The notes beneath the pieces were generated by a model. The model was not told the origin of the DNA, searched no databases, and saw nothing but the letters and a program-made list of their open reading frames with translations. The translations under genes were made by a program, and so were the position numbers. A DNA stretch of 64,000 nucleotides from Prauserella alba (GTDB lineage Bacteria > Actinomycetota > Actinomycetes > Mycobacteriales > Pseudonocardiaceae): NCBI RefSeq assembly GCF_024171735.1, contig NZ_JAMTCH010000004.1:1116001-1180000 (forward strand), written 5' to 3'. Shown here in pieces: positions 1 through 64,000 of the stretch (position 1 is the stretch's first letter; every line of letters starts with the position of its first letter).

Positions 1-1737
1 CGCACCACACCTGCCGCCGACACCGTCACCGACCCGGGCACGACGGCACAGTCCCAGTCGGCACCGTCGTCGGCCCCCGCGCGTCCCGCACCGGCGACCG
101 CCGAACCCGAGGTCGCCGAGATCGCCGTCACCGAACCGTCCGACACCGCCGACACCGTGCCCGTGTCGGAACTCGCGGGGCATGCCACCGCCGCCCGCAC
201 GCTCGCCGAGTGGTTCGACCTCGCCTTCCACCGGCCGGACCTGCTCGCCAGGCTCGGCACGTCCGCACGCCTCGGCGTGCTGCTCGCCGGTCCGGAAGGC
301 GTCGGCAAGGCCACTCTCGCCCGGTCCGTCGCCCACTCCGAGAAGGTCCGGGTCGTGACCCTGGCCGCGCCGACACTCGCCGTGCTCGAACCCGATGCCG
401 CGCTGAACCGGCTGACCCAGGCCGTCGACGCCGTCACGTCCGGCGACGGTTCCGGCGTCCTGCTGCTCACCGACGTCGACGCGCTCCTGCCCGCCCACCA
501 GCAGCCACCAGTCGCCACCGTCCTGCTCGACCGGATCCGGGACGCGCTCGCCGAACCGGGATTCGCGCTGGTCGCCACCACGGCCCACCCCGAATCGGTC
601 GACCCGCGACTGCTGGCCGTCGACCTGCTCGATCGCGAACTCACGCTCGCCCAGCCCGACGCCGGCGTGCGCACCGAACTCCTGCGGATCCTGCTGCGCG
701 ACGTCCCCGTGGAATCCGATGTGGATTTCGGGGTGATCGCCGAGCGCACACCGGGTTTCGTCGCCGCCGACCTGCTCGCGCTGCGCCGCGACGCCGCCGT
801 CCGCGGAGCGTTGCGCCAGCGCGACGACGAACCGGCAGGCGGCGACTCCGAACCCGCGATCGCCCAGCAGGACCTGCTCGACGCCCTCTCGTCCGTCCGT
901 CCGATCTCGATGTCCGAATCGGACACGCTCGCCACCGGCGGGCTGACGCTCGACGACGTCGGCGGCATGGACGACATCAAGCAGTCACTCACCGAGGCCG
1001 TCCTGTGGCCGTTACGCTACCCGGACTCGTTCGCACGCCTCGGCGTCGCACCACCACGTGGCGTGATGCTGTACGGCCCTCCCGGCAACGGCAAGACCTT
1101 CCTCGTGCGTGCGCTCGCGGGCGAGGGCGCGCTGAACGTGTTCGCCGTCAAGGGCGCCGAGCTGATGGACAAGTTCGTCGGCGAATCGGAACGCTCCGTA
1201 CGGGAACTGTTCCACCGGGCCGCCGAGGCGGCGCCCTCGTTGATATTCCTCGACGAGGTCGACGCACTCGCACCCCGCCGTGGCCAGGGCAACGACTCCG
1301 GCGTGGCCGACCGCGTCGTCGCCGCGCTGCTGACCGAGCTCGACGGCGTCGAACCGCTGCGCGACGTCGTCGTGCTGGGTGCCACGAACCGGCCCGAACT
1401 CGTCGACCCGGCGCTGCTGCGGCCCGGCAGGCTGGAACGGCAGATCTACGTGCCACCGCCCACGGCCGAGGCCCGCGCCGACATCCTGCGTTCGGCAGCC
1501 AAGAACACGCCCCTCGCCGACGACGTCGACCTCACCGAGCTGGCAGCAGCCCTGGAGCGCTACTCGGCGGCCGACTGCGCGGCCCTGATCCGCGAGGCGG
1601 CGCTGACGGCGATGCGCGAATCACTGGAGGCCACCGAGGTCACGGCGGCGCACCTGGACAAGGCCCGCACGGTCGTCCGTCCGTCGCTCGACCCGCAGCA
1701 GCTGGCCGACCTGGAGGAGTACGCCAGGAACCGGTGA
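1..1737 (+). CDS. CDC48-like AAA+ ATPase, 5' end outside window
   Basis: The frame is open from base 1, so the true start lies upstream. An internal GTG at 157 is in frame, but an Ala/Pro/Thr-rich stretch reads through ahead of it. There are two AAA modules in tandem. Module 1 has a Walker A-like GPEGVGKA near 289-312 and a weak Walker B (LLLTDVD, Asp in place of the usual catalytic Glu), so it probably hydrolyses ATP poorly. Module 2 is canonical: GPPGNGKT near 1075-1098, IFLDEVDAL near 1243-1272, and ATNRPELVDPALLRPGRLER as second region of homology with arginine finger. The family forms hexameric unfoldases or segregases. The substrate cannot be told from this sequence. A CDC48 N-domain may lie upstream. 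Confidence 0.93.
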   Translation, partial: RTTPAADTVTDPGTTAQSQSAPSSAPARPAPATAEPEVAEIAVTEPSDTADTVPVSELAGHATAARTLAEWFDLAFHRPDLLARLGTSARLGVLLAGPEGVGKATLARSVAHSEKVRVVTLAAPTLAVLEPDAALNRLTQAVDAVTSGDGSGVLLLTDVDALLPAHQQPPVATVLLDRIRDALAEPGFALVATTAHPESVDPRLLAVDLLDRELTLAQPDAGVRTELLRILLRDVPVESDVDFGVIAERTPGFVAADLLALRRDAAVRGALRQRDDEPAGGDSEPAIAQQDLLDALSSVRPISMSESDTLATGGLTLDDVGGMDDIKQSLTEAVLWPLRYPDSFARLGVAPPRGVMLYGPPGNGKTFLVRALAGEGALNVFAVKGAELMDKFVGESERSVRELFHRAAEAAPSLIFLDEVDALAPRRGQGNDSGVADRVVAALLTELDGVEPLRDVVVLGATNRPELVDPALLRPGRLERQIYVPPPTAEARADILRSAAKNTPLADDVDLTELAAALERYSAADCAALIREAALTAMRESLEATEVTAAHLDKARTVVRPSLDPQQLADLEEYARNR

Positions 1738-1819
1738 GGCCGTCCCTCGCCGTGGAGCGGCCGGGGCGAGCTCGCCCCGGCACGCGCCGGGCGTCGACCG
1801 CGGTGCCGGCGTCCGAGCG

Positions 1820-2569
1820 TCAGCGGTTGTCCGCGTAGTCCTTCGTCACGATCACGATGACACCCGGACTCGAATCCTGAATCCCCTTGAACCGCTTCGC
1901 GACCTCGATGCCGACGCCGTCGGCGAGCACGCGGGCCGCGTGCTCCTCGTCGGTGCCGGGACGGAAGTACGCGGTGCTCTTCGGGATGACGCCATCGGAG
2001 TAGTTCGACTCCTCGACGACGTTCCAACCCTGCGCGCGCAGGTCATCAGCCGCCGTGCGTGCCAGTCCGCGGATCGTGGAGTTGTTGTACACCCGCACGT
2101 GGACTGACTTGACGTTCACCTTCTGGTTCTCGCCACCGTTCGCGGCGCCGCCGTTGCCGCCACCGTTGCCGGTGCCGTTGCCGGTTCCGTCCGAACCGCC
2201 CGCCGATCCGTCGCCACCATCTGCGCTGCCGCCGTCGCCCGAGTCGTCACCGCCGCCGTTTCCGGAGCCGCTGCCGTCGGAGCCGCTGCCGTCGGAGCCG
2301 TCGGAGCCGTTGCCGTTGCCGTCGGAGCCGTTGCCGTTGTCGCCCGATCCGTTGCCGGAGTCGGGCCGCTGCTCGTCCGGCGAGCCGGACTGGCCACCGT
2401 CTCCGTCACCCGGCGTGTTCGTCTCGGACGTCTCCTGTGCCGCAGGCTGCTGGTCACCACCGCCGGTCACCAACGTGACACCGCCGATCACCGCGGCGAT
2501 CACCGCGACCGCCAGCAGGCCGAGCCCGGCGGCGCGCATGGGCCTGGACAACCCGTCGAAGATGCTCAT
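1820..2569 (-). CDS. Membrane-anchored LytR C-terminal domain protein
   Basis: 249 residues. A short cytoplasmic N-terminus is followed by one membrane segment (about residues 12-36, LGLLAVAVIAAVIGGVTLV). A long Gly/Asn/Asp/Ser linker follows (about 40-145, made of GNGSDG-type repeats). A LytR_C domain ends the protein (about 150-249, starting VHVRVYNNSTIRGLA). This domain is found alone or attached to LytR-CpsA-Psr enzymes that attach glycopolymers to the cell wall; no catalytic LCP domain is present. The start codon overlaps the stop of the upstream DUF3263 gene (ATGA at 2566-2569), so the two are probably translationally coupled. The linker DNA is repetitive and could vary in length between strains. 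Confidence 0.85.
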   Translation of the reverse strand: MSIFDGLSRPMRAAGLGLLAVAVIAAVIGGVTLVTGGGDQQPAAQETSETNTPGDGDGGQSGSPDEQRPDSGNGSGDNGNGSDGNGNGSDGSDGSGSDGSGSGNGGGDDSGDGGSADGGDGSAGGSDGTGNGTGNGGGNGGAANGGENQKVNVKSVHVRVYNNSTIRGLARTAADDLRAQGWNVVEESNYSDGVIPKSTAYFRPGTDEEHAARVLADGVGIEVAKRFKGIQDSSPGVIVIVTKDYADNR

Positions 2570-2994
2570 GACAGCTCGATCCCCAACCGGCGCGCTGCAC
2601 GCACCCGCTGCCGCGACGCGCGTGCCTTCCGCAACCGCTTCACCAGCATCGGGTCGGCACGCATGGCTTCCTGTTTGTCGATAAGTCGGTTCAGAATCTG
2701 GTAGTAGCGCGTCGGGGACATCGCGAACAGTTCACGGATGCCCTGCTCCTTCGCGCCCGCGTACTTCCACCACTGCCGCTCGAACGCGAGGACTTCCCGC
2801 TCCCGCTCCGTGAGCCCCTCATCCGGCCGCGTCCCGCCCTCGGACACGGCATCTTCAGACGCTGCCTCTTCAGACACGGCGCCTCGGGACACTGCACCTT
2901 CAGGCACCGCGCCCTCAGGCAATCCGTCCGCCGAAACCCCGTCCGCCGACGAAGACGATCTGCCCTTGTCCTCCGTCGACTCCGCGGCGTCCAT
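2566..2994 (-). CDS. DUF3263 family protein
   Basis: 142 residues. The C-terminal 80 residues carry the DUF3263 signature (LTEREREVLAFERQWWKYAG, then SPTRYYQILNRLID), a small helical domain widespread in actinobacteria. Its LTEREREVLAFE start recalls helix-turn-helix proteins, so DNA binding is plausible but unproven. The N-terminal 60 residues are a degenerate EGAV/EDAV repeat, probably disordered. The ATG at 2994 follows a GGAG. It is first in a two-gene unit with the LytR_C gene, an arrangement I know from other actinobacteria. Confidence 0.85.
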   Translation of the reverse strand: MDAAESTEDKGRSSSSADGVSADGLPEGAVPEGAVSRGAVSEEAASEDAVSEGGTRPDEGLTEREREVLAFERQWWKYAGAKEQGIRELFAMSPTRYYQILNRLIDKQEAMRADPMLVKRLRKARASRQRVRAARRLGIELS

Positions 2995-3299
2995 GTGGCT
3001 CCTCGCAGGGGTTCTCGGCGAATAACACGGATGTGGTTTCCGCAGGCGCCATTAGATCACGCAAGGCCGTCCTCAGTGGTGTAACCCGCCCCGGCGCGTC
3101 CCGCGTCGACAGCGGCGAGCCGCACGTGACGTGAACCGCGCCACAACCGGCCACTCCGGGGCCGTCCACCACGCAAACGCCCCGTGACACCGGGCACAGC
3201 CACCACCCCTCGTCGAGCCACCGCGCGCGGCACCGGCCCACCCGTCGCCGAGCCACCACCCCTCATGGAATCGCTCCGCGGCGCTGCTTCAATGGGGAG
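2995..3299. other. Divergent intergenic region (305 bp)
   Basis: This lies between the DUF3263 gene (leftward) and def (rightward). It should hold promoters for both directions. I see no convincing gene, repeat or strong hairpin; the open frames crossing it have Arg/Gly-rich non-protein-like composition. Confidence 0.6.
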
Positions 3300-3857
3300 G
3301 TGAGCATCCATCCCATCGTCATCGCCGGTGACCCCGTGCTGCACAACCGCACCCGCGAGGTGACGGAGTACGACGACAAGCTGGCCACGCTCGTCGACGA
3401 CATGTTCGAGACGATGTACGCGGCCGAGGGCGTCGGACTGGCGGCGAACCAGATCGGCCTCGACCTCCGGCTGTTCGTGTACGACTGTCCCGACGACGAA
3501 GGTGTGCGGCACAAGGGCGTCGTGGTGAACCCGAAGCTCGAGACGTCCGAGATCCCGGAGACGATGCCGGATCCGGACGACGACTGGGAGGGCTGCCTGT
3601 CCGTGCCGGGCGAGGCGTACCCGACGGGCCGCGCGTCCTGGGCGAAGGTGACCGGCTTCGACACCGAGGGCAACACCATCGAGGTCGAAGGCACCGGCTA
3701 CTTCGCCCGCTGTCTGCAGCACGAGACCGACCATCTCGACGGCTACATCTACCTCGACCGCCTCACCGGCAGGCACGCCCGCGCGGCGAAGAAGATGCTC
3801 AAGAAGAACGAGTGGACGGCGGCCGGCAACAGCTGGCTTCCCCCGAAGGAACTCTGA
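3300..3857 (+). CDS. def: Peptide deformylase
   Basis: 185 residues, usual length for the family. It removes the formyl group from N-terminal methionine of new proteins, using a metal ion. All three family motifs are present: [10 protein letters not shown] near residue 44 (motif 1), EGCLSVPGE near 100 (motif 2, metal-binding Cys) and QHETDHLDG near 142 (HExxH metal-binding motif). The chosen GTG start follows a GGGGAG directly. An ATG eight bases upstream is closed by a stop after three codons. It stands alone, followed by the thiC leader. Confidence 0.96.
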
Positions 3858-4012
3858 CTCCGGAAGTACCGCCGGTCACAGGTACCACGGTCACGGGGAT
3901 TTCCCCGTCCGGACCCGACAGGGCGGGCGTTCGCGACGGAATTCGCGGGCGCCCGCCTGTTGCTTGTCGGGGCCGATGGTGGCATCGTCGCTGTCGGAAC
4001 AAGTACATCGAA

Positions 4013-4111
4013 CGCGGGAGCTCGCGCCTTGGCGGGCTGAGAGGGCGACTGGGATCATCCCGGTGTCGCCGACCGCACGAACCTGACTGGATAATGCCAG
4101 CGTAGGGAGTG
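4013..4111 (+). promoter_or_regulatory. TPP riboswitch upstream of thiC
   Basis: The thi-box signatures are readable: CTGAGAGGG at about 4037-4045, then ACCTGACTGGATAATGCCAG (4081-4100) followed by CGTAGGGA. These match the pyrophosphate- and pyrimidine-sensor helices of THI elements. The AGGGA at 4104-4108 ends the aptamer and is also the only Shine-Dalgarno candidate for the TTG at 4119. Control by hiding the ribosome-binding site is therefore the simplest model. Exact 5' edge is approximate. Confidence 0.95.
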
Positions 4112-4112
4112 A

Positions 4113-6631
<2,519 letters not shown>

Positions 6632-6664
6632 GCAGTTCCCGGAACACCGCGCCAACCGAGCACA

Positions 6665-6747
6665 CCGTGTTGCAGATCCCGGAGCCCGTGTTGCAGGTTC
6701 CGGGGACCGTGTTGCGGATCCCGGGGGCCGTGTTGTGAACTCCGGGG
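6665..6747 (+). repeat. 21-bp tandem repeat array, locus 1 (4 units)
   Basis: Units begin with CCGTGTTG at 6665, 6686, 6707 and 6728, a strict 21-bp period. Unit bodies vary around CCGTGTTGCGGATCCCGGGGG. It lies between the convergent thiD and phosphodiester-glycosidase genes. The same unit occurs at five other places in this window. No unit is self-complementary enough for a simple terminator hairpin. Confidence 0.9.
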
Positions 6748-6779
6748 CCGCGGGGCGAGCGCTCGGGGCGTGTGGCGGG

Positions 6780-8048
6780 TCAGCGCGTGAACACCCCCAC
6801 GCCGTTGGCGACGGCCCTGGGCTTGCCGTCGGAGGGCATGTTGCGCACGAGGGCCCGCTCGTCGCCGGGCTCACGGGTGACGAACGTCGAGGAGCCGCCA
6901 CCGTCCAGGTTGACGCCGTCGACGGCACCGAACGACCGCAGCAGGTCGGCCAGCTCGGCCACGGTCGTCCCGGCGCTCTCTGCCGACCGGCCGTCGACGA
7001 CCGTCAGGTACACGGTGCGCCCGTCGGAGCTGACGCCCGCTGCCGTCCGCGGTGCGAGCACGCCGGTGTCGAGCCCGGGCAACGGCGCGCCGTCGCGCAG
7101 GATCGGGTAGCCGCCGACGGCGAAGGCGAACGGCGGCACCGGCTCGTCCCCGTCCAAACCGGACCGGACTCGGACCCGGTCGCCCTCGTCGAGCGCCTCG
7201 AGTCTGTCCGCGCCGTCCTCGCGGCCCACCAACACGGTCGCACCCGCCGGGATCGGCCCCTCGCCGGGCTCGTCCCGTTCGGCTACGACGACACCGCCCT
7301 GGACGACCACCTCCTCGGTCTCGTCGCTGCAGGGTGCCTGCCGGTTCGTGTCGGTGCCACACGTGGGACGCACCCGGCTCATCGGCCCCCAGTCGGCCGT
7401 GTACACGCCGATGCCGTTCTCGGGCAGCGCGTACTGATTCATGCCGTCGACACCGAAGGCACCGTCGGAGGTGCGGACCGTGCCGGTCACGTCGAGCGTG
7501 GACACCCGGGCCTTGCGGTCGGCGCCCATACCGAACACGTCCCGAGTGGACGTGCCATGAGGCAACGCGGGACCGAACCGCTGACCGTCGGGAACCGCGC
7601 CCTTCAGCGCGTCGCCCGCCGCGATCGCCGGGCCGACCGACGATCCCGTCGGCTCGATGCCCTCGTGCGAGTCGCTGATGTTGAAGAAGTCGCCGTTCAC
7701 GCCCGCGATCGCGCCCTGGGCGTTCGCCATGTCGGGGATCTCGTCGCGCTCGGCGACCACGCCGGGGTGCAGCAGGCCGATACGCGCTTCCCGCAGGTCG
7801 ACCGTCAGCACATGACCCCGCACGGCACCTGCGTCCGTGTCCATTGTGAACGGACGGTGGGTCACGCCTGGAGCGAGCACGGTGCCGGACTGCGCCGTGT
7901 TCGCAGGCCTGTCGAAGGCGGTGCTGCCGAACGGGGTGGCGACGCCGGACGCCGTGGCGGCCGGAGGGGCGGCGACACCGCCGAACAACACAGCGCACGC
8001 GGCGGAAACGGAAACGAGGGAGCGGGGCACCTGCCGTGATCGCGTCAT
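6780..8048 (-). CDS. Exported phosphodiester glycosidase (NAGPA-domain) protein
   Basis: 422 residues from the chosen ATG at 8048. A signal peptide is visible: SRQVPR, a hydrophobic core (SLVSVSAACAVLFGGVAA) and an Ala-rich cleavage zone. The mature part carries the NAGPA signature (IAGVNGDFFNI, later YLTVVDGRS, VNLDGGGSSTFV near the C-terminus), found in enzymes that cut GlcNAc-1-phosphodiesters and in bacterial exported proteins of the same fold. The substrate here is unknown; a cell-wall or exopolysaccharide phosphodiester is plausible. A longer form starting near 8093 is possible but would spoil the signal peptide. It is the last gene before a 21-bp repeat array. Confidence 0.85.
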   Translation of the reverse strand: MTRSRQVPRSLVSVSAACAVLFGGVAAPPAATASGVATPFGSTAFDRPANTAQSGTVLAPGVTHRPFTMDTDAGAVRGHVLTVDLREARIGLLHPGVVAERDEIPDMANAQGAIAGVNGDFFNISDSHEGIEPTGSSVGPAIAAGDALKGAVPDGQRFGPALPHGTSTRDVFGMGADRKARVSTLDVTGTVRTSDGAFGVDGMNQYALPENGIGVYTADWGPMSRVRPTCGTDTNRQAPCSDETEEVVVQGGVVVAERDEPGEGPIPAGATVLVGREDGADRLEALDEGDRVRVRSGLDGDEPVPPFAFAVGGYPILRDGAPLPGLDTGVLAPRTAAGVSSDGRTVYLTVVDGRSAESAGTTVAELADLLRSFGAVDGVNLDGGGSSTFVTREPGDERALVRNMPSDGKPRAVANGVGVFTR

Positions 8049-8143
8049 GGCACGAAGGCTGGCAGTGCCGAACACCGCGCATGTGATCGTCATCGGGCCG
8101 CCGGTTGAAACGCCGGTGAACGAAGCCCGCTCACCGGCACGGC

Positions 8144-9846
8144 TCACCACCGACACAGGGGGTGGAGCCTGCCGTCCTTGCGCACACACGGCACGTAGCC
8201 CGCACTGTGCAGCTCGTCGCGCGCGGTGCCGCTGCGCAGGTACTCCAGGAATCCGGACTGCAGCGGTGTCCCGCCGGCTTCGCCCTTCGTGTAGAGGTAT
8301 TCGATCGTCCAGAACGGATAGCCGTCCGGAATGTTGCCGGGATCGGGGTAGCGCCGTCCAGTTCGACGACACTGACGGTGCGACCCTCGGAGCGGGCGTC
8401 GTTGGCCGACGGGACGTCGACGTATCCGATGGCTCCGCGGGTGCTGGCCACCTCGTCGAGGACGATGCGTTCGCTGCCGCGTTCGCATCGCACGATGTCG
8501 GCCTCGGCCACGCGGTCGGCCCCGTCGCAGCTGTCGGAGGTCAGCCCCCCCCCCGATCTGCCCAGCACGCGCTGCTCGAACGTCGTCCGTGACCCGGATT
8601 CACCGCCGCGGCCAACGACTCGGATCGGCACGGACGGGCCGGGGCGAAGTTGCTCCCAGTCGCGATACCTACCGCTGTAGATGCCGCGGACCTGCTGCGT
8701 GGTCAACTCGTCGACGCCCACGGACTCGTCGACCACGAGCGTGTAGACGATCACCGCGAGCGGGTTCGCCTGCAACCGCCGGCTTTCCTGGCGGGCGAGT
8801 CCGTCGGACAGCGCGGCGGTGGAGCCTGGCCGGACGTCGTCGCTCATCAGTTCGCGCACACCTGCATTGCTGCCGGTCGGCCGTGTCGTGATCACCGCAC
8901 CGGGACACGCCGACGCGTAGGACTCGGCGATGTTCTCGACGGCGGGTGTGAACGCGCTCGAGCCTACGACGGCCAGCTCGCCGTCACCGCACGCCACCGT
9001 GGGGTCCGCCGTCGGTTTGGATGCGTTGGCGAGCAACGTCGCCAGCAGCACGCCCACCAACAGCAGGCCGCCCATCGCGGTGGCGCGCGGCCAGGTCACA
9101 CCGGCCTGTTCGTTCTCGTCGACGATCCGGCCACCGTCCAGCTTCCCCTGCACGTCGAAGCCCTTGGTGAGCTCACCGGTGTCGCCGGGTTCCCTGAGAA
9201 CCACCGCGATCTTGAGTTGTTCCTTTCGCTGCAGCGAGAATTCGTTCAGTTCGATGCGTATCCACTGTGGAACTTCCGGTTTCGGTTCGGCGGAATCCGC
9301 CTCCTCGTCACGCCGGCGTGGCCACAGTTTGCGGCGACGTGGTCCGCACCTCCTGGAGATTCGCCGGGGACACCTCGCCGCGTGCGGGTGTGGCCTTCGT
9401 TTCCGGCAGGAACGTCAGGCTCCGTTTGTGCGCGAGGCGATGCGTCTCCACGCTGGGATCCGAGATGCGCGCATTCCAGATGACCCTGCCACCGAACTCC
9501 AGCGTCAGCGGATGCCTGCTCAGGTCCTCCGCGCGGATGTCCTCGATCCCCGCGTTGCGCAGCCGGACGACGGCACTCGTCATCCGGCTCATCTTGTCGG
9601 CGAGCTCGTGCATCCCGCGTCGGCATCGGGCGGGATCTCACCGAAGACGTCCCCGTCGTCCAGATCGGGGCTCACTCCGAGCTTGGAGTTGTACAGCACC
9701 CGGTACGACAGGCGGTTGCGGCGGATCAGGTGACGGTCGGCGAACGGCGCGGCGATCGCGAGCACCGACAGCACCAACATCACCAGCATGCCCTGATCCG
9801 ACCCCAGCACAGAGGCGATGGTCTGCAGCGTCTCCGCGATCTTCAT
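8144..9846 (-). pseudogene. PstS-like substrate-binding membrane protein gene with three frameshifts
   Basis: Read leftward from ATG 9846, four pieces together give one coherent protein. Piece 1 (9846 to about 9610) is an N-terminal membrane segment (MLVMLVLSVLAIAAPFA). Piece 2 (about 9613-9310) is a beta-rich domain containing RLRNAGIEDIRAEDL. Piece 3 (about 9305-8355) has a membrane segment (GGLLLVGVLLATLLA) and a phosphate-binding-protein-like domain (VVGSSAFTPAVENIAE, GESGSRTTFEQRVLG). Piece 4 (about 8352-8144) continues YPDPGNIPDGYPFWTIEYLY to the stop. Junctions at about 9611 and 8352 each need one added base; the one near 9312 needs one removed. I cannot tell decay from sequencing error. 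A 10-C tract at 8545-8554 lies in piece 3 but is read in frame. Confidence 0.8.
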
Positions 9847-9965
9847 GGTGTTCGCAGAGTACGAGCAGGCACCGGGGCCGATTACCTGTCAGAACCGATC
9901 GTTCACGCTGTGTTCACACCCCCGCCCGCTGGCCTGATCCGGAAGGTGCAAGCGACACTGGAGGG

Positions 9966-10805
9966 ATGACCACCCGACCTCCTGCCGCGCTGACGATCGC
10001 GGGCTCCGACTCAGGCGGGGCCGCGGGACTGCAGTCCGACCTGCGCACGTTCCTGACCTGCGGAGTCCACGGGCTCGTCGCCGTGACGGCCGTGACGGTG
10101 CAGAACACGCTCGGCGTCCACGACAGGGCCGACGTCCCCGCACGCATCGTGTCGGGGCAGATCGCCGCCGTGGCCGCCGACATGGGTGTCGACGCCGCGA
10201 AAACGGGCATGCTGGCCTCGGCCGACATCATCCACGAGGTCGCCGACGCCTGCGACGACGCCGGGATCGGCCGGGACGCCCGGGTGCCGTTCGTCGTCGA
10301 CCCGGTGGCAGCGTCGATGACCGGCCACCCGCTGTTCGACGACGGCGGCCTCACGGCACTGCGCGAGCGCCTGTTGCCCCGCGCGACCGTACTCACGCCG
10401 AACCTCGACGAGGTCCGCCTGCTGACCGGCATGGACGTCACCGGCAGGGCACAGATGCGTGACGCCGCACTCGCGCTGCACGAGCTGGGACCCAGGTACG
10501 TACTGGTCAAGAGCGGACACCTGGTGCAGGACGACGAATGCGTCGACCTGCTCTACGACGGGTCCGAGTTCGTCGAGCTGCCGGGCCCGCGGCACGACAC
10601 CCCGCACACGCACGGCGCGGGCGACGCGATGGCGTCGGCGTTGACCGCGGGACTCGCCCGCGGCATGACCATGGTGGACGCAGCCCGGTTCGCCAAGGCC
10701 TTCGTCACCAGGGCGGTCGAGCATTCGTACCCGATGGGGGCGAAGATCGGCCCCGTGTCGGCCTTCTGGCGTCTCGCACCGGAGGAGTTCGGCCCGGATT
10801 CCTGA
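9966..10805 (+). CDS. thiD: ThiD-family kinase, second copy
   Basis: 279 residues. It closely resembles copy 1 in the same blocks (TIAGSDSGGAAGLQSDLRTF, DMGVDAAKTGML, DPVAASMTGHPL, DTPHTHGAGDAMASAL). It has the GAGD segment of the ribokinase fold. The ATG at 9966 follows GGAGGG. It has no TPP riboswitch and no thi neighbour, so it may serve HMP or pyridoxal salvage rather than regulated synthesis. The near-identical active-site blocks argue for duplication within the lineage. Confidence 0.92.
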   Translation: MTTRPPAALTIAGSDSGGAAGLQSDLRTFLTCGVHGLVAVTAVTVQNTLGVHDRADVPARIVSGQIAAVAADMGVDAAKTGMLASADIIHEVADACDDAGIGRDARVPFVVDPVAASMTGHPLFDDGGLTALRERLLPRATVLTPNLDEVRLLTGMDVTGRAQMRDAALALHELGPRYVLVKSGHLVQDDECVDLLYDGSEFVELPGPRHDTPHTHGAGDAMASALTAGLARGMTMVDAARFAKAFVTRAVEHSYPMGAKIGPVSAFWRLAPEEFGPDS

Positions 10806-10890
10806 GCCCGACAACCGCGCACACAGCGACACAGCGACACCGTGCTCACCGCGTCCGGCGGGCGGGAAGACCGGTCACGACGGCACGGCG

Positions 10891-11008
10891 CGCTCCCGAA
10901 TCCGCAACACGGGCTCCCGAATCCGCAACACGATCGCCTGGATCCGCAACACGGCCCCCGGAAAGCGCAACACGGGCTCCTGGACCTGCAACACGGGACT
11001 GAAGGGCT
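10891..11008 (+). repeat. 21-bp tandem repeat array, locus 2 (5 units)
   Basis: GCAACAC cores start at 10904, 10925, 10946, 10967 and 10988, exactly 21 bp apart, reading in the opposite orientation to locus 1. It lies between the convergent thiD copy 2 and a GntR regulator gene. Spacer bases between cores vary; the period does not. Confidence 0.9.
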
Positions 11009-11031
11009 CGGGTCGTGGAAGTTCGCCTCGG

Positions 11032-11838
11032 CTACGCGTCCACCTCGCGCGGGGTACCGTCGCCGACAACCGTCTCTCGGGCATCGGCGGCGTCGAGCCG
11101 GACCGAGGTCATCAGGTCGCCGGTGAGATCCAGTTCGTCGGTGCCGCTGGAGGCGATGTAGGTGAGGATGCGTTCGCGGAAGAGCCGGATGTGGCCGACC
11201 GCGATCACCTCGGCGGTGGCGGGATCCCGATCCTCGTACGCGTCGATGAGTGTGGAGTGATCGTGGCTCACTCGCGCGAAATGGTCGTCGAGCCGGCTGG
11301 AGTTCCAGTCCTCCGCGCCGCCGAACGCCAGGTATCCCAGTCGCTGCCCCTCGTCCTGGATGCGCGCGGCGAGCACGGCGAGATACTCGTTGCGGGCGAT
11401 GCGCGCTTCGAGGTTGTGCAGGGCCGCGTTCGATTCGGCGATGTCCGGCGCGGATCGGCGCTGGATCGCATCGTTGACGAGCGCGTCCGCTTCGCGCAAC
11501 TCGGCGATCTCGGCGGCGGTCACCCGGTTGGCGACCAGCTGCGCGATCGCCTTCGCCGTGACGATGCTGGCTTCGAAGAAGTTGCTGATGCCAGAGATGT
11601 CCATGGGCCGCACGGTGAATCCGCCGCCGGGGTGGGCCTGAATGAGGCCCTCGGAGGCGAGTCGGAACAGCGCTTCGCGCGCCGGGGTCCGGCTGAGTCC
11701 TAGTTCCTGACTGAGCTGTACGTCGTCGACCCATTCACCGGGCGCGAGGCGCAGGGTCATGTAGCGCGCCTTGATCTCGGTGTACGCCCGTTCCATTTGC
11801 GTCCGCTGTCGCCGTCCCACGTAACCATCCTGGCACAT
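11032..11838 (-). CDS. GntR family regulator, FCD type
   Basis: 268 residues. An N-terminal winged helix (about 15-85: LAPGEWVDDVQLSQELGLSR, TPAREALFRLASEGL) is followed by an all-helical FCD ligand-binding domain with the metal-type ligands D and H spread along it (HNLEARIARNEY, RVSHDHSTLIDA, AVGHIRLFRE). It is divergent from the V4R/MFS/amidohydrolase operon, with only 47 bp between the start codons, so it most likely controls that operon and itself. The start at 11838 (MCQDGY) was chosen over the ATG at 11796; either keeps the DNA-binding domain. Confidence 0.9.
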   Translation of the reverse strand: MCQDGYVGRRQRTQMERAYTEIKARYMTLRLAPGEWVDDVQLSQELGLSRTPAREALFRLASEGLIQAHPGGGFTVRPMDISGISNFFEASIVTAKAIAQLVANRVTAAEIAELREADALVNDAIQRRSAPDIAESNAALHNLEARIARNEYLAVLAARIQDEGQRLGYLAFGGAEDWNSSRLDDHFARVSHDHSTLIDAYEDRDPATAEVIAVGHIRLFRERILTYIASSGTDELDLTGDLMTSVRLDAADARETVVGDGTPREVDA

Positions 11839-11851
11839 CGTTTTCGCACCC

Positions 11852-11879
11852 TTGACCCGCAGTGGACGCTCTGTATTAT
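11852..11879 (+). promoter_or_regulatory. Sigma-70-like promoter, candidate leaderless transcript
   Basis: TTGACC (11852-11857), a 16-bp spacer and TATTAT (11874-11879) form a near-consensus vegetative promoter. Only six bases separate the -10 element from the ATG at 11886. Transcription would therefore start at or next to the start codon, and no Shine-Dalgarno is present. This predicts a leaderless mRNA. The site lies in the 47-bp gap shared with the divergent GntR gene. Confidence 0.65.
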
Positions 11880-11885
11880 TTCTGC

Positions 11886-12443
11886 ATGCAAAATCAGGCG
11901 TCTGAACTTCCGGTCCCAGTCGAGGTCGACCACGACACCGGGCAGTGGAGGGTCGACGGACTGCCCATGGTGCTGGTTCCTCAGCACCTGCTCGTGAACA
12001 ACTTGGACGCGGTCGAACAGCGACTGGGCCGCGACGAATCCGCCGAGCTGTTCCGGGACGCCGGTCGACGGTCGGCCTGGCACTGGTGCGCCCACGAGTC
12101 GGCGCGACTCGGCCTGTCCGGTGCCGCCATCGTGCGGCACTATCTCGATCGCTTGAGCCGCCGCGGATGGGGGCGCTTCGAGATCGACGCGCTCGACCCG
12201 TCACGGGGCGAGTTGAGCGTCCGAGTGCGGCACTCCGCACTCCTGCCCGTCGACGGCTCGGACCGTTCCGTCGACCGCGCCTGCTACCTGTTCGAGGCGT
12301 GGTTCGAGGGCGCGCTGCAGTACACCTCGGGCAGATCCGGAACCGTGCCGGTCCGGGAGACCCGGTGCGGCGTCAACGCTGACGAATGCCTTTTCACCAG
12401 CGACGGACCTGGAAGGTGCCATGACAATCAACGACGTCCCTGA
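11886..12443 (+). CDS. V4R-like (4-vinyl reductase fold) small-molecule-binding protein
   Basis: 185 residues. It resembles the V4R/DUF5943 group: MVLVPQHLLVNNLDAVEQRL, then a helical region with AWHWCAHESARLGLSG, and a late FEAWFEGAL followed by a Cys near the C-terminus (ETRCGVNADECLF). In related proteins this fold binds hydrocarbon-like ligands or heme. It starts at the probable leaderless ATG and overlaps the MFS gene by 23 bp, so it belongs to the operon. A sensing or accessory role in the catabolic pathway is inference. Confidence 0.7.
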   Translation: MQNQASELPVPVEVDHDTGQWRVDGLPMVLVPQHLLVNNLDAVEQRLGRDESAELFRDAGRRSAWHWCAHESARLGLSGAAIVRHYLDRLSRRGWGRFEIDALDPSRGELSVRVRHSALLPVDGSDRSVDRACYLFEAWFEGALQYTSGRSGTVPVRETRCGVNADECLFTSDGPGRCHDNQRRP

Positions 12444-13749
12444 CGCGAGAATGATCCGCAAGGTCATCCGCGCGGCATCCATCGGAAACTTCGTCGAGTG
12501 GTTCGACTTCGCGCTCTACGGCTTCCTGGCCACCGAAATCGCCACCAATTTCTTCCCGAGCGGTGACTCCACCGCCGGTCTGCTCAAAACCTTCGCCGCA
12601 TTCGCCGTGGCTTTCGCACTACGGCCCATCGGAGGCGCGTACTTCGGCGCGTTGGGTGACCGCATCGGCCGCAAGCGCACGCTGGCCATCACTGTGCTGC
12701 TCATGGCCGGATCAACGGTCGCGCTCGGACTGCTGCCCGCCTACAGCGCGATCGGGATCGCCGCGCCGATCTTGCTCGTTCTCATCCGCTGTGTGCAGGG
12801 ATTCTCCACCGGCGGCGAATACGCCGGTGCCTGCGCCTTCGTGCTCGAGCACTGCAACCGGGGCAGACGCGCGTGGTACTCCAGCTTCCTGCCCGTGAGC
12901 ACGTTCGCGGCGTTCGGCACCGCAGCCACGGTGTCCTTCGCCTTCAGTAGCTGGCTCGGCGCGGATGTCATGACCGAATGGGGCTGGCGCGTCCCGTTCC
13001 TCGTCGCCGCCCCGTTGGGCATCTGCGGCTTCTACATCCGGCAGAAGCTCGATGAAACGCCGGACTTCCAGCAGGTCGCCGACAACGACACGGTCGCGTC
13101 GGCGCCGCTACGGGAGGCCGTGCGGTCGCATGGGCCCACCATGGCGAAGCTCGGCCTGTTCATCTGCACCACCGCGCTGTCGTTCTACATGTTCACCACA
13201 TACATGACGACGTATCTCGAGGTGACAGCCGGGCACAGCGCCTCGATGACGTTGCTGTCCAATGTGCTCGCGCTGATGTTCGCGGCGGCGTTGTGCCCAT
13301 TCGTCGGGCGCTTCTCCGATCGGTTCGGCAGGCGCGCGACCATGTTCACCGCCTCGGGATTGTTGGTCGTCGGTGTGCTGCCGGCTTTCCTGTTGGCAGG
13401 CAACACGGGGCTGACGTCCGCGGTCCTCGGGCAACTGGTGCTGGCACTGGGCGCCGTGTCGTGCAACGTCGTGACCGCGGTCCTGCTCGTCGAACTGTTC
13501 CCGACGCGCGTCCGATACACGGCCTCGGCGCTCACGTACAACCTCGCCTACGCACTGTTCGGCGGAACGGCACCGTTCATCGCGACCTTCTTGATCGAGA
13601 TCACCGGTGACCCGTTGGCTCCCGCCTACTATCTCGCGGTCGCCGCGTTGTTCGCGCTGTTCGCCGCATGGGCGCTGCCCGAGACCTCGCGTAGCTCGTT
13701 GTCCGCCACCGAGTCCACATCCCACGAGAGAGGACGGAGCATCGCATGA
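12421..13749 (+). CDS. MFS transporter, metabolite:H+ symporter (ProP/ShiA-like)
   Basis: 442 residues with about twelve membrane segments. The N-terminal SIGNFVEWFDFALYGFLA, the loop GALGDRIGRKRTL and the RCVQGFSTGGEYAGA segment are hallmarks of the MHS group, which imports organic acids or osmolytes with protons. It overlaps the upstream V4R gene (23 bp) and the downstream amidohydrolase (ATGA). It probably imports the amide or organic-acid substrate that the amidohydrolase processes. The exact substrate is unknown. Confidence 0.92.
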   Translation: MTINDVPDARMIRKVIRAASIGNFVEWFDFALYGFLATEIATNFFPSGDSTAGLLKTFAAFAVAFALRPIGGAYFGALGDRIGRKRTLAITVLLMAGSTVALGLLPAYSAIGIAAPILLVLIRCVQGFSTGGEYAGACAFVLEHCNRGRRAWYSSFLPVSTFAAFGTAATVSFAFSSWLGADVMTEWGWRVPFLVAAPLGICGFYIRQKLDETPDFQQVADNDTVASAPLREAVRSHGPTMAKLGLFICTTALSFYMFTTYMTTYLEVTAGHSASMTLLSNVLALMFAAALCPFVGRFSDRFGRRATMFTASGLLVVGVLPAFLLAGNTGLTSAVLGQLVLALGAVSCNVVTAVLLVELFPTRVRYTASALTYNLAYALFGGTAPFIATFLIEITGDPLAPAYYLAVAALFALFAAWALPETSRSSLSATESTSHERGRSIA

Positions 13750-15404
13750 GTGCCAAGATCACGGTCTTTCCGGCGAAACAGGTCCGGACCATGGATCCGG
13801 GCCGCCCGAGCGCATCCGCAGTGGCTGTCATGGACGGACGTGTGCTTTCCACCGGCAGCATCGAATCGATGAAGCCGTGGCTCGACCGCCACGACTACGA
13901 AGTGGACGACCGCCTGCGCGACAAGGTGATCATGCCGGGGTTCATCGACCCGCACACCCATTTCGCGCTGTCGTCGGGCTATCTCGGGGTGCCATACGTG
14001 GGCCCGATCGACTCGCCCGGCCCCTGCGGGACCAATCCGGGGCACCCGACGCGCGACAGCGTCATGGCCGAGCTGCGCGACCTCGACTCCCGCTTACCCC
14101 AGGGAAAGACGCTCGTCGCATGGGGCTTCGACCCGGCCGTTCAAGGCGGCCACCTGCACCGTGACGAGCTGGACAGCGTCGTGGGGGAACGGCCGGTGTT
14201 CATCATCTCCTACGCGCCCCACTACCTCTATGCCAACAGCGCCGCGCTGGGCACCACGGAGGTCTCCGCAGACAGCGCGGTGCACGGGGTCGGGCGCTAC
14301 CCCGACGGACGGCTGAACGGCCAGTTCGTCGAGTTCGCCGCGCACAAGGCCGCGATCGGACGCTCAGCCGCCGACCTGGTCGAGGACACCGGAGAACAAG
14401 GCCTGCGCGACATGGCCGCGCTCGCCGTACGAGCGGGTGTCACGACCACCGCGGAGCTCCTGTTCGGCATGACGGACCCCGATCACGAGTGGCGCATTCA
14501 CGACGCCGCGTTCAACGATCCGGCCACACCGCTGCGGATGGGCCTGGTGTCCTACGAGATGACGCTGCACGACCAGCACGGCGACAAGGCAGCGCGGCAC
14601 CTGGCGGAGCTGCACGCGCGGAACAGCGAGACGCTGTTCTTCCACGGCGTCAAGTTCCTCGCCGACGGTTCGTTCCCGGCCATGTCGCTGCGCGTTCGCT
14701 TCCCCGGTTACCTCGACCTCAGCAATGGCGTGCGCAACGACGTCCCCTGGGAACATCTCCACGAACGCATGGAGCCCTTCTGGCAAGCAGGAATCCCCAT
14801 TCACTGCCACGCCAACGGCGACGAGAGCATCGACGCCGCACTGGACGCGCTGTCGACGTTGCAGGACAGGAAACCGCGATTCGACCACCGGTTCACCCTT
14901 GAGCACTACTGCATCAGCACACCCGATCAAGCTCGGCGAGTGAAGGCACTCGGGGCACAGGCCAGTGTCAACTGCTACTTCGTGCACTACCGAAGCCACG
15001 TGCACAGCCATGAGGGATACGGCCCGGACCGGTCCGAAGCGGTCGGGCGTCTCGGCTCGCTGGAGCGCGAGGGCGTGACCTTCGCGCTGCACTCGGACTT
15101 CTCACTGGTGCCCGTCCCGATGCATCCGCTGACCGCGGCGTGGGTCGCGGTCAACCGGCTCAGCGCGGACGGCGAGACGGTACTGGCACCCGGCGAACGC
15201 ATCGGCGTCGACCGTGCGCTCCGCGCGATCACCGTGGATGCCGCGCACGTTCTGGGCATGGAACGCACCGCGGGCAGCCTCGAACCCGGCAAGTTCGCCG
15301 ACTTCGCCGTCCTCGAAGAAGACCCCTACGAGGTGAATCCGGCGGAACTACGCGACCTCCCGATATGGGGCACCGCCCGTTCAGGGGTGCTGCACAAAGC
15401 CTAG
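13746..15404 (+). CDS. Amidohydrolase family 3 (YtcJ-like) enzyme
   Basis: 552 residues. The metal-dependent hydrolase fold is shown by PGFIDPHTHFAL near residue 58 (HxH metal ligands), FHGVKFLADGSF near 300, IHCHANGDESID near 355 and HSDFSLVPVPMHP near 450. The C-terminal GSLEPGKFADFAVLEEDPYE is typical of this family. Such enzymes hydrolyse amide or related bonds of varied small molecules. It ends a three-gene operon (V4R, transporter, hydrolase) under a divergent GntR regulator. A distinct paralogue lies at 56370-58001. Confidence 0.9.
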   Translation: MSAKITVFPAKQVRTMDPGRPSASAVAVMDGRVLSTGSIESMKPWLDRHDYEVDDRLRDKVIMPGFIDPHTHFALSSGYLGVPYVGPIDSPGPCGTNPGHPTRDSVMAELRDLDSRLPQGKTLVAWGFDPAVQGGHLHRDELDSVVGERPVFIISYAPHYLYANSAALGTTEVSADSAVHGVGRYPDGRLNGQFVEFAAHKAAIGRSAADLVEDTGEQGLRDMAALAVRAGVTTTAELLFGMTDPDHEWRIHDAAFNDPATPLRMGLVSYEMTLHDQHGDKAARHLAELHARNSETLFFHGVKFLADGSFPAMSLRVRFPGYLDLSNGVRNDVPWEHLHERMEPFWQAGIPIHCHANGDESIDAALDALSTLQDRKPRFDHRFTLEHYCISTPDQARRVKALGAQASVNCYFVHYRSHVHSHEGYGPDRSEAVGRLGSLEREGVTFALHSDFSLVPVPMHPLTAAWVAVNRLSADGETVLAPGERIGVDRALRAITVDAAHVLGMERTAGSLEPGKFADFAVLEEDPYEVNPAELRDLPIWGTARSGVLHKA

Positions 15405-15437
15405 GTCGCGATTCGGCACTTCGTCGGCAGTGCACAC

Positions 15438-15510
15438 GGTCCCGCGAATCCGCAACACGGTCCCCGGGATCTGCAACACGGGCCCGCGGATCCGCAACAC
15501 GGGGTGCCGG
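15438..15510 (+). repeat. 21-bp tandem repeat array, locus 3 (3 units)
   Basis: GCAACAC cores at 15452, 15473 and 15494, 21 bp apart. It fills most of the gap between the convergent amidohydrolase and MarR genes. Confidence 0.88.
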
Positions 15511-15525
15511 GTGCAGGACATGCGT

Positions 15526-15960
15526 CTACGTGGGGTCGGACTCCTCGTCCAGCAGCGCTTCCAACGCCGGGAGTGCCGCCTCGAGCGCGGCCCTGCGGTC
15601 GTCGGACAGGCGGTCGATGCGGGCGCACAGCTCCCGGATCCGGACCGACTGGACGTCGTGGAGCGTGTTCCTGCCCTCGTCGGTGAGTTCGGCGAGCCAG
15701 GCTCGGCGGTCGACCGGGTCGGGCTCACGGGCCACGAAGCCGGACTCGACGAGGGTCGCCACGATCCGCGACATGGTGGCCGCCGCGACGCCCTCCTTCA
15801 GCGCGAGGTCGCCGAGGCGGAGCGGACCGTGCGAGTCGAGCGTCGCCATCGCGGAGATCGCGCCGTGGCCGGGCCCGGGTGCACCGGCCTGCCGCAGTGC
15901 TCGCGACAGCCGCCCGATGGACAGGAACAGCCGATGCGGGACATCGTTCGGCGTGGTCAC
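15526..15960 (-). CDS. MarR family transcriptional regulator
   Basis: 144 residues. The winged-helix region is clear (LRLGDLALKEGVAAATMSRI, VATLVESGFVAREPDPVDRR, AWLAELTDEGRNTLHDV). Dimerisation helices flank it. It starts with GTG at 15960. It is transcribed away from the thiO-S-G end and has no obvious partner gene, so its target is unknown. MarR proteins usually repress efflux or stress genes and respond to phenolic or oxidising ligands. Confidence 0.92.
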   Translation of the reverse strand: MTTPNDVPHRLFLSIGRLSRALRQAGAPGPGHGAISAMATLDSHGPLRLGDLALKEGVAAATMSRIVATLVESGFVAREPDPVDRRAWLAELTDEGRNTLHDVQSVRIRELCARIDRLSDDRRAALEAALPALEALLDEESDPT

Positions 15961-16079
15961 CTACGCTCCTTCGATCGCACACCAGTGGGCGTTCACCATA
16001 CGTTCCCCACTCTCGATCGGGGAGAACGAGTCGCGCAAAGCGTTCCGGCCGGTCGTCCGCACCCTGCACCTCGGCGTGG

Positions 16080-17072
<993 letters not shown>

Positions 17073-17076
<4 letters not shown>

Positions 17077-18224
17077 CGGACGCGCTCCTTCACACGATCG
17101 GGATGTGCCGCCGCGACGCCCGGCGGTGGTTCGCAGCCGGAGAGCCACGCGGCGACGGCGTCAGCCGTGACGGGTGCGAGCAGCAGCCCGCCGCGGTGGT
17201 GGCCGGTCGCGGCGTACACCCCGTCGGCGACCTCTCCCAGCAGCGGCAGGTTGTCGGCGCTGCCCGCGCGCAGGCCCGCCGCGGTCTCGACGACCTCGTA
17301 CTCCGCGACGCCGGGGAACACACGCTCGGCGGCGTCCAGCAGCCGCCGCACGCCGCGTGCCGTGACGGCCGTGTCGAATCCCGCCTCGTACTGCGTCGCG
17401 CCGACCACGAGATCACCGTCGCCGGAACCGCCCCGACCACGCGGTACGAGATACACCGGCTCGCCTTCGACCACCGCGCGGACCGTTCCGGACGGCGGCG
17501 GCAGCGTCGTGCGCCGCGAACGCAGCCGCAGGACCTCACCTTTCAACGGCCGGATGTGCTCGCCGACGTCCGGCAACAGCGACCGGCTCCAGGCGCCCGC
17601 GGCCACGACGATCGCCTCCGCCGGATACTCGCCGCGCACGGTGCGCACCACGCCCGGTTCGACGCCGACGACCTCCTCCGGCACCGAGACCGCACCACGG
17701 GCCGCCGCGCCGTCGTGCAGCGCGGCCAGCAGGCGACGCGTGTCCACCGCGAGGTCGCCGGGGACGACGAGCCCACCGGTGACCGCACCCGCCAGTCCCG
17801 GTTCGATCCGCCGCAGCCGCCGCGCCGGCACGTACGTCGCCTCGCGGCCCAGCTCGTGCAGGTAGCCGGCGAGCGTGTGCAGGTTTTCGGCGTCGGTGCG
17901 GTCGAAGGCGGCGACGACGGTGCCCGACGTCGAGAGCGCGGGATCGTGCCCGCAGGCGGCCAACTCCTCGGCGAACGCGGGCCAGCGGCGCAGCGACTCC
18001 TCGCCGAGCGCCAGCACGTCCTCCTCACCGGGCCATGCCTCGGTGACGGGCGCGAGCATCCCGCCCGCGACCCGCGAGGCCGCGCGTTCGGGCGCCGGAT
18101 CGAACAGCGTCACACGGTGCCCGGCGGAAACGGCCCGCCACGCGACGGCAAGGCCGACGACACCGCCTCCCACGACGGCCACCTCGGTCGCACCGGCAGA
18201 AGCCGGGACGGCGAGTTCGGACAT
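17073..18224 (-). CDS. thiO: Glycine oxidase ThiO
   Basis: 383 residues. This FAD enzyme oxidises glycine to the dehydroglycine used by ThiG. The N-terminal FAD-binding [19 protein letters not shown] is clear, and [20 protein letters not shown] with [18 protein letters not shown] form the C-terminal FAD/substrate part. The ATG at 18224 sits directly after a TPP riboswitch on the same strand. It is the first gene of thiO-thiS-thiG and divergent from thiE. Confidence 0.95.
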
Positions 18225-18233
18225 ACGATTCAC

Positions 18234-18342
18234 GCTCCCTGCGCCGGCATGATCCGGATCAGGTTCCACGGTCGGAGTCGGCGCCGATGCGGCCCGGTAC
18301 TCCCTCTCAGCCCGGCAGGGCTCCCGTGCGGACACCCCCAAC
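18234..18342 (-). promoter_or_regulatory. TPP riboswitch upstream of thiO
   Basis: On the minus strand the region reads GGGGGTGTCC, then CTGAGAGGG, then ACCTGATCCGGATCATGCCG followed by GCGCAGGGA, the classic THI-element blocks. The final AGGGA sits about 12 bases before the thiO ATG, so the aptamer can control ribosome access, as at thiC. The promoter must lie at or beyond 18345, inside or against the start of the divergent thiE. Confidence 0.95.
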
Positions 18343-18368
18343 CTACCGCGGCGCGCTACCGTGATGCC

Positions 18369-19019
18369 ATGCCCGGCCTCAGCGGTGATCGGATTCGCGC
18401 GCGCCTCGCCGACGCGCGGCTGTACCTGTGCACGCCGATGCGCCCCGACCTCGCGGAGTTCGCCGACGCGGCGCTCGCGGGCGGTGTCGACATCATCCAG
18501 CTACGCGAGAAGCCGGCGATGGAGGCGGCCGACGAACTCGCCGCGCTCGGCACGCTCGCGGAGGTGTGCGCCCGCCGCGGCGCACTGCTGGCCGTCAACG
18601 ACCGCGCCGACGTCGCGCTGGCCGCGGGAGCGGACGTACTGCACCTCGGCCAGGACGACCTGCCGGTGCCGCACGCCCGCCGCGTCGTGGGCGATGACGT
18701 GGTGATCGGCCGGTCGACGCACTCGCTCGACCAGGCCGGTGCCGCGGCGTCCGAACCGGGTGTCGACTACTTCTGCGTGGGCCCGTGCTGGCCGACGCCG
18801 ACGAAACCGGGCCGCAGCGCTCCCGGACTCGACCTGGTGCGGGACGTCGCCGACACGGTCGGCACCCCGCGGCCGTGGTTCGCCATCGGCGGTATCGACG
18901 CCGAGCGGATGCCGGAGGTGCGGACCGCGGGCGCCGACCGCGCCGTCGTGGTGCGTGCCGTCACCGACGCCGACGACCCGCGATCGGCCGCCGCCGCGCT
19001 CCGCGCCGCCTTGCTGTAG
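18369..19019 (+). CDS. thiE: Thiamine-phosphate synthase ThiE
   Basis: 216 residues. It couples HMP-PP and thiazole phosphate to thiamine phosphate. Motifs: [13 protein letters not shown] (pyrophosphate and Mg site), [60 protein letters not shown] and [15 protein letters not shown]. It has no leader of its own: the ATG lies about 27 bp from the 5' edge of the opposite-strand thiO riboswitch. It therefore appears not to be riboswitch-controlled. Confidence 0.95.
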
Positions 19020-19105
19020 CCCTCGCGCCACCTTGCTGCAGCCCTGCGGGGCCGCACCGCGTGTCCTGCGCTCCGCACTCGCGTGTCCTGCGCTCGGAAG
19101 CCGGA
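19020..19105. repeat. Second intergenic repeat family (CGCGTGTCCTGC type) between convergent genes
   Basis: Two copies of CGCGTGTCCTGCGCTC lie near 19050 and 19082. Just before them, CCTTGCTGTAGCCCT (including the thiE stop) is repeated as CCTTGCTGCAGCCCT. The gap separates convergent thiE and a membrane-protein gene. Related CGCGTGTCCTGC/CGCGTGTCCCGC copies occur at 58050-58140 and 60121-60135. Confidence 0.6.
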
Positions 19106-19118
19106 CACTGCAGGGCGG

Positions 19119-20249
19119 TCACGGTGCCGGGGTCGCGGCGTCCTCCTCGGGTTCGGCGGGCTGCTCGGGTGTGACCGTCGGCTGCTCGACCTCCGTCGGC
19201 TCGTCGGTCGGCTCCGGCTCCTCGGTGGGCTGGTCCCCGCCGGGCTGCTCGCCCTGTTCCTCCGACGGCTGCGGCGCCTCCTCGGTGGGCGTCGCCTCCC
19301 CGGTGGGATCCGCAGGCTCGGCCGGAGCATCGTCACCCGGTGTCGCAGGCGCATCGCCGCCGTCACGCCCGTCGCGGCCGTCGTCACGGGAATCGGACGA
19401 GTCCCGGTCCCCGATGATCGCGCTGACGGTGCTGCGCCCCTGACCGTTCAGCGAACCACCCGTCGCCAGTTCGAAACCGGTGAGTACCAGCATTCCGATG
19501 CCGAACACGACGACGCTCGTCGCCGCCAGCACCGGCCATCGCCTGCGGAGCAGGCCACGCATCCCGGCCGAGGTGTCCTTCGCCGCGTCCACCTCACCGC
19601 GCGCCTGTTGCGGAGCCGGGAAACCGCCGACGGGAAGCCGGTCGGTGGGCTGGTCGGCGTTCGACAGGATCCTGCGCGTCGTCGGCTCCGTCTGCCCGTG
19701 CGCAGCGCCCGGCATGGTCGTGGGCCTGCGGATAACCGCGGTCCGGTCCCGTGCCCTGCCACCGGTCTTCGCCTCGGCGAGTGCCGCCGCCTTGGCCTTC
19801 GCCTTGCGCGCCGCTTCCCGCGACCGGCGTAGCGAACGCAGGTACAACTCACTGCCGACGGTGCTCAGCACGCTGATCGCGCCCGCGCCGATGACCGTCC
19901 CGTACACGCCGAAGAACGAGCACAGGAAGGCCGCCGTCGTGGCCGCGACCCCGCCCGCGATGACCGGAGCGGGCCGCAGCCCCGTCTTGTCCTTCTCGTC
20001 GTCCGCCGGGTCAGCGGCACCGCCGGTTGCCGCACCGCCGGTTGCCGCCGCGCCGGTTGCCGCCGCGCCGGTTGTTGCGCCGCCCGTTGCTGCAGCGCCG
20101 TGGCCCGCCGCACGACCGCCCGGCCCGGCGTCTGCAGCGCCGGGCCTGCCGGGTGCCGCCCCGTGGTTCGCGGCACCACGGCCTTCGGCAGCCCCCTGCC
20201 CGGTTCTCCGCGCCCTACCGTCCTCGTGAATCTTGTCGTCGTCGGTCAT
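19119..20249 (-). CDS. Low-complexity membrane protein of unknown function
   Basis: 376 residues. The first 100 are a hydrophilic Ala/Gly/Thr stretch (GGAATGGAA repeats). Two hydrophobic segments follow close together (VIAGGVAATTAAFLCSFFGV and GTVIGAGAISVLSTVG), then a basic helix with Arg and Lys (SLRRSREAARKAKAKAAALA). A third membrane segment (LAATSVVVFGIGMLVLTGFE) comes near residue 260. An acidic Pro/Glu/Thr tail of about 100 residues is probably extracellular. The pattern (two TM, basic cytoplasmic part, one TM, disordered tail) is common in actinobacterial envelope proteins without assigned function. Stop 13 bp from the repeat-rich gap after thiE. Confidence 0.8.
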   Translation of the reverse strand: MTDDDKIHEDGRARRTGQGAAEGRGAANHGAAPGRPGAADAGPGGRAAGHGAAATGGATTGAAATGAAATGGAATGGAADPADDEKDKTGLRPAPVIAGGVAATTAAFLCSFFGVYGTVIGAGAISVLSTVGSELYLRSLRRSREAARKAKAKAAALAEAKTGGRARDRTAVIRRPTTMPGAAHGQTEPTTRRILSNADQPTDRLPVGGFPAPQQARGEVDAAKDTSAGMRGLLRRRWPVLAATSVVVFGIGMLVLTGFELATGGSLNGQGRSTVSAIIGDRDSSDSRDDGRDGRDGGDAPATPGDDAPAEPADPTGEATPTEEAPQPSEEQGEQPGGDQPTEEPEPTDEPTEVEQPTVTPEQPAEPEEDAATPAP

Positions 20250-20402
20250 AGCCCCTCTGGTCCGCGCTCACATCCCTCGCCCCTACCGAATGCATCGCAT
20301 CCGGCGGTTCCGTCGTTTCGGAAAAGCGAGAACTCTTCGCGTGAGCGCGGACACTCTCCGACGTCCATATAGGACGGTAAAGCGGCGGTGAAACGCGGCG
20401 GG

Positions 20403-21158
20403 TCACGGCCTCGTGAGGGTGGTGACGAACTTGTAGCGATCACCGCGGTAGATCGACCGCACGAACTCCACCGGCTTGCCGTCGGAACCGAACGTCTGCC
20501 GGTTCAGCAGCAGCACCGGGACGCCGACGTCGGCGCCCAGCAGTTCGGCCTCCTCCGGACCGGCGAGGGAGGTCTCGATCGTCTCCTCCGCCCGGTCCAT
20601 CTCGACGCCGTACCGCTCGGCGAGCGCCTCGTACAGCGAACCGCCCTCGATCATCTGCCGCTTCAGCCCGCGGAACCGCGCGAGCGGAAGGTGCGTCGTC
20701 TCGAGTGCCATCGGCTCGTCGTCGGCGAGCCGCAGCCTCCGCAACAACAACACCTTCGCACCGGTGCGAATACCGAGCAGTTTCGGCAGATCACCCTCCG
20801 CGAACACCTCGTCCACCTCGAGAAGCTGCGACGAGGGTTCCAGCCCCTGCGCCAGCATGTCCTCGGTGTAGGACGAGAGCTGCAGCCGCTGAGCCACCTT
20901 CGGCTCGGCGGCGAACGTGCCCTTGCCCTGCACCCGGTGCAGCCTGCCCTCCGCGGTCAGGTCCGCCAGCGCCTGCCGGACCGTCGTGCGGGAGACGTGG
21001 AACTCGCCGGCGAGCGCACGCTCCGTGGGGATCGGTGCCCCCGGGGGTAGCGAATCCAGCTGATCCAGCAGATGCTGCTTGAGAGCCCAGTACTTCGGCT
21101 CCCGTCCTCCTCGTGCGACGGTTGCCGTACCGCCCTTCGCTCCGGAAACCTCCAACAT
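20403..21158 (-). CDS. GntR/HutC family regulator, DasR-like
   Basis: 251 residues. A winged helix (LPPGAPIPTERALAGEFHVS, TVRQALADLTAEGRLHRVQG) is joined to a UTRA ligand domain (about 100-250, QRLQLSSYTEDMLAQGLEPS, EFVRSIYRGDRYKFVTTL). This architecture and the divergent amino-sugar genes match Streptomyces DasR, the GlcN-6-P/GlcNAc-6-P responsive master regulator of chitin and GlcNAc use. A dre-like palindrome sits in the shared intergenic region, so autoregulation and control of the SIS/kinase operon are likely. Confidence 0.9.
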   Translation of the reverse strand: MLEVSGAKGGTATVARGGREPKYWALKQHLLDQLDSLPPGAPIPTERALAGEFHVSRTTVRQALADLTAEGRLHRVQGKGTFAAEPKVAQRLQLSSYTEDMLAQGLEPSSQLLEVDEVFAEGDLPKLLGIRTGAKVLLLRRLRLADDEPMALETTHLPLARFRGLKRQMIEGGSLYEALAERYGVEMDRAEETIETSLAGPEEAELLGADVGVPVLLLNRQTFGSDGKPVEFVRSIYRGDRYKFVTTLTRP

Positions 21159-21237
21159 GGCGACTCCTCCACTCCAGCGCCCCGAAACGCCTTACCCGCC
21201 AAACTACCCTTCGCGGCCCATGTTCAACCTGTCTAGT

Positions 21238-21253
21238 ATTGGTCTAGACCTTA
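21238..21253. promoter_or_regulatory. dre-like DasR operator
   Basis: The 16-mer ATTGGTCTAGACCTTA contains the perfect palindrome GGTCTAGACC and closely fits the DasR responsive element (ACTGGTCTAGACCACT type). It ends 21 bp before the chosen start of the SIS gene, where a bound repressor would block transcription. Confidence 0.85.
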
Positions 21254-21274
21254 ATGGGAGTTGAGAGGAGCATC

Positions 21275-22318
21275 GTGACCGATGCGCAGCCCGGCGCGCT
21301 GATGACCGCGGAGATCGACCAGCAGCCCGACATGCTCGCCACGATCGCCGAGCACCGCGCCGAGATCGCGACCGTCGCAGCCGACATCGCCAGGCACCGT
21401 CCGCGGTTCGCACTGCTGGCGGCCCGCGGCTCCAGCGACCACGCCGCCATCTACGCGAAGTACCTGATCGAAGTGCTCCTCGGCCTCCCGGTCGGACTGG
21501 TGTCACCGTCGACGACCACGCTCTACGGCGCGCGCCCGGACCTGCGCGACGTCCTCGTCATCTCGGTGAGCCAGAGCGGCGGCTCCCCCGACCTGCTCGA
21601 AGTGACGCAGGCGGCGAGCGAGGCAGGTGCACGCACGGTGGCGGTCAGCAACACACGGTCGTCACAACTGTTCTCCGCCGCGGATCTCGCCGTGGACATC
21701 GGCGCAGGCGAGGAGAACGCGGTCGCGGCCACGAAGACGTACACGGCGACACTGCTGACGCTGTACCTGCTGGTCGACGCCATTCGCGGCGGCCAAGGTG
21801 CCGCGGTCGCCGACATCGGCGAGCGCGCCGGGGCGACGTTGCGGGACTCGGCCGGCCAGGTCGCCCGCGCGGTGGACCGGTTCCGGTTCGCCGGCCGGGT
21901 GATCTCGGCCGCCCGCGGCTACTCGTACGCCACCGCGCTGGAATCGTCGCTCAAGCTCGCCGAGACGAGCTACCTGCAGACGCATGCCTACAGCGGTGCG
22001 GACCTGTTGCACGGCCCGGTCGCGGCCGTCGACGAGGAGACCGCCGTGCTGGGGATGGCGAGCGCCGGCCGCGGCGGTGAGGTGATGGGCGACGTGCTGC
22101 GCGCGGTCGGCGAGCGCGGTGCGGACGTACTGGCGGTCGGCTCGGCGGCGTCGTCGATGCCGGCCGCACTGCGCATCGACGTCCCCGAGACCGCGGAAGA
22201 GGTGGCACCGATCCTGGAGATCCTTCCGGTGCAGCGCCTGGCCCTGCAGCTGTCACTCGCCAGGGGCGGCAACCCCGACAACCCGCGTGGCCTGCACAAA
22301 GTGACGAAGACGCGCTGA
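21275..22318 (+). CDS. SIS-domain sugar-phosphate isomerase/deaminase (GlmS-isomerase-like)
   Basis: 347 residues. Two SIS domains in tandem, as in the isomerase half of GlmS and in NagB-II/AgaS enzymes: LAARGSSDHAAIYAKYLIEV at about 50, VISVSQSGGSPDLLEVTQAA at about 98, SNTRSSQLF, NAVAATKTYTATLLTLYLLV, and ALESSLKLAETSYLQTHAYS near 220. The probable role is deaminating or isomerising GlcN-6-P. The GTG at 21275 was chosen over an in-frame ATG at 21254, because GAGAGGA lies six bases before it and the ATG overlaps the operator edge. It is coupled to the next gene by TGATG. Confidence 0.88.
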   Translation: MTDAQPGALMTAEIDQQPDMLATIAEHRAEIATVAADIARHRPRFALLAARGSSDHAAIYAKYLIEVLLGLPVGLVSPSTTTLYGARPDLRDVLVISVSQSGGSPDLLEVTQAASEAGARTVAVSNTRSSQLFSAADLAVDIGAGEENAVAATKTYTATLLTLYLLVDAIRGGQGAAVADIGERAGATLRDSAGQVARAVDRFRFAGRVISAARGYSYATALESSLKLAETSYLQTHAYSGADLLHGPVAAVDEETAVLGMASAGRGGEVMGDVLRAVGERGADVLAVGSAASSMPAALRIDVPETAEEVAPILEILPVQRLALQLSLARGGNPDNPRGLHKVTKTR

Positions 22319-23250
22319 TGTACGTCGTCGGAGTGGATGCGGGCGGCACCAGCACGAGGGCGTGCGCGGTCGACGCCGGCATGCGCGTGCTGGGCACCGG
22401 CCGGGCCGGCGGTGCGAACCCGAACTCGCATCCGCCGGAGAAGGCCGCGTCCGCCATCGCCGAGGCCGTCGCCGCGGCCACCGTCGACCTCGATCGCGCC
22501 GAACTCGGCGACTGCGTCGTCGGGATGGCCGGTTCCAGCAAGCTGACCGACCCGGCCGTCGCATCGCTGTTCGAACGCACGTGGCGGGAGTCGGGTTTCG
22601 ACGTCACGCCGCACGTGGTCTCCGACGCCGAGACGGCGTTCGCCTCGGCCACGGACGCACCGGACGGCACGGTCCTCGTCGCCGGCACGGGATCGATCGC
22701 GGGGCGGATCCGCGACCGGCGGATGGTGTCGGTCTCCGGCGGTTACGGCTGGCTACTCGGCGACGAAGGGTCGGGATTCTGGATCGGCAGAGCAGCGGTC
22801 CGGGCCACGCTCGACGCACTGACCAGGAACGATCCACTCGATGAGCTGACGAGGTCCGTGCTGGCGGAGGCCGGGGTGGACCCCGCGGAGCCGCGCGCGT
22901 TCCACCTGCTCATCACGGCTGTCAACGGGGAGCCGCCCGTTCAGCTGGCGCGGTTCGCACCACTCGTGAGCGCCGCGGCGGAGTCCGATCCCGCCGCGGC
23001 ACGCATCGCCGACGACGCAGCGGACCACCTGATCGACATCGCGCTCGCGGCCCGAGACAGCGAGGAGACCACGCCGATCGTGCTCGTCGGCAGTGTCCTC
23101 GGGGCAGGCAGCCCGGTGCGCCTGCGCATCCACGACCGCCTGCGCGACCGTGAGGTGCGGGAAAGCAAGGACGGGGTACTGGGAGCCGCGTGGCTGGCCG
23201 CGTTGAGGGGGTTCGGCCAACGCGTACCTCACCCGAACAGAGTAGGGTGA
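22318..23250 (+). CDS. N-acetylglucosamine kinase-like (BadF/BadG/BcrA/BcrD ATPase family)
   Basis: 310 residues. ASKHA-fold sugar kinase: VVGVDAGGTSTRACAVDAG is the phosphate-1 loop, CVVGMAGSSKLT, VSDAETAFASATD, VLVAGTGSIAGRI is phosphate-2, and GWLLGDEGSGFWIGRAAVRA is typical of GlcNAc kinases. It would phosphorylate internalised GlcNAc or a related amino sugar, feeding the SIS enzyme. It is the second gene in the probable DasR-controlled operon. Confidence 0.9.
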   Translation: MYVVGVDAGGTSTRACAVDAGMRVLGTGRAGGANPNSHPPEKAASAIAEAVAAATVDLDRAELGDCVVGMAGSSKLTDPAVASLFERTWRESGFDVTPHVVSDAETAFASATDAPDGTVLVAGTGSIAGRIRDRRMVSVSGGYGWLLGDEGSGFWIGRAAVRATLDALTRNDPLDELTRSVLAEAGVDPAEPRAFHLLITAVNGEPPVQLARFAPLVSAAAESDPAAARIADDAADHLIDIALAARDSEETTPIVLVGSVLGAGSPVRLRIHDRLRDREVRESKDGVLGAAWLAALRGFGQRVPHPNRVG

Positions 23251-23288
23251 CCCGCGGCCCCCGGACCTCCCCCCTCGCCGGGGGCCAC

Positions 23289-24389
23289 CTACTCGTCGCG
23301 CCCCGGTGGCGCGGACCGCGCGTTCGTGCCATCGGGGGACGCGCCCGAATCGATCGCACCGGCCGCTCTACCCTGGGTGGCATCCGCCGATGCTCCGGTG
23401 TTCCCCGGGGTACTGCCCTTCGCGACCCTCTTCCACGAAACCCCGTCGCCCGAAGCCGCGTCCCACGAGGAGCCGCTGCTGTCCTGGGCCTCTTCCTCAC
23501 TGGACGTGCCCGCACCGGACCGCTCCGGCTCGCGCGCCTCCGGTGGCACGGGATGCCGCAGACCGGGGTGCTGCGCGGGCAACGAATTGTGCAGCACCCA
23601 ACCGCTCACCCCGACGGTCAGCGCCACGAGCGGCCACGACAGCACCGTCCGCGCAACACCGAGCGCGACCACCTCCCCTGCCCACCACAGCACGCCGAAC
23701 ACGGCGATGCGCAGCGTGTACTGCCCCAGGACCCACACCCAGCTCGCGCGCGAGTACGCCCGCAGCAGATCCGGGTCGGACCGCCAGCGCGTCTTCTGCC
23801 CCAGCACGGTGCCCACGACGACGCCGAGCAACGGCCACCGGATCGCGATGCTCACGGCCCACGCGAGCGCGCTGGCCATGTTGGACAACAGCTGAATGAG
23901 GAAGAAGTCCTGCGCGCGGCCGGTACGCAGCGCGATCAGGGCCGCGAGCACGACGGCAGCCAGGCTGATCAGCACCGCCCTGATCTTGTCGCCACGGGCG
24001 AGCCGGAAACAGCCGATGGCCACGCTCAGGGCGATCGCGGCCGCGGCGCCCCATCCGATCGACGAGCCCGACACGAGCCAGCCGACGACGAACGCCACCG
24101 GCGGCAGACTCGCATCGATCGCGCCCTTGCGCCCGCCCAGCAGGCTCGCCAACGACTCGCGGCGCGGGCCCGGTTCGCCATCCGACGGCGGTTCACCGCG
24201 GTCCGCCGAGTCGCCGCGCGGTACCGGTTCACCACGCTCGACCGATCCGCCACGCTCGCTCGATTCACTGGGCGACGGCTGTTGCCCGCCCTGGGCCTGT
24301 TGCCCGCGCGGTGCCGATTCACTGCGTGGCACCGCGTCACTGCGTGGTGGGACCTCGCCCTGAGGCTCGTGCGGCGGCGTGTCACTCAC
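23289..24389 (-). CDS. DUF3159 multi-pass membrane protein with disordered tails
   Basis: 366 residues from the GTG at 24389, which follows GGTGGAG; a GTG 51 bp upstream is possible. About 80 N-terminal residues are Ser/Pro/Arg/Gly-rich repeats (SERGGSVERGEPVPRGDSAD type). Residues about 90-290 hold the DUF3159 core with about six hydrophobic segments, starting LLGGRKGAIDASLPPVAFVV and ending near VGVSGWVLHNSLP. The tail is Ser/Gly-rich. The function is unknown; the family is conserved in actinobacteria. Confidence 0.85.
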   Translation of the reverse strand: MSDTPPHEPQGEVPPRSDAVPRSESAPRGQQAQGGQQPSPSESSERGGSVERGEPVPRGDSADRGEPPSDGEPGPRRESLASLLGGRKGAIDASLPPVAFVVGWLVSGSSIGWGAAAAIALSVAIGCFRLARGDKIRAVLISLAAVVLAALIALRTGRAQDFFLIQLLSNMASALAWAVSIAIRWPLLGVVVGTVLGQKTRWRSDPDLLRAYSRASWVWVLGQYTLRIAVFGVLWWAGEVVALGVARTVLSWPLVALTVGVSGWVLHNSLPAQHPGLRHPVPPEAREPERSGAGTSSEEEAQDSSGSSWDAASGDGVSWKRVAKGSTPGNTGASADATQGRAAGAIDSGASPDGTNARSAPPGRDE

Positions 24390-24624
24390 GATCTCCACCC
24401 TGCCTGATTCAGCGCACTCGCATCGCCGACCTGCGTCCACGTTAGCTTCACCACACCCAACCCTCCGGTGTCCACATTACGGCTGCGTAGGTCGCCGCTG
24501 GAGGAGGAGACTGACACTCTTGGTCCGACCGGCGCCCGCGACGCAAGTCCCTCGGGGAAGAACGCGCCTCCGGCCGGTTGTTGATCAACTGGGAGAATGC
24601 GCGCACAGGGCGGAGGGAGACGTC

Positions 24625-25548
24625 GTGACCGGATACCGCAGCTTCGTCGCGATCGGCGACAGCTTCACCGAAGGCATGAACGACGAGCGACCCGACGGCA
24701 CGTACCGCGGCTGGGCCGACCGACTGGCCGAGATCCTCGCCGACGGATCCGCCGACTTCGCGTACGCGAATCTCGCCATCCGCGGCAAGATGCTCACCGA
24801 GATCATGACCGAGCAACTGCCGGTGGCTCTGGAGACCAAGCCTGACCTCGTCACGGTGTGCGCGGGCGGCAACGACATCATCGTGCCGGGTGCCGACGTC
24901 GACGCCAAGGCCGCCGAGTTCGAGGCGGGCATCGAGGCCCTCCGTGCCGCCGGCATCGAGGTGCTGATCTTCACCGGACCCGACACGAAGAGCATGTCGG
25001 TGATCAACATGCTGCGCGGGAAGGTCGCGATCTACAACGCGCACCTGCGCGCGATCGCCGACCGCCACGACACCAAGCTCGTCGATCTCTGGTCCATGGA
25101 CACGCTGCACGACATACGCGCGTGGAGTGACGACCGACTGCACTTCACGCCCGAGGCACACCGGCGGATCGCGCTCCGCACCGCGGAGGTGCTGGACGTG
25201 CCCACGGCAGAGGACTGGCGGGAACCGTGGCCGGAGACCGACGGCGACCCGAACTGGCTCACGCTCCGCCGCAGCGACCTCGAGTGGACCAGGGCGCACC
25301 TGCTGCCGTGGATCCGCCGTCAGCTGCGCGGCGAATCGCTCGGGGACGGAATCACCCCGAAGCGCCCTCGCCTGGCTCCGCTGCGTGACTCGGCGGCTTC
25401 GGCGCAGCTGTGCCAGCAGGTCGGCGCCACGACCTCGGCGTCGATCACGGCCGCAACGACAACGGCCCCGCCTCCTGCGACGACCACCACGGCCACGACG
25501 CCTTCCGCCGCCACCCGCTCCACTCTGATCGACCCCTCCGAGAACTGA
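24625..25548 (+). CDS. SGNH/GDSL hydrolase
   Basis: 307 residues. Block I FVAIGDSFTEGMND gives the catalytic Ser. LAIRGKML is block II (Gly), VTVCAGGNDI is block III (Asn), and DRLHFTPEAHRRIALRTAEV holds the catalytic Asp-x-x-His. No signal peptide, so probably a cytoplasmic esterase, lipase or deacetylase. GTG at 24625 follows GGAGGGA. The last 50 residues are a Thr/Ala/Pro tail (TTTAPPPATTTTATT) beyond the usual family end. This may be an extension by loss of an earlier stop. The gene runs into a repeat array. Confidence 0.88.
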   Translation: MTGYRSFVAIGDSFTEGMNDERPDGTYRGWADRLAEILADGSADFAYANLAIRGKMLTEIMTEQLPVALETKPDLVTVCAGGNDIIVPGADVDAKAAEFEAGIEALRAAGIEVLIFTGPDTKSMSVINMLRGKVAIYNAHLRAIADRHDTKLVDLWSMDTLHDIRAWSDDRLHFTPEAHRRIALRTAEVLDVPTAEDWREPWPETDGDPNWLTLRRSDLEWTRAHLLPWIRRQLRGESLGDGITPKRPRLAPLRDSAASAQLCQQVGATTSASITAATTTAPPPATTTTATTPSAATRSTLIDPSEN

Positions 25549-25557
25549 CCTCCGCGA

Positions 25558-25660
25558 CCCGTGTTGCACTCCGCGACCCGTGTTGCACTCCGCGGGGCCC
25601 GTGTTGCGGGTTCCGGGAGCTGTGTTGCGCTTCGCGGGGCCCGTGTTGCGTTCCCGCGTC
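25558..25660 (+). repeat. 21-bp tandem repeat array, locus 4 (5 units)
   Basis: GTGTTGC cores at 25561, 25580, 25601, 25622 and 25643: one 19-bp and three 21-bp steps. It starts within 10 bp of the SGNH hydrolase stop. This is the one array not between convergent genes; the next gene (25923) runs the same way. Confidence 0.88.
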
Positions 25661-25922
25661 GGCTGTCGGCGTCCACTGCGTCCGGTCGGCCGCGGCGGGA
25701 GGACCGAAGTGGGAGGGCCGAAGCCGGAGGACCAAAGCGGGAGAACCGAGGCGGCAACCGGAGAACCGAGGCGGAGCGGCAGCCGGACGCCGCGTTCACG
25801 GCTGACGACATCGACCACGCCGCTGCCGGACGGACCACGCCCCTCCCGGAGGCTCACCACTCACACGCGTCACTCCCGTCGCTGCGTTCGCGGGGTGGGT
25901 GGTTCACGCCTATCGTCGTTGC
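25661..25922. other. Intergenic region with degenerate GGAGAACCGAGGCGG repeats
   Basis: Between 25700 and 25790 the DNA is a run of imperfect units of about 13-17 bp (GGAGGGCCGAAGCC, GGAGGACCAAAGC, GGAGAACCGAGGCGG twice). The remainder up to the OmpA-family start shows no gene I can support. The promoter for the OmpA gene is expected in the last 100 bases. Confidence 0.5.
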
Positions 25923-26588
25923 ATGGCCGGGAAGAATGGGCGGTTCTGGCTGATTCCGCTCGCGTTCGCCGTGTCGGGACTTCTGGCGTTCGGTGCGACG
26001 TGGGCGACGGCCGACCGGATCGAACACGACCTGCGCGACGAGGCACAGACCGCGCTACGCGACGCCGGGATGCGCGCGCCCGCCGTGACGATCGACGGGC
26101 GCGACGCCACCGTGTCGAACGTTCCGCGGGGACACGGTGAGCGGGCCGGCACCGTCGTCGGCGGCGTCGAGGGCGTCCGTGCCGTCGACGTGCAGGAGGC
26201 GCAGACCGGCCCGGCCGCCGTGCGGACACAACGGGCGATCGACGGCGCTCTCCGGCGGACACCGATCGGGTTCGTCCCGTACGGCGACGAACTCACCGCC
26301 GGCGGCAGAAGCGCCGTCGCACACGTGGCCGACATCCTGCGTTCGGCGCCGACCACGCTGCGGTTCGAGGTCGCGGGCCACGTCGCACCGGTCCCGAATC
26401 TCGACGACGACGAGGCCCGCACGCTGTCACGCGAGCGGGCGGACGCCGTGGCGGCCGACCTCGCCGAGGCCGGTATTCCCCGCGACCGGCTGACGACCGT
26501 CGGCCACGGCGACACCCGGCCCGTCGCCGGCGGGGACGGCCCCGAGGCGGACCGGGCGAACCGGCGCGTGGAGATCCACGTGCGCTGA
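25923..26588 (+). CDS. OmpA-family protein with BON-like domain (ArfA/OmpATb-like)
   Basis: 221 residues. One N-terminal membrane segment (WLIPLAFAVSGLLAFGATWA) is followed by a BON-like region (about 35-85: ALRDAGMRAPAVTIDGRDAT, GVEGVRAVDVQ) and an OmpA C-terminal domain (about 105-221: FVPYGDELTAGGRSAVAHVA, LSRERADAVAADLAEAGIPR, RANRRVEIHV). The order TM-BON-OmpA is that of mycobacterial OmpATb/ArfA, linked to envelope function at acid pH. A small TM protein follows, as arfB and arfC follow arfA. Orthology is inference. Confidence 0.85.
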   Translation: MAGKNGRFWLIPLAFAVSGLLAFGATWATADRIEHDLRDEAQTALRDAGMRAPAVTIDGRDATVSNVPRGHGERAGTVVGGVEGVRAVDVQEAQTGPAAVRTQRAIDGALRRTPIGFVPYGDELTAGGRSAVAHVADILRSAPTTLRFEVAGHVAPVPNLDDDEARTLSRERADAVAADLAEAGIPRDRLTTVGHGDTRPVAGGDGPEADRANRRVEIHVR

Positions 26589-26648
26589 TCACCGACGACG
26601 ACGCCGGCACGAGCGACGCCGACCGGAACGACGAGGAGGGAAACGCCC

Positions 26649-27227
26649 ATGCTGTGGTTGTTCGGACAGATCTGGCTCTGGCTGCTCGTCGCGTTCGCAC
26701 TCGGAGCACTGGCCGGGGCACTGCTGACCTGGCCCGCACGTCGCAGGCGGGACGCCGACGCCGGCTCCGCCACCGACGCTCCCGCCTCGACGTCGGAGGC
26801 GGCCACGTCGGCAGCCGTGAGGTCCGGCCCCTCCGTGGGCGGGACTGCGACGTTCGCACCGCTGGAGCCCGACGCGGCGGTGCCCGGCTCGGCGGGCCAC
26901 GCCGCGGCCACGTCCGGCTCGCACGCATCCGGCCGGGCCGCACCCGCGGCGGACGTCACCGGTCAGCAGTCCCACCATGCGAACGGGCCCGCTCACCACC
27001 GCGGCCATCGGCGCGCCCCGCGCACTCCCGACGTCGAACAGGCACGGCCCAGCGCCCGCGACGAGGCGGCCGACAACCACGTCATCGGCACCCTCGACGA
27101 GACCACGGGCGCAGGCCGGACGTCGGGAACGCTGCCGTCGCGGCGCGCGTGGCACACCCGCAACGAGTGGCCGGACGAGGCCGACGAGTGGGCCACCGAG
27201 CACGGCATCCCCCGTTCAGGCGGCTGA
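26649..27227 (+). CDS. Small N-terminally anchored membrane protein downstream of the OmpA gene
   Basis: 192 residues. One hydrophobic N-terminal segment (LWLFGQIWLWLLVAFALGAL) is followed by an Arg-rich stop-transfer and about 150 hydrophilic Ala/Gly/Thr/His-rich residues, probably disordered. It lies 60 bp after the OmpA-family gene on the same strand and follows a GAGGAGGG. Its position and build resemble mycobacterial ArfC, without clear sequence similarity that I can judge. Confidence 0.75.
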   Translation: MLWLFGQIWLWLLVAFALGALAGALLTWPARRRRDADAGSATDAPASTSEAATSAAVRSGPSVGGTATFAPLEPDAAVPGSAGHAAATSGSHASGRAAPAADVTGQQSHHANGPAHHRGHRRAPRTPDVEQARPSARDEAADNHVIGTLDETTGAGRTSGTLPSRRAWHTRNEWPDEADEWATEHGIPRSGG

Positions 27228-27299
27228 CCTCGCGCTCCGTGGCGGCTGATAAGTTCGCTGAGCCGCTTCGGCGCTTCGTCGGCGATGTAAGGAACGTGG

Positions 27300-27791
27300 A
27301 TGCCGCTCCCATACTGGACACCGGACAACGTTCTGCCTCCGGGACGACACCCCGCCGACCTGTCCGATCTCTACGAGAGGTTCGTGTGGGACGCCCCGCA
27401 CCGCAACGAGCGCGAGGTGCTGTTCAGTGCACTGTCCGGCTACCTCGGCGTCGTCGGTGGTCTCATCCCTTCGGGCAGGGCCTGGGTCTCCGGGGAGATA
27501 GCCGTTCGCTCCGAGAACGTTCCGCGGGACATCGACGTGCTGCTCATCCCGGACGAGTGGGGAAGCCTGAAACGTCTCACCGGTCCCGCGCGTGAGGCAC
27601 TGTACGGGATGCTCACGCTCAACGGTGTGATCGCGGAGCAGCCCGCGATGTACCTGGACCGGGTCCGCCCGATGAGCGGCCTGCTCGACGGGTTCCTGTG
27701 CCGGCCCGGCGACGAAGAGGCGTGGGAGCCGACGTGGGCGCGTGGTCCGATCCACGGGATGTTCAAGGGATTCGCGGAGGTGACGTGGTGA
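27300..27791 (+). CDS. DUF6932-like protein with nucleotidyltransferase-like DxD segment
   Basis: 163 residues, no membrane segment. The centre reads WVSGEIAVRSENVPRDIDVL: a Gly-rich strand followed by Asp-Ile-Asp-Val. This is the spacing seen in minimal nucleotidyltransferase folds, although the usual GS start is replaced by SGE. It resembles DUF6932 proteins. Its stop overlaps the start of the next gene (GTGA at 27788-27791), so the two are translationally coupled. A small nucleotidyltransferase plus partner suggests a toxin-antitoxin-like or defence pair, but this is inference only. Confidence 0.65.
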   Translation: MPLPYWTPDNVLPPGRHPADLSDLYERFVWDAPHRNEREVLFSALSGYLGVVGGLIPSGRAWVSGEIAVRSENVPRDIDVLLIPDEWGSLKRLTGPAREALYGMLTLNGVIAEQPAMYLDRVRPMSGLLDGFLCRPGDEEAWEPTWARGPIHGMFKGFAEVTW

Positions 27792-28663
27792 GTTTCGAGG
27801 ACATCGCCGATGCGATTCCCGGCGGCACCTGGCTGGACGATCTGGCGCGCGCTTCCGCCCGCGCGGCGAACGCGAAGTTCGAGCGGCCGAGCCGGTCGGC
27901 GCTGCTGCGGGTGTCGATGCTCGATTCGCCGCGCATGGACGCCTACGCGTTCTCCGACATCAGCCGCGCGTTGCAGGACGCGACCGCGAAGGTCGGCCAC
28001 ATCGTCCGCAATCCGCAGGGCGAGATCACCTACGTCCAGCCCGCGGACCGGGAGAAGGCGCCGTTGTTGCAGCGTGGCCAGGCGGGCAACGCGTTGTTCT
28101 TCGGTTTTCCCGAAACGTCCGACCCGGACGCGCTGATCAACGACGGCATCGAGACGCTGTCGGAGCGGGCGGTGAAGGAGCTGTGCGACTTCCTGCCGAT
28201 CAACGGTTCCGACGACGGCGCACTCGACGCGGTGCTGTTGCAGCGGGACACGATCCGCAACGCGGTGAGCGACGTCGTCAACGCCGTCACCAAGACCTCC
28301 AGCCTGGGCCTCACGCTGACGCCGACGTCCGGTGAGGAGGTCACGCGCAGCATGACCACCGAGCAGGCACGCGTGTTGCACAACAGCCTGCGGGAGTCGC
28401 GTGAGGACGTCGGCTACGAGACGGTCACCGGCAGGCTCGACGGCGTACGAACCCGCAGGCGGATCTTCTACCTCGAACGCGACACGGGCAGCACGATCCA
28501 GGGTGCGGTCGTGCCGGATCTGCTCGACCAGATCAAGGTGAACCTCGACCGGCCGGTCACGGCTCGGCTGCGGGTGGTCCGCACCACCACGATCGACGGC
28601 CGCCGCGGACGCCCCGTGTACGAGCTGCTCGACATTCACGGCGAGACGAGCCTGTTCGACTGA
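27788..28663 (+). CDS. Conserved protein of unknown function, partner of the DUF6932-like gene
   Basis: 291 residues, soluble, no signal peptide. It starts at the GTG inside the previous stop overlap. Segments worth noting: SRSALLRVSMLDSPRMDAYA, a central helical part (ERAVKELCDFLPINGSDDGA), and a C-terminal beta-rich part (RRRIFYLERDTGSTIQGAVV, ARLRVVRTTTIDGRRGRPVY). I do not recognise the family. Overlapping translation with its neighbour suggests the two products act together in a fixed ratio. A strong hairpin follows at 28860. Confidence 0.7.
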   Translation: MSFEDIADAIPGGTWLDDLARASARAANAKFERPSRSALLRVSMLDSPRMDAYAFSDISRALQDATAKVGHIVRNPQGEITYVQPADREKAPLLQRGQAGNALFFGFPETSDPDALINDGIETLSERAVKELCDFLPINGSDDGALDAVLLQRDTIRNAVSDVVNAVTKTSSLGLTLTPTSGEEVTRSMTTEQARVLHNSLRESREDVGYETVTGRLDGVRTRRRIFYLERDTGSTIQGAVVPDLLDQIKVNLDRPVTARLRVVRTTTIDGRRGRPVYELLDIHGETSLFD

Positions 28664-29178
28664 TCGCATCCGGACGTATCCGGACGCACCAGCCCGGCAT
28701 TCGCAAACCGGAGAATCCGGACTCGCGCGGAATCTCGCCGGGAGACGGAAGCGGCGGCGGGCGCACGGAAATCGGGGACCGCGCAGAATCGGTGACCGCG
28801 CAGAAATCGGCCGCGAGCAGGAAAAGTGCGGATCGGGAACGGCGGATCCGGAACAGAATACGGCCCCGTGCCATCAGTCCCGATCTGATGGCGCGGGGCC
28901 GTACTCCTCGTTCCTCGCCGCCTCCACCGCGGACACGCGGCGCCCACCCCGAGCAAAAGGAGTCACCAAGCCGCTGGGGGACGACTGCCCCATCACTGTG
29001 CGATGGGGTGGCGACACGGTAACAGGCTGCGCAAGGTTGAACACACCCACCCCCGCGTGCAACCTGTCGCCGATGGCGGTGCCGCCGCCTGTTCTGTTCT
29101 GTCAATGGTTCAACCGGTCACCGGTGCCTGCTCCGGCCGGTGCAGTGTCGACGGCGCGGCGCGCACCGGTGCCGTCGC
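28664..29178. other. Convergent intergenic region (515 bp) with hairpins
   Basis: It lies between the two-gene cassette (rightward) and ectD (leftward). It holds a strong 18-bp-stem hairpin at 28860-28902 and a smaller one near 28988-29008 (CCCCATC/GATGGGG). Local duplications such as GGGGACCGCGCAGAAT/GGTGACCGCGCAGAAAT occur near 28770-28805. No gene was supported. Confidence 0.6.
28860..28902. terminator. 18-bp-stem hairpin between convergent genes
   Basis: The left arm (28860-28877, ACGGCCCCGTGCCATCAG) pairs with the right arm (28885-28902) across a 7-base loop, with one G-T/G-U position. No T-tract follows on either strand. By position it should end transcription from both sides, or block antisense reading into ectD. 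Confidence 0.7.
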
Positions 29179-30138
29179 TCACCGGCTCAGTGGGGCGGTG
29201 TCGCGGGCACCGATGAACGAGGGCCGCGGGCTGCTCGCCGCGAACGGCTCGACCGGCGCGTTCTCCACACTGTTGAACACGAGGAAGATGTTCGACCGCG
29301 GATACGGCGTGATGTTGTTGCCCGACCCGTGCATGATGTTGGAGTCGAAGAACAATGCCGATCCGGCCGGCCCGGTGAACTGGTCGATACCACAGGATGC
29401 GGCGAGCTTGGTGATGTCGTCCTCGCGTGGAACGCCGACCTCCTGCTCCTTCAGCGACGCCTTGTAGTGGTCGTCGGGCGTTTCGCCGAGGCACTGCACG
29501 AATGTCCGGTGCGAGCCGGGCATCACCATCAGGCCGCCGTTGTACGGGTAGTTGTCGGTCAGTGCGATCGAGCAACTGACGGCCCGCGGCCGTGGCATGC
29601 CGTCTTCGGCGTGCCACGTCTCGAAGTCCGAGTGCCAGTAGAAGCCGTTGCCGCGGAAACCGGGCATGTAGTTGACCCGGCTCTGGTGCAGATACACCTC
29701 GGAACCGAGGATCTGCCGCGCCCGATCGAGGATGCGCTCATCACGCGCGAGCCTGTCGATCAGTTCGCTGATGCGGTGGACTTCGAAGATCGACCGCACT
29801 TCCCCGGACGACTTCTCGGTGACGACGCGCTCGTCGCTCTTGAGGCCACTGTCCGACGAGAGCCGCACCAGTTCCTGCCAATAGCCCTGCACCTCGGCGG
29901 GCGTGATCAGTTCTTCCAGGATGGTGTAGCCGTTGCCGGCGTGGGCGGCGACCTCGTCGCTGCCCAGCGGACCGTCTGCGGCGGCACCCCACACGGTGGG
30001 GTCCGGCCGATCGAGCAGTTGCGGTTCCCCGGCGCTCAGTCGCGTCGGGTAGGCGTCCGTTCCGCCGTTCGAGTCGGCGTCGCGGAAGGACGCATCGATG
30101 TTCTGGGACATACCGGAAATTCGGTCCGCAAGAGTCAC
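29179..30138 (-). CDS. ectD: Ectoine hydroxylase
   Basis: 319 residues. This Fe(II)/2-oxoglutarate dioxygenase makes 5-hydroxyectoine from ectoine. The family signature is present: FYWHSDFETWHAEDGMPRPR (Fe ligands His and Asp), SCSIALTDNYPYNGGLMVMP, PGSHRTFVQCLGETP, and SNIMHGSGNNITPYPRSNIF (second Fe His and 2-oxoglutarate Arg). The GTG at 30138 follows AGGAGG with good spacing; an internal ATG 27 bases later is weaker. A terminator at 30207-30258 separates it from ectC. Confidence 0.97.
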   Translation of the reverse strand: MTLADRISGMSQNIDASFRDADSNGGTDAYPTRLSAGEPQLLDRPDPTVWGAAADGPLGSDEVAAHAGNGYTILEELITPAEVQGYWQELVRLSSDSGLKSDERVVTEKSSGEVRSIFEVHRISELIDRLARDERILDRARQILGSEVYLHQSRVNYMPGFRGNGFYWHSDFETWHAEDGMPRPRAVSCSIALTDNYPYNGGLMVMPGSHRTFVQCLGETPDDHYKASLKEQEVGVPREDDITKLAASCGIDQFTGPAGSALFFDSNIMHGSGNNITPYPRSNIFLVFNSVENAPVEPFAASSPRPSFIGARDTAPLSR

Positions 30139-30206
30139 GTTCTCCTCCTACGAATCTCGCACTCTCTGGTGTTCTTCGGTGACTGTTCCTCTCGTGAGAC
30201 GCGAAA

Positions 30207-30258
30207 AACCCGGCCGGGCGAACGTCGTGGTGTCACGACGCCTCACACCCGCCGGGTT
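30207..30258 (-). terminator. Branched intrinsic terminator between ectC and ectD
   Basis: Outer arms AACCCGGC (30207-30214) and GCCGGGTT (30251-30258) enclose an inner hairpin CGTCGTG/CACGACG (30223-30229 and 30234-30240). In the ect reading direction the outer arm runs into TTTTTCGC, a short U-tract. It is placed to stop transcription after ectC, so ectD would need read-through or its own promoter in the 60-70 bp that remain. Confidence 0.75.
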
Positions 30259-30305
30259 CCCGCGGAGCTTTCGGATTACGCCACCGGCAGGCGGTGACGC
30301 AGTTA

Positions 30306-30698
30306 TCAGTCCTCTTCGACGATCAGCGGGTAGACGCCGTTCTCGTCGTGGACCTCCCGGCCGGTGACCGGCGGGTTGAACACGCACACGGTCTTCATCT
30401 CGGTCCGCGGGCGCACCTGGTGCTTGTCGGCGTTGTTGAGCACGTAGATGGAGCCGGGCCGCAGCTGGTGGACCTCGCCGGTCGCCTTGTCCTCGACCTC
30501 GCCCTCACCCTGGGTGATGAAAACGGCCTCGATGTGGTTGGCGTACCAGAAGTCGTTCACGGTGCCCGCGTAGAGCGTGGTCTCGTGTACGGAGAAGCCG
30601 AGCTTGTCCTTGGCGAGGACGATGCGCTTGCTTCGCCAGTTCTCGGTCTTGATGTCGGCTTCGGTGTCCGTGATGTCGTCGATGGTGCGGACGAACAA
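30306..30698 (-). CDS. ectC: L-ectoine synthase
   Basis: 130 residues, normal length for this cupin enzyme, which cyclises N-gamma-acetyl-diaminobutyrate to ectoine. MFVRTIDDITDTEADIKTEN at the start, GFSVHETTLYAGTVNDFWYA, HIEAVFITQGEGEVED and LRPGSIYVLNNADKHQVRP cover the metal- and substrate-binding cupin strands. It lies 191 bp after ectB, an unusually wide gap for this operon that holds a hairpin. Confidence 0.97.
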   Translation of the reverse strand: MFVRTIDDITDTEADIKTENWRSKRIVLAKDKLGFSVHETTLYAGTVNDFWYANHIEAVFITQGEGEVEDKATGEVHQLRPGSIYVLNNADKHQVRPRTEMKTVCVFNPPVTGREVHDENGVYPLIVEED

Positions 30699-30780
30699 GG
30701 CGACTCCTCGGGTCGGGGTTGATCGGGTGGTACTGGAGATTGTGCTCGAAGCGATGCCGCGCGGCCGCCGGGGTCACGAT

Positions 30781-30825
30781 GATTCACCGCCCGGGACGCA
30801 GGAGTCACGTTCCGGGCGGTGAATC
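30781..30825. other. 14-bp-stem hairpin between ectB and ectC
   Basis: GATTCACCGCCCGG (30781-30794) and its exact complement (30812-30825) enclose a 17-base loop. There is no T-tract in the ect direction. It may be an mRNA-stability or processing element, or an attenuator that sets the ectC level. Confidence 0.7.
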
Positions 30826-30889
30826 ACCGATTCGGGCTCTGGGTCGGCGAGGCTGCGCCGCCGGCGCGCCGGTGCCGGCTGCGAGGGCG

Positions 30890-32143
30890 TCAGCGGGTCA
30901 GCACCGATTCGACGGATTCGGAGATGATCTCCAGGCCCTTGTCGAGTTCCTCGTCGGTGAGCGTCAGCGGCGGCAGCAGCTTGACGACCTCGTCGCTCGG
31001 ACCGGACGTCTCCAGCAGCAGACCACGGTCGAACGCCGCAGCGGCGACCTTGCCCGCGGACTCGCCGCTGCCGAACTCGAGGCCGCGCGCGAGACCGCGA
31101 CCCTTGGCCATGAGCTCGGCGTCCGGGTAGTCCTCGACGAACTTACGGAACGTGGCGCCGATGCGCTCGCCCTTCTCCTTGGTCGACTTCTCGAGTTCGT
31201 CGTCGGACCAGTAGGTGCGCAGCGCGGCGGCCGCCGTGACGAACGCCGGGCTGATGCCGCGGAAGGTGCCGTTGTGTTCGCCGGGCGACCAGACGTCGAG
31301 GTCCGGCCGCACGAGCGTGATCGCCATCGGCAGGCCGTAACCGCCGATGGATTTGGAAAGGCAGATCATGTCCGGCTCGATTCCGGCCTCTTCGAAGCTG
31401 AAGAACGGACCGGTGCGGCCGCACCCCATCTGCACGTCGTCCAGGATCAGCAGGATGTCGTGCTTCTTGCACAGGTCGGAAAGGCCCTTGAGCCATTCGA
31501 GCCGCGCGGCGTTGATGCCGCCCTCGCCCTGCACGCTCTCGACGATCACGGCGGCGGGCTCGTTGAGCCCCGAGCCGGAGTCCTCGAGGAGGCGCTCGAA
31601 GTAGAAGAAGTCGGGGAACTCGCCGTCGAAGTACTTGTCGAACGGCATCGGCGTGGCGTGCACGAGCGGGATGCCCGCGGCGCCGCGCTTCATCGAGTTA
31701 CCGGTCACCGACAGTGCGCCGAGGGTCATGCCGTGGAAGGCATTGGTGAAGTTGATGACCGACTCGCGGCCGGTCACCTTGCGCGCCAGCTTCAGCGCGC
31801 CCTCGACGGCGTTGGCGCCGCCGGGCCCGGGGAAGATGACCTTGTACTCCATGTTCCGCGGCTGCAGGATCTGCTCGTCCAGCGACTCAAGGAAGTCACG
31901 CTTCGCCGACGTGAACATGTCCAGCGAGTGCGTGACGCCGTCGCGGGAGATGTAGTCGATCAGCGCCTGTTTCAGCGCCGGGTTGTTGTGCCCGTAGTTC
32001 AGGGCACCGGCGCCGGCGAAGAAGTCCAGGTACGGCTTACCGTCCTCGGAGTAGATCCAGCTGCCCTGGGCCTTGTCGAAGACCACGGGCCAGCCGCGGC
32101 TATAGCTCCGCACCTCGGACTCGAGCTTTTCGAAGATGCTCAC
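30890..32143 (-). CDS. ectB: Diaminobutyrate-2-oxoglutarate transaminase
   Basis: 417 residues. PLP enzyme that makes L-2,4-diaminobutyrate from aspartate semialdehyde. [20 protein letters not shown] at the start, [58 protein letters not shown] and [17 protein letters not shown] (PLP-binding Lys) are all present. It follows ectA by 60 bp on the same strand. Confidence 0.97.
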
Positions 32144-32203
32144 TTGTTTTCAGCTCCTGCTTTTCAGGCAAATCTCGGGTTGTACCGGCTCGCGCCGGGC
32201 GAT

Positions 32204-32749
32204 TCAGTCGGCGGGCGCTGCCAGCGGGCCGACGCGGAACAGATCCTCCGGTTCGTGCGGCTCCGGGAATTCGGCCGCCGCAAGGAACTCGGACCGTTCC
32301 AGCGTCGCGTCCCAGCGCTTCGCGAACGATGTGAACAGCCGGATGGACGCGTCGTTGTCCGGGGTGATGGTGGTGTCGAGGTAACGAACACCGTTGGGGA
32401 TCGCCCGCTCGAACAGCGCGTCCAGCATCTTTCCGGCAAGACCTCGGCCTCGTTGGGAATCGTCGACGGCGACCTGCCAGACCAGCAACGAATCGGGCGT
32501 CGCAGGCCTGCGATAGCCCATCACGAATCCTACGGGTTCCCCGTCGGCACGGGCGACGACAGATGTGTCGGCGAAATCACGGCACCACAGCAAGTAGGCG
32601 TAGGACGAGTTCAAGTCCAGTTTTTGTGAATCACGCGCTATTCGCCAGAGGGCCGCGCCGTCATCCGCCGCTGGTGGTTCGATCACCACGTGGCCCGCCG
32701 AATCATTATCGCCGTTGGCACGCTTTGTGTGCTTTCCGGACATATTCAA
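32204..32749 (-). CDS. ectA: L-2,4-diaminobutyrate N-acetyltransferase
   Basis: 181 residues, GNAT fold. It acetylates diaminobutyrate, the first committed ectoine step. DLNSSYAYLLWCRDFADTSV and VGFVMGYRRPATPDSLLVWQ match the family, and VDDSQRGRGLAGKMLDALFE is the acetyl-CoA loop. The start at 32749 has no clear Shine-Dalgarno, and a TTAGAT lies nine bases upstream, so translation may be leaderless or nearly so. It is the first gene of the ect cluster; the regulatory region lies in 32750-33047. Confidence 0.96.
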   Translation of the reverse strand: MNMSGKHTKRANGDNDSAGHVVIEPPAADDGAALWRIARDSQKLDLNSSYAYLLWCRDFADTSVVARADGEPVGFVMGYRRPATPDSLLVWQVAVDDSQRGRGLAGKMLDALFERAIPNGVRYLDTTITPDNDASIRLFTSFAKRWDATLERSEFLAAAEFPEPHEPEDLFRVGPLAAPAD

Positions 32750-33047
32750 GCAATCTAACAGGTCTGCGTTCCGGTATCAGCATGCAACGCGCTCGATCAC
32801 CCGATTAACCTGCAACAACGCAGAAACGTGCGTGATGATGGCGACAGCGAGCTACCGATCACGACTCCGGCTGTGCTAAGACACGGCGGTACTCGCGACC
32901 TTCCCCGGCGGTGGCCGCCCTGGTTGCGGCGTCGCCGGACAGTCACCGCACAGCACGTTAGTGGCACTCGCCGCCCGACGCGAGAGGCCGAACGGTGACA
33001 ACTTTGCGTGAGCTCGCTGTCACTGCCGGTGCCGGATCGTCCGGGCG

Positions 33048-33365
33048 TCAGGCAATGGCAGCGATGTCCCCGTCGTCGAAATAGATCGACTGGTGAAGTC
33101 GGCCACCCAAGGCTGTGGCGTAGCGTGCGAGAACGTCCTGGCCGGCAATCTTTCCCTGCTCGATCTGGGATACCCGCCCCTTGGTGACCCCCATTCGGTC
33201 CGCGACATCATGTTGGGTCAGGCCGCGGTTGCGACGAATCTCGGCGAGCCGGTGGCCCTGGACAGTGGCGAGTAGCTCCTCCTTGCCGGCGGCTACCGCG
33301 TCCTCACCCCCGGCGCGCTCGACATGAGCGGCACGGACATCCCGCCAGTTCGTGTACCCCGCCAT
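33048..33365 (-). CDS. XRE-family antitoxin (HigA-like)
   Basis: 105 residues. The helix-turn-helix is clear: HRLAEIRRNRGLTQHDVADR, MGVTKGRVSQIEQGKIAGQ. The C-terminal LHQSIYFDDGDIAAIA is typical of antitoxins paired with HigB/Gp49-like toxins. The second ATG (33365) sits seven bases after AGGAGG and was preferred; the ATG at 33371 is too close to that site. It overlaps the end of the toxin gene by 73 bp, so the order is toxin first, as in higBA operons. Confidence 0.88.
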   Translation of the reverse strand: MAGYTNWRDVRAAHVERAGGEDAVAAGKEELLATVQGHRLAEIRRNRGLTQHDVADRMGVTKGRVSQIEQGKIAGQDVLARYATALGGRLHQSIYFDDGDIAAIA

Positions 33366-33724
33366 CGCCATCCCTCCTCGCGTTGCCGTTCCCTTCGGTA
33401 TCGCTCGTATCGCTCTTCGGCCAAGGGGATCGCATCGCGATACCAAGCCTGCCACCTGCCTGCCTTGTCGCCTGCCACCGGCAAGACGCTCGCGCGCCAC
33501 GGGTCGAATGCGAAGAGAATCCGCACAGACCCCGGACGCAGCTCCTTCGAATTGCCACGTCGCGAGCCCGCGATCGTGTCGACAAGCGGTCGCCCCAATC
33601 CAGGCCCTCCTGCCGCCAAAGCGTCGATCGCCTGCACAACCCTGGCGTGTGTCTCATCGTCAAGCTCCTGGATCCACTCGAGCACCTCATCGACGACGTA
33701 CACGTCCCATTCATGGTCTCCCAC
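33293..33724 (-). CDS. HigB/Gp49-like RelE-superfamily toxin
   Basis: 143 residues. The core (about 1-110) matches the phage Gp49/HigB group: EWDVYVVDEVLEWIQELDDE, GPGLGRPLVDTIAGSRRGNS (substrate-facing loop), SVRILFAFDPWRASVLPVAG, and AWYRDAIPLAEERYERY. Relatives are ribosome-dependent mRNases. The last 30 residues (RREEGWRWRGTRTGGMSVP) are read through the antitoxin start and may be a neutral extension. The GTG at 33724 lies seven bases after a TATACT -10 element, so it is likely leaderless. Confidence 0.85.
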   Translation of the reverse strand: MGDHEWDVYVVDEVLEWIQELDDETHARVVQAIDALAAGGPGLGRPLVDTIAGSRRGNSKELRPGSVRILFAFDPWRASVLPVAGDKAGRWQAWYRDAIPLAEERYERYRRERQREEGWRWRGTRTGGMSVPLMSSAPGVRTR

Positions 33725-33731
33725 CTCGACG

Positions 33732-33737
33732 AGTATA
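33732..33737 (-). promoter_or_regulatory. Extended -10 element of the higBA-like operon
   Basis: On the minus strand TTGCTATACT contains a TGn-extended -10 (TATACT at 33737-33732). The surrounding 25 bp (33728-33755) are AT-rich, unlike the genome. The GTG of the toxin begins eight bases after the hexamer, predicting a leaderless transcript. A TTGTCA lies about 14 bases upstream as a poor -35. Confidence 0.55.
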
Positions 33738-33884
33738 GCAATAACTAAACTTGACAAGCGCCTCTCGTACCGACCTCGGACACGTCCTGCCACACTGCGG
33801 ACCCGGTGCACTGGTGCCGCAGCAACCTGCAGACGGCGACGCACGCGTGCCGCTGTCACCGGCGTTGCGTGCGAAAATGGCGCC

Positions 33885-34454
33885 ATGTCCACGCTGCACC
33901 TCACCGGCGACGCCGACGCCGACAAGCTGCTCTCCGAAGACCCGTTCGCCCTGCTCAGCGGCATGCTGCTGGATCAGCAGGTGGCCATGGAGGTGGCTTT
34001 CGCCGGACCGCGGAAGCTGCAGGAACGGATGGGCGGTTTCGACGTCCACAAGATCGCCGAGATGGACGTCGACTCGTTCGTCGAGTTGTGCGTGGCCAAG
34101 CCGGCGATCCACCGCTACGGCGCGTCGATGGGCAAGCGGCTGCACGCGCTGGCCCGCTACGTCGTGGACCACTACGACGGGAACACGGCCGAGCTGTGGA
34201 CCTACGACGACCCGGACGGCAAGGAAGTCCTCAAACGGCTGAAGGCGCTGCCCGGATTCGGCGACCAGAAGGCACGCATTTTCCTGGCGCTCCTGGGCAA
34301 GCAGCGCGGCGTGCAGCCCGACGGCTGGCGCGAGGCGGCGGGTGCGTACGGCGACGAAGGGGCACGCCGCTCCATCGCCGACGTCGTCGACCCGGGAACC
34401 CTCGCCGAGGTGCGCGACTTCAAGAAGGCACAGAAGGCCGCCGCGAAGAAGTAG
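33885..34454 (+). CDS. HhH-GPD family base-excision-repair-like protein
   Basis: 189 residues. The helix-hairpin-helix segment LKALPGFGDQKARIFLALLG lies near residue 125, and DPFALLSGMLLDQQVAMEVA opens the fold. This group is annotated as HhH-GPD base excision DNA repair. The catalytic Asp of the classical glycosylases is not obvious to me, so its enzymatic activity is open. The C-terminus is Lys-rich (FKKAQKAAAKK). ATG at 33885. Confidence 0.88.
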   Translation: MSTLHLTGDADADKLLSEDPFALLSGMLLDQQVAMEVAFAGPRKLQERMGGFDVHKIAEMDVDSFVELCVAKPAIHRYGASMGKRLHALARYVVDHYDGNTAELWTYDDPDGKEVLKRLKALPGFGDQKARIFLALLGKQRGVQPDGWREAAGAYGDEGARRSIADVVDPGTLAEVRDFKKAQKAAAKK

Positions 34455-34547
34455 ACGCTCAGGACCCGGCTTGGGGGTATCCGATCGGATACCCACCGGC
34501 GCCCGGTCCGAGGTCCCCGCGGGCACGGACCGGGCGCGGGTTGATCG

Positions 34548-35414
34548 TCAGGGTTCGCGTCGGCAGCTGTGTGGGTCACGCACGCAGTCGTGGCGCCGCG
34601 GAACCCGATCCTCGGCGCTGTGCATGTCGTACTCCACCTTGTGCCGTGACCACGCCGTCGTCTCGAACGCCGGTTGCCCACGCGGCGGAACCACGAGCCG
34701 CCCCTGCTCACCGCGGTAGGAGTAGTCGATCCGCAGCCGCCACGTGCAGTGGCAGGTCTCGGTGGAGGCCTTGACGAGCAGCCGTTCCGCAACGCCCTGC
34801 TCGATGTAGCGGATCCGGCCGTCGGTGCCGTAGGGCCGCGGCTCGCCACCGTCGCGCCGCACGAGCGCGGGCACCTCCCCGCCGCCCCGGTCGAGCGGGA
34901 TGTCCACGAGCAGCGCCTCCATGTCGCCGCCCTGCGGGTCGGCGACGTACGCCGTGCCGGAGAGCGGCTCGCGGCGCTGTTCGACGACGGCCGTGAGTCC
35001 TTCGATGACGATCCGTGCGGACCGGTTGCTGTGCAGCTTCACGACGTGGCCCGACGTGCCCATCTGCGCACCCGAGGAACTGATCCGCTCGAACACGTCC
35101 CAGTCCGCAGGAGCCGTGATGACCTCGTCGGTCGCCCAGTAGACGCCGGCGAGCAGGTCCGGCTTCGCCTCACCCTCGACGGTGAGCGGCTCCTCGCCGA
35201 CCAGGTCGCGGCCGTGGTCGTGCAGCCACGGCAGCACCCCCGGGATCGCCGCGGCCGTCGCGAGCAGCGTCACCCCGCCGACGACGAACGCCTTCGTCCA
35301 GGTGAACCCGGCCCTGACCTTCGCCCACGCCGCCTGCCACCAGCGCTGCTGCGACGACGGTTGGGGCCGCATCCGCGCTCCCGCCATGCCGCGCCGGTTC
35401 CTCGCCCCGCTCAC
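34548..35414 (-). CDS. Membrane-anchored protein of unknown function
   Basis: 288 residues. A basic N-terminus is followed by one hydrophobic segment (AFVVGGVTLLATAAAIPGVL, about residue 42-61) and a large exported or cytosolic beta-rich domain. Four Cys occur in the last 80 residues, including the pair CHC (TETCHCTWRLRIDYSYRGEQ) and CVRDPHSC at the end. The GTG start overlaps the stop of the upstream membrane protein (GTGA at 35411-35414), so the two are a coupled pair. Confidence 0.78.
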   Translation of the reverse strand: MSGARNRRGMAGARMRPQPSSQQRWWQAAWAKVRAGFTWTKAFVVGGVTLLATAAAIPGVLPWLHDHGRDLVGEEPLTVEGEAKPDLLAGVYWATDEVITAPADWDVFERISSSGAQMGTSGHVVKLHSNRSARIVIEGLTAVVEQRREPLSGTAYVADPQGGDMEALLVDIPLDRGGGEVPALVRRDGGEPRPYGTDGRIRYIEQGVAERLLVKASTETCHCTWRLRIDYSYRGEQGRLVVPPRGQPAFETTAWSRHKVEYDMHSAEDRVPRRHDCVRDPHSCRREP

Positions 35415-36523
35415 GACGTCGTCCTCGCCGTCTCCGCGCCCGCGGCATCGGTGTCTGCCGTTCCCGCGATGCCCGCCGAATCCGGCGGATCGGCGGCGGC
35501 TCGGCTGTCGGCGGCGGCTCCGTCAGCGGGGTCGGCTCGGCCATCGGGGTCGGGAGGTTCGTCCGCGCGCGCCTCCGTGCCGGGTCCGAGCAGGAACGCC
35601 AGCAGCAGCAACAGCACGGCGCCGACGGCGGCCAGGTAGGCGCGGCCCGCGACGATCGGTTCGGCATCGACGGCGGGGCGGCTGAAGAAACCCGCCGGAT
35701 CGGCGAGCACCCATCCGTTGATGCTCAGCACATAGCTGATCGCGAACGTGCAGAACAGCCCGATGACGCGCCACACGCGCCGGGCCGCTCCCGACGTCGC
35801 CAGGGTGCCGAGCAGGCTCCCGAGGACGAGCACGAGTCCGATGCGATAGACCGTGCGCCAGCCGGCCACGACCGTGGGCAGGTCCCACCGCCCTTCGATC
35901 GCGAACCACTCCAACGACAGCGACAGCACCGCCAGTGGCGCGGCGACCGCGACAGCGACCCAGCTCAGTGCTGCTCGCACCCGCGGTTTCGGGCTCCCCG
36001 GCCGGGAACGCGCGACGGTGAACCCGCCAGAGGTGCTCGCCGCGGCGACGGCCGTGCCCGCGCTGATCAGCAGCAGGCCGAGGACGTACAGCACGGCGCC
36101 CTGCATCGGCACGACCGTGATCGGCACGTCCGGTGCGACCATGGGGATCCGATCCGGCGCGACCGTTCCGATCGCGCCGAGCAGCGCCGACCTCGGGGGC
36201 TGCCAGCCGGTCCACAGCACCACCATCGGCATCGCCGATCCGAGCATCACGGCGGCCGCGGCCGTCAACAGGGAGGATCGCCGCGCGGTCACGAATCCCA
36301 CGCCCGCGAGCACACCCGTCAACACGAGCAGTACGGCGACCACGGGGCCGTACCCGGCGATGGCCGTCACCGGCATCTCCAGCGAGTCCGCCGCGATCTC
36401 GGCCCGCAACCACGGCAGCGTCAGCGCGGCCGTGGCCAGTCCGGCGCCGGTCCCGCTCACGGCGATGCCACCGATCCACCCCGGCGTCACGGTCAACGAC
36501 ACGGCCCGCTGCTCCGTCGACAT
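35411..36523 (-). CDS. Polytopic membrane protein of unknown function
   Basis: 370 residues from ATG 36523. About eight hydrophobic segments alternate with short loops (GYGPVVAVLLVLTGVLAGVG, MQGAVLYVLGLLLISAGTAV, RIGLVLVLGSLLGTLATSG, YLAAVGAVLLLLLAFLLGPG). An acidic Ala/Asp/Pro tail of about 60 residues follows. I do not recognise a family. Coupled to the downstream anchored protein, so the two may form one membrane complex. Confidence 0.78.
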   Translation of the reverse strand: MSTEQRAVSLTVTPGWIGGIAVSGTGAGLATAALTLPWLRAEIAADSLEMPVTAIAGYGPVVAVLLVLTGVLAGVGFVTARRSSLLTAAAAVMLGSAMPMVVLWTGWQPPRSALLGAIGTVAPDRIPMVAPDVPITVVPMQGAVLYVLGLLLISAGTAVAAASTSGGFTVARSRPGSPKPRVRAALSWVAVAVAAPLAVLSLSLEWFAIEGRWDLPTVVAGWRTVYRIGLVLVLGSLLGTLATSGAARRVWRVIGLFCTFAISYVLSINGWVLADPAGFFSRPAVDAEPIVAGRAYLAAVGAVLLLLLAFLLGPGTEARADEPPDPDGRADPADGAAADSRAAADPPDSAGIAGTADTDAAGAETARTTS

Positions 36524-36639
36524 GTCGACCGACCTCCACGACACTCCGCATTCCGGCACGGAGAGCTTAAAGGTCAGCGGTCACTCCGGGTGCCGGATTC
36601 GCCGCAACTCGGCGGATGCCGACAGGTGCCCGCGGCTCG

Positions 36640-37152
36640 TCACCGCCGCAGCAGGATGCCGCGGATGAACTCGGCTTGCCCCGCGTGCTGCATCGTGTCG
36701 CCGACGACGCTGACCAGCCGCACGCCCAGCGTGGTCGGCGGATTCCAGGACTCGTCGACGACCACGTCGAGGTCCGGATCGGTGATCCCGGCGATGTAAT
36801 CGACGGTCTGGGCGTACACCGCCTCGTGGTAGCCGACGAGCAGCTCGGGATCGGACACCCGGACGGCGGCGACGTCCGAGCTGGAATGGCCGTAACCGAT
36901 GTCGCCGGGCGGAAACGGCAACCCGAAGCGGTCGAACCAGCCGTCCGCGGTCCAGCACTGCTCGCGACCCGCGACGTCGGCGACGTGGTCGTCCTGCACC
37001 CGCGTCAGGTGCCACACGAGCCACCCGATCGAGTTGGCTTCGGGGTCGAGGCGTTCGGCGAGCGCGTCGGCGTCCAGTCCCTCGACGACGTCCCGGATGA
37101 TTTCTCGGACCCGCCCGAAGGCGTCGGTCAACAGCTCGGCACTACTTCCCAT
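36640..37152 (-). CDS. DinB-family (DUF664-like) protein
   Basis: 170 residues. It is a four-helix-bundle DinB/YfiT-type protein. Metal-binding histidines are in place: WLVWHLTRVQDDHVADVAG near residue 45 and VGDTMQHAGQAEFIRGILL near 150. Actinobacterial members include mycothiol-dependent transferases; a mycothiol S-transferase-like role is possible but not shown. It stands alone, divergent from the next gene. Confidence 0.88.
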   Translation of the reverse strand: MGSSAELLTDAFGRVREIIRDVVEGLDADALAERLDPEANSIGWLVWHLTRVQDDHVADVAGREQCWTADGWFDRFGLPFPPGDIGYGHSSSDVAAVRVSDPELLVGYHEAVYAQTVDYIAGITDPDLDVVVDESWNPPTTLGVRLVSVVGDTMQHAGQAEFIRGILLRR

Positions 37153-37202
37153 ACCTGCGATTGTGTTGGCGATCCGGCCTGTTCGCCTGGTACCAACAGG
37201 AC

Positions 37203-38006
37203 ATGGACCCGACGGAGGAACGGTTCCGCGCGCTGGCGCGGTCGGCGCCGTGGCGGTGGCACTCGCTGCGGTTCACGACCGGCGCACGCCGCGCGGCCGA
37301 GGAACGGGCGGTCCACACCGTGCGCGCGTACGTGCGCAAACCCGGCAGGCTCCGGGTCGAGAGCCTCGACGGCACCGTTCTCCAGCGCGACACCGACCCC
37401 GACGTCACCGAACCGCCCGCCGTCGACCGGGACTCCGACGGACTCCTCTTCGACGCCGCCGACCGGGTGCCCGCGGTGCGGTTCGACTTCGAACCGCCGA
37501 TGTACCAGGACTACCACTGGGTCGCGATGCTCGACCCGTACGAGCTCGCCGACGGCTGCGACGACGACGGCACCCCGGCGCAGGGCACGGAGATCCTGGA
37601 CCTCGCGGCCGTGGAGCACCACGACCGGCCCGCCTGGCAGGCGCGGCTGCGACCGACCCGGTTCTACGATCCGCGCTGCGGCTGCTGCCCGCTGCTGTAC
37701 TCGGCCGAGTCCGAGGCGGCCGAGGACCACGAACCGCCGCGGGGCACGGTGTTCGCCGACGCCTATGTGGTGCGGCTCGACGTGGCCACCGGCGTGTGCG
37801 TCTTCTCCGAGGACGTCGGCGGGACGCGCTCCGGGCAGGGACACGACGTGACGATCGAGGGCGTGGACGAGGACATGGCCGACGAGCTGTTCGGCAGCCC
37901 GCGTTCGCGGGGGCGCCGGTTCCGGGCCTACGCCGCCGGCAGGCCGGACATGCGCAACGTCACGGCGTACCGCGACGACGCCGGCCCGGGGCTCCACGGC
38001 GACTGA
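37203..38006 (+). CDS. Conserved hypothetical protein with Cys-x-Cys-Cys motif
   Basis: 267 residues from ATG 37203, soluble, acidic. The N-terminal half resembles proteins that sense or carry lipids (FTTGARRAAEERAVHTVRAY, VRKPGRLRVESLDGTVLQRD), but I cannot place it. RFYDPRCGCCPLLYSAESEA near residue 160 has three closely spaced Cys that could bind metal. TGVCVFSEDVGGTRSGQGHD follows. It ends five bases before the convergent ROK gene stop. Confidence 0.7.
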   Translation: MDPTEERFRALARSAPWRWHSLRFTTGARRAAEERAVHTVRAYVRKPGRLRVESLDGTVLQRDTDPDVTEPPAVDRDSDGLLFDAADRVPAVRFDFEPPMYQDYHWVAMLDPYELADGCDDDGTPAQGTEILDLAAVEHHDRPAWQARLRPTRFYDPRCGCCPLLYSAESEAAEDHEPPRGTVFADAYVVRLDVATGVCVFSEDVGGTRSGQGHDVTIEGVDEDMADELFGSPRSRGRRFRAYAAGRPDMRNVTAYRDDAGPGLHGD

Positions 38007-38010
38007 CCCC

Positions 38011-39189
38011 TCACCCCGATCCGACCCTGCTGTCCACACTGGACGGGGAAAGCAACTCGTCGGCCACGAGTCCCGCCAGGCCCGCGAACGCGCCGTGGTC
38101 GCCGAGCCCGGAGGGCCCGATGTCGAGCCCGCGCAGCGCGCTCGTGTGGGCGTTGGCCTCCACCGTGCCGCGCAGCGCGTCCAGAAAGGGCGCCAGCACG
38201 CCGACCGCGCCGCCGACGCGCACGTGCCGTGGGTTGACGATCGTGACGACCGTCGCCAGTACCGTGCCGACGAGCCGCCCCGCCTCGGCGGCCGCGCGCA
38301 CGGCCTCGCCGCGGCCGGCACCGACCCGGCGCACGACGTCGTCGATCGAACGCACCCCGGATTCCCGCAGCTGCCGCACGAGCGCCATACCGCTGGCGCT
38401 GGCCGCCACGCAGCCGTTCCGGCCGCAGGCACACCGGCGGTCGTCGCCCTCGATGCGCATGTGGCCCATTTCGCCCGCCGTGCCGCTCTGACCACGGTGG
38501 ATGCGCCCCGACACGATGACGCCCGCGCCGATACCGGTGCCGACCTTGACGCCGACGACCGTGGAATCCGGTCTGCCCATCGCGCAGTAGTCGCCGAACG
38601 CGAGCGCGTTGGCGTCGTTCTCCAGCAGCACGGGCACGCCGAACGCGTCGGCGAACGGTTCGCGCAGTGGGCGCGCGTTCCAGCCGGGCATGGTGGGCGG
38701 GGCGACGGTGACGCCGCGGTCGTGGTCGATCTGCCCGGGAAGTGACAACGCCAGTGCCCGCAGGGTGTCGCCGCGGCCGGTGCGGTCGAGCAGTTCGCGG
38801 CCCGTGCGCAGCAGCAGCGGGACGACGTCGTCGGGACCGTGCCGCGCAGGCAGCCGGTGGTCGCCGCGAGCGAGCACGGTTCCCCGCAGATCGGTCACGG
38901 CCAGCGCGGCGTGGCTCTGTCCGAGGTCGACGGTCAACGCGGTGGGGGTCTCTACGTCGACCTGAAGCACCTCGGCACGCCTGCCGCCGCTCGACCGCCG
39001 GCGGCCACCGGCGCGCACCAGCCCGTGGCGGCGCAGCACCTCGAGTCGTTCCACCATCGTCACGCGCGACAACCCGACGCGTACCTGCAGTTCCTGCCGC
39101 GTCAGCGGGCCGTGCGCGCGCAGCACCGCGAGCACGTGTCCCGGCGACGTCGCACTCGGGGTGTTCTCCCGCTCGTTGGTCACGACCAC
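38011..39189 (-). CDS. ROK-family transcriptional regulator
   Basis: 392 residues. An N-terminal winged helix (GHVLAVLRAHGPLTRQELQV, GLSRVTMVERLEVLRRHGLV) is followed by a ROK sugar-kinase-fold domain: LTVDLGQSHAALAVTDL, VPVLLENDANALAFGDYCAM, VGVKVGTGIGAGVIVSGRIH and the zinc motif CACGRNGC. It is divergent from the GH63-like hydrolase with a palindrome between them, so it probably represses that gene and responds to a sugar. Confidence 0.93.
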   Translation of the reverse strand: MVVTNERENTPSATSPGHVLAVLRAHGPLTRQELQVRVGLSRVTMVERLEVLRRHGLVRAGGRRRSSGGRRAEVLQVDVETPTALTVDLGQSHAALAVTDLRGTVLARGDHRLPARHGPDDVVPLLLRTGRELLDRTGRGDTLRALALSLPGQIDHDRGVTVAPPTMPGWNARPLREPFADAFGVPVLLENDANALAFGDYCAMGRPDSTVVGVKVGTGIGAGVIVSGRIHRGQSGTAGEMGHMRIEGDDRRCACGRNGCVAASASGMALVRQLRESGVRSIDDVVRRVGAGRGEAVRAAAEAGRLVGTVLATVVTIVNPRHVRVGGAVGVLAPFLDALRGTVEANAHTSALRGLDIGPSGLGDHGAFAGLAGLVADELLSPSSVDSRVGSG

Positions 39190-39210
39190 GTTGACAATCG
39201 ACCTCCCGGA

Positions 39211-39239
39211 TACTTATGTTAACCGAACTGACAAAAGTA
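39211..39239. promoter_or_regulatory. Candidate ROK operator, imperfect 29-bp palindrome
   Basis: Arms TACTTATGTTA (39211-39221) and TGACAAAAGTA (39229-39239) pair at 9 of 11 positions around a short centre. The AT-rich block is unlike its surroundings. It sits between the ROK start (39189) and the hydrolase start (39284). Confidence 0.65.
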
Positions 39240-39283
39240 CGTAACGCGGCGCGTTGTCGACACATCTCTGCTCAGGAGGCCCG

Positions 39284-40642
39284 GTGACCACCACCGCCAC
39301 CGGCAACCGCGTCGCCCACCGGCCGACGAGTCTCGCCGCCCGCGCCGCCACGGTGCTGCGGGACAACGACACCGGCTCACTCGTCACGGCCTCACCGCGG
39401 CTGTATCCGCACATGTGGAGCTGGGACGCGGCGTTCATCGCGATGGGCCTCGCCCACATCGACGTGCACCGCGCCGTGCGGGAACTGCGCACCCTGCTGG
39501 CGGCCCAGTGGCACGACGGCATGATCCCGCACATCGTGTTCACCGGCGACGACGACTACTTCCCCGGACCGGACCGCTGGGGTACCGACGACGCACCACA
39601 GCGCCCGCGCGACGTGCGCACCTCCGGCATCTGCCAGCCTCCGGTGCACGCGATCGCGCTGCGCCGCATCATCGACACCGCCCGCCGGACGTCGAAGGCC
39701 GACGCCGCGATCGCCGAGGACTTCGCCAGGGACGCGTGGCCGTCACTGCGGCGCTGGCACCGGTGGATCGCCCGGCACCGCATGTCCGGGGCCCGCGGCC
39801 TGGTGACGATCGTGCACGGCTGGGAGTCCGGAATGGACAACTCGCCGCGGTGGGACGCGCCGTACCTTGCCGTACGGCCGGGCGCCGACCTGCCGCCGTA
39901 CGTGCGACTCGACGTCCTGAAGGTCGACGACCCCGGGCAGCGGCCGAGCGACGACGAGTACGACCGCTACCTGTGGCTCGTCGAGCAGCTGCGAAGGGCC
40001 GGCCATCAGCCCGACCGGGTCGTCGAGACATCCGCGTTCCTCGTCGGCGACGTGTTCGTCACGGCCGTGTTCGCACTGGCGAGCGAGACCCTGGCCGACC
40101 TCGGCGCCGAACTCGGCGCACCGGCCGCGGAGATCGCCGAGCTGCGCAAATGGGCGGGGCAGGCCCGCGACGCGACAGCCCGGAGCTGCCACCCCGAGAC
40201 CGGCAAGGCCCGCGACTTCGACGTCCACGCCGGCACCTGGCTCGACACGGATTCGCTCGCGGCCTTCTCCCCGCTGCTGTGCGGAGGTCTTCCCGCGGCG
40301 GCCGAGGAACGGCTCGTCGCCACGCTGGACGGCCCCGCCTGGTCCGGCCACCCCGACCTGATCGCCGCCGTGCCGCCATCGGTGTCGCCGCACTCCGAGG
40401 ACTTCGACCCGCGGCAGTACTGGCGCGGTCCACAGTGGCCGGTTCTGATCTGGCTGTTCGGCTGGGCGTTCGGCCTGCGCGGCTGGGAGCGGCACGCTAG
40501 CGAGTTCCGCGCCCAAGGCGTACACCTGGCTTCCGACGGATCGTTCGGCGAGTACTACGAACCGTTCACCGGCGAACCCCTCGGCAGCCCGAACCAGTCG
40601 TGGACGGCCGCCGTCGTCCTCGACTGGCTGTGCAGCGTGTAA
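39284..40642 (+). CDS. GH63-like glucosylglycerate/mannosylglycerate hydrolase
   Basis: 452 residues. The (alpha/alpha)6-barrel enzyme is recognised by PRLYPHMWSWDAAFIAMGLA, HGWESGMDNSPRWDAP (catalytic-region Asp), SGICQPPVHAIALRRI, and the closing YWRGPQWPVLIWLFGWAFGL with GEYYEPFTGEPLGSPNQSWT. This matches actinobacterial glucosylglycerate/mannosylglycerate hydrolases that mobilise the compatible solute glucosylglycerate. GTG at 39284 follows CAGGAGG. Control by the divergent ROK protein is likely. It complements the ectoine genes in an osmotic-solute theme. Confidence 0.88.
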   Translation: MTTTATGNRVAHRPTSLAARAATVLRDNDTGSLVTASPRLYPHMWSWDAAFIAMGLAHIDVHRAVRELRTLLAAQWHDGMIPHIVFTGDDDYFPGPDRWGTDDAPQRPRDVRTSGICQPPVHAIALRRIIDTARRTSKADAAIAEDFARDAWPSLRRWHRWIARHRMSGARGLVTIVHGWESGMDNSPRWDAPYLAVRPGADLPPYVRLDVLKVDDPGQRPSDDEYDRYLWLVEQLRRAGHQPDRVVETSAFLVGDVFVTAVFALASETLADLGAELGAPAAEIAELRKWAGQARDATARSCHPETGKARDFDVHAGTWLDTDSLAAFSPLLCGGLPAAAEERLVATLDGPAWSGHPDLIAAVPPSVSPHSEDFDPRQYWRGPQWPVLIWLFGWAFGLRGWERHASEFRAQGVHLASDGSFGEYYEPFTGEPLGSPNQSWTAAVVLDWLCSV

Positions 40643-40654
40643 CCCACCCCAACG

Positions 40655-40730
40655 CCGTGTTGCGCTTCCAGGGGACCGTGTTGCAGTTTCAGGGGGCCGA
40701 GTTGCGCTTCCCGGGGCCGAGTTGCGTCCG
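40655..40730 (+). repeat. 21-bp tandem repeat array, locus 5 (4 units)
   Basis: GTGTTGC/GAGTTGC cores at 40657, 40678, 40699 and 40719 (steps 21, 21, 20). The last two cores have GAGTTGC, so this locus looks the most eroded. It lies between the convergent GH63-like and DUF445 genes. Confidence 0.85.
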
Positions 40731-40758
40731 CCTGCCACCGGCCCGGCAACGGTCGTGG

Positions 40759-42015
40759 TCAGCCCGTCAGCAGGAGCACGAGCTGGACCTGGAGTTCGCC
40801 GCACAGACCGCCGAGCAGCGCGCCGGTGAGGATCAGGATCCACTCGTCCTGCTGGAACGCCGGGCGCAGCAGTCCTTCGAACTCGGCGTCGTCGAGATCC
40901 CGCATCTTGGTCACGAGCGTGCCGCGAATGTCCATGGCGTCGGCGGCGTAGGTCTCGACATAGCGCAACGTGTCGGGCAGCCGGGTCATCACGGACTCGG
41001 CGATCCGGTCTTTGAGCGCGCCGTACCGCCCACCGCCCATGGCCAGCAGCACCAGCGGTTTCGCGACACCGGTGTGCCGCTCCAGCTCGGCGTCCACCTG
41101 GCGTTCGATCATCGTCAACACCCGATCGGACATCGGCCCGCGCAACACGGCATCGATGACGTTGCGCGGCGTGATGATCTCGGTGGCGATCAGATCGGCG
41201 TAGGAGTCGGTGACCTCGTCGCGACGCTTGAGGAACAGGCCCTGCCACGTCACTCCGAAGTACTTCCGCGGCCGCAACGGCCGGAAGATCATCTTCAGGG
41301 CCAGCCAGTCGGTGAACCAGCCGATGAACAGGCCGAAGACCGGCATGATCAGCGGCACGCGCAACAACAGCCACACGACCATCTGCACCACGCCGATCAA
41401 CGCGCCGAACAGCAGGCCCGACCGGGCGATGAACCGGAACTCCTTGTGCCCCGCCTCCTGGAAGATGCGGTTCAGCAGCGTCTTGTCCTTGACCAGGTGT
41501 GTGACGACCATGTCCTTCAGGTCGAACACGGAGTCCACATCGGCCTTCACCCGGTCGATGACCTTGGCGACCATGTGCGGCGCCTGCTCCTGCACTCGGC
41601 GGATCACCAGCCGCCTGCCCCGCTCGGGCAGTCGCTCCCACAGACCGGGCTGGTACCGCTCGGCCACGTCGGTGACGATCTCCTCGATCGCCTCCCGGAG
41701 TGGCGCCTCGATCTCCTTGCCGATGCGCTCCGGGTCGAGACGCTGGACGATGTCGCGCGGCGAGATCAGCTGCTCGGTCATGGTGTCGACCGCGATACCC
41801 GCCATCCGCGCGGCCCGCCTCGGGACGATGCCCTGCCACCCGAGCAGCGGCCTGCCCCGGCGCCGGATCCCGACGAAGTCGATCGGTTCGAACATCATGC
41901 GGATCGCGACCAGCTTGGTCACCCAGCCGATCAGCGCAGCGACCAGCGGAATCGAGGTGTAGACAGGCCAATACCGCACGAAGTCGTCGAGGATCCCGTG
42001 CAGGTACTCGCCCAT
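40759..42015 (-). CDS. DUF445 family membrane protein
   Basis: 418 residues. Hydrophobic segments lie at the N-terminus (YTSIPLVAALIGWVTKLVAI), mid-protein (SGLLFGALIGVVQMVVWLLL, PLIMPVFGLFIGWFTDWLAL) and the very C-terminus (WILILTGALLGGLCGELQVQ). The repeated GWxT(K/D)xxAxxMxF(E/R)P element near both TM parts is the DUF445 signature (MMFEPIDFVGIRRRGRPLLG, MIFRPLRPRKYFGVTWQGLF). The function is unknown. A lipid- or envelope-related role is often supposed for this family. Confidence 0.92.
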   Translation of the reverse strand: MGEYLHGILDDFVRYWPVYTSIPLVAALIGWVTKLVAIRMMFEPIDFVGIRRRGRPLLGWQGIVPRRAARMAGIAVDTMTEQLISPRDIVQRLDPERIGKEIEAPLREAIEEIVTDVAERYQPGLWERLPERGRRLVIRRVQEQAPHMVAKVIDRVKADVDSVFDLKDMVVTHLVKDKTLLNRIFQEAGHKEFRFIARSGLLFGALIGVVQMVVWLLLRVPLIMPVFGLFIGWFTDWLALKMIFRPLRPRKYFGVTWQGLFLKRRDEVTDSYADLIATEIITPRNVIDAVLRGPMSDRVLTMIERQVDAELERHTGVAKPLVLLAMGGGRYGALKDRIAESVMTRLPDTLRYVETYAADAMDIRGTLVTKMRDLDDAEFEGLLRPAFQQDEWILILTGALLGGLCGELQVQLVLLLTG

Positions 42016-42193
42016 CGATCACCGCCGCGCGTCGAACGAACCAGCTGCACCGGCACCGTCACCGGCGCAGGCGCGCATGATCACACGACCAGGCGACTCA
42101 CCGCCAGAGCACCACACCCGTGCCGGTGTGGTGGAGCGCAGCCGTCGTCACTGCTCGCGGGCGAGAGGCTTCACCGCGTGCCGCCGACGGACG

Positions 42194-42949
42194 TCACGGC
42201 GCGCAGGCGAGCCAGAAGTTGACGCCCAACGGCGTGATCCGCAGCGCACCACGGGTGATCCTCGGGCGTTTGACCAGGTCCTCGGCCTTCCGCACCGTCT
42301 CGTCGGTCATCAGGATCTCGTACTGGGTTGCCAGGTCGGTGCGCTCGTCGTCGACCTCGGCGAGTCCGAACGAGACCAGCCGCGAGACGTACACCGGCAC
42401 GTGCGCCGTCGCCGACACCCCCGCCGTCTTGCCGATCGTCGACGCGTTCCGCAGCACGACCCTGCCCGTCTTGCGCTCGGCGATCTGGACCACCGGGTAG
42501 TCGGCGCCGTCGGACAACACCGACAGGATGCGGGCCTCGTCCGGCGTGAGCTGCCGCAGGATCGACGCGTACAGGTAGTCGCGCGCGGCCTCGCGGCTCA
42601 GATGTGTCGACCGGTTCAGCAACGCAGCCATCCCCGCCCGCAGCGGATCGGTCGGCAACGGCACCGCGACGGCCGTGGACGAACTCTTCGGGCCGGAACC
42701 GTTCTCGCTGTGCCCGGCCGCGGACTCCTCACCCGGAGGCGTGGCGGGCAGCTCGGTCAGTTCGAGCAGCCTGCGGTTACTGGCACCCTCCATCCGCCGG
42801 TGAAGCTCGGTGAGCGCCTTCTGTTCGAGGTTGCGCAGCGAGCGTTCCGCACCGTCCGCCCCGGGCAAGCGTTTGCCCAGCGAGTAGCCCGTCCGCGCCG
42901 CCCATCCGGCCAGCCTGCCCGCGCGCTGCATCAACTCGTCCGCTTCCAC
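42194..42949 (-). CDS. Abi-alpha (DUF4393)-like protein
   Basis: 251 residues from GTG 42949. The core NRSTHLSREAARDYLYASIL, followed by RQLTPDEARILSVLSDGADY and PVVQIAERKTGRVVLRNAST, matches the Abi-alpha/DUF4393 family. The name comes from a lactococcal phage abortive-infection protein, but actinobacterial chromosomal copies have no proven defence role. The C-terminal part (LVSFGLAEVDDERTDLATQY, EILMTDETVRKAEDL) looks like a winged helix. No other defence gene is adjacent. Confidence 0.75.
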   Translation of the reverse strand: MEADELMQRAGRLAGWAARTGYSLGKRLPGADGAERSLRNLEQKALTELHRRMEGASNRRLLELTELPATPPGEESAAGHSENGSGPKSSSTAVAVPLPTDPLRAGMAALLNRSTHLSREAARDYLYASILRQLTPDEARILSVLSDGADYPVVQIAERKTGRVVLRNASTIGKTAGVSATAHVPVYVSRLVSFGLAEVDDERTDLATQYEILMTDETVRKAEDLVKRPRITRGALRITPLGVNFWLACAP

Positions 42950-43008
42950 ACACCCGATGCTACTGGGCGGGAACAACGGGACTGATGATCACCGCCCGTT
43001 GCCGCCGG

Positions 43009-43122
43009 CTACCGCACCGGCACCTGCCCGAGACCGCCGCAGTTCGGGCACGGCCCCTTGCGGTTCGGGGTCAGCCCAGAGCCGTGGCAACGCGGACAGT
43101 CGACCATGTCGCCGACCTTCAT
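43009..43122 (-). CDS. 37-residue zinc-ribbon (DnaJ-type CxxCxGxG-like) peptide
   Basis: A very short gene. It reads MKVGDMVDCPRCHGSG with a second half GPCPNCGGLGQVPVR, i.e. two CPxCxG knuckles (CPRCHGSG and CPNCGGLG) resembling half of a DnaJ zinc centre. The ATG at 43122 follows GGGAGGTG with six-base spacing, which strongly supports translation. It stands alone. It could bind zinc and act as a small chaperone-like or partner peptide; the function is unknown. Confidence 0.75.
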   Translation of the reverse strand: MKVGDMVDCPRCHGSGLTPNRKGPCPNCGGLGQVPVR

Positions 43123-43483
43123 CGCGTGCACCTCCCACCGATGTCGGTTCCGGAAGACACGCACTGTAGAACGAATCGGAATAATCCGGTGCCGCCGACG
43201 GGACCAGTCTGCAAGTTGCGAATCCCACGGAGAGTGACGAACTCGGCTGCCCGGACCAGCAGCGGCACCGGCGAACGGACGCCCTCACGCCCTGCAGCCC
43301 GCGTCACCCAGGCGTCGAAGGCGTGAGCGGGCAATACCCGTCACGCGGCGTCGCAATCCCACTCGACGACGTAATCGTTCCGCGACGGCCGCACATCGGC
43401 GCCGGGCACATCGACACCCCCGCGCATCGACACCCCTGCGCATCGGTGGTCGCCGGATCGTCGCCACCCGCAGGTCACGCGGT
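43123..43483. other. Intergenic region (361 bp)
   Basis: No gene supported. CATCGACACCCCCGCG is tandemly repeated as CATCGACACCCCTGCG at about 43407-43440 (2.3 copies of a 16-bp unit). The open frames crossing it have Arg/Pro-rich non-protein-like composition. Confidence 0.5.
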
Positions 43484-44095
43484 TCAGGCCGAGAGCCATT
43501 GCCTGGCGGATTCGAGACCGTCCGCGGTGATCTGGTGTCCACCGGGGTGCCAGTACTCGGTCACCTCCGCACCGCGCTCGCGGAAGGTGCGCACCAGTCG
43601 CTCACTCGAATCGAGCGGCGCCATGGGGTCGTGCCTGCCGTTCGCGAGGAACACCCGCCGCCCGTGAAGATCGGTTTCGGGCGGCTCGGGCAGTGGTGAC
43701 ATGCTGGAGAACAGCACCACCTCACCGAGCACGTCCGGCCGCAGGAGCGTCACCGCGGCGGCGATGTTCGCACCGTTCGAGAAGCCCGCCGCCACCAGGC
43801 GGCGTCCCGCGAGGCCGTACCGGTCGCGAGCCGCTTCGACGAATGCGGCCAGCTCGCCCGCACGAGCGACGACGTCCTCGACGTCGAACACTCCCTCGGC
43901 GAGCCTGCGGAACCAGCGCGCCGCGCCGTTCTCCGAGACCGGCCCTGCCGGCGCGATCATCGTCGAGGAGGGGCTGAGTTCCTTGCCGAGCGCGAGAATG
44001 TCGTCCGGGGTGCCGCCGGTGCCGTGCAGGAGCAGCAACACCGGCTCGGCCTGCGCGCCTTCGACGTACCGGTGGTCGAGCTCCGGGGCCGTCAT
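43484..44095 (-). CDS. Phospholipase/carboxylesterase-family alpha/beta hydrolase (MhqD-like)
   Basis: 203 residues. LLLLHGTGGTPDDILALGKE is the oxyanion region, VAAGFSNGANIAAAVTLLRP holds the nucleophile Ser, LANGRHDPMAPLDSSERLVR the Asp and YWHPGGHQITADGLESARQW the His. In Bacillus the mhqOD genes encode a ring-cleaving dioxygenase and exactly this type of hydrolase, induced by quinones. Its ATG overlaps the stop of the VOC dioxygenase gene (ATGA at 44092-44095), giving the same gene order here. Confidence 0.92.
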   Translation of the reverse strand: MTAPELDHRYVEGAQAEPVLLLLHGTGGTPDDILALGKELSPSSTMIAPAGPVSENGAARWFRRLAEGVFDVEDVVARAGELAAFVEAARDRYGLAGRRLVAAGFSNGANIAAAVTLLRPDVLGEVVLFSSMSPLPEPPETDLHGRRVFLANGRHDPMAPLDSSERLVRTFRERGAEVTEYWHPGGHQITADGLESARQWLSA

Positions 44096-45057
44096 GCCCG
44101 CACCGGGTTGTTCTCGGCGGGCAGTTCCAGTTGCGGCAGTGCGCCGGCGATCTGCTCCCGCGTCGGTTCGAGCCACGGTGGCAGCTTCAGGGCCCTCCCG
44201 AGCTCGAGGAGCGGCTCGTCGATGTCGAAGCCGGGCCCGTCGGTCGCCACCTCGAGCAGCACGCCACCCGGTTCGCGGAAGTAGATGGAGCGGAAGTACT
44301 GCCGGTCGAGCACCGACGTGACGCCGACGCCCGATCCCACGAGCTCCTCACGCAACGCCAGCTGCTCGGCGTCGTCGTCGGCTCGCCACGCGATGTGGTG
44401 CACCGTGCCGCCCGCGACCACGCCCTTCGGCGCGTCCGGCGTGACCTCGACGTCGACGAACGCCCCTGGACCTCCGTCGCCTGCCCGGAACCGGAACCGG
44501 CCGGAACTCTCTCCCGCGAGCGAGAGGCCGAGGGCGTCGGTGAGCATCGCTGTCGTCGCATCCGCCGAGGTCACGGACATGGTCACCGAGTGCAGCCCGC
44601 GGACCGCGTGCTCGGCGGGCACGAACGGGGTGTCCCACGGTGCGCGCGGGTCGGGTTGCTGGTGAGCGACGAGGGCGAGCTGCAACCCGTCCGGGTCACG
44701 GAAGGTGAGCGCTTCCTCGTCGTCACGCGTCACGACCGTGCCCGGCCCGACGCCCGACGCTTCGAGGTGCTGTTTCCACCAGCCGAGCGAGTGCTCCGGA
44801 ACGGAGAACGCCGTCGTCGTGGCCTGGCCGGTGCCGATACGCCCGTTCGGCACGCCACGCCACGGGAAGAACGTCAGCAGCGTGCCGGGCCTGCCGGCCT
44901 CGTCGCCGTAGTACAGGTGGTAGGTCTCCGGATCGTCGAAGTTGACGGTCGTCTTCACCAGCCGCAGCCCGAGCGTGCGCAGGTAGAAGTCGACGTTGCG
45001 CTGCGGATCGCCACCGATGGCGGTGACGTGGTGCAGGCCGCTGGTCTCAAAGCCCAT
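44092..45057 (-). CDS. VOC-family ring-cleaving dioxygenase (MhqO-like)
   Basis: 321 residues with two glyoxalase/dioxygenase modules. The N-terminal module begins GLHHVTAIGGDPQRNVDFYL and ends FRDPDGLQLALVAHQQPDP; the C-terminal module begins GLHSVTMSVTSADATTAMLT and ends YFREPGGVLLEVATDGPGFD. Metal ligands HHV, H and E are in place. This matches the LinE/MhqO group acting on (hydro)quinones. The start at 45057 follows GGAGGAG. It is divergent from a MarR regulator with a repeated element between. Confidence 0.93.
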   Translation of the reverse strand: MGFETSGLHHVTAIGGDPQRNVDFYLRTLGLRLVKTTVNFDDPETYHLYYGDEAGRPGTLLTFFPWRGVPNGRIGTGQATTTAFSVPEHSLGWWKQHLEASGVGPGTVVTRDDEEALTFRDPDGLQLALVAHQQPDPRAPWDTPFVPAEHAVRGLHSVTMSVTSADATTAMLTDALGLSLAGESSGRFRFRAGDGGPGAFVDVEVTPDAPKGVVAGGTVHHIAWRADDDAEQLALREELVGSGVGVTSVLDRQYFRSIYFREPGGVLLEVATDGPGFDIDEPLLELGRALKLPPWLEPTREQIAGALPQLELPAENNPVRA

Positions 45058-45136
45058 GGCGATCTCCTCCGAACTCGATGCGGTCGACGCTATCCGGAAA
45101 ATCTCTCGCGTGCAAGACATATTCTGTCAAGATTCC

Positions 45137-45210
45137 TATAGGCAAGACTCTTCGTCATAAGAAGCATCCTTGCTAGAGTCATCGGCGCGAGAGTCATCGC
45201 AGCGAGAATC
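45137..45210. promoter_or_regulatory. Candidate MarR operator region with direct repeats
   Basis: AGAGTCATCGGCGCG (45175-45189) is followed directly by AGAGTCATCGCAGCG (45190-45204) and a partial AGAATC. Just upstream lie CAAGATTC and CAAGACTC around the 8-bp palindrome CCTATAGG. The stretch is AT-richer than its flanks and lies between the divergent MarR and dioxygenase starts. Confidence 0.6.
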
Positions 45211-45243
45211 TTTGGCCGGAATCGGCATGTAGGGTGGATCACC

Positions 45244-45705
45244 GTGACGACAGAGCCGGACGACGACGAAATCGTGACCTGGTGGGGCCTCGTGATCGAG
45301 GGCTACCTGGCCACCCAGGACCGACTGATGGGCGAGATCGCGCAACGCTTCGACCTTCCGCCTGCCTCGTTCGACATCCTGGTACGACTCGTTCGCTCAC
45401 CGGATCACCGACTGCCGATGACCCGCCTCGCGAAAGAAGCCGCGCTGTCGAGCGGTGGGTTCACCAAGGTCGCCGACCGCCTCGTGGCCGCCGACCTCAT
45501 CGAACGGATACCCAGCGCAGAAGACCGCCGCGTCACGTATGCCCACTTGACCGATCACGGCCTCGAGGTGGCGTCGAACGCGCGCAAGGCGTGCGCCGAC
45601 ATCCTGCGCGAACGCGTACTCACACCGCTGGGGCAGCGTTCGTCCGAGGAACTCGCCGAGGCCATGCGCACTCTCCGCAGCGTCAACGGCCCTAACCCCG
45701 CGTGA
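45244..45705 (+). CDS. MarR-family regulator (MhqR-like)
   Basis: 153 residues. The winged helix (LPMTRLAKEAALSSGGFTKV, ADRLVAADLIERIPSAEDRR, VTYAHLTDHGLEVASNARKA) is clear. It starts with GTG at 45244. Its position opposite the dioxygenase-hydrolase pair equals the Bacillus mhqR arrangement in content. Repression of the pair, relieved by quinones or phenols, is inferred. A Cys lies in the C-terminal helix (KACADILRERV) but the sensing residue cannot be assigned. Confidence 0.92.
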   Translation: MTTEPDDDEIVTWWGLVIEGYLATQDRLMGEIAQRFDLPPASFDILVRLVRSPDHRLPMTRLAKEAALSSGGFTKVADRLVAADLIERIPSAEDRRVTYAHLTDHGLEVASNARKACADILRERVLTPLGQRSSEELAEAMRTLRSVNGPNPA

Positions 45706-45775
45706 CCGCCGAGCCACCGCGACCGGCTCCGGCCGCCGCGGCAGGCACCACCGACGACAGCCGGAACCGGCCACG

Positions 45776-46942
45776 TCAGACCTCGACCGGCGGTTCGACG
45801 GGCATCGCGTGCGTGGCGAGGTCGCCCTCGTCGGCCGACCGCACCGTGACCGGGGCCGAAGGACCCCGGATGTCGAGCATCACGTCCGGCCCCACGGCCG
45901 TCGCCACGGCGGGATGCAGCACCACGGCCGCGAACCACACCTCGGTGTCGGCACCGTCCACCGTGGCCGCGACGACACGCTCGGCCGCCCCGTCCGCACC
46001 ACTGCAGGCCCCGGCGTCGGGTTCTGCATCGGGTCCGGCGGCGGGTTCCGCCAGGACACATTCGCCGTCGCGGACGCGCAGGCGAATCGTCGGCGCGACG
46101 TGACTCTCGATCGCGTGCAGCAACGCTCGCTTGGCGACGACCACCCGCGTCACGGGGTCGGCCAGACCGCTCAGCAACGCGTGGTGGTCGGGGAACTCGC
46201 CCCCGAGCAGTCCACAGCGGACGTCATCGGCCACATTCCGGTCTCGCACGTTCCTGCCTCCCGCGTTGCCGCCACCGCTGTCCACCACGCCGTGGAACCG
46301 CACCCCGTCCGGCAACGCCTCGAGCCGCACGAGGTGCCTGCGGCGGAGCTCGCCGAGTACGCCCCGCAGGTCGGCCCCGCTGACCGTCGCCGCCCACTCG
46401 GCACCGGACAGCTCCTCCGGCACGAGCGTGCGGGTGGCCAGCCGGTACCGGTCGGTGGCCGTCAGCGTGAGCGAGTCGCCGCTCACCTCCACCCGCACCC
46501 CGGCGATCGCCGGATAATCCTCCGCGACACCGGTCGCGACCAGGACCTGGTCGACGGCGGCTGCGAACACGGGCCCCTTCACGGTCACGAGCGGCACCAC
46601 GTCCTGCCCTGTCAGTGCCGCCTTCACCTCGACCGCCAGCCGACGCGCCGCATCCGCCCGCGCAGCCAGCGATGCCACGTGCTCGTCGATCATCCGTGCG
46701 GCGCGGGTCGGGTCGGCGGTCAGCACCTGTTCGACGGTCACGAGGGGCATGTCGAGCTCCCGCAGCCGCCGCACCGTGACGGCCCGTTCCAGCTGGTCGA
46801 CGTGGTAGTAGCGGTACCCGGAGCCCGCGTCGACGTCGGCGGGGTGCAGCACGCCGGAGTCGTCGTAGAACCGGAGTGCGCTCGCGGTGAGACCGCTGCG
46901 GCGGGCGAACGTTCCGATGGGGATCAGTTCTGTGTCGGTCAT
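45776..46942 (-). CDS. MerR regulator fused to DNA polymerase III beta-clamp-like domains
   Basis: 388 residues. Residues 1-75 are a MerR winged helix (IPIGTFARRSGLTASALRFY, GYRYYHVDQLERAVTVRRLR), followed by a coiled helix (TRAARMIDEHVASLAARADA). From about 115 the sequence matches sliding-clamp domains: FAAAVDQVLVATGVAEDYPA, LTLTATDRYRLATRTLVPEE (the TDRYRL beta-clamp hallmark), GEFPDHHALLSGL, and a C-terminal block ending VTVRSADEGDLATHAMPV like a clamp end. Two of the three clamp domains seem present. It is divergent from the iron-boxed siderophore gene; the target is unknown. Confidence 0.85.
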   Translation of the reverse strand: MTDTELIPIGTFARRSGLTASALRFYDDSGVLHPADVDAGSGYRYYHVDQLERAVTVRRLRELDMPLVTVEQVLTADPTRAARMIDEHVASLAARADAARRLAVEVKAALTGQDVVPLVTVKGPVFAAAVDQVLVATGVAEDYPAIAGVRVEVSGDSLTLTATDRYRLATRTLVPEELSGAEWAATVSGADLRGVLGELRRRHLVRLEALPDGVRFHGVVDSGGGNAGGRNVRDRNVADDVRCGLLGGEFPDHHALLSGLADPVTRVVVAKRALLHAIESHVAPTIRLRVRDGECVLAEPAAGPDAEPDAGACSGADGAAERVVAATVDGADTEVWFAAVVLHPAVATAVGPDVMLDIRGPSAPVTVRSADEGDLATHAMPVEPPVEV

Positions 46943-47068
46943 GGCAACGATGCTGGGCTTTCAGGCAACTCGAAGGTCAACTCCCGGCTCTGGCGGAACC
47001 CGCCGGACGGAGCACACCCTCGTGGTCACGAACCGTGGTCGGAGGATCACCCCACCGTGGGCCGACGA

Positions 47069-47088
47069 TTAAGGTAAGACTACCCTTA
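47069..47088. promoter_or_regulatory. IdeR/DmdR-type iron box
   Basis: TTAAGGTAAGACTACCCTTA fits the actinobacterial iron box (TTAGGTTAGGCTxxCCTAA), with inverted arms TAAGGTA and TACCCTTA. It ends 30 bp before the siderophore gene's GTG start. Iron-loaded repressor bound here would shut off the gene in iron-rich conditions. Confidence 0.8.
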
Positions 47089-47117
47089 CAACGACGCCGA
47101 TTCCTTCGAGGTGGTCC

Positions 47118-48641
47118 GTGACCGTCGCCCCGCGGCCCTATCCGCGTGCGCAGCAGGCCACGATCCGGCGTCTGCTCAACGCGTACCTGCGGGAGAACGG
47201 GTTCCACGAGATCGCCGAGGGGCCGTTGACCGTGCCGCTGCCCGCCACCGGCGACGTCCTCCGGGTGACGGTCACCTATGCCTCACCCACCGGCCACCAC
47301 GACTACGCCGACACCTCGCCACGCGTGATCGACACCGTCCTCGGCGAACTGGCGGGCCGCACCGGGTTCGCGGGTGCCCGGGTGCTCCGCGCGCAGATCG
47401 ACGGCAGCATCGACCGCACGGCCCGATACCTCGCACAACCCCGGCAGCGCCGAGAACGAGATCGGGCCGACGATCCGCACCGCGATTCCGAGCAGAGTGT
47501 CCTGTTCGGACACCCGTTCCATCCCACGCCGAAGAGCGCCGAGGGCTTCAGCGACGCCGACGTCGACGCCTTCGCACCCGAACTCGGCGTCTCGTTCGAG
47601 CTGCCCTACGTCGGCGTGGCACGACGCCTCACCCTGACCGAGGGCGACGTCACCGTTCCCGCCGACGTCGCGGCAAGCGTGCCCGACGGCTACGTGCCGC
47701 TTCCGATGCACCCGTGGCAGGCGCGGCACCTGCGGCGCAACCCTGCGGTGCGCCGACTCGCAGGCGAGGGCGCACTGATCGACCTCAGCGCGCACGGCGA
47801 GGTGTATCCCACGTCGTCCGTGCGCACCGTGTGCGATCCGGCCGCTGGCGTCGCTTGGAAGCTGCCGTTGCACGTGCGCATCACGAACTTCGTCCGCAAC
47901 ACGCCGGCCGAGCAACTGCGCCGCTCCGCCGACGCCACCCGCGCCGTCGCGCGCCTGCCCCGCTACGACGGCTTCGACGTCACGGCCGAGACCGGACTGC
48001 GCACACTCGACCCGGCAGCGGTGGGCGACGACCTGGCCGCCGAGATCAACGCCGTGTGCCGGGTCGCACCCGACCGGCAGGCCCGGGTCCTGGCAGGACT
48101 GCTCGACGAACCGGCCGTACTCGCCCGGCACGTCGAGCGTTCCGGCGACGTCGCGGAATGGCTGCGCCGGTACCTCCGGATCGCACAGCTTCCGTTGCTG
48201 ACGGCGTTCGCCGACCACGGCATCGCCTTCGAGGCGCACGTCCAGAATTCGCTGCTGCGATTGGACACCGACGGCGCACCGGAGCGGTTCCTGGTGCGCG
48301 ACATGGAGGGCGTGGCGATCTGCCGTGAGCACGCGGGCGAGCTGCCACCGGACAGTCCGGCCCTCCACGACGAGGAGGATGCGTGGCGCCGGCTTTGCTA
48401 CCACGCGGTGACGAACCAGTTGGCACACGTCGTCCACGCCATCGGCAGGAACACCGCATCCGGTGAGTTACCATTGTGGACGGTTGCGGCCGCCGAACTC
48501 CGGCGTTCCGCGGTGGCCGAGCGCCTCCTGGAGTCCCCCGAACTCCCCGCTAAGGCCAACCTGCTGAGCCGGTTCACCCAGCGCGGCGAACGGCCCCACT
48601 ACGTCCGAATCCCCAATCCACTGTGGATGGCGGCACGTTGA
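47118..48641 (+). CDS. IucA/IucC-family NIS siderophore synthetase
   Basis: 507 residues. It joins carboxylates to amines or hydroxylamines via acyl-adenylate. VPLPMHPWQARHLRRN (the HPWQ motif), VYPTSSVRTVCDPAAGVAWK, KLPLHVRITNFVRNTPAEQL, GIAFEAHVQNSLLRLD and FLVRDMEGVAICREHAGEL (FhuF-like C-terminal part) are all family features. GTG at 47118. It is followed by an MFS gene, probably the exporter. No other biosynthetic gene is next to it, so it may act on a substrate made elsewhere. Confidence 0.93.
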   Translation: MTVAPRPYPRAQQATIRRLLNAYLRENGFHEIAEGPLTVPLPATGDVLRVTVTYASPTGHHDYADTSPRVIDTVLGELAGRTGFAGARVLRAQIDGSIDRTARYLAQPRQRRERDRADDPHRDSEQSVLFGHPFHPTPKSAEGFSDADVDAFAPELGVSFELPYVGVARRLTLTEGDVTVPADVAASVPDGYVPLPMHPWQARHLRRNPAVRRLAGEGALIDLSAHGEVYPTSSVRTVCDPAAGVAWKLPLHVRITNFVRNTPAEQLRRSADATRAVARLPRYDGFDVTAETGLRTLDPAAVGDDLAAEINAVCRVAPDRQARVLAGLLDEPAVLARHVERSGDVAEWLRRYLRIAQLPLLTAFADHGIAFEAHVQNSLLRLDTDGAPERFLVRDMEGVAICREHAGELPPDSPALHDEEDAWRRLCYHAVTNQLAHVVHAIGRNTASGELPLWTVAAAELRRSAVAERLLESPELPAKANLLSRFTQRGERPHYVRIPNPLWMAAR

Positions 48642-48753
48642 CGGTCGGCGAAGCCCGGTCCTGAACGGCTCCCGGCCGACGTTCGCGGCGCAGGCGCCGG
48701 CAGGCCCACCCCACGCGAACCGCACCGGGCGGCCAACGCGAGAGACTGCACGG

Positions 48754-50151
48754 GTGAGCACCGACCGCACACCCCGAGATCCCGGATCCTCCCCCGACTC
48801 GCCGCGTGGGCTTCGCGCGTGGTTGGGAACAGGGCCGTGGGCGAAACTGCAGGGCATCGTCGTCGCCGGTTCGGCGGGCGAAGGGCTGATGCTGGCGACG
48901 ATGCCGTTGCTGGCCGTGACTGTCACGACGGATCCGCAGGCGGTGTCGCTCGTGAGCGTCGTCGGCCAGTCGCCGTGGCTGCTGCTGTCGCTGCTGGCCG
49001 GTCTGCTGGTCGATCGTGTGCGCAGGACGAGCGTGCTGATGTACGCCTACGCGGTCCAGGTGGCGGCCGCCGCGGCGCTGGCGATCGTGGCCACATCGGA
49101 CGCGCTCACGCTGCCGCTGCTGATGTGCGTGGCGTTCGCGATCACGTCCGCGCAGGTGCTGAGCGACGGCGCGAGCGGGGCGCTGCTGCCCACGATCATG
49201 GCGCGCGACGACCTGCCCGCTGCGAACGCCCGCCTCCAGGTGATCGACCGTGGTCTGGTGCAGTTCGTCGTACCGCCGTCGGCGGGCGCGGTACTGGCGA
49301 TCGGGCTGGGCGCACCCGCCTGGGCGGCGTGCGCCATGGCGCTGCTGGCACTGCTGCTGAGCGCTCGGCTCCGCACAGCCGTGGAACCGAAGGCTGCCGT
49401 GGAATCGAGCGCTGCAGCCGAGCGCGGGCCCGCTGCCGCTCGGGAACCGGGCGCACGGGGCAATCCACTACGTGACATCGTCGAAGGACTGCGGTATCTG
49501 GTCGCCGCGCCGCTGCTGCGGTCGGTCACGATCACGGTCGCGCTCGGCTCGTTCGCCTCCAGTGGCGTGACGACGATGCTCGTGCTCTACGCGACCGAGG
49601 AGCTGGGCGTCGGCCGGTTCGGCTACGGCGCACTGCTGGGGTGTTTCGCCGTCGGCTGGGTCGTGACCTCGCTGTTCGTGGACCGGCTCGTCGCACGGTT
49701 CGGCTACGCGTGGGCGATGCGCTGCGCACAGACCACGGCAGCCGTGACGCCCGTGCTGATCGCCGTGGCCCCGCCGTGGCCGATGTTCGTGGGCGCGGTG
49801 CTGGTGGCGCAGTCGTCGGCCGTGCTGGTGTGGAACGTCTGCTCGCAGTCGACGCGACAGCGCTTCACGCCCAACCGCCTGCTGGGACGGGTCCTGACGA
49901 GCCACAAGGCGCTCGCCTGGGGACTGACGCCACTGGGTGCTCTCATGGGCGGATTCGTCGCGGCGCAGTGGAACCTGCGCGGCGTGTGGTGGATCGCCGC
50001 GATCATCCACGCCGTCGGCGCCGTGACCGTGTGGCGCACCATGACGCCTGCCGCCTTCCGGCAGACCGAACACGATCACGAGAGCGGCCGCGCGCAGGGT
50101 GACGATTCCGAGGGTGGCCATCGCGAGGACGGCACCGAAGCCAGAGCCTGA
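48754..50151 (+). CDS. MFS transporter, probable siderophore exporter
   Basis: 465 residues with about ten to twelve membrane segments, of the enterobactin-exporter-like group (QSPWLLLSLLAGLLVDRVRR, NARLQVIDRGLVQFVVPPSA, SQSTRQRFTPNRLLGRVLTS). A hydrophilic loop of 30 Ala/Glu-rich residues lies near residue 210. It begins with GTG at 48754, 112 bp after the siderophore synthetase. It probably exports the product of that gene; the assignment rests on context. It is followed by a 21-bp repeat array. Confidence 0.85.
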   Translation: MSTDRTPRDPGSSPDSPRGLRAWLGTGPWAKLQGIVVAGSAGEGLMLATMPLLAVTVTTDPQAVSLVSVVGQSPWLLLSLLAGLLVDRVRRTSVLMYAYAVQVAAAAALAIVATSDALTLPLLMCVAFAITSAQVLSDGASGALLPTIMARDDLPAANARLQVIDRGLVQFVVPPSAGAVLAIGLGAPAWAACAMALLALLLSARLRTAVEPKAAVESSAAAERGPAAAREPGARGNPLRDIVEGLRYLVAAPLLRSVTITVALGSFASSGVTTMLVLYATEELGVGRFGYGALLGCFAVGWVVTSLFVDRLVARFGYAWAMRCAQTTAAVTPVLIAVAPPWPMFVGAVLVAQSSAVLVWNVCSQSTRQRFTPNRLLGRVLTSHKALAWGLTPLGALMGGFVAAQWNLRGVWWIAAIIHAVGAVTVWRTMTPAAFRQTEHDHESGRAQGDDSEGGHREDGTEARA

Positions 50152-50256
50152 CCCGACCCCGCGTAGCGCGATCCACCCGTGGTCCCACCCGCAACCACAG
50201 ACGGGTCCGCCCGGAGCCGGTCCCGCGGGCAGACGGCAGGTGGGCCCACCACCGGC

Positions 50257-50390
50257 CTCCGGAACCTGCAACACGGTCCCCGGAATCCGCAACACGAGCC
50301 CCCGAACCCGCAACACGAGCCCCGAACCCGCAACACGAGCCCCGAACCCGCAACACGGTCCCCGGAATCCGCAACACGGGTTCGCGGGGG
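50257..50390 (+). repeat. 21-bp tandem repeat array, locus 6 (6 units)
   Basis: GCAACAC cores at 50268, 50289, 50310, 50330, 50350 and 50371 (steps 21, 21, 20, 20, 21). Three central units are nearly identical, suggesting recent copy-number change. It lies between the convergent MFS gene and the metal-dependent-hydrolase gene, touching the stop of the latter. Confidence 0.92.
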
Positions 50391-51173
50391 TCAGCCTTCG
50401 GCGGCGGGGGTGCCCGACAGCAGTGGTGCCACGAGGTCGATCAGCCACGGCAGCACACCGGGCAGCAACAGCACGGCGAGCACCGAGAACACCGGGAAGA
50501 TGAGCTTGTTCTCGACGCCTTTTCCGGTGCGGAACCGCAGCAACGACGGCGGCCGCAACTCGTACCAGGTCTCACCCGCGATGGGCAGCGGGAACAGGAA
50601 CGGGCAGCCGGACTCGGTCAGCGCATCGCCGAGGCAGTGCGTGACACAACCGACGGCCACCGCCAGCCCGAGCAGTCCGCCCATGGCTTCGAGTTCGGCG
50701 AGTGCGTGCGGGTTCACCTCCCACGCCCACCAGATCGCGGCCCCGCCCGCCACGGGCAGCAGCCAGTCACCGAGCGCGTCCTCAGCGAGCAGCAGTCCGA
50801 ACACGACCGCGCCGGCCACGACCCACGCACCGCCCGCCTCGGTCCCCATGGCCACCGCGAATCCGAGCGCCGCCGCGAACAGCACCGTGTGGGACAGGTG
50901 CCGGTGCATGCCGCTGTGGTCCTCGTCGCGCGGGCCCTTGGTCACCGAATACACGGCCGACGATGCCGCGCGCAGCATCCGCGAGATGAGGCGGGTCAGC
51001 GGCCCCAGCAGTTTCGACGCGCGAGCCCCCGGATGGTCGAGGTCGGGGAGCAGCGCATAGCCCGCGGTCGTGGCGGCGAACACCAGTGTCTGCGCGAGCG
51101 AGGTGACGCCGGCGAGCGGTGCCACGGCGAGTCCGGCGCACCAGCCGGTGAGCGCGTGGGTGCGGCCCATCAT
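50391..51173 (-). CDS. YdjM/DUF457-family membrane metal-dependent hydrolase
   Basis: 260 residues. MGRTHALTGWCAGLAVAPLA, LPDLDHPGARASK and MHRHLSHTVLFAAALGF (conserved His/Asp) and several hydrophobic segments (WVVAGAVVFGLLLAEDALGD, KLIFPVFSVLAVLLLPGVLP) match LexA-regulated YdjM-type proteins. Its biological role is not established. The ATG pair at 51173/51170 leaves the start ambiguous by one residue. Confidence 0.9.
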   Translation of the reverse strand: MMGRTHALTGWCAGLAVAPLAGVTSLAQTLVFAATTAGYALLPDLDHPGARASKLLGPLTRLISRMLRAASSAVYSVTKGPRDEDHSGMHRHLSHTVLFAAALGFAVAMGTEAGGAWVVAGAVVFGLLLAEDALGDWLLPVAGGAAIWWAWEVNPHALAELEAMGGLLGLAVAVGCVTHCLGDALTESGCPFLFPLPIAGETWYELRPPSLLRFRTGKGVENKLIFPVFSVLAVLLLPGVLPWLIDLVAPLLSGTPAAEG

Positions 51174-51397
51174 CGGGGAGCGGTCCTCCGGTGAGTGTCG
51201 GGAGCAAGATCATCACGCAGTCTTTCGCACGCCTGCGGGCAGGTGAACGAGCCCCTACGAAAGTCCCGAATCGGCGTGCGAGGTAGGCAGGCGTGAACCA
51301 CTCGGTGATACTGGCCGGGCTCGCCGGGTCGCGGCGCAGCGAGGGCGCGCCGGCGGCTCGGCGGGTGGACGTCGGCCGGATCGGGTAGACCTCACCC

Positions 51398-52423
51398 ATG
51401 ACGGCGGACATCGACGATCCCGCGGGGCCCGAACCGCTTCCCCCTGTCCTGCTGCCGATGCTGGCCACGCCGGGCACGCTGCCCGGCGGCGACGGCTGGT
51501 CGTACGAACTCAAATGGGACGGCGTGCGCGCCCTCGTCCGCGCCGGCGGCGACGAGTTCACCGTGTTCTCGCGGCGCGGCGGCGACATCACCGCCACCTA
51601 CCCGGAACTCGCCGGGCTGGCTTCGCAGTTGGCGGCTCCGGTGTGGCTCGACGGCGAGATCGTGGCGCTCTCCGGTGGCGTGCCCAGCTTCGCCTCGTTG
51701 CAGAAGCGCATGCATGCGCGGCCGGACCGTGCCGCGCACCTGGCCGTGCGGACACCGGTGACCTACGTCGTGTTCGACGTGCTGCACCACGACGGCCGCG
51801 GCCTGCTCACCTCGCCGCACGCCGAGCGCCGCGAGCTACTCGAATCGCTCGACCTCACCGGGCCGCACACGGCGGTGTCCCCGTGTTTCGACGACGGCGA
51901 GGCCGTCGCCGACACCGCGGCGCGGCAGGGACTCGAGGGCGTGGTCGCCAAACGGTCCTGCTCGCCGTACCGGCCGGGCAGGCGCAGCGAGGACTGGGTG
52001 AAGGTCACCGAGAACACCACGCTCGAGGTGGTCGTCGGCGGCTGGCGAACCGGCGAGGGCAGACGCGCGAACACGTTCGGCTCACTGCTGCTGGGCCTGC
52101 CGCGAGGCGAGTCCGGGGACGGTGGGTCCGGGGACAGCCATACTGCGCCGCCTCACCCACTGCGCTACATCGGCCAGGTGGGAACGGGTTTCACCGACGA
52201 CATGCTCGACGAGTTGTCCGGCCGACTGCGCGATCTCGAAACCGCCGACCGCCCGTTCGCCCCCGACGACGTTCCACGCGAGCGGGCCCGCGGTGCACAC
52301 TGGGTCCACCCGGTGCTCGTCGGTGAGGTCGAGTTCAAGGCGTGGACCGACGACGGCAGGCTGCGCGCGCCGTCCTGGCGCGGGCTCCGCCCCGACCGCA
52401 CCCCGGAGGAGTTGTCGCCGTGA
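51398..52423 (+). CDS. ATP-dependent DNA ligase (LigC/LigD ligase-domain type)
   Basis: 341 residues. The adenylation Lys is in YELKWDGVRALVRAGG near residue 39. WLDGEIVAL, FDVLHHDG, EGVVAKRSCSPYRPGRRSED and WVKVTENTTLEVVVGGWRTG are later ligase motifs, and an OB-fold end follows (LRYIGQVGTGFTDDML). It seals nicks in NHEJ-type repair. Its stop overlaps the start of the polymerase-domain gene (GTGA), so the two LigD activities are coded as separate coupled genes. Confidence 0.94.
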   Translation: MTADIDDPAGPEPLPPVLLPMLATPGTLPGGDGWSYELKWDGVRALVRAGGDEFTVFSRRGGDITATYPELAGLASQLAAPVWLDGEIVALSGGVPSFASLQKRMHARPDRAAHLAVRTPVTYVVFDVLHHDGRGLLTSPHAERRELLESLDLTGPHTAVSPCFDDGEAVADTAARQGLEGVVAKRSCSPYRPGRRSEDWVKVTENTTLEVVVGGWRTGEGRRANTFGSLLLGLPRGESGDGGSGDSHTAPPHPLRYIGQVGTGFTDDMLDELSGRLRDLETADRPFAPDDVPRERARGAHWVHPVLVGEVEFKAWTDDGRLRAPSWRGLRPDRTPEELSP

Positions 52424-53361
52424 GCACAGATCCGAACAACCCGGTCGTCGACATCGAAGGCCGCTCACTTCGGCTGTCCAACCTGGACAAGGTGTTGTAC
52501 CCGGAAGCCGGGTTCACGAAGGGCGAGGTCATCGACTTCTACGCCGCCGTGGCACCGGTACTGCTGCCACATGTGCGCGACCGGCCACTGACGCTGAAGC
52601 GTTTCCCCGACGGAGTCGAGGGAACGTCGTTCTTCGAGAAGAACGTGTCCCGGCACGCACCGGACTGGGTTCGCACGGTGCGCATCGACACCCCGGGCAG
52701 CTCCCGGGGCGCGGAGTATGCGGATTTCGCGCTGATACAGGATCTGCCGACCCTGGTGTGGACGGCGAACCTCGCCAGCCTCGAACTCCATGTTCCACAG
52801 TGGACCGTCGGCCCACGCGGCGGCGTGCGCGAACCCGACCTCCTGGTGTTCGACCTCGACCCTGGGCAACCTGCCACGATCGTCGAATGCTGCCGGGTCG
52901 CGGAGCTGCTCCGGGAACAGCTGGCCGACGACGGTTTCGCCGCATACCCCAAGACCAGCGGTTCCAAGGGGATGCAGCTCTACTCGCCCATCCGCACCAA
53001 CGATTCGGGCCACCCGCGAGAGTACGCCAAACGGCTCGCGCAGCGCCTCGAGGAGCAGCACCCGGACCTCGTCGTGTCCCGCATGACGAAAAAGCTCCGT
53101 GAAGGCAAGGTGCTGATCGACTGGAGTCAGAACAATCCGCAGAAGACCACGGTCGCACCGTACTCGCTGCGCGCGCGGCCTCACCCGACCGTCTCAATTC
53201 CTCTTACATGGAAAGAAGTTGCACATTGCAGCAACCAGGGTGACTTGACGTTCACCGCAGCGGACGCCAAAGATCGCACAGCGTCACACGGCGACCTGTT
53301 CGAACCCCTCCTCGACGGGGATCGGCCCCTGCTGCGAGCGGAAACGGGCAACCATGGGTAG
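52420..53361 (+). CDS. ligD: LigD polymerase-domain (primase-polymerase) protein
   Basis: 313 residues. The archaeo-eukaryotic primase-type fold is shown by LSNLDKVLYPEAGFTKGEVI at the start, VFDLDPGQPATI (catalytic Asp pair), YPKTSGSKGMQLYSPI and VLIDWSQNNPQKTTVAPYSL (third Asp). It fills gaps at DNA ends during non-homologous end joining. GTG at 52420 overlaps the ligase stop. Codon use near 53200-53230 is less GC-biased than the rest. No Ku or nuclease domain is present in the window. Confidence 0.94.
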   Translation: MSTDPNNPVVDIEGRSLRLSNLDKVLYPEAGFTKGEVIDFYAAVAPVLLPHVRDRPLTLKRFPDGVEGTSFFEKNVSRHAPDWVRTVRIDTPGSSRGAEYADFALIQDLPTLVWTANLASLELHVPQWTVGPRGGVREPDLLVFDLDPGQPATIVECCRVAELLREQLADDGFAAYPKTSGSKGMQLYSPIRTNDSGHPREYAKRLAQRLEEQHPDLVVSRMTKKLREGKVLIDWSQNNPQKTTVAPYSLRARPHPTVSIPLTWKEVAHCSNQGDLTFTAADAKDRTASHGDLFEPLLDGDRPLLRAETGNHG

Positions 53362-53469
53362 CACACGGTCGACGCTGCGTGAAACCTCTCGAATCCGGAA
53401 ATGCGACGTCCGCGGGGAAACCGCGGCAAACGAATGCTGCAGCCCCGCAGGAGGGTTAGCCTGAAGCAC

Positions 53470-55071
53470 ATGCCGAAGTCCCATCCGGGCAGCGCCACCG
53501 ACCGCCTTCACCGGATCGAGGTGGTCACCGACGCCGCGCTCGCCCACGTGGAGGTCGAACGGCTGCTCGAGGAAATCCTCGAACGGATCAGGGAACTGCT
53601 CGCCGCCGACACGGCCACCGTGCTGCTGCTCGATTCGGGCGCGCACCACCTCGTCACCAGAGCGTCGGCGGGCATGAAAGAGGCCGTCCGCCAGGGCGCA
53701 CGCGTCCGCGTGGGCGAGGGCTTCGCGGGCAGGATCGCGGCGACGCGCGAATCGCTCGTGTTGCACGATGTCAACGAAACGACCGTCGTCAACCCGATCC
53801 TCTGGCACCGCGGGATCCGGTCATTGGCGGGCGTTCCTCTCATAGCGGACGGCGAACTGCTCGGCGTACTGCACGTCGGTGCACTTTCGACGCGCACGTT
53901 CGACGACACCGACGTCGAGTTCCTCCGCGTGGCAGGCGATCGCGTCGCGATGGCGACCCGCAACCGGATGACCGGCTCCGGCCAGGCGGCCGCGCTGTCG
54001 CTGCAACGCACCCTGCTGCCCGGCACACTTCCCGAGATCTCCGGTCTCGACATGGCGGCGCGATACGCCCCTGGCGAGGCAGGAGGCGTCAGCGGCGACT
54101 GGTACGACGTCTTCAAACTGCCCTCTGGCTGGTTGTGCGGAACCATGGGCGACGTGGTCGGCCGCGGCCTCGACGCCGCCACCGTCATGGCGCGCCTGCG
54201 CACCGCGATCCGGGCGTATGCGCTCGACTCCGCCGATCCGGCCGAGGTCTTGACCAAACTCGACCGCCACATCCGGCACTTCGAACCGACCATGATGGCG
54301 ACGGTGGCCTACGCGATGTGGGAACCCTCGCTCTGCCGTATCCACCTCTCACTCGCGGGGCACCTCACTCCCGTGATCGCACCCGATGCGGAACCCGCCG
54401 AACTGCCGGACATCCCCGTCGACCCCCCGGTCGGCGCGGGCACGGTGCCCCGGCCGCGCCGGACGACGACGATCGACATCGCACCCGGCACGACCGTGCT
54501 GTTCTACACCGACGGACTCGTCGAACGCAGACACCGGCCCCTCGACGAAGGACTGGCATTGCTGCGCGGCATCGTGCGCTCCGGCCCCGCCGAGTCGCTG
54601 TGCTCCGACGTGATGCTCCAGCTCGTCGGCACCGACCCGACCGACGACGACGTCGCATTGCTGGCCGTCCGCCGCCGCCCCGAGGCGGCCCAGCCCGAGC
54701 TGACACTGACGCTCGAAGCCGTCCCGGAGTCGCTCGCGGAGGTCCGCGCGGCGCTTCGCCGCTGGCTGCCGACCGTCGGTGCCACCGACGACGACCTCGA
54801 CGACCTGCTGGTGATCATCGGCGAGGCGGGCGCCAACGTCATCGAACACGCCTACGGGCCCGCCGGCGGCCAGTTCCAGGTGCACCTGGCGGCCTCCGAC
54901 GGGCGGATCGAAGGAACGGTGCGGGACCAGGGAAACTGGCGGGCCGCACGAGGAACCAACAGAGGCAGGGGGACGCAGCTGATGCAGCAACTGAGCGACG
55001 ACCTGCACATCGACCACGACAACGGGGGCACCACGGTGCAGCTGCGCAGAAGTCTGGGGCGCCGGTCATGA
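53470..55071 (+). CDS. GAF - SpoIIE/PP2C phosphatase - HATPase protein
   Basis: 533 residues. A GAF domain at about 10-160 (LLEEILERIRELLAADTATV, VRVGEGFAGRIAATRESLVL, SLAGVPLIADGELLGVLHVG), a PP2C-type SpoIIE domain at about 185-395 (RYAPGEAGGVSGDWYDVFKL, GDVVGRGLDAATVMARLRTA, VLFYTDGLVERR), and a GHKL ATPase resembling RsbW at about 400-530 (LVIIGEAGANVIEHAYGPAG, GRGTQLMQQLSDDLHIDHDN). It can both dephosphorylate and phosphorylate an anti-anti-sigma factor. Its partner is the overlapping STAS gene. Confidence 0.94.
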   Translation: MPKSHPGSATDRLHRIEVVTDAALAHVEVERLLEEILERIRELLAADTATVLLLDSGAHHLVTRASAGMKEAVRQGARVRVGEGFAGRIAATRESLVLHDVNETTVVNPILWHRGIRSLAGVPLIADGELLGVLHVGALSTRTFDDTDVEFLRVAGDRVAMATRNRMTGSGQAAALSLQRTLLPGTLPEISGLDMAARYAPGEAGGVSGDWYDVFKLPSGWLCGTMGDVVGRGLDAATVMARLRTAIRAYALDSADPAEVLTKLDRHIRHFEPTMMATVAYAMWEPSLCRIHLSLAGHLTPVIAPDAEPAELPDIPVDPPVGAGTVPRPRRTTTIDIAPGTTVLFYTDGLVERRHRPLDEGLALLRGIVRSGPAESLCSDVMLQLVGTDPTDDDVALLAVRRRPEAAQPELTLTLEAVPESLAEVRAALRRWLPTVGATDDDLDDLLVIIGEAGANVIEHAYGPAGGQFQVHLAASDGRIEGTVRDQGNWRAARGTNRGRGTQLMQQLSDDLHIDHDNGGTTVQLRRSLGRRS

Positions 55072-55391
55072 CGGAGGCTCACGTCGAGCTCCGGCGCGAC
55101 GGCGAACCACAGTCCGTCGAGATCACGGTCGCGGGCGAGATCGACCTCTCCAACGCCGAACAAGTACGCAGCGAGCTTTACCACGCGATCGCGAACGACC
55201 TCATGCACGTGTCGCTCGACCTGACCAGTGTGTCCTACCTGGACAGTTCGGGGCTGCACATCCTGTTCACGCTCGCCGACCGGCTGCAGCGACTGCAGAC
55301 CGAACTGGCCATCGTTGCGCCACCCGGAACGCCCGCGCGCCGCATCGTCGAACTCGCGGGCTTCGACGCGGTGGCGACATTACGGCCCTGA
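55068..55391 (+). CDS. STAS-domain anti-sigma-factor antagonist
   Basis: 107 residues. The STAS signature is intact: VEITVAGEIDLSNAEQVRSE, and VSLDLTSVSYLDSSGLHILF with the phosphorylatable Ser of the DSSG motif. Its ATG overlaps the stop of the phosphatase-kinase gene (ATGA at 55068-55071), consistent with a fixed-ratio switch. No sigma factor lies next to it, so its target must be elsewhere. Confidence 0.94.
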   Translation: MTEAHVELRRDGEPQSVEITVAGEIDLSNAEQVRSELYHAIANDLMHVSLDLTSVSYLDSSGLHILFTLADRLQRLQTELAIVAPPGTPARRIVELAGFDAVATLRP

Positions 55392-55523
55392 CGGCGCGGG
55401 TCCCGCCCGAACCTCGGCGGGCCGTGGCCGCGGGGAACCACGGGCGGGCGCCGAGCCGGATACCGGCCCGGCGCCCGCGCGCCGTGGTCAGCCCCGCGCC
55501 GGCCGTGACCTGCCCGGGCGTGA

Positions 55524-56243
55524 TCAGCCCAGGTCGGCCGTCAGCTCGGGAATACGCTCCGAGTACCGGGCGAACAGCTCCGCGTTGCGCTCGTCGCCAC
55601 CGGCGACGTTGGCACTCGTCCACAGTGGAAGGACGCTGCCGCGCTGCTCCGCCTGCCGGTGCAGCTCGGCCAGCACGGCCGACCAGGTGTACGCGCCGAG
55701 AACGGTCGACACCGCCGACGTGCGCGGCGCATCCACCGGGTACACGGCGTCACCCGCGGGCACACCCGTGTCGAGCACGAGATCCGCGTGATCCGCGACC
55801 CGCGTCCCCGACCGGTCCGTCGACCCCGCCGAGGCGGCGATCGACGTGACCGCGATCACCGGCACCTCGCGGGACGCGGATTCCTGCGCGATCTCCACCG
55901 GGTAGGGGTTCCGCCCGCTCGTGGAGAACACGACGACCACGTCGGGCGGCGTCGGCTGTGCCTCCTTGATCAGCGCCCTGCCGCGGCCGATCTCGCGTTC
56001 CGCGGCCGTACTGCGCAGTGCCCCGCCGAGCGGCACCACCTCCGGGTCCCACAGCGGCCGCACCGCGGCGAGCCCTCCGGCGCGGTAGAACGTCTCGCAC
56101 ACCATCGCCACCGAATGGCCCGCACCCGCCGTGTGGATGACGCCGCCGCCGTCCACACAGTCGAGCAGCATCGTCGCGGCCCGTTCGATCGCGGCCGAGT
56201 CCCCGTCCACCGCGTCGAGCAGTTCCCGCACGGTATCCCTCAT
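55524..56243 (-). CDS. SIS-domain protein (UPF0309 type)
   Basis: 239 residues. VIHTAGAGHSVAMVCETFYR and VVVFSTSGRNPYPVEIAQES are the SIS sugar-phosphate-binding segments, and VPAGDAVYPVDAPRTSAVST, VLGAYTWSAVLAELHRQAEQ complete it. It probably isomerises or binds a phosphosugar. ATG 56243 follows GGGAGGTG with correct spacing. It is 126 bp downstream of the amidohydrolase gene on the same strand; a common role in amino-sugar use is conceivable. Confidence 0.9.
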   Translation of the reverse strand: MRDTVRELLDAVDGDSAAIERAATMLLDCVDGGGVIHTAGAGHSVAMVCETFYRAGGLAAVRPLWDPEVVPLGGALRSTAAEREIGRGRALIKEAQPTPPDVVVVFSTSGRNPYPVEIAQESASREVPVIAVTSIAASAGSTDRSGTRVADHADLVLDTGVPAGDAVYPVDAPRTSAVSTVLGAYTWSAVLAELHRQAEQRGSVLPLWTSANVAGGDERNAELFARYSERIPELTADLG

Positions 56244-56369
56244 CGCGTGCACCTCCCACGTTCACTCTCGCAAGCGCCAGGCTCGCACCACGCGCCCGGC
56301 GCGGCAGGCGGTACCCACGTACCGTGTCGGCTTCGTCTCACTCCGTGGTCGGGCGGGTTTGGCGACGGT

Positions 56370-58001
56370 TCACTCGGGGAACGAGAAGCGGTCCGCCCCG
56401 TGCACGGCCCTGCCGGCGACGAGGGTGGCCTGCACGCCGATCTCCCCGATCTTCGAGTCCGGCACGGCCGTGGGGTCGTCGTCGAGCAGCACGAGGTCGG
56501 CATACGTCCCCCGCTCGATGTGCCCGCGCACGTTCTCCTGCCCCGCTGCGTAAGCGGCACCGGTGGTGAACGCCCGCAGCGCCTGCTCGGCGTCGACGCA
56601 TTCGTCGGGCGAGGCGACGGCGCCGCTCTTCGTCTTGCGCTCGACGAGCGACTGCATGCCCAGCAGCGGCGCCCCCGCCGACACGCACGGCCGGTCGGAG
56701 CTGCCGACGACCGGGAGCCCCGCGTCCACGAAGGACCTGCTGCGGTACACCCACGGCATGCGCTCCTGGCCGACGGCGTCGGCGATCGTGTCGCCGATCT
56801 CGTAGAGGAACCGGGCCTGCGGCACCGGGACGACGTCGAGCGCCGCCATCCGCGCGAGGTGCTCCGGTCGCGTCATGGCGGCGTGCTCGATCCGGTGCCG
56901 CACTCCGGGACGTGGCAGTTCCCGCTGTGCCTGCTCGAAGATGTCGAGGGTGAGGTCGATGGCGCGGTCGCCGATCGCGTGAGCGGCGACCCGCCAGCCG
57001 CCGTGGTGCGCGGCGAGGATCGCCTTGCGGAGCACGTCGGGGTCGTCACCCAGCAAGCCGTGGTCGTCGGCGCCGCCGTGCCCGCAGAACGGCGCCGTGA
57101 CGGCGGCGGTCCGGCTCGACAGTGCGCCGTCGGTGAAGATCTTCATGGGGCCGATGCGGAGGAACTCGTCGCCGAATCCGGTGCGCAGGCCCAGGTCGAG
57201 GCCGTAAGCCTCGTCGACCTCGTGCAGCACCTCGCGCGCGGGCATCAGCTCGACGCGCTGGTTGAGGTCCCCGCGGGCACGCGCGATCTGATAGGCGGCC
57301 GCCTCGGCGGGGCTGTGCCCGATCCAGCCGCCGCCGATACCCGCCTCGGTGACGTGCGTGAGTCCCTCGGCCGCGTACACGGCGGAGGCCCGCGTGATCG
57401 CGTCGGCCAGGTCGCCGACCGGGTACGGCTTCACCAGCCGGTCGACCAGCTGCTGGGCCTGTTCCGCGAGCAACCCGGTGGGCTCCCCGTCGGCGCCCCG
57501 TTCGACGGCGCCGCCCGCGGGGACGACGGCCGAACCGTCCAGCACTCCGGTGAGCTCCAGGATCCTCGTGCTCACCGTCGCCATGTGGGCCGAACGGTGC
57601 TTGAGCCACACCGGCCTGCCGCCGCCCGCACGGTCGAGCGCCGCGCGGTCCGGATGACCGCCCAGTGCGAAGTCGTCGTATCCCGAGCCGATGACCCAGC
57701 CGTCGGCGGGGAGCTTGGCCGCCTCCGCCGCGACGACGTCGTAGAGCTGCTCCGGCGTCGTCACCGTGGACAGGTCGGTCTCCGCGAGCGAGAGGCCGTA
57801 CCAGACCATGTGGTTGTGGGCGTCGGAGAAGCCCGGGGTGACGATCGCGCCGTCGCCGTCGACGACGTGGCGGGCCGGCAGCTCCGCGACCTCGTCGTCC
57901 ACCCCGATGATGCGGCCGCCCAGCACCCCGATGGTGTGAGCGCGCGGGTGGGCGGGGTTCAGCGTGAGGGCGCGCACGTCGCGCAGCAACAGATCCAGCA
58001 T
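56370..58001 (-). CDS. Amidohydrolase family 3 (YtcJ-like), second copy
   Basis: 543 residues. Metal motif TPGFSDAHNHMVWYGLSLAE (HxH), MKIFTDGALSSRTAAVTAPF, WRVAAHAIGDRAIDLTLDIF, HRIEHAAMTRPEHLARMAAL and GSSDRPCVSAGAPLLGMQSL. The end ERGTYADLVLLDDDPTAV is typical of the group. The ATG at 58001 abuts the first copy of the 93-bp repeat, which therefore forms its entire upstream region. It is distinct in sequence from the 13746-15404 paralogue. Confidence 0.9.
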   Translation of the reverse strand: MLDLLLRDVRALTLNPAHPRAHTIGVLGGRIIGVDDEVAELPARHVVDGDGAIVTPGFSDAHNHMVWYGLSLAETDLSTVTTPEQLYDVVAAEAAKLPADGWVIGSGYDDFALGGHPDRAALDRAGGGRPVWLKHRSAHMATVSTRILELTGVLDGSAVVPAGGAVERGADGEPTGLLAEQAQQLVDRLVKPYPVGDLADAITRASAVYAAEGLTHVTEAGIGGGWIGHSPAEAAAYQIARARGDLNQRVELMPAREVLHEVDEAYGLDLGLRTGFGDEFLRIGPMKIFTDGALSSRTAAVTAPFCGHGGADDHGLLGDDPDVLRKAILAAHHGGWRVAAHAIGDRAIDLTLDIFEQAQRELPRPGVRHRIEHAAMTRPEHLARMAALDVVPVPQARFLYEIGDTIADAVGQERMPWVYRSRSFVDAGLPVVGSSDRPCVSAGAPLLGMQSLVERKTKSGAVASPDECVDAEQALRAFTTGAAYAAGQENVRGHIERGTYADLVLLDDDPTAVPDSKIGEIGVQATLVAGRAVHGADRFSFPE

Positions 58002-58094
58002 GGCGACAGGGTAGGCGCATCCCGCCCCGGCACGTCCCGAATCCCGCCACCCTCTCGCGTGTCCCGCGCCCGCCCGTCGCCGGACCACGACCTC
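58002..58094. repeat. 93-bp direct repeat, left copy
   Basis: Matches 60068-60160 at 88 of 93 positions in direct orientation. It starts at the base next to the amidohydrolase ATG and contains one CGCGTGTCCCGC element of the second intergenic repeat family. Confidence 0.9.
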
Positions 58095-58244
58095 CAACGC
58101 CACGCTGACTCGCGACTGCATCCTTGCGCGTGTCCTGCACTCACCCTTCGCCCGACCGCACCGACACGCAACTGCGTTCTCGCGCGTGCTAGGTACTCGC
58201 AGCGGCGATTGCCGCACCCGGGGAGCGGGCTCCTCACTCAACCC

Positions 58245-58524
58245 AATTGACCCGATCGGGTGAACAACTTGACAGGGGCAGCCACTTTGACCCCGCCCAG
58301 CGTAAAGCTCCTTCCGAAAACACGAGCCCATCTACCCAAAAAAGCTCATCGCACCACAAGGAATACAAACAGAACGTGTTTATCTCGAAAACATAAAAAG
58401 ACAACGTCGACATATAATCATTTACGCCAGCAGCGATACATCAGAAGGAAACCCGAGTAACCTACAAGGTCGTGGGGAAATAGCTCACCAATATTATTGA
58501 TTCGCTACAAACCTGGGGTTCCAA
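58245..58524. other. AT-rich upstream region of the island
   Basis: A rightward open frame (58260-58460, 66 residues, Lys/Arg/Thr-rich) starts with GTG without a good ribosome site. I doubt that it is a gene. TATAAT-like hexamers occur near 58413 and 58492. The region more likely holds the promoter of the first exported protein. Confidence 0.4.
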
Positions 58525-59043
58525 TTGAGTGATAATAGGCCGCGACTAAGGCCTCTGATGGCAGCACTTGCGCCGGCGATTGTGATAGTATTCTTATTTG
58601 CCAATTCTTATACCGCTTGGGCTCACGTAGTGTCGCGCAGCGGATACACCTACTGGTCAAATGACTTGTGCACTTGGGCCCAGTCAGAAACTTACGACGG
58701 GTCCAAACAAGGCGGAACAAAGTCAATCGCCGCACTTTACTCGATGCTGAGCACTCCTATCGGTGATTACGCGTGCGACGACGCACTGAACGCGACGCCA
58801 GGCTACTTGCAGACTCAATGGAACGTCCACCGTTTTCGCGCAGACCAGACCCTCTACTGGTGTGCAAGTGGCTCACCGATGAGAAATCCGGTCAGCACCC
58901 ACAGTTACGCGGTATATTGGGATTTCCGAAGTCCACCCTGCGGCAAGGGTCACTACACGAATCGAACATGGTCGTTCCATAAAAATGGAGGGCAGTGGTT
59001 CGGCGGAGACATGTGGTCCGGAAGGCACTGGTGGCCCTCGTAA
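58525..59043 (+). CDS. Small exported protein with four cysteines, island gene 1
   Basis: 172 residues from TTG 58525, or 161 from the ATG at 58558. An N-terminal signal or anchor (LAPAIVIVFLFANSYTAWA) is followed by an aromatic-rich domain: SRSGYTYWSNDLCTWAQSET, DYACDDALNATPGYLQTQWN, LYWCASGSPMRNPVSTHS and WDFRSPPCGKGHYTNRTWSF. Four Cys suggest two disulfides; Trp and Tyr are frequent. I cannot name a family. Secreted action (surface, toxin-like or coat-like) is inference. A tight gap of 62 bp leads to gene 2. Confidence 0.65.
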   Translation: MSDNRPRLRPLMAALAPAIVIVFLFANSYTAWAHVVSRSGYTYWSNDLCTWAQSETYDGSKQGGTKSIAALYSMLSTPIGDYACDDALNATPGYLQTQWNVHRFRADQTLYWCASGSPMRNPVSTHSYAVYWDFRSPPCGKGHYTNRTWSFHKNGGQWFGGDMWSGRHWWPS

Positions 59044-59105
59044 AGACCTATTTGTACAATCTAAAAATTCGTGTCAACTTTTTTACGGCAGAGGACGTTC
59101 GCCAC

Positions 59106-59558
59106 ATGAATACCAAGCTATGGTCAACCACGGGCGTCGTATTATCCCTTGCAGGGATTTCAGGGTTCATCGCCGCCACGCCCGCCACAGCAGATCACGG
59201 GCGGGCCACAGAGAAACCGGTTGCTGTGGTTCAATCCAACGAGTCGAACTGCGACCCCAAGCTCGCACAGATGGGCCTCGTGGACTCCAATGGACAGCCG
59301 ATCGTGGACAGTAACGGTAAAGAGGTCCGAATCGACGGCAGGTCACCGGCGTGCGGTGGTCCGCCCATGAGGATGGACATACCCCACCAGCGTTCCAGTA
59401 ACTTCTCTATAACGGAATCCGAGGGCGAAGCAGGCATGTCGGAGGTGTCAGAGGCAGCCCCGCCTGTCACAACGTTCGACCACTTGCACGGTAAGTCACG
59501 AGCCGAAATACGCACCTGGATGGAGAATGAAGTATTCGCCAAGGGAATCCGTCCTTGA
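59106..59558 (+). CDS. Small exported protein, island gene 2
   Basis: 150 residues. A clear signal peptide (VVLSLAGISGFIAATPATA) with an AxA-type cleavage site is followed by a polar domain containing two Cys (ESNCDPKLAQM and RSPACGGPPM) and VDSNGQPIVDSNGKEVRIDG, a short internal duplication. ATG at 59106 follows AGAGGA. No recognised family. It is followed by a strong terminator, so it closes an operon with gene 1. Confidence 0.7.
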   Translation: MNTKLWSTTGVVLSLAGISGFIAATPATADHGRATEKPVAVVQSNESNCDPKLAQMGLVDSNGQPIVDSNGKEVRIDGRSPACGGPPMRMDIPHQRSSNFSITESEGEAGMSEVSEAAPPVTTFDHLHGKSRAEIRTWMENEVFAKGIRP

Positions 59559-59596
59559 CACGCATAAATTGCATGTTTAACTAACTGTGCTTACGA

Positions 59597-59623
59597 GCCT
59601 GGGGCGCTTTCTGCGCCCCAGGC
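59597..59623 (+). terminator. Intrinsic terminator after island gene 2
   Basis: Perfect 11-bp stem GCCTGGGGCGC/GCGCCCCAGGC with a TTTCT loop (59608-59612). It lies 38 bp after the stop of gene 2 and 27 bp before gene 3. There is no clear T-tract, but stem strength and place support termination. Confidence 0.8.
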
Positions 59624-59649
59624 TGTAGCCCTGAGTAGGGGGTGGCTGC

Positions 59650-60030
59650 GTGCCTTTCAACAATCGATCCACCGCGATCGCGGTCCTACTGATTCACTTC
59701 GGTGTGAATCTTGGCCTGCTGCTATGGACTATGACTGACCCTCTCGCATCGACGAGACCGCTCGCCTGGATCGTCCTGACTGCCGAGGTCGTTCTCATCG
59801 GGGTACTCCTGATGCGGAGGAGTCGGCTCCCATGGCGTCTTCTCGTCGGGTTAGACGCCGTGTGGATAACCCTTCACATCGCCTCACTCATCGTATCTCC
59901 GGTGGCGTTCACGGCCGTACTGACCGTCATCCAGATCGCGCGGTTGGCGCTCCTGTTCACCACCCCCGTCCGGAGGCTCGCCGAGTCGAAGTCGCCGCAT
60001 TCTGCCCAGACCGGCATCGCACCCCACTAG
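59650..60030 (+). CDS. Small multi-pass membrane protein, island gene 3
   Basis: 126 residues from GTG 59650. Four hydrophobic segments (IAVLLIHFGVNLGLLLWTM, LAWIVLTAEVVLIGVLLM, LLVGLDAVWITLHIASLIVS, FTAVLTVIQIARLALLFTTP) with short loops and a basic or polar tail. It resembles small DoxX-like or immunity-type membrane proteins in topology only. GC content here is closer to the host average than in genes 1 and 2. It ends 38 bp before the right 93-bp repeat. Confidence 0.65.
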   Translation: MPFNNRSTAIAVLLIHFGVNLGLLLWTMTDPLASTRPLAWIVLTAEVVLIGVLLMRRSRLPWRLLVGLDAVWITLHIASLIVSPVAFTAVLTVIQIARLALLFTTPVRRLAESKSPHSAQTGIAPH

Positions 60031-60067
60031 ACAGCGAGTTCGGGCGACACGGCTCCTGGCGCTTGTC

Positions 60068-60160
60068 GGCGACAGGGTAGGCGCATCCCGCCCCGGCACG
60101 CCCCGAATCCCGCCACCCTCTCGCGTGTCCCGCGCCCGCCCATCACAGGACCACGGCCTC
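60068..60160. repeat. 93-bp direct repeat, right copy
   Basis: Right-hand partner of 58002-58094 (five mismatches). Its last two bases are part of the stop codon of the flavoprotein gene, so the repeat ends exactly at a gene end. Confidence 0.9.
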
Positions 60161-61595
60161 ACGCCGGCGGTCCCACTCCCGGCTCGGTCACCGCGGGGGC
60201 CGCGCTCGAACCGGACGTCGCGCCGGCCCGGTTCGCCTCCGTCGGCGCCGGTGGGGTCGTGCCGGCCTGCCCGCGCCGACGCAGCGCGGCGCGGGCGACC
60301 CGCAGCCCGGCGTCGGGAGTCAGCAACCGGGTCGGCGGTGCGTACAGGGTGAACACCTGGAGGAATCGGTCCAGCAGCACGGGGTCGTCGGCGACCGCGC
60401 CGAAGAACGTGTCCCCGAACGGCGCGAGCGCGCGGATCGGCCACGGCAGGGGTCCGGTGGCGGCGCCGAGGATGGCCCGGTCGGCCACGGCTGCCAGGTG
60501 CCACGTGTCGCGGATCGGTTTCGCGGCGGCGCGGAAGTACCGGCGAGGCAGGTCGTGCGCGCCGCGGCGCAACGTCGCCGCCAGCGCTTCGGCCTGCATG
60601 GCCGCGACCGTCATGCCCTGTCCGTACGTCGGGTTGAGGCTGCACACACCGTCGCCGAGGACGAGCAGCCCGTCCGGGAACGCGCGCATCCGGTCGTAGC
60701 GGCGCCAGCGGCTGGCCGGGAAGGTGCGCGAGTTCGGTTCGGTCAACGGTTCCGCGGAGCGCAGCGCGTCGACGACGTGCGCGGGGGCGAACTCGGCCGC
60801 GAAGTCGACCATGCCTGCCGTGGCCGTCGGAGGTGCATGGCCGCCGACACCGAACACCGACACGTCCCACATCTCGTTCTCGTGCCGGAACATCGCGGCT
60901 CCGGTCGGGCGATCGGCCGTGGCGCTGATCAGCACCATCTTCTCGGCCAGCGCCCCGGATTCGATGCGCAGCTGCAGGCTGGAGTAGGCGCCCCTGACCT
61001 TGACGGTGTCCTCGTCCGGGCGCGGGAAACCGAGTTCTGTCAGCCACACCGGGGTGCGGGATCCGCGGCCCAGCGCGTCCACGACGAGGTCGGCGTCGAG
61101 TTCGAACGGCCCGTCGGGCCCCGTGGCGCGTACCCCGGCCACGCCTCCGCTTCCGGTCACGAGTCCGTCCACAGTGCACCGTTCGAGGATCCGAACGGTG
61201 GGCAACGCCGCCAGGTGCTCTCGAACCCGCTGTTCCAGCATCGGACGGCTGGGCACGTGGATCGCCGCTTCCGGCCCGGGAGCCGTCCCCACGAGGTGGT
61301 GTCCCAGCGGTTCGAAGTGGATCTCGTCGGCGTCGTCGCGGATCACCGGCACGCCGCGGCCTTCGAGGTCGGCGAGCAGTCCGGGGAAGAACGCGTCGAG
61401 GAGAGCGCCGCCCCGCGGCAACAGCGTGTGCCCGTGCGGGCCCTGCGGGACTCCGCGCCGGGGGCGCGCGGCGTCGGGGAGCGTGTCGCGGTCGAGCACC
61501 GTCACGGACTCGTAGTGCCGGGCCAGTACGCGGGCGGCGAGCAGTCCGCCCATTCCTGCGCCCATGACGACGGCGTGTGTCCCGTGTGTCTGCAT
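60159..61595 (-). CDS. FAD-dependent monooxygenase-like oxidoreductase
   Basis: 478 residues. HAVVMGAGMGGLLAARVLAR is the N-terminal FAD-binding fold; DGLVTGSGGVAGVRATGPDG and ADLVVDALGRGSRTPVWLTE are the DG/GR motifs; LLVLGDGVCSLNPTYGQGMT is the GD motif. It matches the PHBH-like/halogenase-like flavoenzymes often annotated as FAD-dependent monooxygenases. The substrate is unknown. It is divergent from a TetR regulator with a palindrome between, so it is probably induced by a TetR ligand. Confidence 0.92.
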   Translation of the reverse strand: MQTHGTHAVVMGAGMGGLLAARVLARHYESVTVLDRDTLPDAARPRRGVPQGPHGHTLLPRGGALLDAFFPGLLADLEGRGVPVIRDDADEIHFEPLGHHLVGTAPGPEAAIHVPSRPMLEQRVREHLAALPTVRILERCTVDGLVTGSGGVAGVRATGPDGPFELDADLVVDALGRGSRTPVWLTELGFPRPDEDTVKVRGAYSSLQLRIESGALAEKMVLISATADRPTGAAMFRHENEMWDVSVFGVGGHAPPTATAGMVDFAAEFAPAHVVDALRSAEPLTEPNSRTFPASRWRRYDRMRAFPDGLLVLGDGVCSLNPTYGQGMTVAAMQAEALAATLRRGAHDLPRRYFRAAAKPIRDTWHLAAVADRAILGAATGPLPWPIRALAPFGDTFFGAVADDPVLLDRFLQVFTLYAPPTRLLTPDAGLRVARAALRRRGQAGTTPPAPTEANRAGATSGSSAAPAVTEPGVGPPA

Positions 61596-61659
61596 CGCTG
61601 GCCTCCTCGGCCGCTCGGGATGGCGTTCCGGCCTGTCGCCGAAACGGGAAAAACATTGT

Positions 61660-61680
61660 TATGTTGCTATCCATAACATA
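61660..61680. promoter_or_regulatory. Candidate TetR operator
   Basis: Inverted arms TATGTT (61660-61665) and AACATA (61675-61680) flank a nine-base centre in an AT-rich block between the divergent flavoprotein and TetR genes. Confidence 0.6.
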
Positions 61681-61701
61681 GTTACGGCATGGTTGGCCAC
61701 C

Positions 61702-62436
61702 ATGAGCACGAAGGACCGCCTCGTCGAGGCCGGACTCCGGTTACTCGAATCGGAGGGGCCGGAATCGCTGAACGCACGCAAACTCGCCGCCGAGATCGGC
61801 GCATCGACGATGACCGTCTACACCCACTTCGGCGGAATGGCAGGGCTGTACGAGGCACTGCTACGACAGGCGTTCGTACGGTTCGGGCAGGCCCTCGCCG
61901 CGGTCGAGCACACCGACGACGCGGTCGCCGACCTGCTCACCCTCGGCCTGGCCTACCGCGACTTCGCCTCCGCCAGCCCACAGCGGTACCGCCTGATGTT
62001 CGGGGTGACCGCACCGGGCAGCAGCATCGCGCCGCCGCACGATCTGACCGAGGAGGGGTCGCCCGGCGGAATCCCGGAGGCCTCGGCGACGTTCGACGAG
62101 CTCCGCGAAGCCGTGCAGCGCGCACTCGACACCGGGCGTATCGACGGCGACGACCCCGTCGCGATCGCTGCCCAGTTCTGGAGCATGATCCACGGTTTCG
62201 TACTGCTGGAGATGTCGGGCTACTTCGGAACGGAAGGCGGCGGCGTCACCACGGTCCTCGCCCCGCACGCGACGAACCTGCTGATCGGGCTCGGCGACGA
62301 TCCGGCCGCGGTCGCGCGCTCGGTGCGGTCGGCGCGGGAGCGGTTCGGCGACGGCGCGGGCCCGCCGCACCCCGGATCGCGAACCCCGGACGTCCGGCGA
62401 GGCCCACGGCCGGGCCGAACCTCGGGCCGCAGGTGA
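61702..62436 (+). CDS. TetR family regulator (TetR_C_13-like)
   Basis: 244 residues. The HTH is clear: DRLVEAGLRLLESEGPESLN, ARKLAAEIGASTMTVYTHFG, GMAGLYEALLRQAF. The ligand domain contains RDFASASPQRYRLMFGVTAP and VAIAAQFWSMIHGFVLLEMS. The last 40 residues are Arg/Gly/Pro-rich and look like an extension. It is divergent from the FAD enzyme and likely controls it. Confidence 0.93.
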   Translation: MSTKDRLVEAGLRLLESEGPESLNARKLAAEIGASTMTVYTHFGGMAGLYEALLRQAFVRFGQALAAVEHTDDAVADLLTLGLAYRDFASASPQRYRLMFGVTAPGSSIAPPHDLTEEGSPGGIPEASATFDELREAVQRALDTGRIDGDDPVAIAAQFWSMIHGFVLLEMSGYFGTEGGGVTTVLAPHATNLLIGLGDDPAAVARSVRSARERFGDGAGPPHPGSRTPDVRRGPRPGRTSGRR

Positions 62437-62578
62437 GACACTCGGCCCGGCCCACAGGCGGGGCGCGCGGCGCGCGACTCTGACAGGATCGGCCACGGCG
62501 GCCACGGGTGTTTCGAACGTGGCCGGCGCAGCTGCACACTCCGCTACGAACAGCGGCGACGGTGGAGGAGGAGTGGGC

Positions 62579-63925
62579 ATGCACGACGGCATGAGCCGAC
62601 TCGGCGAACAGGACCGGAAGGCCGAGATCATCGACGTGTTCGTCGACGCCTTCGGAGACATGATCAAGGCGGATCCCGACGCGTTCCGCAAGAAGTTCCG
62701 CAAGATGGCCGACAACCCGTTCGCGTTCTACCGCGGGGCGGCCTGCCTGTTCTACAACGACATGGCCGGAGCCGACGACCCGTGGGCCGACGCCCGCACC
62801 GGCCGCATCTGGATCCAGGCGGACCTGCACGCCGAGAACTTCGGCACCTACATGGACTCCGCGGGACAGCTCGTCTTCGACGTCAACGACTTCGACGAGG
62901 CCTACCTGGGTTCGTTCACCTGGGACATCAAACGCTTCTGCGCATCGGTGGCGCTGTTGGCGCGGCGCAAGGCGATCTCCGACGCCGACATCGACACGCT
63001 GATGGCCACCTTCGTGCGCTCCTACATCCGCATGGTGCGCGCCTTCGCCGACGGCATGCGTGACGAGGAGGAGTTCAAGCTCCACCTGAGCAACACCGAG
63101 GGCACCGTCCACGACGTGCTGCTCGACGCGAAGCTGAAGACCCGGATCGGCCTGCTGGAGGAGGCCACCGTCGTCGAGGAGCACGAACGCCGGTTCCGGC
63201 CCGGCCGAGGGGTGCGGCGGCTCGGCGACGAGGAGTACGCGCTGGTGCAGCAGGCCTACCGCCGCTACCTGGAGACGATCCCGGAGACCAAGCGCTTCGA
63301 GAGCCTCACCTACGACGTCAAGGACATCGTCGGCCGCAAGGGCTTCGGAATCGGGTCCGCCGGGCTGCCCGCCTACAACGTCCTGGTGGAGGGCCGCACC
63401 GAGGCGCTGGAGAACGACGTGATCCTGTCGATGAAGCAGGGCAACGTGGCTGCGCCCAGCCGGGTCGTCGACGACGAAGCCATCCGGAGCTATTTCGTCC
63501 ACCACGGGCACCGCACGGCCGTGTCGCAACGGGCGCTGCAGGCCCACGCCGACCCGTGGCTCGGCCACACCGAACTCGGCGGCGAGGGCTACGTCGTCTC
63601 GGAGCTCTCGCCGTACGTCCAGGATCTCGACTGGTCCGACCTCACCGAGCCGAAGGAGATGCAGCCGGTGATCGACTATCTCGGGCAGGCGACCGCAGGG
63701 ATGCACTGCGTCTCCGACGCCGACTCCGAGCAGTCGCTGGTGCCCTTCCAGAGCGAGGAGGCGATCCTGTCGGCCGTCGGCTCGGACGAGGACGGTTTCG
63801 TTCGCGACATGGTGGCGTTCGGCGCGAACTACGCGCGGCAGACGCGGCAGGACAGGGAGCTGTTCGTCGACGCCTTCCGGAACGGCGAGATCCCCGGTCT
63901 CGAACCCGTTACCCCGATCTCGTGA
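62579..63925 (+). CDS. DUF2252 family protein (kinase-like fold)
   Basis: 448 residues. WIQADLHAENFGTYMDSAGQ (HxxN) and LVFDVNDFDEAYLGSFTWDI are the family's signature and recall the catalytic HxDxxxxN and D motifs of phosphotransferases. KGFGIGSAGLPAYNVLVEGR and LSMKQGNVAAPSRVV are also conserved. ATG 62579 was preferred because GGAGGA lies about nine bases upstream; a GTG at 62573 is closer than usual. The substrate is unknown. It precedes a PhoD-like gene by 11 bp, so the two are probably an operon. Confidence 0.93.
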   Translation: MHDGMSRLGEQDRKAEIIDVFVDAFGDMIKADPDAFRKKFRKMADNPFAFYRGAACLFYNDMAGADDPWADARTGRIWIQADLHAENFGTYMDSAGQLVFDVNDFDEAYLGSFTWDIKRFCASVALLARRKAISDADIDTLMATFVRSYIRMVRAFADGMRDEEEFKLHLSNTEGTVHDVLLDAKLKTRIGLLEEATVVEEHERRFRPGRGVRRLGDEEYALVQQAYRRYLETIPETKRFESLTYDVKDIVGRKGFGIGSAGLPAYNVLVEGRTEALENDVILSMKQGNVAAPSRVVDDEAIRSYFVHHGHRTAVSQRALQAHADPWLGHTELGGEGYVVSELSPYVQDLDWSDLTEPKEMQPVIDYLGQATAGMHCVSDADSEQSLVPFQSEEAILSAVGSDEDGFVRDMVAFGANYARQTRQDRELFVDAFRNGEIPGLEPVTPIS

Positions 63926-63936
63926 AGAAGGCAGGC

Positions 63937-64000
63937 GTGACAGCGCAACTCCTGCTCGGCCCGCTGCTGCGGCACGTGGGCGAGACGACGGCGACGGTGT
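63937..64000 (+). CDS. PhoD-like alkaline phosphatase/metallophosphatase, 3' end outside window
   Basis: Only the first 21 codons are seen. GTG at 63937 reads MTAQLLLGPLLRHVGETTATV. LLLGPLLRxVxxTxATV is the usual start of actinobacterial PhoD/DUF7800-type phosphodiesterases. It follows the DUF2252 gene by 11 bp. Identification rests on this short segment. Confidence 0.6.
   Translation, partial: MTAQLLLGPLLRHVGETTATV

Follow-up and report, generated by a model that had tools for sequence, protein, structure and literature searches.

Oriented 21-bp repeat arrays behind stop codons in Prauserella: an undescribed gene-end signal?

A 64-kb stretch of the Prauserella alba genome (64,000 nucleotides, analysed as a whole and called here the window) carries short tandem arrays in which the heptamer GTGTTGC returns every 21 bp, mostly between converging genes. 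We asked what these arrays are and why they sit where they do. To our knowledge, how transcription ends and how converging genes are insulated from each other in high-GC actinobacteria is not settled, and the arrays may be an undescribed gene-end signal.

Arrays in the window, the genus and the family

The first-pass annotation had listed six GTGTTGC arrays, in both orientations and five of them between convergent genes. We found all six where it had placed them, with 4, 5, 3, 5, 4 and 6 units (27 in all, allowing up to one mismatch in the core) spaced by 21 bp save for one spacing of 19 bp and three of 20 bp. According to our home-made gene caller, five indeed lie in convergent gaps and the sixth (25561-25663) is in a tandem gap, behind a stop; both orientations occur, and all six have the strand of the gene that ends in front of them. 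The list, however, overlooked a seventh array of a second flavour, built on a GTGTCCTGC core. The arrays of the window are:

6667-6750, plus strand: 4 units of 21 bp, 3 with an exact core, in the convergent gap 6632-6779 and 35 bp past the stop codon of a thiD-like gene (HMP kinase)
10890-10994, minus strand: 5 exact units, in the convergent gap between a second thiD-like gene (plus) and a GntR/FCD regulator gene (minus)
15438-15521, minus strand: 3 exact GTGTTGC units and one adjoining GTGTCCTGC-like unit, in the convergent gap between an amidohydrolase gene (plus) and a MarR regulator gene (minus)
19061-19103, plus strand: second-flavour array, GTGTCCTGC core, 2 units, in the convergent gap 19020-19118
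25561-25663, plus strand: 5 exact units with spacings 19, 21, 21 and 21, in a tandem gap, 12 bp past the stop of a GDSL lipase gene
40657-40739, plus strand: 4 units (2 exact cores), 14 bp past the stop of a glucosylglycerate hydrolase gene that converges with a DUF445 gene
50254-50377, minus strand: 6 exact units with spacings 21, 20, 20, 21 and 21, 13 bp past the stop of the minus-strand gene 50391-51173

The convergent partner of the last array is an MFS-like transporter gene (its matches lie below the NCBIfam cut-offs). The gene end orthologous to that of the second-flavour array carries a GTGTTGC array, of 5 units in one genome (G003) and 6 in another (G004), and the GDSL lipase gene end has a sense array in 5 of the 7 genomes of the genus, in G001 with a different flavour.

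Two cores 14 bases apart matched 18 times in the window (up to two mismatches), where 0.46 matches would be expected and no shuffle out of 100 gave more than 3; a single one of these matches (28373) fell outside the arrays. The genome as a whole has 217 exact pairs of cores 21 bp apart; the reversed pattern does not occur. The arrays are dispersed and made of 2-7 head-to-tail units of 21 bp. They recur in further Prauserella assemblies and so cannot be put down to an assembly artefact of this locus or to remnants of a single coding repeat, two origins considered at first pass. With a finder that requires two exact cores we collected 110 arrays, of which 109 were kept (one lay at the end of a stretch); gene ends were taken from the home-made caller. 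The stretches of G000 were chosen for dense hits and those of G009, G230, G261, G286, G334 and G317 around known hits, so that array densities there are biased.

Other genera of the Pseudonocardiaceae have 21-bp flavours of their own, patchily and with a different core. Species of a single genus can be array-rich or array-poor, as are G026 with 29 hits and G087 with 1. A scan of named genomes returned at least 80 GTGTTGC loci, 41 of them from Prauserella among the matches listed; many of the 28 inspected among the 39 other loci were regular repeats or runs of the bare heptamer, (GTGTTGC)n. Two genera, Psychrobacillus and Sporosarcina, stood out among these 28, and in Psychrobacillus same-core arrays adjoin what on reading appear to be ordinary terminators, which we counted against the barrier or terminator reading set out below. 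Among viral contigs, 65 stretches contained three cores; 64 units were inspected and resemble regular repeats of other kinds.

Position and orientation relative to genes

The preference for convergent junctions proposed from the window holds on the larger scale. In G000, G003 and G004, where 83 of 88 arrays fall in called gaps, 44 of these 83 are in convergent gaps, where counting by bp would predict 16% and counting by junction 21% (p at most 1e-10), and divergent gaps are depleted (7% of arrays against 27-28% expected). The commonest rule, however, is that an array lies in sense just after a stop codon, and convergent placement is largely a consequence of it. Indeed, a same-strand stop precedes the array in 83 of the 109 cases, at a median distance of 19 bp and within 60 bp in 60 of the 83; by reading, 6 of 7 arrays inspected in G001 and 5 of 7 in G009 are likewise in sense beside a stop.

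The rule is broken by the remaining 26 arrays, of which 15 are antisense in tandem gaps, 9 lie in divergent gaps and 2 inside a called gene. A search for missed genes rescued only 2 of these exceptions, and one antisense array is conserved in three species. In convergent gaps no more than 35 of 56 arrays lay nearer to the stop of the gene on their own strand (p 0.08).

This placement bears on an explanation that we regard as unlikely, in which an array is a topological node that brings gyrase or a nucleoid protein to the 3' ends of genes but does not terminate transcription. Positive supercoils pile up at convergent sites and 3' ends, as described for E. coli and yeast (PMC8360656, in the part available); a beat of two helical turns would suit wrapping, and the orientation bias is incomplete, as such a node would allow.

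Conservation of core, spacing and place

We considered units lying between two exact cores, since such middle units are not conditioned on their own core; the named loci, being fetched by three exact cores, were kept separate. The core was kept in 117 of 124 middle units, each of its positions at 97-100%, and positions of the spacer ranged from 40% to 99%. Of 209 pairs of nearest cores within 70 bp, 192 had a distance of exactly 21 bp. The core and the 21-bp spacing thus look preserved by selection. In contrast, unit number and spacers turn over: spacer similarity between orthologous arrays (0.614, 33 pairs) is on the level of that between unrelated arrays (0.599, 932 pairs). The place of the arrays lasts longer: of 204 directed comparisons, 120 show a sense array at the orthologous gene end as well (60 pairs in both directions, 84 without an array; the comparisons overlap and are not independent), with arrays at 72 of 1,616 ends as the base rate, and in none of the 204 does the orthologue have an array on the opposite strand only.

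A specific and evolving reader, rather than gyrase, is suggested by a 7-bp core held at 97-100% and by the flavours of the genera, which argues against the topological node. The same data weigh on the possibility that the arrays are neutral or selfish repeats expanding where they do least harm, past stops and away from promoters and hairpins. Avoidance of divergent gaps, turnover of units and spacers, and the compact, hairpin-poor nature of array-less orthologous ends (see below) would all be expected of such repeats. Plain copying, however, would hardly hold seven core positions at 97-100% beside a neighbour at 40%, nor the spacing at 21 bp, and it would not keep place and orientation across species. 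Furthermore, single cores seem not to spread, as isolated ones show no excess (27 against 31 ± 17 for 60 permuted heptamers); on the same count we rejected the idea that a lone core serves as a site. We thus judge neutral expansion to be rather unlikely.

An insertion or recombination hot spot, whether integron-like, CRISPR-like or a transposon end, is very improbable. At one array junction G004 has 1.4 kb more than G001-G003, as a hot spot might produce, but genes flanking arrays are still adjacent in 50 of 52 comparisons, against 163 of 174 for array-free junctions (p 0.74), and one array used as query had no match in 72,556 plasmid records. Given the length of the unit, the dispersion of the arrays and the adjacency of the genes, we consider the CRISPR and integron-like readings improbable.

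As the first-pass annotation had supposed, we found no described family with a 21-bp GTGTTGC unit in the literature; matches to sequence terms were unrelated among the matches listed. The closest described relatives are the STAR elements of Staphylococcus and the heptamer repeats of Xanthomonas and Nostoc. STAR elements have a 14-bp motif, spacers of 40-44 bp and a start signature at the described locus; they expand and contract locally, and their authors suggest purifying selection and give the function as unknown (PMC3532100, in the part available). Like the 21-bp arrays, they are intergenic direct repeats with a conserved motif, which in STAR contains TGTTG, and variable, lineage-specific spacers (same part of PMC3532100), a likeness insufficient for membership. 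Our arrays have a 7-bp core every 21 bp (the 192 of 209 pairs above) in place of a 14-bp motif at about 40-44 bp, and the STAR motif T(G/A/T)TGTTG(G/T)GGCCC(C/A) had no match in the window with up to one mismatch. The GGGNATC-type repeats are also dispersed, tandem, non-coding and under-represented between divergent genes, but their G4-forming unit is 7 bp long and prefers gaps between aligned genes (PMC4692102, in the part available), whereas ours is 21 bp long and prefers convergent gaps. Runs of GGGNATC (three units, up to two mismatches) were absent from the window.

REP and BIME elements are linked to gyrase and to gene 3' ends. They, too, occur as many copies between genes, with proposed roles in termination, mRNA stability and supercoiling (PMC3733652 and PMC3116915, in the parts available). 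REPs are palindromic, however, and the 21-bp units are not: in three of the six GTGTTGC arrays of the window no inverted pair reaches 8 nt, and those in the other three are short, imperfect or distant.

Hairpins, RNA structure and a tentative explanation

At convergent ends, arrays and strong hairpins (a 45-nt window at -30 kcal/mol or lower) largely exclude each other. Strong hairpins were found at 53% of 287 array-free convergent ends but at 13% of 38 sense-array ends (p about 2e-5; medians -30.9 and -23.9 kcal/mol), and at 16% of 37 partner ends facing a convergent array (p about 1e-5 against array-free ends). In the window, a hairpin of -33 kcal/mol or stronger is present at 5 of 7 array-free convergent junctions and at none of 6 array junctions. 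A stable hairpin just after the stop, as in an intrinsic terminator, is thus not what the arrays provide. Nor was a hairpin seen shifted behind the array, where medians over 110 nt were -22.1 (tandem) and -22.7 (convergent) kcal/mol. In tandem gaps strong hairpins were equally frequent with and without an array (22% each, p 0.26), and in G001 the exclusion was weak (33% of 6 array ends against 40% of 10); numbers in other genomes were too small.

The notion that an array replaced a hairpin found no support among orthologues. Array-less orthologues of array-bearing ends have strong hairpins in 13% of cases, with a median gap of 74 bp (paired p 0.20, from overlapping, non-independent comparisons), and in 7 of 46 in a second count. 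Because these ends also lack strong hairpins, it appears that they can do with neither device.

The arrays had also been described as not being hairpins. This stands for single Prauserella arrays on average, which are weakly structured (mean z -0.94), but not for all of them, as 24% have z below -2 in sense RNA against 9% in antisense (88 arrays, dinucleotide shuffles). In two other genera, pairs of facing arrays fold into giant hairpins, which 45-nt windows miss; 7 of 8 such stretches have z below -4, and a z of -11.3 was obtained. Together with the closeness of sense arrays to the preceding stop, this structure could point to an RNA element in the mRNA 3' UTR that binds a termination, processing or decay factor. 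We consider such an element improbable, given the low mean z of single arrays, the existence of antisense arrays (including the one conserved in three species) and an Rfam search of the window that returned two TPP riboswitches and no match above the gathering score at the arrays. General rut sites also appear to differ since, by reading, there are flavours in which C is no more frequent than G.

The observations on place, strand, core and spacing, spacer turnover and partial hairpin exclusion lead us, tentatively and with somewhat less than even confidence, to take the arrays as gene-3'-end elements for a DNA-binding factor that acts as a barrier or terminator. Each array would be a row of 2-7 sites in the same direction, repeated every two turns of the helix, for a putative sequence-specific protein that coats it cooperatively; the coated array would then stop or insulate RNA polymerase at ends without an intrinsic hairpin terminator, mostly between converging genes. 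The specificity of this factor may have drifted between genera, giving each its own flavour. Recognition by a DNA-binding protein or termination factor, as proposed at first pass, fits the conserved core, the spacing and the partial exclusion of hairpins, the last of which a supercoiling node alone does not predict; the orthologue test, with no sign of hairpin replacement, speaks against it. Sal-box/TTF-I and Reb1 terminators of eukaryotic rDNA and the Tus-Ter system are oriented protein sites that lie after a gene or at a replication fork stop. They act on Pol I or on replication forks, and we use them as a working analogy only, claiming no shared protein or sequence.

More broadly, the arrays might represent a new class of bacterial transcription-end signal, in which gene ends in a number of Pseudonocardiaceae genera are shared between hairpin terminators and period-locked sites for a dedicated putative protein, and in which the flavour of each genus comes from joint evolution of site and protein. 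This we find doubtful, and our confidence both in it and in the barrier or terminator reading is lowered by two results: few exceptions to the sense rule turned out to be missed genes, and the sense RNA is weakly structured. Nevertheless, an element that occurs about a hundred times with its core and beat conserved, at gene ends without strong hairpins, turns the ending of genes in high-GC actinobacteria into a testable question. Full turnover of the spacers against the lasting place, orientation, core and beat makes the arrays suited to studying how a signal spread over a whole genome changes along with its reader, and the core that differs between genera is a further reason to study that joint change.

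Arrays in the window and at gene ends

All six arrays reported by the first-pass annotation were recovered at the same positions, comprising 27 units with at most one mismatch in GTGTTGC; the paired-core pattern (at most two mismatches) gave 18 matches in the window versus 0.46 expected. Five of the arrays are indeed flanked by convergent genes, and the sixth follows a stop codon in a tandem gap. An array of a second flavour, with the same beat and other core letters, occupies a sixth convergent gap:

19061-19103, two units with core GTGTCCTGC

This flavour forms 58 exact pairs in the window's genome and 187 in its congener G006. A 14-bp tandem repeat (25695-25754) lies directly behind the array at 25561-25663, and the window also holds two TPP riboswitches (4004-4125 and 18219-18337) and two thiD-like genes.

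The association with convergent junctions, first noticed in the window, held in three Prauserella genomes (G000, the window's own, G003 and G004): 83 of 88 arrays lay in gaps between called genes, with 44 in convergent, 33 in tandem and 6 in divergent gaps, and 44/83 compares with an expected share of 16% by base pairs (p 1e-14) or 21% by junctions (p 1e-10). Across seven genomes, the stop of a same-strand gene precedes 83 of 109 arrays (55 convergent, 28 tandem), with a median distance of 19 bp from stop to first core. The exceptions are 15 antisense arrays in tandem gaps, nine in divergent gaps and two inside a called gene; rechecking these 26 for missed genes rescued only two. One antisense array, after a gene of 561-562 residues, is common to G000, G003 and G004. 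Array placement suggests action at transcript ends; we consider it rather unlikely that the arrays are topology nodes.

Distribution and relatives

The window's genome (5.6 Mb) contains 217 exact core pairs and none of the reversed control pattern. Among 60 genomes tested, six of the seven from Prauserella, a genus of Pseudonocardiaceae, have 85 to 471 GTGTTGC pairs, versus only 0 to 2 in each of the 53 outside the genus. The seventh, G001, has no such pair and carries its own flavour, with core GTGTCAGC, found by a tandem-repeat scan without a preset pattern. When 297 genomes of the family were probed with four GTGT at 21-bp steps, 97 had a match: all seven Prauserella genomes had 76 to 277, and 19 genomes from seven other genera had at least 25 (reversed-pattern controls at most 30), while the 22 matches of G261 fell below its control of 45. 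The distribution is patchy, because other species within some genera have none. Among 296 genomes across the class, none besides the window's own exceeded 16 matches, and the highest of these (16) had a control of 16.

When non-coding DNA was scanned for repeat lags irrespective of sequence, lag 21 came out on top in each of the nine array-bearing sets examined. G000 gave 32 at lag 21, with lag 15 as runner-up (18); lag 21 was also clearly first in G001 (7), G009 (7), G261 (8), G286 (10) and G317 (6), and counts were low in G334 (3), G002 (1) and G230 (1). Ten genomes picked for few or no matches gave zero, except G025, which is nearly devoid of GTGT-anchored arrays and had non-coding counts of 4 (lag 21) and 3 (lag 22) with a GAGTCCC-type unit (L248-L249).

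Consistent with the first-pass annotation, we found no account of this 21-bp family in the literature covered, which largely excluded subscription journals. STAR elements evolve in a similar manner and also contain the letters TGTTG, yet the arrays match neither the STAR motif nor its spacing; Xanthomonas and Nostoc heptamers share the place after a stop on the coding strand, but their unit differs. Exact GTGTTGC pairs also occur in Psychrobacillus sp. BL-248-WT-3 (40) and Sporosarcina quadrami (10), both with AT-rich spacers and a control of 0; two further genomes had 2 and 6 pairs, and in the second the control was 9. The collection had been searched with exactly this pattern, so these Bacillales arrays (L086, L088 and L100 in Psychrobacillus, L081 in Sporosarcina) may reflect coincidence among numerous 21-bp repeats, or they may hint at a wider class. 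By reading, ordinary-looking terminators adjoin the arrays at L088 and L100. Runs of (GTGTTGC)n heptamers in unrelated bacteria (L034, L044, L048, L056, L075, L107 and others) match the same pattern but were rejected as a different kind of repeat.

Conservation of core, beat and place

Units lying between two exact cores 42 bp apart had an intact core in 117 of 124 cases, each core position being conserved at 97-100%. Two spacer bases are nearly fixed, one directly before the next core (97%) and one 15 after the core start (99%); conservation at the remaining positions lies between 40% and 90%. Of 209 pairs of nearest cores within 70 bp, 192 have a spacing of exactly 21; spacings of 19, 20, 22 and 23 account for seven cases combined, and the rest are mostly 42 and 63. 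Isolated cores are not in excess.

Orthologues of gene ends with a sense array (on the strand of the gene whose stop precedes it) carried a sense array in 120 of 204 directed comparisons (60 pairs, both sides counted), an opposite-only array in none and no array in 84; the base rate is 72/1616 ends. A sense array follows the GDSL lipase gene (end at 25548) in five of seven Prauserella genomes, and a sense array also marks the end of gene 50391-51173 in four of seven, G001's flavour included in both counts. Spacer likeness is no higher in 33 orthologous array pairs (0.614) than in 932 unrelated pairs (0.599), and slightly higher among units inside one array (0.653); unit numbers of orthologous arrays do not correlate. 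What persists is the array, as core, beat and place, and not the letters between cores. That the arrays are neutral repeats appears unlikely.

RNA folding, hairpins and a putative protein

The earlier statement that the units are not hairpins roughly holds for single Prauserella arrays, which are weakly structured; facing arrays elsewhere do fold into hairpins. Over 88 Prauserella arrays the mean folding z was -0.94 sense and -0.19 antisense, with 24% versus 9% below -2. Pairs of arrays in facing orientation are frequent in two further genera of the family and form very stable long hairpins (L259, L261, L262, L264, L267, L268, L270): seven of eight folded stretches fell below z -4, five of the eight gaps being convergent by the gene caller's reading, and one stretch, in a gap called tandem, gave z -11.3 when refolded with 200 shuffles. 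In Prauserella, facing arrays occur at just 3 of 40 array-bearing convergent junctions. An RNA element seems to us improbable.

We scored the best 45-nt hairpin within 120 nt after each stop. At convergent ends the median was -30.9 kcal/mol without arrays (n=287), versus -23.9 at sense-array ends (n=38; p about 2e-5) and -22.1 at partner ends, those of the other gene of the gap (n=37; p about 1e-5); the contrast is weak in G001, and samples from other genera are small. In tandem gaps there was no difference (p 0.26), and no hairpin was seen moved behind an array. Within the window, hairpins of -33 or stronger occur at five of seven array-free convergent junctions and at none of the six with arrays. 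Strong hairpins are likewise rare (13%) where the orthologue of an array-bearing end has no array itself, so the paired test (p 0.20) gives no support to arrays taking over from hairpins. Array-less members of array-bearing groups have a strong hairpin in 7 of 46 cases, compared with 120 of 255 members of groups that have no array at all. The scarcity of strong hairpins both at array-bearing ends and at their array-less orthologues indicates two classes of gene ends, the arrays falling in the one that lacks strong hairpins.

The fixed core, the rigid two-turn beat, the lack of excess single cores and the drift of most spacer bases point to a cooperative DNA-binding protein, as yet putative, which would occupy the arrays with one core per two helical turns. 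Since core and beat are conserved and the arrays lie at gene ends, the reading we tentatively favour is that the array may be a protein-coated gene-end barrier or terminator.
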